In this document: piece by piece, positions 1 to 64,000 of the stretch
How positions within the stretch are numbered: the stretch's first letter is position 1
Layout: the number at the start of each line of letters is the position of its first letter
Source: Urechis unicinctus
Lineage: Eukaryota > Annelida > Polychaeta > Xenopneusta > Urechidae
Assembly (NCBI GenBank): GCA_034190875.2
Contig: CM067348.1
Location: forward strand, 26,740,475-26,804,474
Reading direction: 5' to 3'
Length of the DNA stretch: 64,000 bases
The notes under the pieces: generated by a model
Told to the model about the DNA's origin: nothing
The model's input: only the letters and a program-made list of their open reading frames with translations
The model's database searches: none
Program-made: the position numbers and the translations under genes

Positions 1-184
1 CAGCGGCTACAGCAAACACACACCGAATTATGATGTCAAACCACATGTGCAAATACACATGCTAGGTTTCAGATGGGTACTTCAGAATATAGTAGTTTCA
101 GTATATAGGTAACGAGACTCAACGATGAAATGTGGTGTATAACATTATTCTGACATTGTCAATTAACAGCAAACGGTGCTACAC

Positions 185-2421
185 CTTCCGACATAACATT
201 GCTGTATAATTTGTGGATCATTTGATCATCAACCAGGATGTAATTCTACTGTTTAGGGTTCATGTCAAATGAATGGCTTATTCTAATGTCACAAAAGAGC
301 CAATAAAGTGAAGGAACAGAATAAAATGACCTACTGCCATCACCTGTAAGCAGAGAGCTGCCATCCGTCGGTCGCAGTTCATTTGCATATGTAACTGCAG
401 AACACATACACATGGTTTTGTTTCGTTATAGATAATACAGAAGAGACTAAAATGGGTATTAATCTATTAAGTGCGTGATAAATCAGGCTTTTTGTGCTCA
501 ACCATTTGTCGTTATGGGTAATATGTTATTCCATAGCAGGTTTGCAACGTACTTAGTGTGTGTTGTACTCAACTCCTTCTCACATTGAGTTATGTTATTC
601 CATAGCGTGTTGTACTCACCTTGTTCACACACAGGAGGATATCTATTCCCAGAGCAAGCTACGGACTCCCACTGACCAGTACTCAGCTCCACAACAGCGC
701 AGTCATGACTTGTGATGGGATGGCCTGTTTTCCAGTTGTTGTATTTCATATGACCAAGAACTGGGCCTAGTTTGTAAGATCATAAAATTTTACACAATGT
801 GATAACAGTACAAATAAGCGACGATAGGCGAAACAACTGTTGTGGTTAGAAGAATCTCTCCCCAACACGTCCACATATCAGACATTCGTACCATTAACAA
901 CATCTTTCCAAACCCACAGCTGGTTTGTGACGTCTATCCAGTATGTAATTTCGGTTGGAATTCCTGCCAGGCTGCCGTTTAGGATGCCACTGTTCTCAGG
1001 GTTTATGTTCACAGAGAGTAGATCGCTGTTGAAGTCTACAGCACAGTAATATCGGGCTGTGTACCAGTTGGCCGCTGATCTCGCACCGACAACAGCACAC
1101 ATGTCCTCTACTAGTGTTCCTGGACATGTTCCACCTGGATGAAAAGGAATCGAATACACGACGGAATACTTTTGTGCTCCAATAAAGTTGCAATATAATC
1201 TGCTGTATAATATGTACAACTTACTTGGTGAGCAAGAAAATGTTAGCAATAAATATTTTGCTCGGAATGTTAGCACGAACATAAAACGATATGATATTCT
1301 AATACGGATATAATACAGTTATCATGGAATTATCTGAACTCATGTCTTAATATAATATAGCTTGATGAACATTAAAGCTGGAATAGGACGGACACCACTA
1401 TCATACCCATGTCATTACATCCGTTAATCAGTGCATTTATTTTTGCACGTGCCCACCAGTAAACTCACAATCTCCCATTCAATAACTCATAGTTCAGAAA
1501 TGTGTGGAAATGACATTATGTGATACTGAACAAATCTCGATCAACAGTTTATCCATCAAACTTTAAAAACCAAGGTTGAGTACTCAATGAACATGGTGAA
1601 GCGTGATTAAATTAATCTATATGCATGTCACTCTTCAGGAAATGTATTGGGTGGAAATTACTTAAAACCTAAAACATTTCAATGAAACGGCTTATCCGTC
1701 AAACTCTAACGGGACACACAGGCTTATCCAAGTGGTGAAGCGTGATTAAATTCGTTAAGCACATTCAAATATATGTATGTTAACCTTTTGATGTCCAGTT
1801 TCGTCCACATAGATATCCGTGAGTTTCGTCACACTTGCCCGACTTGAAGCCATCACGCGTGCTAAACATAGCACAGTCATTACCGGTGGAAACAAGTGTA
1901 CCTTTGTAATACTCTTGTGCGTCCACTGTCGTGCTGGCATGAATCCATTTTCCATACTTGATCAGACGCAGACGGATCCAAGCTTGACCAGCACGTTCTG
2001 TTGTTAATAAAACATTCACATTTGCATTGTCTATGATGGCCAGACTGGAGTTGTTAGTAGTGGCACAAATGTCCACAGCTGCCGGCCTATTTTTTTTGCT
2101 GCTTCTCCGTCATGATATGTAAAACATCGTTTTCGTGCGCCATCCTGTTTACATCCCAACGAGATTTCCTCCATACTGACTGACGTGACCAGAAGTATCA
2201 CAACCAAGAATACCACATTTTCAAATTTGTCACCGAAATACATTTCGTTCTCATTTGCCTATATCCTGCTGTCAACTTACCCCTCATTTACCGCTTCCTG
2301 TGTACACCTCACTACGCAGTTACACAATCAGTAATCCTCGAGGTACGTCGTAAGGGCTGTTTCCCTCGTACAGCCTATGTTCTTCCATAAGAGCACGAAT
2401 GACCCAAATATGCCACTCACC
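185..2421 (-). pseudogene. a1: C-type-lectin-like receptor, 5' part only (gene runs off the left edge), frameshifted in CTLD1
   Basis: First alpha copy; its transmembrane and tail exons lie left of the window. Exons seen: non-coding 5' exon with donor ending at 2421 (GAG|GTGAGT), CTLD1 1785-2243 with signal peptide, CTLD2 first half 892-1134, CTLD2 second half 620-766, third-domain exon 185-394. The CTLD2 exons are open and keep the phase-1 junctions of the family. CTLD1 is one base short of a3 in a T-run near 2090 (8 T instead of 9), which shifts the frame after about residue 50; the downstream half (CATTNNSSLAIIDNANVN onward) is otherwise normal. This could be a real inactivating change or a homopolymer consensus error. 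A 1.6-kb insertion (2452-4075) separates the 5' exon from the usual upstream sequence. Confidence 0.75.
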
Positions 2422-2446
2422 TCAATGCATACACTCGTTTAAAGGC

Positions 2447-4080
2447 CGTAGACTACCAGTGATGGTTTAAAGTCAGTGGTCACTCGCGTCTTCACTGCAA
2501 TTTTGTCAGAGAGAGATTCAAATGCGAATTGTTTAACTGCAATGGTTATCAATATTGAAGTGGCAATAGGCAACTTATATAAGGCTTGGGTGAACTCATG
2601 ATATACTCGGGATGTACTCCTTGAACGAATCTGACACAAAACGTGGTTAACAGAATTTCTTGGTGTGTTAAATCTGGATGGTGCCTTTGGCGACGAGCAG
2701 CTCGCGCAACGGTCACCGTAACTGTCGACAGCTCAACATCTACTCCATGAACTCTAACTGCCAAATTCCACGCGCTAGCGCAAGCTGCATATTGCCTTTG
2801 AAGTTACTGGCCTGTAACGGATAATTTTTTGAATCCATAACCCCAAATAAATAAATAAGGTACCATATCAAAGTTCAAGAATCGAATGTTTTCTTTAATC
2901 ACATAATGCTGACAAGGCAAGCTATATGCTCTCCCGGCGCGGGAATGACAAAATCAGGCAAATTGATTTATCCCCGTGTATAGATGGATAATCGGTGACA
3001 TTTGAAAAATGAACGAAAATCGAACTTGTTTGACCCCAAGCGATCAGTCACGTTAGCGATTTTGAGTCGGCCGTGTGAAGGCATGCTATACGCTCTCCAG
3101 GCGCGGGAAAGACAAATACGAATATTTTAAAGTCTAAAATACGACCGAACAGTCCATTTAATAAGGAAATAAACTTGACCCAAGTGTTCCACTATACTTG
3201 AATTATCCCCGTATATAGATGGGTAATCGGGGACAGATTGAAAAATGAACGAAAATCGACTTTGTTTGACGACGCACGATCAGCGGTGGTTGCGAGCGTG
3301 CGCAGCCGTGTTGAGTCAAAGCAAGGTTGACCCTGATACGGGCTCACGGGGCGAGCATGAGATGATTGGACAACATTTTGAAGTGCAAAATACGACAAAA
3401 CGGTAACATTTAATCTGAAAAAAATCACACCCGTTTGTAACATCTTACTTGAATTTGTCAAAAGTGTGCACCTATGGTGCGGGCCTCTGATAAAATTGGG
3501 GAAAAAATACATTTGTTTACACCTTAAAATTTCGTACCTAAATAATTTTATTTCCCCTTTGGCCAATTTGTTCAGATTTTATATGACCATGACCATTAGA
3601 ATGTCATCTTGTCATTTAACAAACAATAAAAATCGCTACGAGAAAGGAATACGAAATGATTTAGAGAATTTGAAACGGACTGAACTCGAAAAGTCAAAAA
3701 TGCTGGCGAAGAATTTGAACGTATTGCTCCACAACACACATTTTTTATAGCTCTAACGGAGTAAAATGCGAAAAGTACGGCAATTTTATTGTAATTCAAT
3801 ATGATAGCTCTCGTTTGATGTATCGTTCGTCTATGTATCTTAAATATAAATGCCAGTTAGAGCTAGTCGAAAAAAATTGGAAATAACATTGAGGCACAAG
3901 CGCGGCCGCCTGCGGCGAGGTTCAGCTGACACCCCTAACCTTAGGCAAGGCAACTCGCCCCTGGTGTTTTGATGATCTGATGCCACAGTTGTAAATAACG
4001 CGGCGCTGTCAGAGGCGAAGTTTCTTTGCCTACCCTAACCTCTGCCTAGCTACGGACCAGTAGTAGTAGTATAGTCGTAG
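2447..4080. mobile_element. 1.6-kb unclassified insertion present only in the a1 promoter
   Basis: The flanks read ...GGCCGTAG at 2451 and TCACGGG from 4081. In the homologous positions near 44649, 54883 and 21890 these two flanks are directly joined, so 2452-4075 is extra DNA. CGTAG occurs at both edges (2447-2451 and 4076-4080), consistent with a 5-bp target duplication. The insert starts ACTACC and ends ATAGT, giving only a 4-bp ACTA/TAGT inverted end. Inside are two diverged copies of a block of 100-200 bp: compare 2921-3030 with 3084-3270, including two copies of a stretch containing GAACGAAAATCGA. No long coding frame is convincing. Superfamily unknown. Confidence 0.6.
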
Positions 4081-4131
4081 TCACGGGATTGGCAGCGCGA
4101 TAGGCGATGTGTCGACGAATGTTTTAAAGTT

Positions 4132-4142
4132 GGGGTTTCCCC
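4132..4142. promoter_or_regulatory. NF-kB/Rel-type site GGGGTTTCCCC (proximal type, a1)
   Basis: Perfect match to the kB consensus GGGRNWYYCC. It is homologous to the sites about 310 bp upstream of the start codon in a5 and a6. On the minus strand it is followed by TTTAAAAC, a possible TATA-like element. In a1 the 1.6-kb insertion pushes it to about 1.9 kb from the ATG. Binding is inferred from sequence only. Confidence 0.45.
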
Positions 4143-4707
4143 CTGTAATATAAAAAGTAGCTTAAGGCACCTCGCATTTACATTATCTATATATAGCTGG
4201 TATTAACATTGCTGTATTTGAAAGTCAATTTCTGACATTCCAGTTCAACATGCACCATTCTTTTTGAATGATTTCATTCCAATCCTTTCAGCAATATCTC
4301 TACTTCTCGCCATTGGTGAAAGTCTATTTATGTGGTTTTATATTTGTGTCTAATATATCCTGTGTAAATATAATTGTTCCGCAATCTATCCTGGTTACAT
4401 GCTGGTGAATCAATGCTTCATGCGAGAGCGTCAGTAGGACCGACGCCTCATCCGCGAAGAAACGATGTAATCCACTACCAGGTGACTCCTGTCTAGACAT
4501 TACGGGGTGGGTTAGCTTTCATACTCTACCTGCAGTATAATATTGACACTGCATGAGAGCGTCAGTAGCTACCGACGCCTCACATCAGCGAAAGACGTTA
4601 TGAATATGTTAAGTCAGAAGGACATACGCTATGACAGTTTTCAAAGTCATGGTACCGATGCGTGATTCACTCAGCCGTGGCGAAGTTGTGACGAGTACGT
4701 CTATGTT

Positions 4708-4718
4708 GGGGTTTCCCC
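4708..4718. promoter_or_regulatory. NF-kB/Rel-type site GGGGTTTCCCC (distal type)
   Basis: Second perfect kB match in the same spacer, inside a block homologous to the proximal one (CACTCAGCCG ... GACGAGTACG ... GGGGTTTCCCC). It sits 65 bp before the plus-strand 98-codon ORF at 4783 and may be the remnant promoter of a lost gene copy. Confidence 0.4.
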
Positions 4719-4782
4719 CTTCAAGTGAACAGTAGCATGATGCACCTATGTACTGCGAACTCGATTTTTAGATGTTGATAAC

Positions 4783-5079
4783 ATGGTTGTATTCGAGGAT
4801 CCTCAATTGAAAATCAAGACTAACATAAACCATTCTGTTTGTATACTACACTTCCGATCTATGAGCCAATATCTCTGCTTCTCAATGCTATCAAAGTTGT
4901 GGTCTGTGTATTTAGTTATACCTTTGTGTTTGACATATCTTGTGTTCATGCAAATGTTCTGCAATCTATTGCGGTTATGCGCTAGTGAATCGTCGGAACA
5001 TGAAGCCTGTTCTTGTGGTGAAGTGGCGGTGCCTTTAGACCCACGGTTGTCGATCCCAAGGTCTGAAAACCTGAATTAA
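4783..5079 (+). other. 98-codon ORF of unknown status, spacer copy 1
   Basis: An ATG-to-stop frame, hydrophobic in the middle (YLVIPLCLTYLVFMQMF) and with a short acidic, cysteine-containing end. I recognise no family. It recurs with identical length at 22838, 45378 and 55919. The surrounding spacer is equally conserved, so conservation alone does not show that it is coding. A diverged, non-matching version of the same DNA occurs near 9075. It has no visible introns and starts 65 bp after a kB-type site. Confidence 0.25.
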
Positions 5080-5403
5080 TCTTCGTGACTCAGATGATCA
5101 CAGAATATCACAGTACAAGCCCAAGATCATCAATCCCACCGTTATCGATTAAAATATATACTGACGTATGTACAATTCGTAAACCTGCAACACAATATCG
5201 CTCATATACTCCCAGTTTATACTTAGCGCGAAATAATTAATTCAAAGTACAATGGAACAAGCTACAAGAGCGACATTGCCTATCGATTTATACATGCCTG
5301 CAAGAAGAACAAGTGGATCAAGAAATCGTTTGAATTGGGGTCAGATATAAAAATCCTTGCACCAATAATCTCTTCTATATAACTGGAAATGGAAGTGCTT
5401 TTT
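5080..5403. other. spacer 3' of b1
   Basis: Repeated spacer, nearly identical at 23135, 45675 and 56216. It corresponds to the 3' flank and 3' UTR of the receptor genes. I see no gene in it. Confidence 0.5.
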
Positions 5404-6021
5404 ATTCAAGAAAGGGTCTGACCCTGAAGATGGGCATAAGTGTGGTTTACTGACACCGTCGACGTCCTCGTATTGACGCAGGTCTTCATAAAGAGGAACA
5501 TCTTGCAGAAATGTATCTTTCTTATATTCAGCATAAACATATGATGATGAAGCATGTTCGACACAAGTAAACTGACGGTAAGATACGTGTACGGATGACA
5601 TGTGCTGTTTTTTAGCTGACGTCATGAGACGATGATCATTGCTTCGCCGAGACCAATTTCCTACGACCACAGTCATGTAAACATTAGGAATATATAAATG
5701 CATTGAATTGGGAAAAAAAGGGTTATTTCCTAATTATGCATCGATTCAATATGAAGATTGAATGATGGTGAAAATAGCCATAACATACGTTAATCAGTAC
5801 ATTTATTTTTGCTAACCATCAATAGTTCAGATATGTATCGAAATAACATTATTTGAAACTGAACAAATCTCGATCAAGGCTTATCCATCAATCTTTTACA
5901 ATGGGTCACACTTAAAATCAAGGTTTAGAACTCAATGAACATGGCGAAGTGATATTAAATTAATCTAAAACGTAAACGTATATGCATAATACTCTGCTGC
6001 GTCTTCTGTCGTGCTGGCGTG

Positions 6022-6097
6022 TGAAGTGATCGTAAGACGGAGTATTTATTCCCATTTTCCACATGTGTGCCTCCGCACATAAAGTAGTATTACAACA
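6022..6097 (-). repeat. 3' LTR of element A
   Basis: 76 bp, TG...CA on either strand, preceded on the minus strand by the polypurine tract. On the minus strand it contains AATAAA, a plausible polyadenylation signal. Confidence 0.85.
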
Positions 6098-6349
6098 TCT
6101 CCCTCTTTTTGAAATTAACTAACAATGTTTTTTATTAAAAAAACTTGAATAAAAATTTGTTCTTAACAGTTGGCTTATTGGTATGTAACTCAAAAAAAAC
6201 AACGTAGGTATGGGACTGTGGTCCTCTAATAAACTTGGTAAGTATAGTTAGGCGTCTGCAAAACGAATCGGTCGGCTGCTACGACCTGACGACTTGTTCG
6301 CTGGTACCTAATGGTTTTTGGTTGACAAATCATCTTTGCGTTGTTGATA

Positions 6350-7546
6350 GTTTGTTACGCATACGGAATCTTTGTACCGGCACATGATGTCCATACCTCC
6401 CAAGCATATGATGGTTGTATCGTCTGTAGGCAACGAAGCTTTGCTTTGACTGGCTGTGGATGCGTGATCTCCAGTCATCACCATACATTTGCTTGATGGT
6501 GCGGAGAGGCAGGGTACTTGCCCCCGGCTCCGGTTGTCAATCTTCAGTCGGAGTTGCATCACTCCTAGTAGGTCTGGACGCATGATATCAATGGTTGTGA
6601 ATGCCTCGTTTTTCGATTTTGTGTCAGTGGCGGTCGCATCTGACACGGTGATGGAGTAAAAAACACTCCCTCTGAGGGGTCATCACTGAGATTGGCCGGG
6701 TTGTCCTCCCAAGCTTGTTCAGCATTGGCATCATTGTCATCGGTCACGTGGTCCCACCTTCCTATTGGTACAGTACCCCATGCTATCTCTTGGGTTGCGC
6801 GAAGTTGACCAGCTGCGCTTTGGTGATTCGCTGCGTGGTATCATGGAGGACCTGTTTTGGCATTGTTTGATCTTAGTCTTCCTGCCTATTTTGCCCAGTG
6901 GCCCTTTGCGCCGCAAGATTTGCACGTGTCTATTACATGCTGGGCATCTGCGTGGCGGATGGGAGAGGCCGCAATTGGAGCCAGCTCTTTTTGGCTGGCG
7001 TATGGCATCTACAGCTGTATTGCTAGCAGCGTTGTCTAGGGTCTGTAGACATTTTTGGCTCGCCGCCACGGCTTCGTATTTGCCTCTATCCTTTAAAAGC
7101 GTGAATCCGTTCGGTTTGTGAAGAAGGTCTTTCTGGAAAGCCTCAAAGGGCGTTGATGCAACCACCAGCTCTAGCACATGTTCAGTTAAGCTTGCAAGGC
7201 TAGAAATCGCACTGTTTGGCCTTTTCGCGGCACCTCGTGACAAATAAAACTAGGGGTTCACTTTGTTTCTGCTTGTATCTCATTAACTCTAATCTATGAA
7301 TTCGAAAATTAACTTTGACCATTAATTGGTCTTCAAACAGTAGGTCATTTAGTATCATCAGTTAAGCCTGATGAGTTTATCATTTTTCAGTCCTTCGTTG
7401 TCCACTGCAATCTTTATCTTCACTGAAGTTTTCTTGTTGTCAACAACTTCGTTGTCCAGCAGGCACAGGGACAAACGCTGTTTGAAACGTTTGAACTCCT
7501 CTGGCAAGTCTGCTGCGTCCCAACACATTTCCGGGTATTTCGGCAT
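6350..7546 (-). pseudogene. gag: gag-protease remnant of element A
   Basis: The N-terminus starts MPKYPEMCWDAADLPEEF at 7546. A second frame (6737-7243) covers the capsid C-terminal part. The zinc-knuckle region reads out of frame here because of indels relative to copy B (near 6885 and 6932), and the protease DTGA motif is also shifted. The frame is cut several times, so no functional product is expected. Plus-strand ORFs over this region are antisense shadows. Confidence 0.7.
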
Positions 7547-8113
7547 GGTGAACTGGTAGCTAGTCTATGGTGCACAGTTCTGGTCGGCGGAGTGATATAT
7601 ATCTTCAGGTTGCTCGGTGACACCATGTGCGTAGTGATACAGTCAAAGGTCAAACACACTTTTGCTGTTAGAAATACCGAGCAGTTAACTTCTGCGTAGT
7701 TATGTATCCCTACGCGTCGTTGCAACACAGGAAATCTTTATTCTTGGCAAGGTTTAGCTGGGTTACGCTCGTCGTCGTACGGCGAATCTGGGTAGGCAAC
7801 GATAGGTAGACCTCGTAGCGTAGACCATAGACCTCCGTATGGTACGCGGCCGTCGTGGTGGCGCACCGTTGGCTTCGGTGGATGCTATGTACAGCGTTAG
7901 TGGTCGCTGTGCTCAGCACGCAGTCTGGGCTGCTCCTCGTGACAAGTATTTGTTGTCGGTCTTCCTCACAGTTATTGGTGATTGGTGAAAAATCTCTGGC
8001 CTTAAGTCGACGAGTTTGCTGTTCTCGGGCGATGGTCGATTGTGACCGCTTATCGGTCACTATCCGAAATTATGAGTTTGAAGCGATATTTGTAGCCTTT
8101 TCGGCTGCCACCA

Positions 8114-8189
8114 TGAAGTGATCGTAAGACAGAGTATTTATTCCCAACTTCCACATGTGTGCCTCGGCACATAAAGTAGTATTACAACA
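8114..8189 (-). repeat. 5' LTR of element A
   Basis: 76 bp, differing from its partner LTR at a few positions. The primer-binding site lies at 8096-8113 on the minus strand, directly adjacent. Confidence 0.85.
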
Positions 8190-8330
8190 GCGTGGATCCA
8201 TTTAACATAATTAACCCGACTTGGATGGATCCAAACTGGACTTCGGTATCCTGTCGTCACTTAACCATTCACATTGGCATTATCTATGACGGCCAGACTT
8301 GCGTTGTTATATGCTGCACACGAAGCAGTG

Positions 8331-10189
8331 TACTAACAACGTGTGCTTGGTTTGTAAGTGCTTGTAATCCAAATACCAGATGTGTCCTGTCATTATAGTA
8401 CGGAGTAGCTTTCAAGTTTTACCTGCAGTATAATATTGGCACTGACAGCAACAATAATGCAAGATTTCATACTGTTGTGACGTTTCCCACAACATAAAAT
8501 GCGCTGCTGTAAGAATGTATGAGGGTATTATTATCTTACATGCATGCAAAACAAATTCAGCTTACATTAAAACAATCTTCTTGTGGACCTTTCAATAGTA
8601 TTGACTTCACTTGTGGAAAGTTTTATAGAATTTAGACATAGGTAGAACTGATACAACTTCCAATCTAAGGTTTTTCTACGCTGTATAGTAGTTTGCAGTA
8701 ACTAACCAAAATAAAGGTATTACCTATAAGATTGTGCGCTGCACACATGTCAATCACCAAAGTGCCTAAGTGATGTTAGATCTACCCATATATGTAAATA
8801 CCCATTGGATTATGATTTGATTTTGGCCGGTTTAGTCAAATGTAAGTCCAGTGCATCTGCAGAAAGCAAAAAACGGCAACATTTCAAAACAACGAAAGAC
8901 GGACCACGTTATTATTACGTTTTCCTTGGATAATCATGCGCGTTTTCAAAACATTAAAGTCACAGTAGTGATAATGCGATGCATAATTCACTCAGCCGAA
9001 GCAATATTCTGACGAGTAGAATAAAGTTGATTTCCCCATCCCCTCCAACGTGAACAGCGTTTTGGGGCGTTTGCATGCTGCCCTTCCGATCCATGAGGCA
9101 ATATTTCTGCTCCTCAGTTTTATGTGGATATATCTTTGTGCCTAACATATTGTGTGTTCACATAATTGTTCACAGCAATCTATGTGGTTATGCACTGGTG
9201 GTCTTCGTGACTCGGATAATCACGTTAAATGGCAATCTCGGAAAGGGGATGCAGCCGTCAGTGATGCTCACAAGTATCGTGCTTATACGCAGCTTATATT
9301 AAAACAATCTTCCGATGCATCTTTCATTAGTAATGATACAAGCATAAACTGGATATTTTTATACTCGAACACGGTAGTTTTTTGTGGAGGAAACAATACA
9401 TTTCTACAATCGATCAAAAATGTAACGTCTAAGTATTCTGACATAGGTAGAACCTTCATATTTCTTTTAAAACAATTCGTTGATTCCTAAATGCAGTAAA
9501 TATGCAACTTCGAGCTATTGACCCTTTGTCTATGATTAATAGACTGGAGTTTTGTCAATCACTAAAAGGCCTCGGTGATATTAGATCTACCCATTCCTTT
9601 TAATGCCCATTTGATTATTATTTGAATTTTATAGATCTAGGCATTCAAAGATTTAAAGGCGGATATATTTTGTAGTTCATGCTTGGAAGGGGTTAGGGCG
9701 GGTTGAAGTTGGAGTTCAATATTTGTGAACAGGTAAACAGTCTTGGCTGTTGTAGCTCAGCAGAAATTCAGAAGGCCGATTCGCCAACAAAAGCCCTCTT
9801 CCTTTGGCATTGTGCAGCCTTCTAGAAACGTTTAACTCGGTGCATTCACTAAAAACGCGTTTCCTATTAGCAAGGGAAGAAATAAGCTCTCTTGGACCAA
9901 GGACCCACCGGGCCTCTAGGTTTCAAAATCTAGGGGCCGCCAGCCAAAGTTATGGGTCATTGATTCTACAACACATACGAATAGAAAACAAACTGTATAA
10001 TCAACGTTATCTTTCCACCCTTAATTTAGTCGTGATAAGTAAGCTGATTAATTGCACTTTTTGTAGAGCTGTAAGATAAGGATGCATTAACCATCACTTT
10101 AAAAAGTGGTTTCATTGTATACTGCTGGATGGTGCGGTTCTTGCATATTCGGAGACTATCTAGCATTTCTCTTATTATGTTGAATCGTT
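8331..10189. other. inter-unit spacer, copy 1 (left part)
   Basis: Repeated spacer, closely matched at 14385-16084, 26605-28509 and 47660-49560. It contains a degenerate version of the promoter block (CACTCAGCCGAAGC ... TTGATTTCCCC near 8990) in which the kB site is lost. I see no supported gene; short ORFs are listed separately where they recur. Confidence 0.45.
9804..10079 (+). other. 91-codon ORF of unknown status, spacer copy 1
   Basis: The frame starting MALCSLLETFNSVHSL recurs with the same length at 15695 and 49177 and shortened at 28124; a decayed form lies near 38500. No recognised domain. The spacer around it is equally conserved, so coding status is unproven. Confidence 0.2.
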
Positions 10190-10480
10190 GAAAACAATAC
10201 GTGAATGGTTAAGAGTAATCACGTGGTTGTCATTAACCACGTGAATTGGTGACAATAATCCCGTGATTTGTTGACAATAATTTGCGATTGTGACAATGAC
10301 AATAACAATAGCGAATTGTTGACATTAATCACGTGAATTGTTGACAAAACTCTCGTGAATTGTTGACATTAATCACGTAAATTGTTGATAATAATAACGT
10401 GTACATTGATGACATATAATCACATGATTTGTTAACGAATATAACCGCATGAATTGTTGACAATAATCCAGTGAATATTT
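10190..10480. repeat. minisatellite with ~22-bp unit, locus 1
   Basis: Imperfect tandem repeats of the unit GTGAATTGTTGACAATAATCAC, creating CACGTG (E-box-like) at some unit joints and a near-palindrome ATTGTTGACAAT inside the unit. Related arrays with different unit numbers occur at 16085, 28510 and 49560. No spacers of unique sequence, so not a CRISPR array. Confidence 0.8.
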
Positions 10481-11644
10481 TAAGTCGTTAAACCAAGGAA
10501 CATATCACTGGACGTTTCCGTGTTTCAAATGAGTGCTGCTTACACTGGTATACGCACCGGAAGTATTTCCGTGTCTGGTGCCAGTTAATGGTGCTCTTCT
10601 TCACACTGACGTTGATGATGGCTGAATTAATTCTCGGTAATGTTTGACGATAAACATGATGCAGATAGTAGTTAACGGATATAAAGTGTACCGATGCTGC
10701 GTTAAACAATGCTGAGGAGGGGGATGGCAAGTGACACGTAGGCCACTTGTGGACATGACCAAGCGGGGCACGTTATGATGCTGTTTTCACACTGTCCACG
10801 AACGCATGCAACCGCTTCTTCTTCACGTCTTCAATGATGGATAGATAACCATTGCACGTTGAGGGTTGCTAACCCGATGTTACCTTTCATTTCTCACTGA
10901 TCATTTACCCAATACATTGTCTTTTATCTGACAATGCTTCTCATTCTAGATGATGATTACATTTATCGTAATCATACTTCAACACTCCATGATAAACGTA
11001 CAACCCCCTTCAATATGCGAGCAAACATCTCCAGATTCCAGGCTTATTCACTGTCGATCCCGTCACATCTAAATTTTTGCACTTATCATCAGAAACTGAC
11101 CCAAAATCAAATCTCATATATTCTGTATCATTTAATAAGCGATCCACATACAAATGAGTGATCCACAAACATACGCAGGTTCCGGATGTTCAGGCGCTGA
11201 TATCCGTATTGTTAACTTGGAATGACCGTACATATTTGCTATAGTCTTAATATAAAAATTTGATTTATAATTTTTGTCACGTCCAATAAAACAATAAACT
11301 ATTTTTGTAAAGTTTTTACTAATTATAAACAGAAGCGCACCTTTTTATTCGTCCCCTAGAAACATTTGAAAAGTTGATGTTCATGTACTGTACTGCCAGA
11401 TATACAGAGCTTAAGTGAGAAGACTTATGGCATACCAAAAGCGTAGTGTATAAAGCATGGTCACAAACACATTCGTTCCCTAGATACGGAATGCGAAGAT
11501 AATATAACGTGTAAGGAAACAAGAATGAGAACCAATTTACAAATTGCCATCAAGTTCAACACCAATTGACTGGCTTAATGACTGAAAGTAACTTTTGGGT
11601 ATATTTTTTCTTTAAAAGTGTATTTGACAACTTGAATGTTAATT
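10481..11644. other. inter-unit spacer, copy 1 (right part)
   Basis: Repeated sequence also found at 16360-17540, 28800-30000 and 49910-51070. It normally leads into the 3' end of an alpha gene; here it is fused at about 11645 to the middle of a beta tail exon. No gene supported. Confidence 0.45.
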
Positions 11645-12118
11645 GTTCGACACAAGTAAACTGACGGTAAGATACGTGTACGGATGACATGTGCTGTTTT
11701 TAGCTGACGTCATGAGACGATGATCATTGCTTCGCCGAGACCAATTTCCTACGACCACAGTCATGTAAACATTAGGAATATATAAATGCATTGAATTGGG
11801 AAAAAAGGGTTATTTCCTAATTATGCATCGACTCAATATGAAGAATGAATGATGGTGAAAATAGCCATAACATACGTTAATCAGTACATTTATTTTTGCT
11901 CATGCCCATTCAATAACTCATAGTTCAGATATGTATCGAAATAACATTATTTGAAACTGAACAAATCTCGATCAAGGCTTATCCATCAATCTTTTACAAT
12001 GGGTCACACTTAAATCAAGGTTTAGAACTCAATGAACATGGCGAAGTGATATTAAATTAATCTAAAACGTAAACGTATATGCATAATACTCTGCTGCGTC
12101 TTCTGTCGTGCTGGCGTG

Positions 12119-12194
12119 TGAAGTGATCGTAAGACGGAGTATTTATTCCCATTTTCCACATGTGTGCCTCCGCACATAAAGTAGTATTACAACA
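12119..12194 (-). repeat. 3' LTR of element B
   Basis: 76-bp terminal repeat abutting the polypurine tract (plus-strand TCTCCCTCTTTTT at 12195-12207). Confidence 0.85.
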
Positions 12195-12418
12195 TCTCCC
12201 TCTTTTTGAAATTAACTAACAATGTTTTTTTATTAAAAAGAAACTTGAATAAAAATTTGTTTCTTAACAGTTGGCTTATTGGTATGTAACTCAAAAAACA
12301 ACGTAGGTATGGACTGTGGTCCTCTAATAAACTTGCTAAGTATAGTTAGGCGTCTGCAAAACGAATCGGTCGGCTGCTAGTACGACCTGACCTAATGACA
12401 AATATCTCGTTGTTTAGA

Positions 12419-13598
12419 CCATACGGAATCTTTGTACCGGCACATGATGTCCATACCTCCCAAGCATATGATGGTTGTATCATTGTAGGCAGTAAGCTTT
12501 GCTTTGACTGGCTGGATGCGTGATCTCCAGTCATCACCATACATTTGCTTGATGGTGCGGAGAGGCAGGGTACTAGCCCCGGCTCCGGTGTCAATCTTCA
12601 GTCGGAGTTGCATCACTCCTAGTAGGTCTGGACGCATGATATCAATGGTTGTGAATGCCTCGTTTTTCGATTTTGTGTCAGTGGCGGTCGCATCTGACAC
12701 GGTGATGGAGTAAAACACTCCCTCTGAGGGGTCATCACTTAGATTGGCCGGGTTGTCCTCCCAAGCTTGTTCAGCATTGGCATCATTGTCATCGGTCACG
12801 TGGTCTACCTTCCTGTTGGTACAGTACCCCATGCTATCTCTTGGGTTGCGCGAAGTTGACCAGCTGCGCTTTGGTGATTCGCTGCGTGGTATCATGGAGG
12901 ACCTGTTTTGGCATTGTTTGATCTTAGTCTTCCTGCAATATTTTGCCCAGTGGCCCTTTGCGCCGCAAGATTTGCACGTGTCATTACATGCTGGGCATCT
13001 GCGTGGCGGATGGGAGAGGCCGCAATTGGAGCCAGCTCTTTTTGGCTGGCGTATGGCATCTACAGCTGTATTGCTAGCAGCGTTGTCTAGGGTCTGTAGA
13101 CATTTTTGGCTCGCCGCCACGGCTTCGTATTTGCCTCTATCCTTTAAAAGCGTGAATCCGTTCGGTTTGTGAAGAAGGTCTTTCTGGAAAGCCTCAAAGG
13201 GCGTTGATGCAACCACCAGCTCTAGCACATGTTCAGTTAAGCTTGCAAGGCTAGAAATCGCACTGTTTGGCCTTTTCGCGGCACCTCGTGACAAATAAAA
13301 CTAGGGGTTCACTTTGTTTCTGCTTGTATCTCATTAACTCTAATCTATGAATTCGAAAATTAACTTTGACCATTAATTGGTCTTCAAACAGTAGGTCATT
13401 TAGTTCATAATCAGTTAAGCCTGATGAGTTTATCATTTTCAGTCCTTCGTTGTCCACTGCAATCTTTATCTTCACTGAAGTTTTCTTGTTGTCAACAACT
13501 TCGTTGTCCAGCAGGCACAGGGACAAACGCTGTTTGAAACGTTTGAACTCCTCTGGCAAGTCTGCTGCGTCCCAACACATTTCCGGGTATTTCGGCAT
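12419..13598 (-). pseudogene. gag: gag-protease remnant of element B
   Basis: The first frame 13251-13598 is the capsid N-terminal part and ends at TAG after KQCDF. The second (12392-13294) continues as capsid C-terminal half, then a CCHC zinc knuckle (CKSCGAKGHWAKYC) and the aspartic protease start with DTGA. The TAG is also in element E, where the downstream frame is otherwise in register; in B an extra A near 13238 adds a frameshift. The product would be a truncated Gag. The reading frame stops soon after the protease because the rest of pol is deleted. Confidence 0.8.
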
Positions 13599-14171
13599 GG
13601 TGAACTGGTAGCTAGTCTATGGTGCACAGTTCTGGTCGGCGGAGTGATATATATCTTCAGGTTGCTCGGTGACACACCATGTGCGTAGTGATACAGTCAA
13701 AGGTCAATCACACTTTTGCTGTTAGAAATACCGAGCAGTTAACTTCTGCGTAGTTATGTATCCCTACGCGTCGTTGCAACACAGGAAATCTTTATTCTTG
13801 GCAAGGTTTAGCTGGGTTACGCTCGTCGTTGTACGGCGAATCTGGGTAGGCAACGATAGGTAGACCTCGTAGCGTAGACCATAGACCTCCGTATGGTACG
13901 CGGCCGTCGTGGTGGCGCACCGTTGGCTTCGGTGGATGCTATGTACAGCGTTAGTGGTCGCTGTGCTCAGCACGTAGTCTGGGCTGCTCCTCGTGACAAG
14001 TATTTGTTGTCGGTCTTCTGACTCACAGTTATTGGTGATTGGTGAAAAATCTCTGGCCTTAAGTCGACGAGTTGCTGTTCTCGGGCTGATGGTCGATTGT
14101 GACCGCTTATCGGTCACTAGGCCGAAATTATGAGTTTGAAGCGATATTTGTAGCCTTTTCGGCTGCCACCA

Positions 14172-14247
14172 TGAAGTGATCGTAAGACAGAGTATTTATT
14201 CCCAACTTCCACATGTGTGCCTCCGCACATAAAGTAGTATTACAACA
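14172..14247 (-). repeat. 5' LTR of element B
   Basis: 76 bp; followed on the minus strand by the tRNA-Leu-like primer-binding site (TGGTGGCAGC). Confidence 0.85.
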
Positions 14248-14385
14248 GCGTGGATCCATTTAACATAATTAACCCGACTTGGATGGATCCAAACTGGACT
14301 TCGGTATCCTGTCGTCACTAAACCATTCACATTGGCATTATCTATGACGGCCAGACTTGCGTTGTTATATGCTGCACACGAAGCA

Positions 14386-16084
14386 GTGTACTAACGACGT
14401 GTGCTTGGTTTGTAAGTGCTTGTAATCCAAATACCAGATGTGTCCTGTCATTATAGTACGGAGTAGCTTTCAAGTTCTACCTGAAGTATAATATTGGCAC
14501 TGACAGCAACAATAATGCAAGATTTCATACTGTTGTGACGTTTCCCACAACATAAAATGCGCTGCTGTAAGAATGTATGAGGGTATTATTATCTTACATG
14601 CATGCAAAACAAATTCAGCTTGCATTAAAACAATCTTCTTGTGGACCTTTCAATAGTATTGACTTAAGTGTACACTTGTGGAAAGTTTTATAGAATTTAG
14701 ACATAGGTAGAACTGATACAACTTCCCATCTAAGGTTTTTCTACGCTGTATAGTAATTGCAGTAACTAACCAAAATAAAAGTATTGCCCATAAGATTGTG
14801 CGCTGCACACATGTCAATCACCAAAGTGCCTCAGTGATGTTAGATCTACCCATATATGTAAATACCCATTGGATTATGATTTGATTTTGGCCCGTTTAGT
14901 CAAATGTAAGTCCAGTGCATCTGCAGAAAGCAAAAAACGGCAACATTTCAAAACAACAAAAGACGGACCACGTTATTATTACGTTTTCCTTGGATAATCA
15001 TGCGCGTTTTCAAAACATTAAAGTCACAGTACTGATAATGCGATGCATAATTCACTCAGCCGAAGCAATATTCTGACGAGTAGAATAAAGTTGATTTCCC
15101 CATCCCCTCCAACGTGAACAGCGTTTTGGGGCGTTTGCATGCTGCCCTTCCGATCCATGAGGCAATATTTCTGCTCCTCAGTTTTATGTGGATATATCTT
15201 TGTTCACATAATTGTTCAGCAATCTATTGTGGTTATGCACTGGTGGTCTTCGTGACTCGGATAATCACGTTAAATGGCAATCTCGGAAAGGGGATGCAGC
15301 CGCCCGGTATGCTCACCAGTATCGTGCTTATACGCAGCTTATATTAAAACAATCAATTCCTAAATGCAGTAAATATGCAACTTCGAGCTATTGACCCTTT
15401 GTCTATGATTAATAGACTGGAGTTATTTTGCTAGCTGACCACAAGTCAATCACTAAAAGGCCTCGGTGATATTAGATCTACCCATTCCTTTTAATGCCCA
15501 TTTGATTATGATTTGAATTTTATAGATCTAGGCATTCAAAGATTTAAAGGCGGATATATTTTGTAGTTCATGCTTGGAAGGGGTTAGGGCGGGTTGAAGT
15601 TGGACTTCAATATTTGTGAACAGGTAAACAGTCTTGGCTGTTGTAGCTCAGCAGAAATTCAGAAGGCCGATTCGCCAACAAAAGCCCTCTTCCTTTGGCA
15701 TTGTGCAGCCTTCTAGAAACGTTTAACTCGGTGCATTCACTAAAAACGCGTTTCCTATTAGCAAGGGAAGAAATAAGCTCTCTTGGACCAAGGACCCACC
15801 GGGCCTCTAGGTTTCAAAATCTAGGGGCCGCCAGCCAAAGTTATGGGTCATTGATTCTACAACACATACGAATAGAAAACAAACCGTATAATCAACGTTA
15901 TCTTTCCACCCTTAATTTAGTCGTCATAAGTAAGCTGATTAATTGCACTTTTTGCAGAGCTGTAAGCTAAGGATGCATTAACCATCACTTTAAAAAGTGG
16001 TTTCATTGTATACTGCTGGATGGTGCGTTTCTTGCATATTCGGAGACTATCTAGCACTTCTCTTATTATGTTGAATCGTTGAAA
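14386..16084. other. inter-unit spacer, copy 2 (left part)
   Basis: Near-identical to 8331-10189 apart from small deletions (a ~170-base segment after 15350 is missing). No gene supported. Confidence 0.45.
15695..15970 (+). other. 91-codon ORF of unknown status, spacer copy 2
   Basis: Same frame as at 9804 with few residue changes. Unknown function; may be chance. Confidence 0.2.
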
Positions 16085-16350
16085 ACAACTACGTGAATGG
16101 TTAACAGTAATCACGTGGTTGTCATTAACCACGTGAATTGGTGACAATAATCCCGTGATTTGTTGACAATAATCCCGTGATTTGTTGACAATAATTAGCG
16201 AATTGTTGACAATAATCACAAAAATTGATGACAATAACCTCGTGAATTGTTGACATTAATCACGTAAATTGATGACAATAACCTCGTGAATTGTTGACAT
16301 TAATCACATGAATTGTTAACGAATATAACCGCATGAATTGTTGACAATAA
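16085..16350. repeat. minisatellite with ~22-bp unit, locus 2
   Basis: Same unit family as locus 1 (GTGAATTGTTGACAATAATC variants) with a different number and order of units. Confidence 0.8.
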
Positions 16351-17852
16351 TCCAGTGAATATTTTAAGTCGTTAAACCAAGGAACATATCACTGGACGTT
16401 TCCGTGTTCAAATGAGTGCTGCTTACACTGGTATATGCACCGGAAGTATTTCCGTGTCTGGTGCCAGTTAATGGTGCTCTTCTTCACACTGACCTTGGTG
16501 ATGGCTGAATTAATTCTCGGTAATGTTTGACGATAAACATGATGCAGATAGTAGTTAACGGATATAAAGTGTACCGATGCTGCGTTAAACAATGCTGAGG
16601 AGGGGGATGGCGAGTGACACGTAGGCCACTCGTGGACATGACCAAGCGGGGCACGTTATGATGCTGTTTTCACACTGTCCACGAACGCATGCAACCGCTT
16701 CTTCTTCACGTTTTCAATGATGGATAGATAACCATTGCACGTTGAGGGTTGCTAACCCGATGTTACCTTTCATTTCTCACTGATCATTTACCCAATACAT
16801 TGTCTTTTATCTGACAATGCTTCTCATTCTAGATGATCATGATTACATTTATCGTTATCATACTTCAACACTCAACACTCCATGATAAACGTACAACCCC
16901 CTTCAATATGCGAGCAAACATCTCCTGATTCCAGGCTTATTCACTGTCGATCCCGTCACATCTGAAATTTTTGCACTTATCATCAGAAACTGACCCAAAA
17001 TCAAATCTCATATATTCTGTATCATTTAATAAGCGATCCACATACAAATGAGTGATCCACAAACATACGCAGATCCGGAGGTTCAGGCGCTGATATCCGT
17101 ATTGTTTACTTGGAATGACCGTACATATTTGCTATAGTCTTAATATAAAAATTTGATTTATAATTTTTGTCACAGTCCAATAAAACAATAAACTATTTTT
17201 GTAAATTTTTTACTAATTATAAACAGAAGCGCACCTTTTTATTCGTCCCCTAGAAACATTTGAAAAGTTGATGTTCATGTACTGTACTGCCAGATATACA
17301 GAGCTTAAGTGAGAAGACTTATGGCATACCAAAAGCGTAGTGTATAAAGCATGGTCACAAACACATTCGTTCCCTAGATACGGAATGCGAAGATAATATA
17401 ACGTGTAAGGAAACAAGAATGAGAACCAATTTACAAATTGCCATCAAGTTCAACACCAATTGACTGGCTTAATGACTGAAAGTAACTTTTGGGTATATTT
17501 TTTCTTTAAATGTGTATTTGACAACTTGAATGTTAATTGTTTTATTTATCAGCACAAACACCTACATCACCAAGCCCATCATTATCGGTTCAAATATTTA
17601 CTGAAGTATGTACGATTCATAAAATGTGCAACACGATACGGCTCATACCTGTACATCTGCAACACAATATGGCTCATATACCCCAAGTCCATACTTAGCG
17701 ATTAATAAACAATGCAGGGTCCAACGGCACAAGCCACAAAATGCTTGCAAAACGCAAAAGGGGATCAAGAACTGGTCTGACCTTGGGTCGGATAGGAAAG
17801 GCATTGGACCAATAATCTCTTCTACATAACTTGAAATGAAACTGCATGCTAT
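16351..17852. other. inter-unit spacer and a2 3' flank
   Basis: Repeated spacer leading into the a2 3' UTR. A minus-strand AATAAA at 17541-17546 lies about 310 nt beyond the a2 stop and is a candidate poly(A) signal. No other gene supported. Confidence 0.4.
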
Positions 17853-20800
17853 TCAAGAAAGGGTCTGACCCTGAAGAAGCGCATACTGTGTTTGACCGGC
17901 ACCATTGACGTTCTCATACTGACGTAGGTCTTCATAAGGCTGGGAATCACCTTGAAGAGGAGGGGCATCTTGTTGAAATGTATCGTTCTCATATTCACCA
18001 TTGATTTTTGATGATGAAGCATTTGCGGCACCAGTGAGCTGGGGGTTAGATACGTGTACGGATGACATGTGCTGATTGTTCCTGACTTCATGAGACGCTG
18101 ATGGTTGCTTTGCTGGCTTCTTAGCCGAGCCCAATGCCCTACGATCACAGTCATGTAAACATTGGGAATATAAATACATTGAATTGGAAAAAGGGTTATA
18201 TTCTGATTATCCATAGATTGAAAGTTTGGAAGGGATGTTGGTAAAAATTACTTGCCTCTTGTAATGAATTAATGCAACGATGGAAGCAGCAGCAACGAGG
18301 CAGGCAACAACAGCCACAGTGTAGGCCACAATGACTGTGAACAAGTTGAAGCAGAACATCATATACACATGAACACTTTTGATATTGTTGTCTTTACACT
18401 TCACATATTGAGCTTTGTAAGGGCTAATTGTTGGTTTGAAAAATGTTACTTACAGTACGAGTAGTGCCAACATTAAAATACTGGCTTATAACATAACTGG
18501 TGGAAAAGTTATAAGCACTGCCAGTATTGCTAACATTCCATAACTGGTTAATAAATTGATAAATGATGACAGAAGTGTACACTGTCGACTGAACCGCTCG
18601 AGAAATCATCTTCAAAAAACTGAAACGAAGTTTATTCTAATGAAGAAAGATTTGCGAAATACATTTTAGGCAGTCAGGATAAGCAATGAGAGGACAAGGA
18701 TTTTATATATCACCATGTGTATCAACATTCGGTTGAATGTTTGCTGTTGTTGTCAGATGAAAGGTTGAGTCAGCGGCTACAGCACACACACACCGAATTA
18801 TGAAGTCAAACCACATGTGCAAATACACATGCTATGTTTCAGATGGGTACTTCAGAATATAGTAGTTTCAGTATATAGGTAACGAGACTCAACGATGAAA
18901 TGTGGTGTATAACATTATTCTGACATTGTCAATTAACAGCAAACGGTGCTACACCTCCCGACATAACATTGCTGTATAATTTGTGGATCATTAGATCATC
19001 AACCAGGATGTAATTGTAATGTTTAGGGTTCATGTCAAATGAATGGCTTATTCTAATGTCACAAAGAGCCAATAAAGTGAAGGAACAGAATAAAATGACC
19101 TACTGCCATCACCTGTAAACAGAGAGCTGCCATCCGTTGGTCTCAGTTCATTTGCATATGTAACTGCAGAGCACATACAAATGGCTTTGTTTCGTTATAG
19201 ATAATACAGACGAGACTAAAATGGGCATTTATTCAGTGAGTGATAAAACAGGCTTTTTGTGCTCAACCATTTGTCGTTATGGGTAATATGTTATTCCGTA
19301 GCAGGTTGGCAACGTACTTAGTGTGTGTTGTACTCAACTCCTTCTCACATTGAGTTATGTTATTCCATAGTATGTTGTACTCACCTTGTTCACACACAGG
19401 AGGATATCGATTTCCTTGGCAAGCTACGGACTCCCACTGACCAGTACTCAGCTCAACAACAGCGCAGTCATGCCTTGTGATGGGATGGTCTGTTTTCCAG
19501 TTGTTGTATTTCATATGACCAAGAACTGTGTCTAGTTTGTAAGATCACAAAATATTGTACAATGTGATAACAGTACAAATAAGGGACGATAGACGAAACA
19601 ATTGCTGTGGTTGGCAGAATCTCTCCCCAACACGCCCACATATCAGACATTCGTACCATTAATGCCATTCTTCCACACCCACAGCTGGTTTGTGACGTCC
19701 ATCCAGTATGTACTTTCATTTGGACTGCCTGACAGGCTGCCGTTTAGGATGTCACTGTACTCGGGGTAGTAGGTCCTCAGACAGTAGATCGCTGTTGTGG
19801 TTTACAGCACAGTTATACCGGGCTGTGTACCAGTTGGCTGCTGATCCCGCACCGACAGTGGCACACATGTCCCCTACAATCGTCCCTGGACACGTTCCAT
19901 CTGGATGAAATGGAATTGTATACGCGATAATTCAATTTTATGCACCCATAAAGTTGCAGTGCGTCATTGGGCACATACTCTGGTGCTGAATATGTAATAA
20001 CCACCTGAAGAGCAAGAAAACGTTAGCAACAAATATTTAGCGTAGGATGCTACCACGAACATGGAACGATATTACGTTGTTATGCGAATCCAATATAGTT
20101 ATTACTAGATATTCTGATCTCATGTAGTAATATAATGGGGTTCGGTTGATGTTCAATCAGAAATAGGAAAGACATCATCATCACCCCCTTGTCACCACAG
20201 CCGTTAATCTTTCTTGCGCATGCCTATCAATCAACTCGGTTTTGTGTGGCTATTAACCACTGTCACACATTCATTGACTCATAGTTCAGATATGTCTGGG
20301 ATTAATGTTATTTGAAACAAAACAAATCTTGATTTATGAGACGGATTATCCATTAAACCATTGGAACGGGTCAAACTTAAAAGCAAGGGTGAGAAACTCA
20401 ATGAACATGGCGAAGCAAGATAAGATAAATGTTAACCTTTTGATGTCCAGCTTCTTCCACATAGATATCCATGAGTATTCGTCACATTTGCCCGACTTGA
20501 AGCCATCACGTGTGCTGAACATAGCACAGTCATTACCATAGAAAACAAGTGTATCTTTGTAATACTCTGTGCGTCCTCTGTCGTGCTGGCGTGGATCCAT
20601 CTATCATAATTGATCAGACGCAGGCGAATCCAAGCTTGACCAGCACGTTCTGTTGTTAATAAAACATTCACATTTGCATTGTCTATGACGGCCAGACTTG
20701 AGTTGTTAGTAGTGGCACAAAAGTCCACAGCTGCCGGCCTAATAGTGTTTGCTGCTTCTCCGTCATGATATGTAAAACATCGTTCTCTCGCGCCATCCTG

Positions 20801-21037
20801 TAAGCATCCCAACGATACTTCCTCCGTGCTGACTGACGTCACCAGCAATATCACAACCCAGGATAGCACTATGACAAACATGTCACCACAAGCCATTTTT
20901 AGCTTGTTGCGAATGCACCCACACAACACAGTTACAAAATCGGTAATCCTCAAGGTACGCGATAAGTATTGTTTCGTCGTACTTCTTTCCAAATCTTCTA
21001 CCATTAAAGCACGAATGAAAAAATAATCCAACTCACC
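17853..21037 (-). pseudogene. a2: C-type-lectin-like receptor, all exons present but frameshifted
   Basis: Exons: 5' UTR exon donor at 21037, CTLD1 20437-20896, CTLD2 19657-19900 and 19385-19531, third domain 18955-19163, 18464 to about 18616, transmembrane 18256-18398, tail 17853-18138. CTLD1 has a one-base loss near 20571 and a one-base gain near 20473, so about 100 bases between them read in the wrong frame and two cysteines of the domain are lost. CTLD2 has one extra base near 19770 (244 instead of 243 nt), giving an early stop. The tail is intact (YENDTF, YEDLRQYENV, YALL). It is very close to a7 in sequence. Probably non-functional unless these indels are consensus errors. Confidence 0.8.
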
Positions 21038-21560
21038 TGAATGCACTCGGTTAAGAGCATAAATCATGGGGTTGGTAACGCGATGCGTGAATCCACTCAG
21101 CCGAGACGGTGTGTCGGTGTGTCGTGAGTCGTTAGCATCCAAGCAAGACTTCCTCCATACTGACTGACGTCACCAGCAGTATCACAACCAAGGACACCAC
21201 AATGACAAACGTGTCACCGTAAGCCATTTCTAGCTTGTTGCAAATGCATCCACACCACACAGTTACAAAATCGGTAATCCTCAAGGTACGCCGTAAGTAT
21301 TGTTTCGTCGTACTTCTTTCCAAATCTTCTACCATTAAAGCACGAATGACAAAATAATCCAACTCACCTGAATGCACTCGGTTAAGAGCATAAGTCATGG
21401 GGTTGCTAACGCGATGCGTGAATCCACTCAGCCGAGACGGTGTGTCGTGAGTCGTTAACATCCAAGCAAGACTTCCTCCATACTGACTGACGTCACCAGC
21501 AGTATCACAACCAAGGACACCACAATGACAAACGTGTCACCGTAAGCCATATATATAATT
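20790..21560 (-). repeat. tandem triplication of the signal-peptide/5' UTR segment of a2
   Basis: A segment of about 324 bp containing the start of the CTLD1 exon (signal peptide ...ILLVTSVS.EE..LGC) and the upstream 5' exon with its CAG|GTGAGT donor is present in full at 20810-21137 and 21138-21461, and in part at 21462-21550. The two extra copies have start codons and donors but no CTLD body. Confidence 0.75.
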
Positions 21561-21752
21561 TCGTCCACATAGATACCAATGAGCCTCGTCACACTTGCCC
21601 GACTTAAAGCCATCACGCGTGCTAAACATAGCACTGTCATTACCGTGGAAAACAAGTGTACCTTCATAATGCTCTGCTTCCTCTGTCGTGCTAGCATGGA
21701 TCCATTTATTATATTTGATCCGACGCAGACAGAACCAAGCTTGACCAGCACT
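21560..21752 (-). pseudogene. orphan CTLD1 3' fragment
   Basis: Matches the last third of the CTLD1 exon (KWIHAS..., NDCAMFSTRDGFKSG-type sequence in broken frame) without its flanking exons. It lies upstream of the a2 5' duplications and is joined to the usual upstream region at about 21750. A recombination remnant. Confidence 0.65.
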
Positions 21753-21941
21753 ACGCAGTTACACAATCAGTAATCCTCGAGGTACGTCGTAAGGGTTGAG
21801 TCCCTCGTACAGCGTATGTTCTTCCATAATAACAGGAATGACCCAAATATACCGCTAACCTCAATGCATGCACTCGTTTAAAGGCCATAGTCAAGGGATT
21901 GGCAGCGCGATAGGCGATGTGTCGACGAGTATTTTAAAGTT

Positions 21942-21952
21942 GGGGTTTCCCC
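21942..21952. promoter_or_regulatory. NF-kB/Rel-type site GGGGTTTCCCC (proximal type, a2)
   Basis: Perfect kB consensus followed on the minus strand by TTTAAAAT. Because of the local duplications it is now about 1 kb from the a2 start. Confidence 0.45.
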
Positions 21953-22762
21953 CTCTAATGTAAAAAGTAGCTTTAGACACCTCGCATTTACATAATCTAA
22001 TTCCAATCCTTTCAGCAATATCTCTACTTGTCGCCATTGGTGAAGGTCTATTTATGTGGTTTGATATTTGTGTCTAACATATCCTGTGTAAATATAATTG
22101 TTCCGCAATCTATCCTGGTTACATGCCGTGAATCGATGCTTCATGCGAGAGCGTCAGTAGCAACCGACGCCACATCCGCGAAGTAACGACGCATACTAAG
22201 GTATGGGTTAGTACATGTAATCCACTACCAGGTGACTCCTGTCTAGACATTACGGGTGTGTTTGCTTTCATACTCTACCTGCAGTATAATATTGACACTG
22301 CATGCATCAATAATACAAGATTTCATACTCTTGAAATATGTTTTAGTACACTATAAAGTGGGCTATTGTAAGACCACGAGAGGGCATTACTCTCTGACAT
22401 GCATGCAAAAGAAATGCAGCTTACATTATAACTTTCCTCCTGTGGACCTTCCAATGGTGATGACTTAAGTCTATATTTGATCCATACATATACACTTCGG
22501 AAAGTTTAAAAGAATTGACCTGTACAAATGCGGCAGATTTTTGAAACAACGTAACACAAGACCACATTCGATCAGGTATACTTAATGAAATATTAGTTCA
22601 GTGCATCTGCAGAAAACTAAATTAGACATTTATTTCACATCAGCGAAAGACGTTATGAATATGTTCCGTCAGAAGGACATACGCTATGACCGTTTTCAAA
22701 GTCATAGTACTGATGCGTGATTCACTCAGCCGTGGCGAGGTTGTGACGAGTACGTCAATGTT

Positions 22763-22773
22763 GGGGTTTCCCC
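22763..22773. promoter_or_regulatory. NF-kB/Rel-type site GGGGTTTCCCC (distal type)
   Basis: Same position in the unit as 4708; 65 bp before the plus-strand 98-codon ORF. Confidence 0.4.
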
Positions 22774-22837
22774 CTTCAAGTGAACAGTAGCATGATGCAC
22801 CTATGTACTGCGAACTCGATTTTTAGATGTTGATAAC

Positions 22838-23134
22838 ATGGTTGTATTCGAGGATCCTCAATTGAAAATCAAGTCTAACATAAACCATTCTGTTTGTATA
22901 CTACACTTACGGTCTATGAGACAATATCGCTGCTTCTCAATGCTATCAATGTTGTGGTCTGTGTATTTAGTGATATCTTTGTGTTTGACATATCTTGTGT
23001 TCATGCAAATGTTCGGCAATCTATTGCCGTTATGCGCTAGTGAATCGTCGGAATATGAAGCCTGTTTTTGCGGTGAAGTGGCGGTGCCTTTAGACCCACG
23101 GTTGTCGATCCCAAGGTCTGAAAACCTGAATTAA
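22838..23134 (+). other. 98-codon ORF of unknown status, spacer copy 2
   Basis: Same length and frame as at 4783, with a handful of substitutions and no stop. Function unknown. Confidence 0.25.
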
Positions 23135-24069
23135 TCTTCGTGACTCAGATGATCACAGAATATCACAGTACAAGCCCAAGATCATCAAGCCCACCGTTAT
23201 CGATTAAAATATATACTGACGTATGTACAATTCGTAAACCTGCAACACAATATCGCTCATATACCCCCAGTTTATACTTAGCGCGAAATAATTAATTCAA
23301 AGTACAATGGTACAAGCTACAAGAGCAGCATTGCCTATCGATTTATACATGCCTGCAAGAAGAACAAGTGGATCAAGAAATCGTTTGAATTGGGGTCAGA
23401 TATAAAAATCCTTGCACCAATAATCTCTTCTATATAACTGGAAATGGAATTGCTTTTTATTCAAGAAAGGGTCTGACCCTGAAGATGGGCATAAGTGTGG
23501 TTTACTGACACCGTCGACGTCCTCGTATTGACGCAGGTCTTCATAAAGAGGAACATCTTGCAGAAATGTATCTTTCTTATATTCAGCATAAACATATGAT
23601 GATGAAGCATGTTCGACACAAGTAAACTGACGGTAAGATACATGTACGGATGACATGTGCTGTTTTTTGCTGACGTCATGAGACGATGATCATTGCTTCG
23701 CCGAGACCAATTTCCTACGATCACAGTCATGTAAACATTAGGAATATATAAATGCATTGAATTGGGAAAAAAGGGTTATTTCCTAATTATGCATCGATTC
23801 AATATGAAGAATGAATGATGGTGAAAATAGCCATAACATACGTTAATCAGTACATTTAATTTTTAACTCATAGTTCAGATATGTATCGAAATAACATTAT
23901 TTGAAACTGAACAAATCTCGATCAAGGCTTATCCATCAATCTTTTACAATGGGTCACACTTAAAATCAAGGTTTAGAACTCAATGAACATGGCGAAGTGA
24001 TATTAAATTAATCTAAAACGTAAACGTATATGCATAATACTCTCCTGCGTCTTCTGTCGTGCTGGCGTG

Positions 24070-24145
24070 TGAAGTGATCGTAAGACGGAGTATTTATTCC
24101 CATTTTCCACATGTGTGCCTCCGCACATAAAGTAGTATTACAACA
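24070..24145 (-). repeat. 3' LTR of element C
   Basis: 76-bp LTR, TG...CA, adjacent polypurine tract as in the other copies. Confidence 0.85.
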
Positions 24146-24389
24146 TCTCCCTCTTTTTGAAATTAACTAACAATGTTTTTTATTAAAAAGAAACTTGAAT
24201 AAAATTTGTTTCTTAACAGTTGGCTTATTGGTATGTAACTCAAAAAACAACGTAGGTATGGACTGTGGTCCTCTAATAAACTTGGTAAGTATAGTTAGGC
24301 GTCTGCAAAACGAATCGGTCGGCTGCTAGTACGACCTGACCTAGTGGTGACTTGTTCGCTAGGTAGTTTGTTTGGTTTTGGTTGACTTG

Positions 24390-25463
24390 TCATGTGCTGC
24401 GCTTTGCTCTGGAGTTGGAAGTGTGATGCTGGCTAGGTTTGTTTCGCTGGCTGTGCTGAGATTGATAGTGGTTGCCTTCTGCCAAAGGTGCGTCTGCAAA
24501 ACGAACTCGCTTTTGCGGAACATGTGGCCGTGCGGGCTTTGCTGACATCTGCATTAGGGTGCTGTTTGCCAAACATCTTGTGCAAGTGGGTGCGGTTGCG
24601 GCGTATGTCGTAGGGTGGTAGCATTTGATGTGGTGACCTCGTAAGACCTGGGCTCCTCTCGTACTTTTGTGACCTCTCCTGGACACCAGGTGTTGTCATC
24701 TTGTTTTAGGGTTCGAATATTTTGTCCGACAAACAATGGGGGAAGTGATGGGCCTGCATGTCTTCATTAGGTCTTTTCTGTTTTGTAGTCGGTGGAAGGT
24801 ATAGGAGGGCTGCTGCGATAGCTCATTGCTGGGTAGGGTGTTGCGGAACGGACGGCAGGGGCTGGCAGGCATGTGTCAAGAGGTGTTGCTCGTAGGTTGA
24901 GTAAGGCCTGGTGGATGTCTTGACCTGTCTTTCTGCATTTGGTGATCAGTGACTTCACTGCGCGAACAGTGCGATCTGCTAAACCGTTTGAACGTGGATA
25001 GCGGGGAGAGGACGCTGTATGTTTGACAGACCAAGTGTTGCACATGTCCTGGTATGTTTTCTCGATGTACTGTGGGCCATTGTCAGATACTATCTCCATG
25101 GGTACTCCTAGCTGGCCGAAGGTTGATGCTGTTTGGGCAAGGCATTCAGGCTGGTTGACGGAGTGGATTGTCACAACCTTAAGCTTTTTGCAGACGGGCA
25201 ATGGCTGGGTTTGGAACGTCGACCCCATAATAACGTTGTTTAGACCATACGGAATCTTTGTACCGGCACATGATGTCCATACTTCCCAAGCATATGATGG
25301 TTGTATCATTGTAGGCAGTAAGCTTTGCTTTGACTGGCTGGATGCGTGATCTCCAGTTATCACCATACATTTGCTTGATGGTGCGGAGAGGCAGGATACT
25401 AGCTCCGGCTCTGGTGTCAATCTTCAGTCGGAGTTGCATCACTCCTAGTAGGTCTGGACGCAT
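24390..25463 (-). pseudogene. pol: protease-integrase fusion remnant of element C
   Basis: The protease start (LRLKIDTRAGASILPL, with DTGA changed to DTRA) is followed after a deletion by the integrase core (VSDNGPQY with the second catalytic Asp; SPRYPRSNGLADRT where the family has Glu in place of the second-last Asp). A C-terminal domain follows near 24554-24736 (FVGQNIRTLKQDDNTW), in another frame. The altered catalytic positions and frame breaks mark it as dead. Antisense ORFs here are shadows. Confidence 0.75.
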
Positions 25464-26200
25464 GATATCAATGGTTATGTATCCCTACGCGTCGTTTCAA
25501 AACAGGAAATCTTTATTCTTGGCAAGGTTAAGCTGGGTTATACTCGTCGTTGTTCGGCGAATCTGGGTAGGCAACGATAGGTAGGCTTCGTAGCGTAGAC
25601 CATAGACCTCCGTATGGTACGCGGCCGTCGTGGTGGCGCACCGTTGGCTTCGGTGGATGCTATGTACAGCGTTAGTGGTCGCTGTGCACAGCACGCAGTC
25701 TGGGCTGCTCCTCGTGACAAGTATTTGTTGTCGGTCTTCCGACTCACAGTTATTGGTGATTGGTGAAAAATCTCTGGCCTTAAGTCGACGAGTTGTACGG
25801 GAATAATGTGCTATTCTCGGGCTGATGGTCGATTGTGACCGCTTATCGGTCACTAGGCCAAAATTATGAGTTTGAAGCATTATTTACAACAGCGTGGATC
25901 CATTTAACATAATAAACCCGACTCGGATGGATCCAAACTGGACTTCGGTATCCTGTCGTCACTTAACCATTCACATTGGCATAATCTATGACGGCCAGAC
26001 TTGCGTTGTTATATGCTGCACAAAAAATCCGCAGCTTCAGGACTATATAGACGTGCGGCTAGTTCGTCGTAATAAGTAAAACATCGTTCTCTGGCGCCAT
26101 CCTATAAGCATCCCTGCGAGACTTCCTCCATGTTAACTGACGTCACCAGGAATATAACAACCCAGAATACCACATTTACACACATGTCACCGAAATACAT

Positions 26201-28509
26201 TTCGCTCTTATTTGCCTACGTCCTGCTGTCAACTAAGCCCTCATTTACAGCCTCGCTATGAAAAGTAGCTTAAGACACCTCTTGAATACATAATCTATTT
26301 AAAGCCGCTGATAATGCGGTTGTATATGAAGGTCTGTTTGAATGCTACCCTCCGATCATTGCGACAATGTCTCTACTACTCGCTTTTGCCATTCGTGCGT
26401 TCAATTTATGAGCTGATATCTTTGTATCCAACAAATTCTTTGTAAATATAGATGTTCAGCAGCGTACTGTCGTTAAATGCTGGTTATATGCTACAATATG
26501 CGTGAGTGGAGGTCGGCACTGACGCCAAAGAGCTTGTAGCTACCCTAGAGGGCTCACTCCGACTAGGCAGGCGGTGAGTATGTCAATGAGAGGTCTGCAT
26601 GGCCCATACACGAAGCAGTGTACTAACGACGTGTGCTTGGTTTGTAAGTGCTTGTAATCCAAATACCAGATGTGTCCTGTCATTATAGTACGGAGTAGCT
26701 TTCAAGTTCTACCTGTAGTATATAAATATTGGCACTGACAGCAACATAATGCAAGATTTCATACTGTTGTGACGTTTCCCACAACATAAAATGCGCTGCT
26801 GTAAGAATGTATGAGGGTATTATTATCTTACATGCATGCAAAACAAATTCAGCTTGCATTAAAACAATCTTATTGTGGACCTTTCAATAGTATTGACTTC
26901 ACTTGTGGAAAGTTTTATAGAATTTAGACATAGGTAGAACTGATACAACTTCCCGTCTAAGCTTTTTCTACGCTGTATAGTAGTTGCAGTAACTAACCAA
27001 AATAAAGGTATTACCTATAAGATTGTGCGCTGCACACATGTCAATCACCAAAGTGCCTAAGTGATGTTAGATCTACCCATATATGTAAATACTCATTGGA
27101 TTATGATTTGATTTTGACCCGTTTAGTCAAATGTAAGTCCAGTGCATCTGCAGAAAGCAAAAAACGGCAACATTTCAAAACAACGAAAGACGGACCACGT
27201 TATTATTACGTTTTCCTTGGATAATCATGCGCGTTTTCAAAACATTAAAGTCACAGTATTGATAATGCGATGCATAATTCACTCAGCCAAAGCAATTCTC
27301 TGACGAGTAGAATAAAGTTGATTTCCCCATCCCCTCCAACGTGAACAGCGTTTTGGGGCGTTTGCATGCTGCCCTTCCGATCCATGAGGCAATATTTCTG
27401 CTCCTCAGTTTTATGTGGATATATCTTTGTGCCTAACATATTGTGTGTTCACATAATTGTTCAGCAATCTATTGTGGTTATGCACTGGTGGTCTTCGTGA
27501 CTCGGATAATCACGTTAAATGGCAATCTCGGAAAGGGGATGCAGCCGCCCGGTATGCTCACCAGTATCGTGCTTATACGCAGCTTATATTAAAACAATCT
27601 TCCGATGCATCTTTCATTAGTAATGATATAAGCATAAACTGGATATTTTTATACTCGAACACCGTAGTTTTTTTGTGGAGGAAACAACACATTTCTACAA
27701 TCGATCAAAGATGTAACGTCTAAGTATTCTGAGATAGGTAGAACCTTCATACATTCTTTTTAGTAAGGTTTTTTTCCTTCGTTGATTCCTAAATGCAGTA
27801 AATATGCAACTTCGAGCTATTGACCCTTTGTCTATGATTAATAGACTGGAGTTATTTTGCTAGCTGACCACAAGTCAATCACTAAAAGGCCTCGGTGATA
27901 TTAGATCTACCCATTCCTTTTAATGCCCATTTGATTATTATTTGAATTTTATAGATCTAGGCATTCAAAGATTTAAAGGTGGATATATTTTGTAGTTCAT
28001 GCTTGGAAGGGGTTAGGGCGGGTTGAAGTTGGACTTCAATATTTGTGAACAGGTAAACAGTCTTGGCTGTTGTAGCTCAGCAGAAATTCAGAAGACCGAT
28101 TCGCCAACAAAAGCCCTCTTGCTTTGGCATTGTGCAGCCTTCTTGAAACGTTTAACTTGGTGCATTCACTAAAAACGCGTTTCCTATTAGCAAGGGAAAA
28201 AATAAACTCTCTTGGACCAAGGACCCACCGGGCCTCTAGGTTTCAAAATCTAGGGGCCGCCAGCCAAAGTTATGGGTCATTGATTCTACAACACATACGA
28301 ATAGAAAACCGTATAATCAACGTTATCTTTCCACCCTTAATTTAGTCGTGATAAGTAAGCTGATTAATTGCACTTTTCGTAGAGCTGTAAGCTAAGGATG
28401 CATTAACCATCACTTTAAAAAGTGGTTTCATTGTATACTGCTGGATGGTGCGGTTCTTGCATATTCGGAGACTATCTAGCACTTCTCTTATTATGTTGAA
28501 TCGTTGAAA
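26201..28509. other. inter-unit spacer, copy 3 (left part)
   Basis: The first 400 bases are a decayed receptor promoter block (CTCGCTATG, GAAAAGTAGCTTAAG, ATTGCGACAATGTCTC). From about 26605 the sequence matches 8331 onward. No gene supported. Confidence 0.45.
28124..28345 (+). other. shortened copy (73 codons) of the 91-codon spacer ORF
   Basis: Matches the ORF at 9804 for most of its length, then a small deletion near 28308 changes the end. The lack of frame constraint argues against a coding role. Confidence 0.15.
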
Positions 28510-28800
28510 ACAATTACGTGAATGGTTAACAGTAATCACGTGATTGTCATTAACCACGTGAATTGGTGACAATACTCCCGTGATTTGTTGACAATAATTA
28601 GCGAATTGTTGACAATAATCACGTAAATTGATGACAATAACCTCGTGAATTGTTGACATTAATCACGTGAACTGTTAACGAAACTCCCGTGAGTTGTTGA
28701 CATTAATATCCAATTTTTGATAATAATAACGTACATTGATGACAATAATCACGTGATTTGGTGATTATAACCGCATGAATTGTTGACAATAATCCAGTGA
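28510..28800. repeat. minisatellite with ~22-bp unit, locus 3
   Basis: Same repeat family as loci 1 and 2, in the same place within the unit, with its own order of unit variants. Confidence 0.8.
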
Positions 28801-30282
28801 ATATTTTAAGTCGTTAAACCAAGGAACATATCACTGGACGTTTCCGTGTTCAAATGAGTGCTGCTTACACTGGTATATGCACCGGAAGTATTTCCGTGTC
28901 TGGTGCCAGTTAATGGTGTTCTTCTTCACACTGCCGTTGATGATGGCTGTAATAATGCTCTGTAATGGCTGATGATTAACATGTTGCAGATAGTAGTTAA
29001 GGGATATAAAGTGTACCGATGCTGCTTTCAACAATGCTGTTTTCACACTGTCTATGAACGCATGAAACCGCTTCTTCTTCGCGTCTTCAATGATTGATAG
29101 ATAACCATTGCACGTTGAGGGTTGCTATCCCAATGTTACCTTTCATTTTCACACTGATCATTTACCCAATACATTGTCTTGTATCTGACAATGCTTCTCA
29201 TTCCATCCAAGGCTGATCAAGGCTAGATGATAATTATATCTATGTAAAAATACTTCAACACTCCAATATAAACGTTCAACCCTTCAATAGGCGACCAAAC
29301 AAGATCAATGCAACCTCTCCAGATTCCTGGCGTATTCAGGGCAGTACGAATAGAGTCGATCCCGTCACATCTACATTTTTGCACTTATAATCAGAAACTG
29401 ACACAAAATCAAATCTCATATTCTGTATCATTTAATAAGCGATCTACATCCAAATAAGTGATCAACAAACATACGCGGGTCCGAAGGTTCAGGGGCTGAT
29501 ATCCGTATTGTTAACTTGGAATGACCGTACATATTTGCTATTGTCCTAATGTAAAAATTTATTTATAATTTGTAACGTCCAATAAAACAATTAACTATTT
29601 TTGTAGAGTTTTTACTAATTATAAGCAAAAGAATCCCTTTTATTCAATTCGCCGTTGGCGTATGTATAAATTGAAGCATTTGTATAGCGAAAAAATGGGC
29701 GAAAAAATAAAATGCGAGATAAGTTGGATTGAAAGAATTGTTTCTAACGGAACTGGCAAGAAAAAAAGGACGGATAACCGATATAAGTTTGATACAGAGC
29801 TTAAGTGAGAAGACTTACAACATACCAAAAGCGTAGTGTATGAAGCATGGTCACAAACACATTCGTTCCCTAGATACGGAATGCGAAGATAATATAACGT
29901 GTAAGGAAACAAGAATGAGAACCAATTTACAAATTGCCATCAAGCTCAACACCATTTGACTGGCTAAATGACTGAACGTAACTTTTGGGTGTATTTTTCT
30001 TTAAAAGTGTCATTATCAGTTAAAATATATACTGAAGTATGTACAATTCATAAACTATGCAACACGATACGGCTCATACCTGTACATCTGCAACACAATA
30101 TGGCTCATATACCCCAAGTCCATACTTAGCGATTAATGAACAATTCAGGGTCCAACGGCACAAGCCACAAAATGCTTGCAAAACGAAAAGGGGATCAAGA
30201 ACTGGTCTGACCTTGGGTCAGATGGGAAAGGCATTGGACCAATAATCTCTTCTACATAACTTGAAATGAAACTGCATGCTAT
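28801..30282. other. inter-unit spacer and a3 3' flank
   Basis: Repeated spacer ending in the a3 3' UTR. No additional gene is supported; the minus-strand ORF at 29640 recurs elsewhere in different lengths and looks non-coding. Confidence 0.4.
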
Positions 30283-30568
30283 TCAAGACAGGGTCTGACC
30301 CTGAAGTTGCGCATACTGTGTTTGAACGGCACCATTGACGTCCTCATACTGACGTAGGTCTTCATAAGGCTTGGAATCACCTTGAAGAGGAGGGACATCA
30401 TGTTGAAATGTATCGTTCTCATATTCAGCATTGATATTTGACGATGAAGCATTAGCGGCACCAGTGTGCTGGGGGTTAGATACGTGTACGGATGACATGT
30501 GCTGATTGTTCCTGACTCCATGAGACGCTGATTGTTGCTTTGCTGGATTCGTAACCGAGGCCAATTTC
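30283..30568 (-). CDS. a3 exon 8: cytoplasmic tail with tyrosine motifs
   Basis: Acceptor GATCGTAG|G. The tail contains AEYENDTF, then KPYEDLRQYEDV and TQYAQL before the stop; serine/asparagine-rich before that. YEND is a YxN (Grb2-type) motif, the YxxL/V motifs resemble ITIM halves, and YEDV-x7-YAQL has ITAM-like spacing. A second open frame on the same strand is a shadow. Confidence 0.8.
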
Positions 30569-33500
30569 CTACGATCACAGTCATGTAAACATAGGGAATA
30601 TAAATACATTGAATTGGAAAAAGAGTTATTTTCTGATTATCCATAGATTCTAAATTTGGAAGGGATGTTGGTAAAAATTACTTGCCTCTTGTAATGAATT
30701 AATGCAACGATGGAGGCAGCAGCAACGAGGCAGGCAACAACAGCCACGGTGTAGGCCACAATGACTGTGAACAAGTTGAAGCAGAACATCATATACACAT
30801 GAACACTTTTGATATTGTTGTCTTTACACTTCACATATTGAGGTTCCTAAGGGCTAATTGTTGGTTTGAAAAATGTTACTTACAGTACGAGTAGTGCCAA
30901 CATTATAATACTGCCTTATAACATAACTGGTGGAAAAGTTATAAGCAATGCCAGTATTGCTAACATTCCATAACTGGTTAATAAATTGATAAATGATGAC
31001 AGAAGTGTACACTGTCAACTGAACCGTTCGAGAAATCATCTTCAAAAAAGCAGAAACTAAGATTATGCTAACAGGAAAGATTTGCGAAATACATTTGGGG
31101 CAGTCAGGATAAGCAAAGCGAGGACAAGAATTTTATATATCACCATGTGTATCAACATTCTGTTGAATGTTTCCTGTTCTTGTGGTCAGATGAAAGGTTG
31201 AGTCAGCGGCTACAGCACACACACCGAATTATGAAGTCAAACCACATGTGCAAATACACATGCTAGGTTTCAGATGGGTACTTAGTAGTTTCAGTATATA
31301 GGTAACGAGACTCAACGATGAAATGTGGTGTATAACATTATTCTGACATTGTCAATTAACAGCAAACGGTGCTACACCTTCCGACATAACATTGGTGTAT
31401 AATTTGTGGATCATTTGATCATCAACCAGGATGTAATTGTACTGTTTGGGGTTCATGTCAAATGAATGGCTTATTCTAATGGCACAAAAGAACCAATTAA
31501 GTGAAGGAACAGAATAAAATGACCTACTGCCATCACCTGCAAGCAGAGATCTGCCATCCATTTCATTTGCATATGTAACTGCAGAGCACATACACATGGC
31601 TTTGTTTCGTTATAGATAATACAGACGAGACTAAAATGGTCATTTATTCAGTGCGTGATAAAACAGGCTTTTTGTGCTCAACCATTTGTCGTTATGGGTA
31701 ATATGTTATTCCGTAGCAGGTTGGCAACGTACTTAGTGTGTGTTGTACTCAACTCCTTCTCACATTGAGTTATGTTATTCCATAGTGTGTTGTACTCACC
31801 TTGTTCACACACAGGAGGATATCCATTTCCTTTGCAAGATACGGACTCCCACTGACCAGTACTCAGCTCCACAACAGCGCAGTCATGCCTTGTGTCGGGA
31901 TGGCCTGTTTTCCAGTTGTTGTATTTCATATGACCAAGAACTGGGCCTAGTTTGTAAGATCACAAAATATTGTACAATGTGATAACCGTACAAATAAGCG
32001 ACGATAGACGAAACAATTGCAGTGGTTGGCAGAATCTCTCCCCAACACGCCCACATATTAGACATTCGTACCATTAATGCCATTCTTCCACACCCACAGC
32101 TGGTTTGTGACGTCTATCCAGAATGTACTTTCGGTTGGACTTCCTGCCAGGCTGCCGTTTAGGATGTCACTGTTCCAAGGGTTTATGTCCACAGAGAGTA
32201 GATCGCTGTTGTGGTCTACAGCACAGTAATATCGGGCTGTGTACCAGTTGGCCGATGATCTCGCACCAACAACAGCACACATGTCCCCTACTAGTGTTCC
32301 TGGACACGTTCCACCTGGATGAAAAGGAATCGAATACACGACGGAATACTTTTGTGCTCCCATAAAGTTACAATATAATCTGCTGTATAATATGTACAAC
32401 TTACTTGGTGAGCAAGAAAATGTTAGCAATAAATATTTAGCTCGGAATGTTAGCACGAACATAAAACGATATGATATTCTAATACGGATATAATACAGTT
32501 ATTATGGAATTATCTGAACTCATGTCGTAATATAATATAGCTTGATGAACATTAAAACCGGAATAGGACGGACACCATTATCATACCCATGTCATTACAT
32601 CCGTTAATCAGTGCATTTATTTTTGCACGTGCCCACCAGTAAACTCACAATCTCCAATTCAATAACTCATAGTTCAGAAATGTGTGGAAATGGCATTATG
32701 TGATACTGAACAAATCTCGATCAACAGTTTATCCATCAAACTTTAAAAATCAAGGTTGAGTACTCAATGAACATGGTGAAGCGTGATTAAATTAATCTAT
32801 ATGCATGCCACTCTTCAGGAAATGTTTTGGGTGGAAATTACGTAAAACCTAAAACATTTCAATGAAACGGCTTATCCGTCAAACTCCAACGGGACACACA
32901 GGCAAAGAACAAAACCTTATCCAAGTGGTGAAGCGTGATTAAATTCGTTAAGCACATTCAAATATATGTATGTTAACCTTTTGATGTCCAGTTTCGTCCA
33001 CATAGATATCCGTGAGTTTCGTCACACTTGCCCGACATGAAGCCATCACGCGTGCTAAACATAGCGCAGTCATTACCGTGGAAAATAAGCGTATCTTTGT
33101 AATACTCTTGTGCGTCCACTGTCGTGCTGGCGTGGATCCATCTATCATACTTGATCAGACGCAGACGGATCCAAGCTTGACCAGCACGTTCTGTTGTTAA
33201 TAAAACATTCACATTTGCATTGTCTATGATGGCCAGACTGGAGTTGTTAGTAGTGGCACAAAAGTCCACTGCTGCCGGTCTATTTTTTTTTGCTGCTTCT
33301 CCGTCATGATATGTAAAACATCGTTCTCTTACGCCCTGCTGTTTACATCCCAACGAGACTTCCTCCATACTGACTGACGTCACCAGTAGTATTGTAACCA
33401 AGAATACCACATTTACAAATATGTCACCGAAATACATTTCGTGCTCATTTGCCTACATCCTGCTGTCAACATAGCCCTCATTTACCGCCTCCTGTGAACA

Positions 33501-33670
33501 CATAAACTTGAGAACGATGACGGATTCCAATTGAATCTGTTGCAATTTGATCCTCACCACACAGTTACACAATCAGTAATCCTTGATGTACGCGTAATGG
33601 TTGTTTTCCTCTCACAACGTTCCAAATCTAGTACCGTTAAAGCATGGTTGACAAATTTAGGTTACTCACC
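30283..33670 (-). CDS. a3: intact C-type-lectin-like type I receptor with tyrosine-motif tail (550 aa)
   Basis: The only complete open copy. Coding exons: 32978-33437, 32072-32314, 31800-31946, 31378-31578, 30884-31056, 30686-30828, 30283-30568; they total 1653 nt and all phases join. A 5' non-coding exon ends at 33670 (CAG|GTGAGT); its acceptor is near 33463. Residues 1-24 form a signal peptide; CTLD1 has six cysteines (C31, C40, C60, C124, C138, C146). CTLD2 follows with WVWK, LGHMKYNNW and PVCEQ, then a degenerate third CTLD, one transmembrane helix and a 94-residue tail. Neither CTLD shows EPN/QPD or WND, so calcium-dependent sugar binding is not expected. The tail motifs suggest phosphotyrosine signalling. 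Inferred role: cell-surface recognition receptor. The junction between third-domain exons and the transmembrane exon is least certain. Confidence 0.82.
30686..30828 (-). CDS. a3 exon 7: transmembrane helix, followed by a GC-AG intron
   Basis: About 143 nt encoding FTVIVAYTVAVVACLVAAAS, then IVALIHYKR, a basic stop-transfer end. The donor is AAGAG|GCAAGT (GC at 30685-30684). A GT reading two bases on would put the tail out of frame. The acceptor (TGTGAAG|TGT) is weak and the upstream intron very short (55 nt). Confidence 0.7.
30884..31056 (-). CDS. a3 exon 6: degenerate third CTLD, second part
   Basis: Acceptor ATCTTAG|TTTC, donor CGTACT|GTAAGT; 173 nt, phase 1 to 0. INQLWNVSNTG resembles the VTNQLWVWKDG of CTLD2, but no cysteines remain. 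The acceptor is the same in a7 and differs in a2, a5 and a6. Confidence 0.55.
31378..31578 (-). CDS. a3 exon 5: degenerate third CTLD, first part
   Basis: Acceptor CTCTGCAG|TTAC, donor GGAAG|GTGTAG. As one exon it is 201 nt and in phase. A 48-nt segment inside (31476-31523) starts GTCATT and ends ATTAG and could be a tiny intron; either reading keeps phase. Weak similarity to CTLD1 around HSFDMNPKQYNYILVDDQ. Confidence 0.6.
31800..31946 (-). CDS. a3 exon 4: second half of CTLD2
   Basis: 147 nt, phase 1 to phase 1; acceptor AACTAG|GCCC, donor CAAG|GTGAGT. Reads VLGHMKYNNWKTGHP, DCAVVELSTGQWESVSC and PPVCEQ: the classic C-terminal half of a CTLD, but with GHP and QWESV where sugar binders have EPN and WND. 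Confidence 0.85.
32072..32314 (-). CDS. a3 exon 3: first half of CTLD2
   Basis: 243 nt, phase 1 at both ends; acceptor ATCCAG|GTGG, donor AATG|GTACGA. Encodes GTCPGTLVGDMCAVVGARSS, then YYCAVDHNSDLLSVD and QLWVWKNG. The upstream open frame to 32462 is intron. Confidence 0.85.
32978..33462 (-). CDS. a3 exon 2: signal peptide and CTLD1
   Basis: ATG at 33437 in MYFGDIFVNVVFLV; acceptor GTTGACAG|CAGG at 33463, donor AAAAG|GTTAAC. A hydrophobic leader, then a whole long-form CTLD in one exon: cysteine pairs fit C31-C40, C60-C146 and C124-C138. The WIGL position reads WIRL. Confidence 0.85.
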
Positions 33671-36199
33671 TGAATGCACTCGTTTAAGACCCTTAGTCAC
33701 CATTGGTAACATGAAGCGTTTTTCACTCAGCCGAGGCGTTGAGTCAACGAGTAAGTTAAAGTCGGGGTTCCCTCTGTAACATGAAAAGTAGCTTCAGGCA
33801 CCTCGTGAATACATTATCTATTTATAGCAAATGAAAACATAGCTGTATATCAAGGTCTGATTGAATGCTGCCCTCCGATCCTTGCGACAATGTCTCTACT
33901 ACCCACTTTTGCCATTCGTGCGGTCTATTTATGGGCTGATATCTTTGTATCCAACAAATCCTGTGTAAATATAAATGTTCAGCAGTGTACTGCCGTTATG
34001 TGACTCGATACAATATGCGTAAGTGAAGGTCGGCACTGACTGCTGTAAGACTGTGAGAGGGTTTTATTAACTTACGTGCATGCAAAAGAATTACAGCATG
34101 CATTAAAACAATCTTCTCGTGGACCTTTCAATGGTAATGACTAATGTCTACACTTGTGGTAAGTTTTATAGAATTTGGACATTGGTAGAACTTATTCTCC
34201 TTCCAATCGTAGTTTTTTTCCTACGCTGTTTAGTAGTTGCAGTAACTAACCAAGTTATAGTTATTACTAATAAGATCATTGAGTTTGAGAGTTTTGCGCT
34301 GCACGCATGTCAATCACCAAAGTACCTCAGTGATGGTAGATCGACCTATAAATGTAAATACTCATTGGATTATGATTTGATTTTGGCCGGTTAAGTGAAT
34401 TGTAAGTCCAGTGTATCTGCAGAAAGCCCAAAACGGCAACATTTCATATCAGCAAAAGACGGATCACATTATGATCACGTTTTCCTCAGATGGGAATACG
34501 CTATGATCGTAAAAAAATAATTAAAGTCACAGTACTGATAGCGCGATGCATAATTCACTCAGCCGAAGCAACAGTAGGTTTAAGTTGATTTCCCCACACC
34601 CTCCAATGTGATCAGTGTTATGGGGCACATGTTTTACTGTTAATAAAATGATTAGACGCTCAAGTTTAATATGAACCTTTCGGTTTGTATGCTGCCCTTT
34701 CGATCCATTTGGCAATATTTCTGATTCTCAGTGTAGTGTGGTCATATTTTTGTGCCTGACATATCGTGTGTTCAAATAATTGTTCAGGAATCTATTGTGG
34801 GTATGCGCTGGTGGTCTTTGTGACTCGCATAATCACGTTAAATGGCAGTCCAATCTCGGAAAGGGATGCTCACAATTATTGTGCTTATACACAGCTAAGA
34901 TTAAAACAATCTTCTGATGCATCTTTCATTAGTAATGATTCAAGCATAAACTTGATATTTACATACACTTGGAGAAAGTGTTATTGAATATTGGACTCTT
35001 CGAACAGGATACTTTTTTTGCGGAGGATACAACACATTTCTACAATCTATCAATAATGTAATGTCTCGGCATACTGACATAGGTAGAACTTTTATACATT
35101 CCCTTTAGTAAGGTTTTTTTCCTTTGTTGATTCCTAAAGGCAGTAAATATGCGTAAATATGCAGAGAATACAACACATTTCTACAATCGATCAAGAATGT
35201 AATTTCTAAGCATACTGACGTAAGTAGAACCTTTATACATCCTCTTTAGTAAGGTTGTATTCTTTCGTTGATTCCTATATGCAGTAAATATGCAACTTCA
35301 AGCTATTAACTCTTTGTCTATGATTGAGTTTTTTTGCTAGCTGACCACAAGTCAATCATTAAAGACCTCAGTGATATGAGATCTACCCATTCCTTTAATT
35401 GCTCATTTGATTATGATTTGACTTGTACAGATCTAGAGTAATACAAGCACAGTGCATCTTCAGAAAAAAATGGTATGACAAAAATGTATATCATTGAAAG
35501 ACATGCCTCGTTATGTTTAAATTTTTCATGGATGGGTATACTCTTTGATCGTTTAAAAACGTTACAATGACGTGGTTGATATGTTACCATGTCTCTATTG
35601 TAAAACGAAACGCTGAAAACATTGCATAGTGGCAAATTTTAGTTCAGTGACTAATGGGAAAAGAGTACATGTCACTATTGATCTGGCCTGATTGAGGCTG
35701 TATGTGCACGCTTATTATACTTTGAGTGGTGTAACTAAACATGAAAATATGTTGCCACCCATGGAGATGTATTGTTACCGCTGTGGACGTTGGGCTACTC
35801 GTGGAAACGTATTGCCACCCATGGAGTTGGGTTGCTATCTACGACGACGTATAAAACAATCACGAGTATTCAATATCGTGTGGAAAATCCCTATTATCAT
35901 CTTGGTATGTCGAAACAAGGAATAGTAATTCAAGGCCGACTCTTTTAGCCCAAAACCTCCATAAACAAATATAGAAGCTTCTATTTTCTACTTTAACCAT
36001 AACTTAGACACAGCACCTCATATAATTATTTGCCATTGAAATGAAACGATTTAAAATCAGCATATATTTGTCAAATAGTCTGACTGACCTCTTCATAGTT
36101 ATGATATAAATGCTGCAAACTTGAATGAAAGATTGCAAATGCGGGACAAATATGGCAGATTTGGGGAATTTTACCTAACGCGGAGATGATGAGTATGGA
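33671..36199. other. a3 upstream region and old diverged spacer
   Basis: 33700-34060 is a promoter block with a shortened kB site; from 34080 to 35640 the sequence is a diverged version of the 8500-9700 spacer. 35692-36030 has two copies of a GTTGCCACCCATGGAG-like stretch and similarity to 40500-40780. No supported gene. Confidence 0.4.
33764..33772. promoter_or_regulatory. shortened kB-like site GGGGTTCCC upstream of a3
   Basis: Aligns with the GGGGTTTCCCC of other copies, 327 bp upstream of the a3 ATG, but has lost bases in the centre and 3' part. It may bind Rel factors differently or not at all. Confidence 0.3.
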
Positions 36200-38213
36200 T
36201 CAAATAATTCACTATGGTACTCAACGACGACATCGGGTGTACATCACCATTCTGACAGCGTTAACTAGTAGCAAACGGAGGTAAACCTCCTGACGTAACA
36301 TTGCCTGATACTTTGTTGATCATTAAGTCATCAACAGAGAATTGCTTTAACTGTTAAAGGACATTTCTTACTGAATGGTTTGTTCGAATATCACAAAAGA
36401 TTCATCAAAATTAAAGGACAGATTATGAAAGCATACAACCACCACCGGTATACAGTGAGCTGTCATCCGTCGGTCGCAGTTCATTTGTAAATATAACTGA
36501 CGAGCATATAATAAGAGCATTGCATCGCTCTAAGTACTGCAGGGAGAACTGAAAGAGCATTAATCTAGACGAGTGATAAATCATTCTTCTTAGTGCTCAA
36601 CTCTTTCTCACAATGGGTTATGTGTTGAACACACTTTGTTCATGGTAATGCTATTCCATGGCGTGTTGTACACACATTGTTCACACACAGGAGTAAGATT
36701 TTGTACATCATATGAGTAAGAACTGGGTCTAGTAGACAGGTCACAGAACAAATGTACCATGTGAAATCATGCAGCCGAACGAGAAGAGATTGTAATGTTT
36801 GGTACCTTGTACTCCTAGATTCCTATATTAAGACAAAGTTATTCCCAACACGCTTACATATTTGACATACAAACGTCATCCTTCCACACCCACAGCTGGT
36901 TTGTGACGTCAATCCAGTATGTACTTTCTGTTGGACTTCCTGCTAGGCTGCCGTTAAATAAGTCACTAGGCTCGGGGTAGATGTCCACAGACAGGAGATT
37001 GCTGTTGTGGTCAATGGCACAGTAATACCGGACTGTGTACCAGTTTGTTGCTGATCTAGTACCGACAACAGCACACATGTCCGCAACAAGCGTCCCTGGA
37101 CATGTCCCATCTGCAAGACTCAGAACAATACTAAGTTACCTACAGACTTGCAGTGAGTCATTGGGCGCATAATCTGCTGCTCTGTATGTAATAAGTTTTT
37201 GACGAAGAAGATAGTGTTATTCAGGTTTCAAATTTCATCTTATAATATGATGGGTTTGGGAAAAGTTACAACTGGAAAATGACAGACACCATTATCACAC
37301 CAATGATATCAAAGCCACGAATCCGTTCATCATACTTGCTAACGTCAACCATCATCCAGTCGTGTTTCGATAACCTGCTGCGATCAAAATATCTCTAGTT
37401 CAAGAAATGTTTTGGCTGAAAACTAACACTTTTCAATCAATGTGACTGTCAAAAGTACATTATGTCACAGCCTTGTCTAACATCATAACGTGCTCCTTTC
37501 TGTCATGCCCACGGGTGACCTACATGTCACCTGACAGCCCCAACCCCTTCTCCGCATGCATACCCCATATCTTAAAGCCACGCCCATCCTCGAACAGGCT
37601 ACTGCATGTCCCATGAGAATTGGGAGTGCGTGCCTGAGTCGTTAAGGAAGCCCTTTTCAGTTCATACTCAAGCATGAAAAAGTATTTTATTTTTATACTC
37701 AAAGATTATACATTCAAGACATTGGTTGCAACATTCGTCTTATAATATACCATTATACTCGCAGTAGTGTTTTAGTAACCTGCTGCCGCGGAAATATCCC
37801 TTGTTCAGGAAATGTATTGACTTAACACAATCTTACACTTTTCAATCAATGCAATGGCTTCAACATCACAGTTTCACAACAGGGAACAAACAGGCAAAGT
37901 TATAAAAAAATCTAAATGTGATTAGATACGTTGGGCACTTAATATGTGAAACTTTTGATATCCAGTTTCGCCCTCACAGAATGCCGAGATTTTCGATGCA
38001 TTTGTCAGAAGTGCTAAACACAGCACATCCGTTTCCGTTGAGGACAAGTGATCGTGTGCGTCTGCCCCGCTGTGATATGTGAAACATCGCTGTGTTGCGC
38101 CATCCTGTTTACATCCAAACGAGAATTCCTCCTAATGACTGACGTCATCAGCACAAACATGACCCACAATAACACTTTGATATGCACACTGGGCACGTTC
38201 TTTCCAATCACGT
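36200..38213 (-). pseudogene. a4: old, decayed receptor copy
   Basis: Recognisable pieces: third-domain relic 36230-36490, CTLD2 second-half relic 36590-36735 (middle deleted), a still-open CTLD2 first half 36862-37110 (MCAVVGTRSATNWYTVRYYC, LWVWKDD), and CTLD1 relics 37960-38160 lacking the central part. The CTLD2 donor is changed (GTTTGTATGT). Divergence from other copies is clearly higher than between a2 and a7, so this is an older duplicate. No transmembrane or tail exon seen beside it. Confidence 0.7.
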
Positions 38214-39145
38214 TAGTAGAGAATTATCCACCTCAGTGAAAATTACGATTTCTTAACCAGTCCTGATATACATATTCAATAAAGCCGCCACAGATACTGT
38301 GAAAAGTAACGCGACTGCAGTGTCAACTAAATGTCACAGATACCGCATTCAAAGATTTAAAGGTGAGTTATGTTTTGTGGATCATACTTGGAAGGGGATA
38401 GGGCGGGTTGAAGATGGAGTTCAATATTCGTGACTAGGTAAACTGTTATACCCATGAGTACCGCTAGTAAAAGCCCTCTTTCTATAGCATTGTGTGGTCT
38501 TCTAGAATTGTTTAACTCGGTGCATTCACTAAAAAGTTGTTTCCCTGTTAGTAAGGGTAGAAATAAGCTCTCTTAGACCAACGGCCAACAGGGCCTATAG
38601 GTTTCAAAATGTAGGGGCCACCAGCCAAAGTAAGGAACCATTGGTTTTACAACACATACAAATAGGAAATCGTACAATCAATGTTATCTTTTCACCCTTA
38701 TTTTAGTCGTGACACGTAAGCTCATATATTGCTCTGACAAGGTTAAATTCACCATGTGACTCCAATGAATTTTTCGTAAAGCTGTAAGCTAAGGATGCAT
38801 AAACCATCACTTTCATCGGTGGTGTCATTGTACACTGTTGGATGGTGCTTTTCTTGCACTTTTGGAGATTTGACTTCTTATTTGGTCTTTTACTCATTCT
38901 TCACACTGCCGTTGATGATGGCTGTAATAATGCTCAGTAATGGCTGATGATTAACATGATGCAGATAGTAGTTAAGGATATAAAGTGTACCGATGGTGCT
39001 TTCAACAATGCTGTTTTCACACTGTCCACGAATGCATGCAGCCGCTTCATTGCGTATTCAATGATGGATAGATAACCATTGCACGTTGAGGGTTGCTAAC
39101 CCGATGTTACCTTTCATTTCTCACTAATCATATACCCAATACATT
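38214..39145. other. old diverged spacer
   Basis: Diverged match to 9640-10170 and 28880-29190; the minisatellite is absent here. No gene seen. Confidence 0.4.
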
Positions 39146-39532
39146 CGGCGAATTTCTTTATTGTAAGTTTAATTAAACTTAAACAAATCAGGTTTGTTCA
39201 ATTAAACAAAACTTTAAACTTTCATTGAATAATAAACAAACGATTTGTTACATTTAATCTCACCCGAGAAAATCAAAACCTGACTGCATTTATTTGTTCA
39301 AGTCAATATTTGATCTCAAATAAGTTGCGAAGCGCTAATTTCAGTGTCCAATTTGTTCCGAAAAATCACACAGGCAAATATAGTTGCTTGGCAACAATAA
39401 TTCAACAAAAATTCAACGCGCCTTTTTTTGTTGACGTTTGTGGAAGTTTTTGTCAACATAAAGTTAAACTTACAATAAAGAAAGAGCACCAAAAAATTTA
39501 GTTTAATTTTCTTTCAACAACAAAATTGAACT
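39146..39532. mobile_element. MITE-like insertion with 20-bp inverted ends
   Basis: Sister spacers read CCCAATACATTGTCTTTTATC...CTTCTCATTC; here about 390 bp replace the middle. Within it TTTCTTTATTGTAAGTTTAA (39153-39172) is repeated inverted at 39464-39483. The content is A/T-rich with no transposase. Consistent with a non-autonomous DNA transposon or foldback-type element; a target duplication is not clear. Confidence 0.6.
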
Positions 39533-41436
39533 TACTTCTCATTCCATCTAAGGCTGATCAAGGCTAGATGATAATTACATTTATCGTAATCTTACTTCCA
39601 CACTGAAAGATAAACGTACAACCCTTCAATTGGCGACCAAACAAGATCAATGCTACCTCTCCAGATTCCAGGCTTATTCATGGCAGTACGAATACTATCG
39701 CATTCGTCACATCTAGATTTAAACTGGGGAAAGCACTTATCAGAAAGAGACTCAAAATCAAATATCATATATTCTGAATATAGTCGCTCCCGTCACATTT
39801 AAACTAGGGAAAGCACTTATCATCAGAAAGTGACTCAAAACTCAGATATTCTGAATCATATAAAATCAAATCTCATATATTCTGAATCAATTATTAAGCG
39901 ATCCACATACAATATACGCGGGTCGGGAGGTTAAGGCGCTGATATCCGTAATTTAACTTAAAATGACCGTACATATTTGTCATGTCCAATCAAACAATTA
40001 TCTGTTTTTGTAAAGTTGTGACTAACTAATACCAGAAGCGCATTATTTTATTTATTTTGCCGCTGGCGTTTGTAAAAATTGAAGCATTATATAGGATAAA
40101 ATTCTCGAACAAAGCAAATGCGGTGGTAAGTTGTATAGAAGGAATTGTTTCTAACATAATTGACAAGAAAAAAGGAAGGGTAAGCGATACATGCTTGACC
40201 CAGCTTTCAAACTGTGTGATCGATACCCTAGAAACATTCGACGAGTTGATGTTGTGCCGCCAGATATACAAAGCTTAAGTGAGAAGACTTACGACATACC
40301 AAAGCGTAGTGTACATAAGCATGGCCACAAACACATTCGTTCCCTAGATACGGAATGCGAAAACAAGATGACGAGCAAGGAAAAATAATGAGAACCAATT
40401 CAAAAATTTCAATCAAGTTCAACGCCAATTGACTGGCCAAATGACTTAAAGTGACTTATGTGTATATTTTTCTTTAAAAGAGTATTTGTCTTAAATTATC
40501 TGGTCTTTGCCTTTTGTTGTGGGTCTATGGCATGTGAATACCTGCGATTGTTTGCCTACAAATGGACTACGATTAGCCGAGACGAAAATATGAGAAAGTA
40601 TGATATCGTCGCATGTGTTTTAGTATGGTGTAGGCTATTCCTCTTATTATCATTGCATGTCAGAAAAAGGAATACTAATGCAACATTGACTTTTGTGGTC
40701 TAATTTCCCCATAAACAATTATTGACGTTTTTGTTACCTGAAGCTTAACATAGACACAGCAAACCACATAAGATTTATTTTTTATATTCATTTGAATACA
40801 ATAATACAGCGCACATTTGTATAAAAGCACAACGGACCTATACATTCACATTCGTGTCTGTTTGACTATTCATATGTCGGATGCAGATCCCTTCGGTAAC
40901 ACAGAGACCTGTTGTAGGTTTTGATATATAATAGTCATGATTTGCTACACAAAACAATGCATAGTTGTTTATGAAGTTCGTTTTATTCAGTGTTATAATT
41001 TACACTCAAGCAGGTCTCCAATTAAAGCAACACAGATAACATGGGCGAGTGTGTAAACATGGTGCTATCCAATCACAGTTACGCATATATGACGTACAAT
41101 AAAACCCCATGACAATTTGATTGTTAATTGTTTGATTTGTCAGTACAAACCCCAAGATCACCAAGCCCATCATTAACGCTTAAACTATACACTGAAGTAT
41201 GCACATTTCGTAAACTGTGCAACACAATATAACTCATATACCCCCAGTTTATACTTAGCAATAAATAAACATTTCAAGTCAAATGGCACAAGCTACAAGA
41301 GCAGCACGGCCTATCAATTTCTAAATGCTTGCAAAACGAACAAGTGGATCAATAAATGGTCTGATCTTGGGTCAGATGTGAAAGGCCTTGCATCAATAAT
41401 CTCTTCTACAAAACTCTAAATGGAACTTCTTGTTAT
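39533..41436. other. spacer and a5 3' flank
   Basis: Contains a short tandem duplication near 39700-39890 (TCAGAAAG(T)GACTCAAAA and ATTCTGAAT repeated) and sequence unique to this unit at 40450-41100. No convincing gene; short ORFs have no homology I recognise. Confidence 0.4.
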
Positions 41437-44400
41437 TCAAGACATGGTCTGACCCTGAAGATGCGTATACTGTGTTTGACCGGCATCAACGACGTCCAAG
41501 TATTGACGTAGGTCTTCATAAGGCTGGGAATCACCTTGAAGAGGAGGGACATGTTGTTGAAATGTATCGTTCTCATATTCACCATTGATATTTGACGATG
41601 AAGTATTTTCGGCACCAGTGAGCTGGGGGTTAGATAGGTGTACGGGTGACATGTGCTGATTGTTCCCGACTTCATTAGACGCGGATGGTTGCTTTGCTGG
41701 TCGCTTAGCCGAGCTGAATTTTCTACGATCACAGTCATGTAAACATAGGGAATATGAATACATTTAATTGGATGAAAGTGTTATTTTCTAATAATTCATA
41801 GATTCAATATGAAAAATGGATGTTGGTGTAAATTTGCAGGCTACTTGCCTTTTGTAATAAATTAATGCAACGATGGAAGCAGCAGCGACGAGGCAAGCAA
41901 CAGCAGCCACTGTGTAGGCCACAATGACTGTGAACGAGTTGAAGCAGAACATCATATACACATGAACATTTTTGATATTGTTGTCTTTACACTTCACATA
42001 TTGAAGGACTTAAAGGAACCCCAGGACTAATTATTGGATGGAAAATGTTACAACATTATATTACTGGCTTATAACATGACAGGTGGAAAAAGTTATAAGC
42101 AATACCAGTATTGCTAACATTCCATAACTTGTTGATAATTTGATAAATGATGATAGAAGTTTACACTGTCGACCGAACCGTTCGAGAAATCATCTTCAAA
42201 AAACAGAAAATGAGTTTATTCTAATGAGAAAGGTTTGATAAATATATTTTAGACACTCAGGATAAGCAATGCGAGGACAAGTATTTAAGATATCACCATG
42301 TGTATCAACATTCTGTTTAATGTTCCCTGTTGTTGTTGTCAGATGAAAGGTTGAGTCAGTGGCTACAGCACACATACACCGAATTATGAAGTCAAACCAC
42401 ATGTGCAAATACATATGCTAGGTTTCAGATGGGTACTTCAGAATATAGTAGTTTCAGTATATAGGTAACGAGACTCAACGATGAAATGTGGTGTATAACA
42501 ATATTCTGACATTTTCAATTAACAGCAAACGGTGCTACACCTCCCGATATAACATTGCTGTATAATTTGTGGATCATTTGATCATCAACCAGGATGTAAT
42601 TGTACTGTTTAGGGTTCATGTCAAATGAATGGCGTATTCTAATGTCACAAAAGAGCCAATAAAGTGAAGGAACAGAATAAAATAACCTACTGCCATCACC
42701 TGTAAGCAGAGAGCTGTCTTCTGTCGGTCGCAGTTCATTTGCATATGTGACTGCAGAGCACATACACATGGCTTTGTTTCGTTATAGATAATACAAAAGA
42801 GACTAAAATGGGTATTAATCTATTGAGTGAGTGATAAATCAGGCTATTTGTGCTCAACCATTTGTCGTTATGGGTAATATGTTACTCCATAGCAGGCTGA
42901 CAATGTACTTAGTGTGTTGTACTCAACTCCTTCTCACATTGAGTTATGTCATTCCATTGGGTGTTGTACTCACCTTGTTCACACACGGGAAGATATTCAT
43001 TCCCAGAGCAAGCTACGGACTCCCACTGACCAGTACTCAGCTCAACAACAGCGCAGTCAAGCCTTGTGATGGGATGGCCTGTTTTCCAGTTGTTGTATTT
43101 CATATGATCAAGAACTGAGCCTAAATTGTAAGATCACAAAATATCACACAATGTGATAACAGTACAAATAAGCGACGATAGTCGAAACAATTGTTGTGGT
43201 TAGAAGAATATCTCCCCAACACGTCCACATATCAGACATTCGTACCATTAACAACATCTTTCCAAACCCACAGCTGGTCTGTGACGTCTATCCACCATGT
43301 ACTTTCTGTTGGACTTTCCGCTAGGCTGCCGTTTAGGATGTCACTGTAGTCGGGGAAGATGTCCACAGACAGTAGATCGCTGTTGTGATCTACAGCACAG
43401 TAATACCGGGCTGTGTACCAGTTGGCCGCGGATCTCGCACCGACAACAGCACACATGTCACCAACAAGCGTCCCTGGACACGCCTCATCTGGATGCAACG
43501 GAATCAAACACGCATTTTAGCTATATCAAGGTCTACCCAAACCCTGAGTGCATCATGGGGAACATTGTCTGCTGTTCGGTACGTAATAAGTACTTGATGA
43601 GGAAGAAAGCGTTATTTACTCAGGTAATATTCAGCATCAAACTCGAATATGAATGGACATTTCATTATGAGTAAGACATAGTTAATATAGTATAGTATTA
43701 ATAACTGGGAAAATCACATGCGGTTTTATGAACGTTAAAACTGGAATAGGACAGACACCATTATCGAACCCTTGTACATAAAGCCCCTAATCAGTACATC
43801 CTTCTTACTAAAGCCAACTTACATTACAATAGTGAAAAGTTTCATCCATCAAAAGTTTGCAAGGGAACATACTGAAAATTGAATTCGTTAAGAACATTCA
43901 CTTATATCTAATTATATATATGTTTACCTTTTGATGTCCAGCTTCGTCCACATAGATAGCTGTGAGTATCGTCACACTTGCCCGACTTGAACCCATCGAC
44001 CGTGCTAAACATAGCACAGTTTTTATTGCTGCGAGTAAGTGTGCCTTCATAATACTCTGCTGCGTCCTCTGTCGTGCTGGCATGGATCCATTTACCATAT
44101 TTAATCCGACGCAAACGAATCCAAGCTTGGCCAGATCTACTTGTCGTCAATAAATGATTCACACTGATATCATCAATGATGGCCAGTCTTGCGTTATTAT
44201 GTGCGGCACAAAAAATCACGGCAACGGGCCTATATAGCCTTGCGTCCACCCCGCCGTCATGATATGTAAAACATCGCTCTCTTACGCCGTCTTGTATACA
44301 TCCCAGCGGGACTTCCTCCATCCTGACTGACATCACCAGAAGTAACACAACACAGAATACCACATTTACGACTATGTCACCAAAATACATTTCGTTCTCA

Positions 44401-44619
44401 TTTGCCTATATCCTGCTGTCAACTTAGCCCTCATTTACCGCTTCCTGTGTACACATAAACGTGAGATTGATGAAGGATTTAAATTGAATCTGTTGCAATT
44501 TGATCCTCACTACACAGTTACACAATCAGTAATCCTCGAGGTACGTCGTAAGGGTTGTTTCCCTCGTACAGCCTATGTTCTTCCATAAGAGCAGGAATGA
44601 CCCAAATATGCCACTTACC
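41437..44619 (-). pseudogene. a5: C-type-lectin-like receptor, ectodomain open, membrane-proximal exon damaged
   Basis: Exons: 5' exon donor 44619 (GAG|GTAAGT), CTLD1 43928-44390, CTLD2 43246-43488 and 42974-43120, third domain 42541-42750, a damaged exon around 42060-42190 (an extra A in the GGAAAAAG run, and the ACTACTCGTACT donor region missing), transmembrane 41849-41991, tail 41437-41722. CTLD1 and CTLD2 are fully open and phases match a3. CTLD1 is the most divergent in the array (RERCFTYHDGGVDARLYRP, IDDISVNHLL, RSNKNCAMFS), hinting at a different ligand. Tail: YENDTF, YEDLRQYLDV, YTHL. It may be functional if the damaged exon is skipped or spliced differently. Confidence 0.72.
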
Positions 44620-44700
44620 TCAATGCATACACTCATTTAAAGGCCGTAGTCACGGGATTGGCAGCGCGATAGGCGATGTGTCGACGAATGTTTTAAAGTT

Positions 44701-44711
44701 GGGGTTTCCCC
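44701..44711. promoter_or_regulatory. NF-kB/Rel-type site GGGGTTTCCCC (proximal, a5)
   Basis: 311 bp upstream of the a5 ATG and about 80 bp upstream of the 5' exon donor; TTTAAAAC lies just downstream on the minus strand. Core promoter position is plausible. Confidence 0.5.
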
Positions 44712-45302
44712 CTGTAATATAAAAAGTAGCTTAAGACACCTCGCGTTTACATTATCAATATATAGCTGGTGTTAACATTGCTGTATTTGAAAGTCAATTT
44801 CTGACATTCCAGTTCAACATGCACCATTCATTTTGAATGATTTCATTCCAATCCTTTCAGCAATATCTCTACTTCTCGCCATTGGTGAAGGTCTATTTAT
44901 GTGGTTTTATATTTGTGTCTTATATATCCTGTGTAAATATAATTGTTCCGCAATCTATCCTGGTTACATGCTGGTGAATCAATGCTTCATGCGAGAGCGT
45001 CAGTAGGACCGACGCCTCATCCGCGAAGAAACGACGCATACTAAGGTGTGGGTTATTACATGTAATCCACTACCAGGTGACTCCTGTCTAGACATTACGG
45101 GGTGGGTTAGCTTTCATACTCTACCTGCAGTATAATATTGACACTGCATGAGAGCGTCAGTAGCTACCGACGCCTCACATCAGCGAAAGACGTTATGAAT
45201 ATGTTAAGTCAGAAGGACATACGCTATGACAGTTTTCAAAGTCATGGTACCGATGCGTGATTCACTCAGCCGTGGCGATGTTGTGACGAGTACGTCTATG
45301 TT

Positions 45303-45313
45303 GGGGTTTCCCC
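45303..45313. promoter_or_regulatory. NF-kB/Rel-type site GGGGTTTCCCC (distal type)
   Basis: Same block as 4708 and 22763, 65 bp before the plus-strand 98-codon ORF. Confidence 0.4.
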
Positions 45314-45377
45314 CTTCAAGTGAATAGTAGCATGATGCACCTATGTACTGCGAACTCGATTTTGAGATGTTGATAAC

Positions 45378-45674
45378 ATGGTTGTATTCGAGGATCCTCA
45401 ATTGAAAATCAAGTCTAACATAAACCATTCTGTTTGTATACTACACTTCCGATCTATGAGACAATATCTCTGCTTCCCAATGTTATCAATGTTGTGGTCT
45501 GTGTATTTAGTGATATCTTTGTGTTTGACATATCTTGTGTTCATACAAATGTTCGGCAATCTATTGCAGTTATGCGCTAGTGAATCGTCGGAACATGAAG
45601 CCTGTTCTTGCGGTGAAGTGGCGGTGCCTTTAGACCCACGGTTGTCGATCCCAAGGTCTGAAAACCTGAATTAA
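45378..45674 (+). other. 98-codon ORF of unknown status, spacer copy 3
   Basis: Same frame as at 4783; a few residue changes, no stop. No recognised domain. Confidence 0.25.
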
Positions 45675-45999
45675 TCTTCGTGACTCAGATGATCACAGAA
45701 TATCACAGTACAAGCCCAAGATCATCAAGCCCACCGTTATCGATTAAAATATATACTGACGTATGTACAATTCGTAAACCTGCAACACAATATCGCTCAT
45801 ATACCCCCAGTTTATACTTAGCGCGAAATAATTAATTCAAAGTACAATGGAGCAAGCTGCAAGAGCGGCATTGCCTATCGATTTATACATGCCTGCAAGA
45901 AGAACAAGTGGATCAAGAAATCGTTTGAATTGGGGTCAGATATAAAAATCCTTGCACCAATAATCTCTTCTATATAACTGGAAATGGAATTGCTTTTTA

Positions 46000-47280
46000 T
46001 TCAAGAAAGGGTCTGACCCTGAAGATGGGCATAAGTGTGGTTTATTGACACCGTCGACGTCCTCGTATTGACGCAGGTCTTCATAAAGAGGAATATCTTG
46101 CAGAAATGTATCTTTCTTATATTTAGCATAAACATATGATGATGAAGCATGTTCGTCACAAGTAAACTGAGGGTAAGATACATGTACGGATGACATGTGC
46201 TGTTTTTTACTGACGTCATGAGACGATGATCATTGCTTCGCCGAGAACAATTTCCTACGATCACAGTCATGTAAACATTAGGAATATATAAATGCATTGA
46301 ATTGGGAAAAAAGGGTTATATCCTAATTATGCATCGATTCAATATGAAGAATGAATGATGGTGAAAATAGCCATAACATACGTTAATCAGTACATTTATT
46401 TTTGCTCATGCCCATTCAATAACTCATAGTTCAGATATGTATCGAAATAATATTATTTGAAACTGAACAAATCTCGATCAAGGCTTATCCATCAATCTTT
46501 TACAATGGGTCACACTTAAAATCAAGGTTTAGAACTCAATGAACATGGCGAAGTGATATTAAATTAATCTAAAACGTAAACGTATATGCATAATACTCTG
46601 CTGCGTCTTCTGTCGTGCTGGCGTGTGAAGTGATCGTAAGACGGAGTATTTATTCCCATTTTCCACATGTGTGCCTCCGCACATAAAGTAGTATTACAAC
46701 ACCTCCCTCTTTTTGAAATTAACTAACAATGTTTTTAATTCGAAAGAAACTTGAGTAAACATTTTTTCTTAACAGTTGGCTTATTGGTATGTAACTCAAA
46801 AAACAACGTAGGTATGGACTGTGGTCCTCTAATAAACTTGGTAAGTATAGTTAGACGCATGCAAAACGAATCGGTCGGCTGCTAGTACGACCTGACCTAG
46901 TGGTGACTTGTGTCGGAGTTTATTCCCAACTTCCACATGTATGCCTCCGCACATAAAGTAGTATTACAACAGCGTGGATCCATTTAACATAATTAACCCG
47001 ACTCGGATGGATCCAAACTGTACTTCGGTATCCTGTCGTCACTAAACCATTCACATTGGCATTATCTATGACGGTCAGACTTGCGTTGTTATATGCTGCA
47101 CAAAAAATCAGCACTTTCAGGACTATATAGACGTGCGGCTAGTTCGTCGCAATAAGTAAAACATTGTTCTCTGGCGCCATCCTATAAGCATCCCAACGAG
47201 ACTTCCTCCGTGTTAACTGACGTCACCAGGAATATAACAACCCAGAATACCACATTTACACACATGTCACCGAAATACAT
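46000..47280 (-). pseudogene. b4: receptor pseudogene with nearly emptied LTR element
   Basis: The tail remnant 46000-46260 (YKKDTF, YEDLRQYEDV) is followed by the shared deletion. CTLD1 is split by element D and resumes at 46972 (WIHA, VNYVK, DNANVN, FCAAYNN), reaching the signal peptide ATG at 47280. As in b3, the alpha-type 5' exon and kB region are missing upstream. Confidence 0.8.
46626..46971 (-). mobile_element. LTR element D: same insertion, interior almost gone
   Basis: Left LTR 46626-46701 intact with GCGTG before it (46621-46625). Right LTR truncated, about 46914-46971, followed by GCGTG (46972-46976). Only about 210 bp of 3'-proximal interior remain. It is not a simple solo LTR, because both LTR ends and both target repeats persist; a deletion from interior into the 5' LTR explains it. 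Confidence 0.82.
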
Positions 47281-49559
47281 TTCGCTCTCATTTGCCTACG
47301 TCCTGCTGTCAACTAAGCCCTCATTTACAGCCTCGCTATGTAAAGTAGCTTAAGGCACCTCGTGAATACATAATCTATTTAAAGCCGCTGATAATGCGGT
47401 TGTATATCAAGGTCTGTTTGATGCTACCCTCCGATCATTGCGACAATGCGTTCAATTTATGAGCTGATATCTTTGTATCCAACAAATTCTTTGTACATAT
47501 AAATGTTCAGCATCGTACTGTCGTTATATGCTGGTTATATGCTACATTATGCGTGAGTGGAGGTCGGCACTGACGCCAAAGAGCTTGTAGCTACCCTAAG
47601 AGGGCTCACTCCGACTAGGCAGGCGGTGAGTATGTCAATGAGAGGTCTGCATGGCCCATACACGAAGCAGTGTACTAACGACGTGTGCTTGGTTTGTAAG
47701 TGCTTGTAATCCAAATACCAGATGTGTCCTGTCATTATAGTACGGAGTAGATTTCAAGTTCTACCTGCAGTATAATATTGGCACTGACTGGAACAAAAAT
47801 GCAAGATTTCATACTGTTGTGACGTTTCCCACAACATAAAATGCGCTGCTGTAAGAATGTATGAGGGTATTATTATCTTACATGCATGCAAAACAAATTC
47901 AGCTTACATTAAAACAATCTTCTTGTGGACCTTTCAATAGTATTGACTTAGGTCTACACTTGTGGAAAGTTTTATAGAATTTAGACATAGGTAGAACTGA
48001 TACAACTTCCCATCTAAGGTTTTTCTATGCTGTATAGTAGTTGCAGTAACTAACCAAAATAAAGGTATTACCTATAAGATTGTGCGCTGCACACATGTCA
48101 ATCACCAAAGTGCCTAAGTGATGTTAGATCTACCCATATATGTAAATACTTATTGGATTATGATTTGATTTTGGACGGTTTAGTCAAATGTCCAGTGCAT
48201 CTGCAGAAAGCAAAAAACGGCAACATTTCAAAACAACAAAAGACGGACCACGTTATTATTACGTTTTCCTTGGATAATCATGCGCGTTTTCAAAACATTA
48301 AAGTCACAGTACTGATAATGCGATGCATAATTCACTCAGCCGAAGCAATATTCTGACGAGTAGAATAAAGTTGATTTCCCCATCCCCTCCGACGTGAACA
48401 GCGTTTTGGGGCGTTTGCATGCTGCCCTTCCGATCCATGAGGCAATATTTCTGCTCCTCAGTTTTATGTGGATATATCTTTGTGCCTAACATATTGTGTG
48501 TTCACATAATTGTTCAGCAATCTATTGTGGTTATGCACTGGTGGTCTTCGTGACTCGGATAATCACGTTAAATGGCAATCTCGGAAAGGGGATGCAGCCG
48601 CCTGGTATGCTCACCAGTATCGTGCTTATACGCAGCTTATATTAAAACAATCTTCCGATGCATCTTTCATTAGTAATGATATAAGCATAAACTGGATATT
48701 TTTGTACTCGAACACCGTAGTTTTTTTGTGGAGGAAACAACACATTTCTACAATCGATCAAAAATGTAACGTCTAAGTATTCTGACATAGGTAGAACCTT
48801 CATACATTCTTTTTAGTAGGGTTTTTTTCCTTCGTTGATTCCTAAATGCAGTAAATATGCAACTTCGAGCTATTGACCCTTTGTCTATGATTAATAGACT
48901 GGAGTTATTTTGCTAGCTGACCACAAGTCAATCACTAAAAGGCCTCGGTGATATTAGATCTACCCATTCCTTTTAATGCCCATTTGATTATGATTTGAAT
49001 TTTATAGATCTAGGCATTCAAAGATTTAAAGGCGGATATATTTTGTAGTTCATGCTTGGAAGGGGTTAGGGCGGGTTGAAGTTGGAGTTCAATATTTGTG
49101 AACAGGTAAACAGTCTTGGCTGTTGTAGCTCAGCAGAAATTCAGAAGGCCGATTCGCCAACAAAAGCACTCTTTCTTTGGCATTGTGCAGCCTTCTAGAA
49201 ACGTTTAACTCGGTGCATTCACTAAAAACGCGTTTCCTATTAGCATGGGAAGAAATAAGCTCTCTTGGACCAAGGACCCACCAAGCCTCTAGGTTTCAAA
49301 ATCTAGGGACCGCCAGCCAAAGTTATGGGTCATTGATTCTACAACACATACGAATAGAAAACAAACCGTATAATCAACGTTATCTTTCCACCCTTAATTT
49401 AGTCGTGATAAGTAAGCTGATTAATTGCACTTTTTGCAGAGCTGTAAGCTAAGGATGCATTAACCATCACTTTAAAAAGTGGTTTCATTGTATACTGCTG
49501 GATGGTGCGTTTCTTGCATATTCGGAGACTATCTAGCACTTCTCTTATTATGTTGAATC
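47281..49559. other. inter-unit spacer, copy 4 (left part)
   Basis: Matches 26201-28509 closely. Decayed promoter block first, then the standard spacer. No gene supported. Confidence 0.45.
49177..49452 (+). other. 91-codon ORF of unknown status, spacer copy 4
   Basis: Same length as at 9804 and 15695. Unknown; see the shortened copy at 28124. Confidence 0.2.
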
Positions 49560-49910
49560 GTTGAAAACAACTACGTGAATGGTTAACAGTAATCACGTGG
49601 TTGTCATTAACCACGTGAATTGGTGACAATAATCCCGTGATTTGTTGACAATAATCCCGTGATTTGTTGACAATAATTAGCGAATTGTTGACAATAATCA
49701 CGTAAATTGATGACAATAACCTCGTGAATTGTTGACATTAATCACGTAAATTGATGACAATAACCTCGTGAATTGTTGACATTAATCACGTGAATTGTTA
49801 ACGAAACTCCCGTGAGTTGTTGACAATAATAAGCCAATTGTTGATAATAATAACGTACATTGATGACGTGATTTGGCGAATATAACCGCATGAATTGTTG
49901 ACAATAATCC
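49560..49910. repeat. minisatellite with ~22-bp unit, locus 4
   Basis: The longest of the four arrays. Its first half has nearly the same unit order as locus 2 and its second half resembles locus 3, consistent with recombination between arrays. Confidence 0.8.
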
Positions 49911-51396
49911 AGTGAATATTTTAAGTCGTTAAACCAAGGAACATATCACTGGACGTTTCCGTGTTCAAATGAGTGCTGCTTACACTGGTATACGCACCGG
50001 AAGTATTTCCGTGTCTGGTGCCAGTTAATGGTGCTCTTCTTCACACTGACGTTGGTGATGGCTGAATTAATTCTCGGTAATGTTTGACGATAAACATGAT
50101 GCAGATAGTAGTTAACGGATATAAAGTGTACCGATGCTGCTTTAAACAATGCTGAGGAGGGGGATGGCGAGTGACACGTAGGCCACTCGTGGACATGACC
50201 AAGCGGGGCACGTTATGATGCTGTTTTCACACTGTCCACGAACGCATGCAACCGCTTCTTCTTCACGTCTTCAATGATGGATAGATAACCATTGCACGTT
50301 GAAGGTTGCTAACCCGATGTTACCTTTCATTTCTCACTGATCATTTACCCAATACATTGTCTTTTATCTGACAATGCTTCTCATTCTAGATGATGATTAC
50401 ATTTATCGTTATCATACTTCAACACTCCATGATAAACGTACAACCCCCTTCAATAGGCGAGCAAACATCTCCAGATTCCAGGCTTATTCACTGTCGATCC
50501 CGTCACATCTAAATTTTTGCACTTATCATCAGAAACTGACCCATAATCAAATCTCATATATTCTGTATAATTTAATAAGCGATCCACATACAAATGAGTG
50601 ATCCACAAACATACGCAGTTCCGGAGGTTCAAGCGCTGATATCCTTATTTGTTAACTTGGAATGACCGTACATATTTGCTATTGTCCTAATGTAAAAATT
50701 TGATTCATAATATTTGTCACGTCCAATAAAACAATTAACTATTTTTGTAAAGTTTTTATTAATTATAAACAGAAAAGCACCTTTTTACTCGTCCCCTAGA
50801 AACATTTGAAAAGTTGATGTTCATGTACTGTACGGCCAGATATACAAAGCTTAAGTGAGAAGACTTATGGCATACCAAAAGCATAGTGTATAAAGCATGG
50901 TCACAAACACATTCCTTCCCTAGATACGTAATGCGAAGATAAGATGACGTGTAAGGAAACAAGAATGAGAAGCAATTTACAAATTGCCATCAAGTTCAAC
51001 ACCATTTGACTGGCTAAATGACTGAAAGTAACTTTTGGCTTTTTTTTTCTTTAAAAGTGTATTTGACAACTTGAATGTTAATTGTTTCATTTATCAGCAC
51101 AAACACCTACATCACCAAGCCCACCATTATCGGTTCAAATATATACTGAAGTATGTACGATTCATAAACTATGCAACACGATACGGTCATTGCTGTACAT
51201 CTGCAACACAATATGGCTCATATACCCCAAGTGCATATTTGGCGATTAATAAACAATTCAGAGTCCAATGGCACAAGCCTCACAATGCTTGCAAAACGAA
51301 AAAGGGGATCAAGAACTGGTCTGACCTTGGGTCAGATGGGAAAGGCCTTGGACCAATAATCTCTTCTACATAACTTGAAATGAAACTGCATGCTAT
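49911..51396. other. inter-unit spacer and a6 3' flank
   Basis: Standard spacer, matched at 16351-17852. Nothing else seen. Confidence 0.4.
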
Positions 51397-54300
51397 TCAA
51401 GAAAGGATCTGACCCTGAAGTTGCGCATACTGTGTTTGACCGGCACCGTTGACGTCCTCATACTGACGTAGGTCTTCATAAGCCTGGGAATCACCTTGAA
51501 GAGGAGAGACATCATGCTGAAATGTATCGTTCTCATATTCAGCATTGATATTTGACGATGAAGCATTAGCGGCACCAGTGTGCTGGGGGCTAGATACGTG
51601 TACGGATGACATGTGCTGATTGTTCCTGAGTTCATGAGACGCTGATGGTTGCTTTGCTGGATTCGTAGCCGAGGCCAATGCCCTACGATCACAGTCATTT
51701 AAACATAGGGAATATAAATACATTGAATCGGAAAAAGGGTTATTTTCTGATTATCCATAGATTGAAAGTTTGGAAGGGATGTTGGTAAAAACTGCAGTGG
51801 ACTTGCCTCTTGTAATGAATTAATGCAATGATGGAAACAGCAGCGACGAGGCAAGCAACAACAGCCACGGTGTAGGCCACAATGACTGCGAGCAAGTTGA
51901 AGCAGAACATCATATGACCACATGAACACTTTTGATATCGTTGTCTTTACACTTCACATATTGAGGTACTTTAAGGAACCTCAGGGCTAATTATTGGTTG
52001 GAAAATGTTACTAAGAGTATGAGTAGTTCCACATTATATTACTGGCTGATAACATAACTGGTGGAAAAAGGTTATAAGCAATACCAGTATTACTATCATT
52101 ACATAACTGGTTAATAATTCGATGAATGATGTAAGAAGTGTACACTGTTGACTGAACCGTTCGAGAAATCATCTTCAAAAAATCATTGATTTAGTTGATG
52201 CTAATGGAAAAGGTTTGAGAAAATCATTTCAGTCAATCAGGATAAGCAACGCGAGGAAAAGGATTTCAGATATCACCATGTGTGTCAACATTCTGTTGAA
52301 TGTTTCCTGTTGATGTGGTCAGATGGAAGGTTTGGTATTTGGCTACAGCACACACACCGAATTAAGAAGTCATACCTCATGTGAAAAAACACATGCTAGG
52401 TTGCATATAGGTATCTAAGAATATAGTAGTTTCAGGTATTGATAAAATTTGGTGTACAACTTCGTTCTGAAAGAGTCAATTAATAGAACACGGTGCGACT
52501 CCTCCCGGCGTTATGTTGCTGGATGATTTTAAGATCATGAGGTTACCAACAGGGGTGCAATGGTACTGTTTTGGGCCCATGTCAAATGAATGGTTCATAT
52601 GAATGTCACAAAGCGAAATAACACAATATGAAAACATACCATCATCACTAGTAATCAGGAAGCTGTCATCGGTCGTTTGCTGTGGATTTGCATATGTAAC
52701 TGCAGAGCACATACAAATTGCGTTGCATCGCAATAAATATTACAGAAAATACTAAATTTGGCATAAATGTTTTCAATAAGTAGTAAATCAGGCGTTTAGT
52801 GCTGAACTCGTTCTCCTAATGGGTAATATGTTATTCGAAAGCAGTCTCAACTCGTACTGGGTGTGTGCTGTATTCACTTTTCTCACACACAGGCGTATAA
52901 TTATTTCCAGAGTAAGTGATCAACTTTTTCAAACTAATAAAGAATCATTCACGATTGTAGAGTGTTAGTATGCTCAACTCACCTTGTTCACACACAGGAG
53001 GATACTTATTCCCTGAGCAAGCGACGGACTTCCATTGACCAGTACTCAGCTCCACAACAGCGCAGTCATGCCTTGTGATGGGATGGCCTGTTTTCCAGTT
53101 GTTGTATTTCATATGACCAAGAACTGGGCCTACTTTGTAAGATCACAAAAAATCACACAATGTAATAACAGTACAAATAAGCGACGATAGGCGAAACAAC
53201 TGTTGTGGTTAGAAGAATCTCTCCCCAACACGTCCACTTATTAGACATTCGTACCATTTACGTTATCTTTCCACACCCACAGCTGGTTTGTGACGTCTAT
53301 CCAGTATGTACTTCCTGTTGGACTTCCTGCCAGGCTGCCGTTTAGAATGTCACTGAACTCGGGGTTTATGTCCACAGAGAGTAGATCGCTGTTGTGGTCT
53401 ACAGCACAGTAATACCGGGCTGTGTACCAGTTGGCCGCGGATCTCGCACCGACAACAGCACACATGTCCCCTACAAGCGTCCCTGGACACGTTCCACCTG
53501 GATGAATTGGAATCGAATACGCGATTGAAAATTTTTATGCACCCATAAAGTTGCTGTGGGTCATTGGGAGCATAATATGTAACAATTACATATGAGCAAG
53601 AATATGTTTGCAACATATATTTAGAGTGAGACGTTGGCACGAGCATGAAACGATATAACATTCTAATGCGAATATAATACAGTTATTATGGGATTATCTC
53701 CTAATAAAATATGGCATGATGAACATTAAAATGGAATAGGACGGACACCATTAACTTATCTTCCTCATGTTATTACATTCGTTAATCAGTACATTGATTT
53801 TTGCTCATGCTCACCAGTAAACTCACAATCTCCCATTCAATAACTCATAGTTCAGAAATGTGTGGAAATAACATTATTTGAAACTGAATCAATCTCGATC
53901 AACAGCTTATCCATCAAACTTTTAAAATCAAGGTTGAGTACTCAATAAACATGGTGAAGCGTGATTAAATAAATATATATGCATGTCAACCTTCAGGAAA
54001 TGTATTGGGTGGAAATTACTTAAAACCTAAAATATTTTTATCAATGAAACGGCTTATCCGTCAAACTTCCAACAGGACACACTTACAGGCAAAGAAGAAA
54101 ACCTTATCCAAGTGGCAGAGCGTGATTAAATTCGTTAAGCATATTCAGATATATGTATGTTAACCTTTTGATGTCCAGTTTCGTCCACATAGATATCCGT
54201 GAGTTTCGTCACACATGCCCGACTTGAAGCCATCACGCGTGCTAAACATTGCGCAGTCATTACCGTGGAAAATAAGCGAATCTTTGTAATACTCTTGTGC

Positions 54301-54853
54301 GTCCTCTGTCGTGCTGGCGTGGATCCATCTATCATACTTGATCAGACGCAGACGGATCCAAGCTTGACCAGCACTTCCTGTGTTTAATAAAACATTCACG
54401 TTGGCATTGTCTATGATGGCCAGACTTGAGTCGTTAGTAGTGGCACAAATGTCCACTGCTGCCGGCTTTAATAGTTTTGCTGCTTCTCCGTCATGATATG
54501 TAAAACATCGTTTTCGTGCGCCATCCTGTAAGCATCCCAACGAGACTTCCTCCATCCTGACTGACATCACCAGAAGTAACACAACCCAGAATACCACATT
54601 TACAACTATGTCACCAAAATACATTTCGTTCTCATTTGCCTATATCCTGCTGTCAACTTAGACCTCATTTACCGCTTCCTGTGTACACATAAGCGCGAGA
54701 TTGATGAAGGATTTCAATTGAATCTGTTGCAATTTGATCCTCACTACACAGTTACACAATCAGTAATCCTCGAGGTACGTCGTAAGGGTTGTTCCTCTCG
54801 TACAGCCTATGTTCTTCCATAAGAGCAGGAATGACCCAAATATGCCACTCACC
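51397..54853 (-). pseudogene. a6: C-type-lectin-like receptor, intact ectodomain exons but broken 3' half
   Basis: Exons: 5' exon donor 54853, CTLD1 54165-54624 (open, six cysteines), CTLD2 53255-53497 and 52983-53129 (open), third domain about 52501-52699, a damaged exon 52030-52180, transmembrane 51807-51951, tail 51397-51682. Breaks: the third-domain donor is GGGAG|GAG instead of GGAG|GTG; the next exon has W to C and an extra base; the transmembrane exon has two extra bases (145 nt) that shift the frame. The tail itself is intact (YENDTF, YEDLRQYEDV, YAQL). The 52200-52960 part is far more diverged than its flanks and carries a second, decayed CTLD2 fragment at 52790-52925: a mosaic copy. 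It might still make a secreted two-CTLD form. Confidence 0.75.
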
Positions 54854-54934
54854 TCAATGCATACACTCGTTTAAAGGCCGTAGTCACGGGATTGGCAGCG
54901 CGATAGGCGATGTGTCGACGAATGTTTTAAAGTT

Positions 54935-54945
54935 GGGGTTTCCCC
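54935..54945. promoter_or_regulatory. NF-kB/Rel-type site GGGGTTTCCCC (proximal, a6)
   Basis: 311 bp upstream of the a6 ATG, the same spacing as in a5; TTTAAAAC follows on the minus strand. Confidence 0.5.
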
Positions 54946-55843
54946 CTGTAATATAAAAAGTAGCTTAAGGCACCTCGCCTTTACATTATCTATATATAGC
55001 TGGTATTCACATATCTGTATTTGAAAGTCAATTTCTGACATTCCAGTTCAACATGCACCATTCTTTTTGAATGATTTCATTCCAATCCTTTCAGCAATAT
55101 CTCTACTTCTCGCCATTGGTGAAGGTCTATTTATGTGGTTTTATATTTGTGTCTAATATATCCTGTGTAAATATAATTGTTCCGCAATCTATCCTGGTTA
55201 CATGTTGGTGAATCAATGCTTCATGCGAGAGCATCAGTAGCAACCGACACCTGATCCGCGAAGTAACGACGCATACTACGGTGTGGGTTAGTACATGTAA
55301 TCCACTAACAGGTGACTCCTGTCTAGACGTTATGGGGTGGGTTAGCTTTCATACTCTACCTGCAGTATCATATTGACACTGCATGCAACAATAATACAAG
55401 ATTTCATACTCTTGAAATCTGTTTTAGTACACTATAAAGTGGGCTATTGTAAGACCACGAGAGGGCATTACTCTCTGACATGCATGCAAAAGAAATGCAG
55501 CTTGCATTAAAACTTTCCTCCTGTGGACCTTCCAATGGTAATGACTTAAGTCTATATTTGATCTATACATATACACTTCGGAAAGTTTAAAAGAATTGAC
55601 CTGTACAAATGCGGCAGATTTTTGAAACAACGTAACACAAGACCACATTCGATCAGGTATACTTAATGAAATATTAGTTCAGTGCATCTGCAGAAAACTA
55701 AATTAGACATTTATTTCACATCAGCGAAAGACATTATGTATATGTTCCGTCAGAAGGACATACGCTATGACCGTTTTCAAAGTCATAGTACTGATGCGTG
55801 ATTCACTCAGCCGTGGCGAGGTTGTGACGAGTACGTCAATGTT

Positions 55844-55854
55844 GGGGTTTCCCC
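55844..55854. promoter_or_regulatory. NF-kB/Rel-type site GGGGTTTCCCC (distal type)
   Basis: Distal block as at 4708; 65 bp before the plus-strand ORF at 55919. Confidence 0.4.
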
Positions 55855-55918
55855 CTTCAAGTGAACAGTAGCATGATGCACCTATGTACTGCTAACTCGA
55901 TTTTGAGATGTTGATAAC

Positions 55919-56215
55919 ATGGTTGTATTCGAGGATCCTCAATTGAAAATCAAGTCTAACATAAACCATTCTGTTTGCATACTACACTTCCGATCTATGA
56001 GACAATATCTCTGCTTCTCAATGCTATTAATGTTGCGGTCTGTGTATTTAGTTATATCTTTATGTTTGACATATCTTGTGTTCATGCAAATGTTCGGCAA
56101 TCTATTGCAGTTATGCGCTAGTGAATCGTCGGAACATGAAGCCTGTTCTTGCGGTGAAGTGGCGGTGCCTTTAGACCCACAGTTGTCGATCCCAAGGTTT
56201 GAAAACCTGAATTAA
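55919..56215 (+). other. 98-codon ORF of unknown status, spacer copy 4
   Basis: Fourth copy with the same start, stop and length. Unknown function. Confidence 0.25.
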
Positions 56216-57167
56216 TCTTCGTGACTCAGATGATCACAGAATATCACAGTACAAGCCCAAGATCATCAAGCCCACCATTATCGATTAAAATATATACTGA
56301 CGTATGTACAATTCGTAAACCTGCAACACAATATCGCTCATATACCCCCAGTTTATACTTAGCGCGAAATAATTAATTCAAAGTACAATGGTACAAGCTA
56401 CAAGAGCGGCATTGCCTATCGATTTATACATGCCTGCAAGAAGAACAAGTGGATCAAGAAATCGTTTGAATTGGGGTCAGATATAAAAATCCTTGCACCA
56501 ATAATCTCTTCTATATAACTGGAAATGGAAGTGCTTTTTATCCAAGAAAGGGGTCTGACCCTGAAGATGGGCACAAGTGTGGTTTACTGACACCGTCGAC
56601 GTCCTCGTATTGACGCAGGTCTTCATAAAGAGGAATATCTTGCAGAAATGTATCTTTCTTATATTTAGCATAAACATATGATGATGAAGCATGTTCGTCA
56701 CAAGTAAACTGAGGGTAAGATACATGTACGGATGACATGTGCTGTTTTTTACTGACGTCATGAGACGATGATCATTGCTTCGCCGAGCCCAATTTCCTAC
56801 GACCACGGTCATGTAAACATTAGGAATATATAAATGCATTGAATTGGGAAAAAAGGGTTATTTCCTAATTATGCATCGACTCAATATGAAGAATGAATGA
56901 TGGTGAAAATAGCCATAACATACGTTAATCAGTACATTTATTTTTGCTCATGCCCATTCAATAACTCATAGTTCAGATATGTATCGAAATAACATTATTT
57001 GAAACTGAACAAATCTCGATCAAGGCTTATCCATCAATCTTTTACAATGGGTCACACTTAAAATCAAGGTTTAGAACTCAATGAACATGGCGAAGTGATA
57101 TTAAATTAATCTAAAACGTAAACGTATATGCATAATACTCTGCTGCGTCTTCTGTCGTGCTGGCGTG

Positions 57168-57243
57168 TGAAGTGATCGTAAGACGGAGTATTTATTCCCA
57201 TTTTCCACATGTGTGCCTCCGCACATAAAGTAGTATTACAACA
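57168..57243 (-). repeat. 3' LTR of element E
   Basis: 76 bp; polypurine tract adjacent at 57244-57256 (minus-strand AAAAAGAGGGAGA). Confidence 0.85.
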
Positions 57244-57466
57244 TCTCCCTCTTTTTGAAATTAACTAACAATGTTTTTTATTAAAAAGAAACTTGAATAA
57301 AAATTTGTTTCTTAACAGTTGGCTTATTGGTATGTAACTCAAAAAACAACGTAGGTATGGACTGTGGTCCTCTAATAAACTTGGTAAGTATAGTTAGGCG
57401 TCTGCAAAACGAATCGGTCGGCTGCTAGTACGACCTGACCTAATGACAAACATCTCGTTGTTTAGA

Positions 57467-58660
57467 CCATACGGAATCTTTGTACCGGCACATGATGTCC
57501 ATACCTCCCAAGCATATGATGGTTGTATCATTGTAGGCAGTAAGCTTTGCTTTGACTGGCTGGATGCGTGATCTCCAGTCATCACCATACATTTGCTTGA
57601 TGGTGCAGAGAGGCAGGGTACTAGCCCCGGCTCCGGTGTCAATCTTCAGTCGGAGTTGCATCACTCCTAGTAGGTCTGGACGCATGATATCAATGGTTGT
57701 GAATGCCTCGTTTTTCGATTTTGTGTCAGTGGCGGTCGCATCTGACACGGTGATGGAGTAAAACACTCCCTCTGAGGGGTCATCACTTAGATTGGCCGGG
57801 TTGTCCTCCCAAGCTTGTTCAGCATTGGCATCATTGTCATCGGTCACGTGGTCCACCTTCCTATTGGTACAGTACCCCGTGCTATCTCTTGGGTTGCGCG
57901 AAGTTGACCAGCTGCGCTTTGGTGATTTGCTTCGTGGTATCATGGAGGACCTGTTTTGGCATTGCTTGATCTTAGTCTTCCTGCAATATTTTGCCCAGTG
58001 GCCCTTTGCACCGCAAGATTTGCACGTGTCATTACATGCTGGGCATCTGCGTGGCGGATGGGAGAGGCCGCAATTGGAGCCAGCTCTTTTTGGCTGGCGT
58101 ATGGCATCTACAGCTGTATTGCTAGCAGCGTTGTCTAGGGTCTGTAGACATGTTTGGCTCGTCGCCACGGCTTTGTATTTGCGTCCATTGCTTAAAAGCG
58201 TGAATCCGTTCAGTCTGTGAAGGAGGTCTTTCTGGAAAGCCTCAAAGGGCGTTGATGCAACCACCAGCTCTAGCACATGTTCAGTAAGCTTGCAAGGCTA
58301 GAAATCGCACTGTTTGGCCTTTTCGCGGCACCTCGTGACAAATAAAACTAGGGGTTCACTTTGTTTCTGCTTGTATCTCATTAACTCTAATCTATGAATT
58401 CGAAAATTAACTTTGACCTTTAATTGGTCTTCAAACAGTTTCCACAGTCTTTGTAGGTCATTTAGTTCATAATTAGTTAAGCCTGATGAGTTTATCATTT
58501 TCAGTCCTTCGTTGTCCACTGCAGTCTTTATCTTCACTGAAGTTTTCTTGTTGTCAACAACTTTGTTGTCCAGCAGGCACAGGGACAAACACTGTTTGAA
58601 ACGTTTGAACTCCTCTGGCAAGTCTGCTGCGTCCCAACACATTTCCGGGTATTTCGGCAT
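57467..58660 (-). pseudogene. gag: gag-protease remnant of element E
   Basis: The capsid N-terminal frame 58298-58660 ends at TAG after KQCDF. The following codons stay in the same frame through LTEHVLELVVASTPFEAF, the CCHC knuckle (CKSCGAKGHWAKYC) and DTGA. So the only break in the main part is one stop codon, also present in A and B. Pol after protease is missing. Confidence 0.8.
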
Positions 58661-59248
58661 GGTGAACTGGTAGCTAGTCTATGGTGCACAGTTCTGGTCG
58701 GCAGAGTGATATATATCTTCAGGTTGCTCGGTGACACACCATGTGCGTAGTGATACAGTCAAATGTCAAACACAGTTTTGCTGTTGGAAATACCGAGCAG
58801 TTAACTTCTGCGTAGTATTGTATCCCTACGCGTCGTTGCAACACAGGAAATCTTTATTCTTGGCAAGGTTTAGCTGGGTTATGCTCGTCGTTGTACGGCG
58901 AATCTGGGTAGTCAATGATAGGTAGGCCTCGTAGCGTAGACCATAGACCTCCGTATGGTACGCGGCCGTCGTGGTGGCGCACCGTTGGCTTCGGTGGATG
59001 CTATGTACAGCGTTAGTGGTCGCTGTGCTCAGCACGCAGTCTGGGCTGCTCCTTGTGCCAAGTATTTGTTGTCGGTCTTCCGACTCACAGTTATTGGTGA
59101 TCGGTGAAAAATCTCTGGCCTTAAGTCGACGAGTTGTACGGGAATAATTTGCTATTCTCGGGCTGATGGTCGATTGTGACCCCTTATCAGTCACTAGGCC
59201 GAAATTATGAGTTTGAAGCGATATTTGTAGCCTTTTCGGCTGCCACCA

Positions 59249-59324
59249 TGAAGTGATCGTAAGACAGAGTATTTATTCCCAACTTCCACATGTATGCCTC
59301 CGCACATAAAGTAGTATTACAACA
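59249..59324 (-). repeat. 5' LTR of element E
   Basis: 76 bp; the minus-strand primer-binding site TGGTGGCAGC directly follows it (59239-59248). Confidence 0.85.
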
Positions 59325-59636
59325 GCGTGGATCCATTTAACATAATTAACCCGACTTGGATGGATCCAAACTGCAATTCGGTATCCTGTCGTCACTAAAC
59401 CATTCACATTGGCATTATCTATGACGGCCAGACTTGCGTTGTTATATGCTGCACAAAAGCTGCAGCTTCAGGACTATATAGACGTGCGGCTAGTTCGTCG
59501 TAATAAGTAAAACATCGTTCTCTCGCGCCATCCTATAAGCATCCCAACGAGACTTCCTCCGTGTTAACTGACATCACCAGGAATTACAACATTTTTTACA
59601 GAATACAACATTTACACACATGTCACCGAAATACAT

Positions 59637-62267
59637 TTCGCTCTCATTTGCCTACGTCCTGCTGTCAACTAAGCCCTCATTTACAGCCTCGCTATGTAAA
59701 GTAGCTTAAGGCACCTCGTGAATGCATAATCTATTTAAAGCCGCTGATAATGCGGTTGTATATCAAGGTCTGTTTGATGCTACCCTCCGATCATTGCGAC
59801 AATGTCTCTACTACTCGCTTTTGCCATTCATGCGTTCAATTTATGAGCTGATATCTTTGTATCCAACAAATTCTTTGTACATATAAATGTTCAGCATCGT
59901 ACTGTCGTTATATGCTGGTTATATGCTACATTATGCGTGAGTGGAGGTCGGCACTGACGCCAAAGAGCTTGTAGCTACCCTAAGAGGGCTCACTCCGACT
60001 AGGCAGGCAGTGAGTATGTCAATGAGAGGTCTGCATGGCCCATACACGAAGCAGTGTACTAACGACGTGTGCTTGGTTTGTTAGTGCCTGTAATCCAAAT
60101 ACCAGATGTGTCCTGTCATTATAGTACGGAGTAGCTTTCAAGTTCTACCTGCAGTATAATATTGGCACTGACAGCAACAATAATGCAAGATTTCTTACTG
60201 TTGTTTCCCACAACATAAAATGCGCTGCTGTAAGAATGCATGAGGGTATTATTATCTTACATGCATGCAAAACAAATTCAGCATACATTAAAACAATCTT
60301 CTTGTGGACCTTTCAAAAGTATTGACTTCACTTGTGGCAAGTTTTATAGAATTTAGACATAGGTAGAACTGATACAACTTCCCATCTAAGGTTTTTCTAC
60401 GCTGTATAGTAGTTGCAGTAACTAACCAAAATAAAGGTATTACCTATAAGATTGTGCGCTGCACACATGTCAATCACCAAAGTGCCTAAGTGATGTTAGA
60501 TCTACCAATATATGTAAATACTCATTGGATTATGATTTGATTTTGGCCCGTTTAGTCAAATGTAAGTCCAGTGCATCTGCAGAAAGCAAAAAACGGCAAC
60601 ATTTCAAAACAACAAAAGACGGACCACGTTATTATTACGTTTTCCTTGGATAATCATGCGCGTTTTCAAAACATTAAAGTCACAGTACTGATAATGCGAT
60701 GCATAATTCACTCAGCCGAAGCAATATTCTGACGAGTAGAATAAAGTTGATTTCCCCATCCCCTCCAACATGAACAGCGTTTTGGGGCGTTTGCATGCTG
60801 CCATTCCGATCCATGAGGCAATATTTCTGCTCCTCAGTTTTATGTGGATATATCCGTTGATGATGGCTGAAATAATGCTCAGTAATGGCTGATGATTAAC
60901 ATGATGCAGATAGTAGTTAGCGTATATAAAGAGTACCGATGCTGCTTTCAACAATGCTGTTTTCACACTGTCCACGAACGCATGAAACCGCGTCTTCTTC
61001 GCGTCTTCAATGATGGGTAGATAACCATTGCATGTTGAGGGTTGCTAACCCGATGTTACCTTTCATTTCTCACTGATCAGCTACCCAATATATTGTCTTT
61101 TATCTGACAATGCTTCTCATTCCATCCAAGACTGATCAAGGCTAGATGATAATTATATTTATCGTAATCATACTTCAACACTCCAATATAAACGTACAAC
61201 CCTTCATTAGGCGACCAAATTTTGCACTTATCATCAGAAACTGACTCAAAATCAAATCTCATATATTCTGTATCATTTAATAAGCGATCTACATCCAAAT
61301 AAGTGATCCACAAACATACGCGGGTCCGGAGGTTCAGGCGCTGATATCCGTATTGTTAACTTGGAATGACGGTACATATTTGCTATTGTCCTAATGTAAA
61401 AATTTGATTTATAATTTGTCACGTTCAATAAAACAATTAACTATTTTTGTAGAGTTTTTACTAATTCTAAGCAAAAGAATCCCTTTTATTCAATTCGCCA
61501 TTGGCGTATGTATAAATTGAAGCATTTGAATAGCGACAAAATGGGCGAACAAAAAAAATGCGGAGATAAGTTGGATTGAAAGAATTGTTTCTAACGGAAC
61601 TGGCAAGAAAAAAAGGACGGATAACCGATATATGTTTGACCCAGCTTTCACAGTATGTGGTCGTCCCTTAGAAACATTCGACAAGTTGATGTTCATGTAC
61701 TGTACCGCCAGATATACAAAGCTTAAGTGAGAAGACTTACAACATACCAAAAGCTTAGTGTATGAAGCATGGTCACAAACACATTCGTTCCCTAGATACG
61801 GAATGCGAAGATAAGATGACGTGTAAGGAAACAAGAATGAGAAGCAATTTACAAATTGCCATCAAGTTCAACACCAATTGACTGGCTTAATGACTGAAAG
61901 TAACTTTTGGGTATATTTTTCTTTAAAAGTGTGTTTGATAACTTGAATGTTAATTGTTTTATTTATCAGCACAAACACCTACATCACCAAGCCCACCATT
62001 ATCGGTTAAAATATATACTGAAGCATGTACGATTCATAAACTAGCAACACGATACGGTCATACCTGTACATCTGCAACACAATATGGCTCATATACCAAA
62101 AGTCCATACTTAGCGATTAATGAACAATTCAGGGTCCAACGGCACAAGCCACAAAATGCTTGCAAAACGAAAAAGGGGATCAAGAGCTGGTCTGACCTTG
62201 GGTCAGATAGGAAAGGCATTGGACCAATAATCTCTTCTACATAACTACAATTGGAACTGCATGCTAT
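59637..62267. other. inter-unit spacer, copy 5, with internal deletion, and a7 3' flank
   Basis: Like 47281 onward up to 60855, where the sequence jumps to what lies beyond the minisatellite in other units. About 2 kb including the minisatellite and the 91-codon ORF are missing. A minus-strand AATAAA at 61958-61963 is a candidate a7 poly(A) signal. No gene supported. Confidence 0.45.
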
Positions 62268-63951
62268 TCAAGAAAGGGTCTGACCCTGAAGTTGCGCATA
62301 CTGTGTTTGACCGGCACCGTTGACGTCCTCATACTGACGTAGGTCTTCATAAGTCTGGGAATCACCTTGAAGAGGAGAAGCATCTTGTTGAAATGCATCG
62401 TTCTCATATTCACCATTGATATTTGATGATGAAGCATTTGCGGCACCAGTGAGCTGGGGGTTAGATAGGTGTACGGATGACATGTGCTGATTGTTCCTGA
62501 CTTCATGAGACGATGATGGTTGCTTTTCTGGCTTCGTAGCCGAGGCCAATGCCCTACGATCACAGTCATGTAAACATTGGGAATATAAATACATTGAATT
62601 GGAAAAAGGGTTATATTCTGATTATCCATAGATTGAAAGTTTGGAAGGGATGTTGGTAAAAATTACTTGCCTCTTGTAATGAATTAATGCAACGATGGAA
62701 GCAGCAGCAACGAGGCAGGCAACAACAGCCACAGTGTAGGCCACAATGACTGTGAACAAGTTGAAGCAGAACATCATATACACATGAACACTTTTGATAT
62801 TGTTGTCTTTACACTTCACATATTGAGCTTTGTAAGGGCTAATTGTTGGTTTGAAAAATGTTACTTACAGTACGAGTAGTGCCAACATTAAAATACTGGC
62901 TTATAACATAACTGGTGGAAAAGTTATAAGCACTGCCAGTATTGCTAACATTCCATAACTGGTTAATAAATTGATAAATGATGACAGAAGTGTACACTGT
63001 CGACTGGACCGTTCGAGAAATCATCTTCAAAAAAGCAGAAACTAAGATTATGCTAAAGGGAAAGATTTGCGAAATACATTTTAGGCAGTCAGGATAAGCA
63101 ATGCGAGGACAAGGATTTTATATATCACCACGTGTATCAACATTCTGTTGAATGTTTCCTGTTGTTGTTGTTGTCAGATGAAAGGTTGAGTCAGCGGCTA
63201 CAGCACACACACACCGAATTATGAAGTCAAACCACATGTGCAAATACACATGCTAGGTTTCAGATGGGTACTTCAGAATATAGTAGTTTCAGCATATATG
63301 TAACGAGACTCAACGATGAAATGTGGTGTATAACATTATTCTGACATTGTCAATTAACAGCAAACGGTGCTACACCTCCCGGCATAACATTGCTGTATAA
63401 TTTGTGGATCATTTGATCATCAACCAGGATGTAATTGTAATGTTTAGGGTTCATGTCAAATGAATGGCTTATTCTAATGTCACAAAGAGCCAATAAAGTG
63501 AAGGAACAGAATAAAATGTCCTACTGCCATCACCTGTAAACAGAGAGCTGCCATCCGTTGGTCTCAGTTCATTTGCATATGTAACTGCAGAGCACATACA
63601 AATGGCTTTGTTTCGTTATAGATAATACAGACGAGACTAAAATGGGCATTTATTCAGTGAGTGATAAAACAGGCTTTTTGTGCTCAACCATTTGTGTTAT
63701 GGGTAATATGTTATTCCGTAGCAGGTTGGCAACGTACTTAGTGTGTGTTGTACTCAACTCCTTCTCACATTGAGTTATGTTATTCCATAGCGTGTTGTAC
63801 TCACCTTGTTCACACACAGGAGGATATCGATTTCCTTGGCAAGCTACGGACTCCCACTGACCAGTACTCAGCTCAACAACAGCGCAGTCATGCCTTGTGA
63901 TGGGATGGTCTGTTTTCCAGTTGTTGTATTTCATATGACCAAGAACTGTGT
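62268..63951 (-). CDS. a7: C-type-lectin-like receptor, 3' part (gene runs off the right edge)
   Basis: Exons in the window: CTLD2 second half 63805-63951, third domain 63376-63584, 62869-63041, transmembrane 62671-62813 with GC donor, tail 62268-62553. The acceptor of the 62869-63041 exon is the same ATCTTAG|TTTC as in a3 and joins in phase. The third-domain exon is 209 nt, one base short, which breaks the frame unless the small internal GT...AG segment is removed as an intron. Tail: YENDAF, YEDLRQYEDV, YAQL. Close in sequence to a2, sharing the one-base loss. Signal peptide and CTLD1 lie beyond the edge. Confidence 0.72.
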
Positions 63952-64000
63952 CTAGTTTGTAAGATCACAAAATATTGTACAATGTGATAACAGTACAAAT

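Follow-up and report, generated by a model that had tools for sequence, protein, structure and literature searches.

The window (the whole 64,000-nucleotide stretch of DNA that was analyzed) was a section of a larger array at C7 26.41-26.84 Mb, encoding type I receptors with two tandem C-type lectin-like domains (CTLDs). Paired receptor families carry near-identical ligand-binding parts on members with different tails, and inhibitory and activating roles are established for several of them in vertebrates. That arrangement of ectodomains and tails is present here: near-identical ectodomains were found on different, putatively signaling tails. A second, unrelated transmembrane (TM) segment and tail on almost the same ectodomain, giving a type I tandem-CTLD paired architecture, is what seems to be new. 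An evenly balanced proposal is that these are putative paired receptors of a fast-turnover type I family with two signaling modules, likely with a microbial ligand.

A similarity search of the window gave seven alpha and five beta copies, all on the minus strand, in agreement with the numbers (at least seven and at least five) in a preliminary description:

1..2243, minus strand: alpha copy a1, 5' start ~2243, frameshift in CTLD1
5455..8320, minus strand: beta copy, CTLD1/tail pieces at 8320/5607, 2167-base LTR-element insert
11655..14378, minus strand: beta copy, CTLD1/tail pieces at 14378/11735, 2128-base LTR-element insert
17856..21749, minus strand: alpha copy a2, 5' start ~21749, broken, tail I open
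23510..26200, minus strand: beta copy, CTLD1/tail pieces at 26200/23701, 1821-base LTR-element insert
30286..33437, minus strand: alpha copy a3, 5' start ~33437, fully open, tail I
~33437-32979, minus strand: a3 coding piece, signal peptide and CTLD1
~32312-32073 and 31944-31801, minus strand: a3 coding pieces, CTLD2
~30762-30686, minus strand: a3 coding piece, TM
~30568-30286, minus strand: a3 coding piece, tail I, with a GC-AG intron ahead of it
36872..38131, minus strand: decayed alpha copy, CTLD1 fragments and one CTLD2 exon
41440..44390, minus strand: alpha copy a5, 5' start ~44390, fully open, tail I
46050..47280, minus strand: beta copy, CTLD1/tail pieces at 47280/46241, 345-base solo-LTR-like insert
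51400..54624, minus strand: alpha copy a6, 5' start ~54624, fully open, tail I
56592..59636, minus strand: beta copy, CTLD1/tail pieces at 59636/56783, 2156-base LTR-element insert
62271..63946, minus strand: alpha copy a7, exons 3-5 open, from ~63946

All five exons were open in three of the seven alpha copies (33437-30286, 44390-41440, and 54624-51400). The TM and tail exons of a1 were found just left of the window (L029), while exons 1-2 of a7 would fall in an all-N stretch to its right; a2 was damaged by frameshifts in CTLD1 and CTLD2 and by a partial repeat of exon 1. All five beta copies were broken and are pseudogenes with an LTR-element insert. The copy at 23510..26200 held an integrase-core piece (E = 2e-7, just under the Pfam cut-off), and in that at 56592..59636 CTLD1 was broken, a tail remnant was left, and the copy scan gave no match to CTLD2 or TM. 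In the genome, 46 CTLD1 matches (a few being pieces of one copy) reached E <= 1.2e-20, so that the array was beyond chance. Satellite copies sat elsewhere, outside the main C7 array, and distant relatives formed two arrays on the same chromosome as the main one. The copies on C780 and at C7:26417 resembled each other, and unplaced haplotypes may inflate the copy number. A search for COX1, for which controls gave matches in 8 of 14 genomes, had no match; neither did searches for molluscan hemocyanin and annelid hemoglobin-linker families, which had no positive control and thus exclude neither group.

It is very unlikely that the family consists mostly of dead or neutrally drifting duplicates, generated by repeat-driven duplication around one or two working genes. 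Such decay would fit the broken state of every beta copy in the window, the retroelement inserts, a copy number possibly inflated by unplaced haplotypes, and the finding that 7 of 54 hit groups were fully open with tail I, although fragments, the two halves of beta copies, and copies truncated at the edges of the stretches scanned are counted among the 54. On the other hand, 32 of the 46 strong CTLD1 matches spanned the full length with an open mature domain, and dN/dS was well below 1 in four of the five exons (0.47, 0.33, 0.44, and 0.32 for exons 1-4, based on 18, 21, 26, and 18 copies free of stops, a part of which belong to decaying genes); in the fifth, the tyrosine columns were held. The exon 1 set included one frameshifted copy, which was omitted in the later analysis of the CTLD1 loop. 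Three further fully open genes on C7 (26640134, 26559569, and 26418617) carried the second tail (tail II). With dN/dS well below 1 in exons 1-4, the open copies are under purifying selection, and the decaying duplicates noticed earlier were recognized as many broken copies beside these open ones.

In the product of the intact gene, a signal peptide is followed by two CTLDs, a TM helix, and a tail that contains four tyrosines; the signal peptide and TM were assigned by hydrophobic stretches in the sequence. The spliced a3 exons sum to 404 aa, and not to the 550 aa previously proposed. The same splice sites were seen again across copies, with phases of 1-1-1-2. Two coding-like blocks between exons 3 and 4 were dropped as exons because both fell within intron 3 and the splice sites fit five exons. 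For the donor that follows the TM exon, a phase-0 GT was discarded in favor of a GC-AG donor in phase 2: of 19 TM exons, 18 had GC there and one had GT at the same place. The signal-like hydrophobic start ahead of CTLD1 and the TM after CTLD2 agreed with the type I topology claimed, and Pfam scans of the exons gave no domain besides CTLD above the cut-off, with two CTLDs between the start and TM. The combination of tandem CTLDs lacking sugar-binding motifs, TM, and a YxxL/V tail could likewise be read in the intact copies, as the preliminary description had it.

Profile search and structure prediction, two of the checks proposed there, both pointed to CTLDs. CTLD2 (exons 2 and 3 joined) matched Pfam Lectin_C: E = 8.6e-12 and 46.2 bits, with a cut-off of 22.6. 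CTLD1 in the window had no Pfam match, and 29 of 45 alignment members among its relatives matched Lectin_C at E 0.01. Structure prediction for CTLD1 from an 18-row alignment reached a pLDDT of 36; in a second prediction, the best of five models had a pLDDT of 67.9 and pTM of 0.68, with a low long loop, and three of the five were below pLDDT 45. This model gave 102 PDB matches at E <= 0.001, including LLT1, CLEC5A, and CD94/NKG2A, and the best 50 of the 102 were CTLD proteins (query TM-scores of 0.53-0.62). CTLD2 by profile, and CTLD1 by its relatives and predicted fold, are members of the C-type lectin-like superfamily. Among the exon-3 copies listed, the EPN/QPD position of CTLD2 was HPI, HPD, HPN, HPL, or QPI, and the WND position was WES or a variant (WKS, WEF, or CES), with the exception of one gapped row; a motif check of CTLD1 found neither EPN/QPD nor WND. 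The canonical motifs for Ca-dependent sugar binding (EPN or QPD, plus WND) are thus absent. The long loop of CTLD1 showed a dN/dS of 0.61, versus 0.35 and 0.40 in its flanks (codon-shuffle P = 0.03); all were < 1, and no positive selection was demonstrated in CTLD1.

The tyrosine motifs of tail I were YEN, YEDL, YEDV/YLDV/YENV, and YAQL-type. Among 23 open tails (one partial; the frameshifted tail L045 was left out), all four tyrosine columns were invariant, dN/dS was 0.10 in the Y and Y+3 columns versus 0.98 in the others, and variable columns numbered 1 of 8 versus 55 of 85, respectively (Fisher p = 0.006). Since pS was low (~0.1), little change was sampled in tail I, the dN/dS of which was 0.88 as a whole. 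By these values, the tyrosines and Y+3 are constrained while the remaining tail drifts. Every tail contained three Yxx[LIV] motifs, and 22 of 23 contained YxN. Strict ITAM (Yxx[LI]-x6-12-Yxx[LI]) and strict ITIM ([SIVL]xYxx[ILV]) were each found in 0 of 23 tails, and in 23 of 23 once V was permitted at +3 and T at -2, respectively. The hemITAM pattern (in Dectin-1 and CLEC-2, one YxxL after an acidic stretch) and the strict ITSM pattern were also found in 0 of 23.

Tail II (YVRG, YAVP, and LYGQ), with its own TM, was found on copies outside the window with nearly the same ectodomain, joined via the same splice phases as tail I, with the two gene types diverging shortly beyond exon 3; it was absent from the 64-kb window. 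The YVRG, YAVP, and LYGQ tyrosines were retained in the three different tail-II sequences compared, and the tyrosine at position 22 was missing in 26554595. Tail II occupied nine places, seven of them open, and was rarer than tail I (7 versus 23 open). Homology between the two tails was rejected: no similarity was found (E = 0.63). Neither tail was present in the stretches scanned at 26518668 and 26627453.

These motifs bear on a reading that is rather unlikely, in which the proteins are endocytic or scavenger receptors and YEDL, YEDV, and YAQL are AP-2 sorting signals (YxxPhi) without phosphotyrosine signaling; internalization of bound cargo, as by mannose-receptor-like proteins, is part of it and correspondingly doubtful. 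The three Yxx[LIV] motifs in all tails, constraint on Y and Y+3 exactly as YxxPhi predicts, and the missing strict ITAM, ITIM, and hemITAM are consistent with uptake, and a clam family of type I mannose receptors with 13 genes is reported (PMC12321717). However, YEN misfits YxxPhi, as do YVRG, YAVP, and LYGQ with their retained tyrosines, and uptake alone does not readily account for one ectodomain being combined with two unrelated tails. The mannose receptor family has cysteine-rich and fibronectin II domains and many CTLDs. Although type I topology and several CTLDs are shared with it, the family described here has two CTLDs only and large arrays, and neither a cysteine-rich nor a fibronectin II domain was found in the exons scanned.

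Reassortment of ectodomains and tails was indicated by close pairs: the ectodomain of a5 was 92% identical (aa) to that of the tail-II gene at C7:26640134, and that of a3 87% identical to that of the tail-II gene at 26418617. The DNA of one tail-II gene was 94.8% identical to a3 over 1649 bases (exons 1-3), the match ending just past exon 3. In a tree of 13 open ectodomains, three changes of tail type were needed, the maximum possible with its three tail-II rows; 0% of 200 bootstrap trees had one change, and a single origin of tail II was rejected (p-AU = 8.5e-13). In a control, 500 of 500 shuffles of tail types were as low, and the tree shows that tail type fails to track the ectodomain, not how frequently moves occurred. 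The first 59 bases of a6 intron 3 (52983-52925) were 83-85% identical to tail-II genes. Intron 3 was mixed in both a6 and 26591484, a possible recombination footprint of 59 bases at this identity, and the two may go back to one single event.

In the paired-receptor explanation, array recombination would move one ectodomain cassette onto two signaling modules, by which one ligand class would trigger two outputs. Receptor clustering would lead to phosphorylation of the tails by a Src-family kinase; tail I would recruit Grb2-type and Syk/SHP-type SH2 proteins (YxN; YEDV-x7-YAQL), and tail II a Crk-type SH2 adaptor (YxxP), partners that we presume from SH2 preferences. Cells of surfaces or blood would then respond in opposing or complementary ways to a ligand, most likely microbial, that is either a rapidly changing protein or a non-canonical glycan. 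Immune use is putative, the architecture alone resembling NK receptors. A role outside immunity, as gamete, egg-coat, adhesion, or matrix receptors turning over quickly for reproduction or development, is unlikely. No sequence feature links the family to immunity, and fast gene-family turnover is also usual in reproduction; however, immune receptor families typically show tails of the signaling kind and an architecture with two tails. Furthermore, oyster transmembrane CTLs with tyrosine motifs act in hemocytes, according to two reports (PMC12842671, PMC13027682).

The NK-receptor logic of the preliminary description held in one respect beyond the reach of that description, namely the two unrelated TM segments and tails on nearly the same ectodomain; strict ITAM or ITIM was found in none of the 23 tails. 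Vertebrate NK complex receptors (NKR-P1, CD94/NKG2, and Ly49) are type II with one CTLD, and form tandem arrays with decaying duplicates, CTLDs without a sugar site, and similar ectodomains with different tails. The arrays, decay, non-sugar CTLDs, and differing tails are shared, as are the matches of the predicted CTLD1 to LLT1, CLEC5A, and CD94/NKG2A among other CTLDs, whereas the present family is type I with two CTLDs and without strict ITIM or ITAM. The sequences gave no evidence for common descent of the two architectures. The dog CEACAM1-related receptors (PMC2110893) are an example of vertebrate paired receptors. Their ectodomains consist of Ig domains, in contrast to CTLDs with tails of putative roles here.

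Transmembrane CTLs with tyrosine signaling have a precedent in oyster CgCLec-HTM and CgCLec-TM1, which signal through hemITAM and Syk-ERK (PMC12842671, PMC13027682). As far as the accessible text of these reports goes, a lectin-like ectodomain, single TM, and tail tyrosine motif are shared with both and a TM at the C-terminal side with CgCLec-HTM, the site of which is QPS/WHD; they have, however, a single CTLD and a hemITAM, whereas the present family has two CTLDs and four tail tyrosines and lacks a hemITAM. An array that comprises dozens of copies and two alternative tails is not described in that text. A literature search, with subscription journals mostly outside its reach, found no published account of a tandem-CTLD two-tail family.

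Expanded invertebrate lectin families are usually taken as pattern-recognition proteins, with little known of their signaling. If correct, the paired-receptor case would be a concrete example of paired-receptor evolution in an invertebrate, with ectodomains and tails reassorting at a fixed splice junction and selection visible on tail tyrosines, and would make it testable whether a lectin-like balance of activation and inhibition arose more than once. An origin independent of vertebrates, the cassette having moved repeatedly at the exon 3 junction to give a self-renewing repertoire with two outputs, falls slightly short of an even case. Tail II would then be the older, YxxP tail, in outline common to both arrays of distant relatives, which we hold with just under even confidence. 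The tail as a module common to many receptor types was rejected, BLAST matches being nearly all within their own families. The tail I query gave 51 genome matches: two weak ones outside the family (E above 5), a decayed relative at C7:17576029, and otherwise the tandem-CTLD family. The tail II query matched this family only (11 pieces in the nine places), and the distant-family tail gave 57 matches, 55 of which lay within its own two arrays.

Mapping with five exon queries placed seven alpha copies (a1-a7, the full receptor gene) and five broken beta copies in the window (C7:26740475-26804474, in an assembly of 1.19 Gb), all on the minus strand, in agreement with the preliminary description of at least seven and at least five copies on that strand. 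The gene model was based on splice sites common to many copies, with junction phases 1, 1, 1 and 2, and the signal peptide and transmembrane (TM) segment were called by reading the sequence rather than with a dedicated predictor:

Exon 1: signal peptide and CTLD1
Exons 2 and 3: CTLD2
Exon 4: TM
Exon 5: tail
GC-AG intron before the tail exon, in a3: window 30685-30569

Copies a3, a5 and a6 were fully open (3/7). A product of 550 aa had been expected from the a3 exons, but its pieces sum to 404 aa. Copy a7 runs into N and could not be completed because the 6 kb to the right of the window (L030, C7:26804475-26810474) are N throughout. Among 19 TM exons in the family, 18 are followed by a GC donor in the last intron; the remaining one, in a decayed copy, has GT instead at that position, and the junction before the tail exon is thereby supported. 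The GC-AG intron was common to the whole expanded family. On the plus strand, a 90-aa open frame (window 39229-39498), somewhat like an Ig-type domain by eye, had no Pfam match at E 0.01.

The proposed tandem CTLDs were borne out in both domains. CTLD2 matched Pfam Lectin_C; CTLD1 of the window did not, and its assignment was supported by structure and by an alignment with relatives, in which 29 of 45 sequences matched Lectin_C. A first CTLD1 model (18 rows) failed (pLDDT 36). With 45 rows, three of five models stayed below pLDDT 45; the top one scored pLDDT 67.9 and pTM 0.68, with low confidence in the long loop, and gave 102 structure matches at E ≤0.001, and the 50 listed were CTLD proteins with moderate query TM-scores (0.53-0.62). 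Canonical sugar motifs were found in neither CTLD1 nor CTLD2, as had been claimed.

Four copies outside the window keep exons 1-3 without the TM and tail type of the window copies (tail I), and are followed downstream by a different TM exon and tail exon (tail II); in one of them, 26633802, exon 2 is frameshifted. A fifth tail-II pair with a broken tail (26576699) follows a CTLD1 exon with a stop. Tail II, with LYGQ at its end and YVRG and YAVP within, occurred at nine genome places (seven open, none in the window). It had no similarity to tail I, and acceptor and donor phases were identical in the two gene types. Ectodomain identities were high: 92% between tail-II copy 26640134 and a5, and 87% between tail-II copy 26418617 and a3. 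At the DNA level, 26418617 matched a3 at 94.8% over 1649 bases including introns, ending about 7 bases past exon 3, and 26640134 matched a5 in the same manner (93.0% over 1407 bases). Ectodomains were not sorted by tail type: in a tree of the 13 whose exons 1, 2 and 3 were all open without a break (nine tail I, three tail II, one neither), three tail-type changes were required, which is the maximum for three tail-II rows, and label shuffles did neither better nor worse; one change sufficed in 0% of 200 bootstrap trees, and a single tail-II clade was rejected (p-AU 8.5e-13). In a6 and 26591484 (tail cut short), both with tail I downstream, 59 bases of intron 3 were tail-II-like (83-85%) and were followed by tail-I sequence; this may represent one event. 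Two different TM/tail modules therefore carry nearly the same ectodomain, with recombination as the likely mover between tails. Two further copies, L025 (C7:26627453, exon 2 frameshifted) and L014 (C7:26518668), had the CTLD1-CTLD2 ectodomain and neither tail in the scanned stretch; they are possibly secreted forms or carry a third tail.

The dN/dS values of exons 1-5, from stop-free copies, some of them out of decaying genes, were 0.47, 0.33, 0.44, 0.32 and 0.96, respectively. The long loop of CTLD1 gave 0.61 against 0.35 and 0.40 in its flanks (residues 107-123: 0.87), and no value along CTLD1 exceeded 1. Tail I appeared neutral unless the tyrosine motifs were split from the remaining columns: in a set of 23 open tails that includes a partial one and excludes a frameshifted one, dN/dS was 0.10 for the Y and Y+3 columns versus 0.98 for the other 85. 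All four tyrosine columns were invariant, and variable columns numbered 1/8 (Y, Y+3) versus 55/85 (Fisher p 0.006, the columns being not fully independent). This constraint is the strongest sign of working tail tyrosines. Across copies, mean dS fell towards the 3' end (exon 1, 0.35; exon 5, 0.09), as if this end had been homogenised more recently.

The architecture, the constraint and the nearly identical ectodomain on two tails were established at the sequence level; in the mechanism proposed, a ligand would cluster the receptors, the tails would be phosphorylated and SH2 proteins would be recruited. None of the 23 tail-I tails had a strict ITAM, ITIM, ITSM or hemITAM pattern; each had a relaxed ITAM-like pattern (YEDV-x7-YAQL type) and a T-x-Y-x-x-L pattern, and 22 had YxN. 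In tail II, YAVP fits a Crk-type SH2 site. The main rival reading, in which the tails are endocytic YxxPhi signals, accommodates three tail-I motifs, but YEN and tail II do not fit it.

Among known relatives, the C-type lectin families of bivalves are expanded and lineage-specific (PMC10140915), and haemocytes of the oyster have transmembrane lectins whose hemITAM signalling is reported to run via Syk and ERK (PMC12842671, PMC13027682). Expanded bivalve 'P-selectin' genes are dominated by CCP domains (PMC9484242) and thus differ from the tandem-CTLD family. No account of arrayed tandem-CTLD genes that differ in their tails turned up in the literature searched, which is weak evidence.

What remains of the gene in each beta copy is part of CTLD1 and part of the tail, with no CTLD2 or TM match in exon-query mapping. 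One CTLD1 site holds an LTR-element insert with TG...CA ends and a flanking 5-base repeat (by eye from junctions); four inserts are 1.8-2.2 kb and one is 345 bases:

Window 57168-59323: LTR-element insert
Window 46626-46970: LTR-element insert (345 bases), looks like a solo LTR
Window 24070-25890: LTR-element insert
Window 12119-14246: LTR-element insert
Window 6022-8188: LTR-element insert

Because the site was the same in all five beta copies, the element was probably copied along with the units. Element pieces in the window gave matches to zinc knuckle (E 0.007-0.010, under the cut-off) and integrase core (E 2e-7, just under the cut-off).

In the genome, CTLD1 had 46 matches at E ≤1.2e-20, 32 of them full-length and open across the mature domain by our count (C7:26760912 excluded for a frameshift):

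C7 26.41-26.84 Mb: CTLD1 matches
C7 9.85-9.91 Mb: CTLD1 matches
C3 53.88-53.93 Mb: CTLD1 matches
Contigs C845 and C780: CTLD1 matches

Some copies may be unplaced haplotypes. In the fetched stretches, which cover part of the array, 7/54 hit groups were fully open with tail I, the 54 including fragments and copies cut by stretch edges. Distant relatives (CTLD1 identity about 27-37%) fill C7 12.20-12.62 and 17.24-17.68 Mb, arrays that may be copies of each other. The two loci read (L034 and L035) share the domain order of the window family, with a Ser/Thr stalk added between the two-exon CTLD2 and the TM; a tyrosine tail follows, and the CTLD1 exon was observed in L034 only. Their tail had some similarity to tail II (E 7e-5, two-sequence comparison), and the identity classes of matches suggest that these arrays also hold more than one tail variant. 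Elsewhere, C2:9843946-9845457 (L001, L004-L006) contained an open frame of 552 aa in which Lectin_C matched strongly four times.
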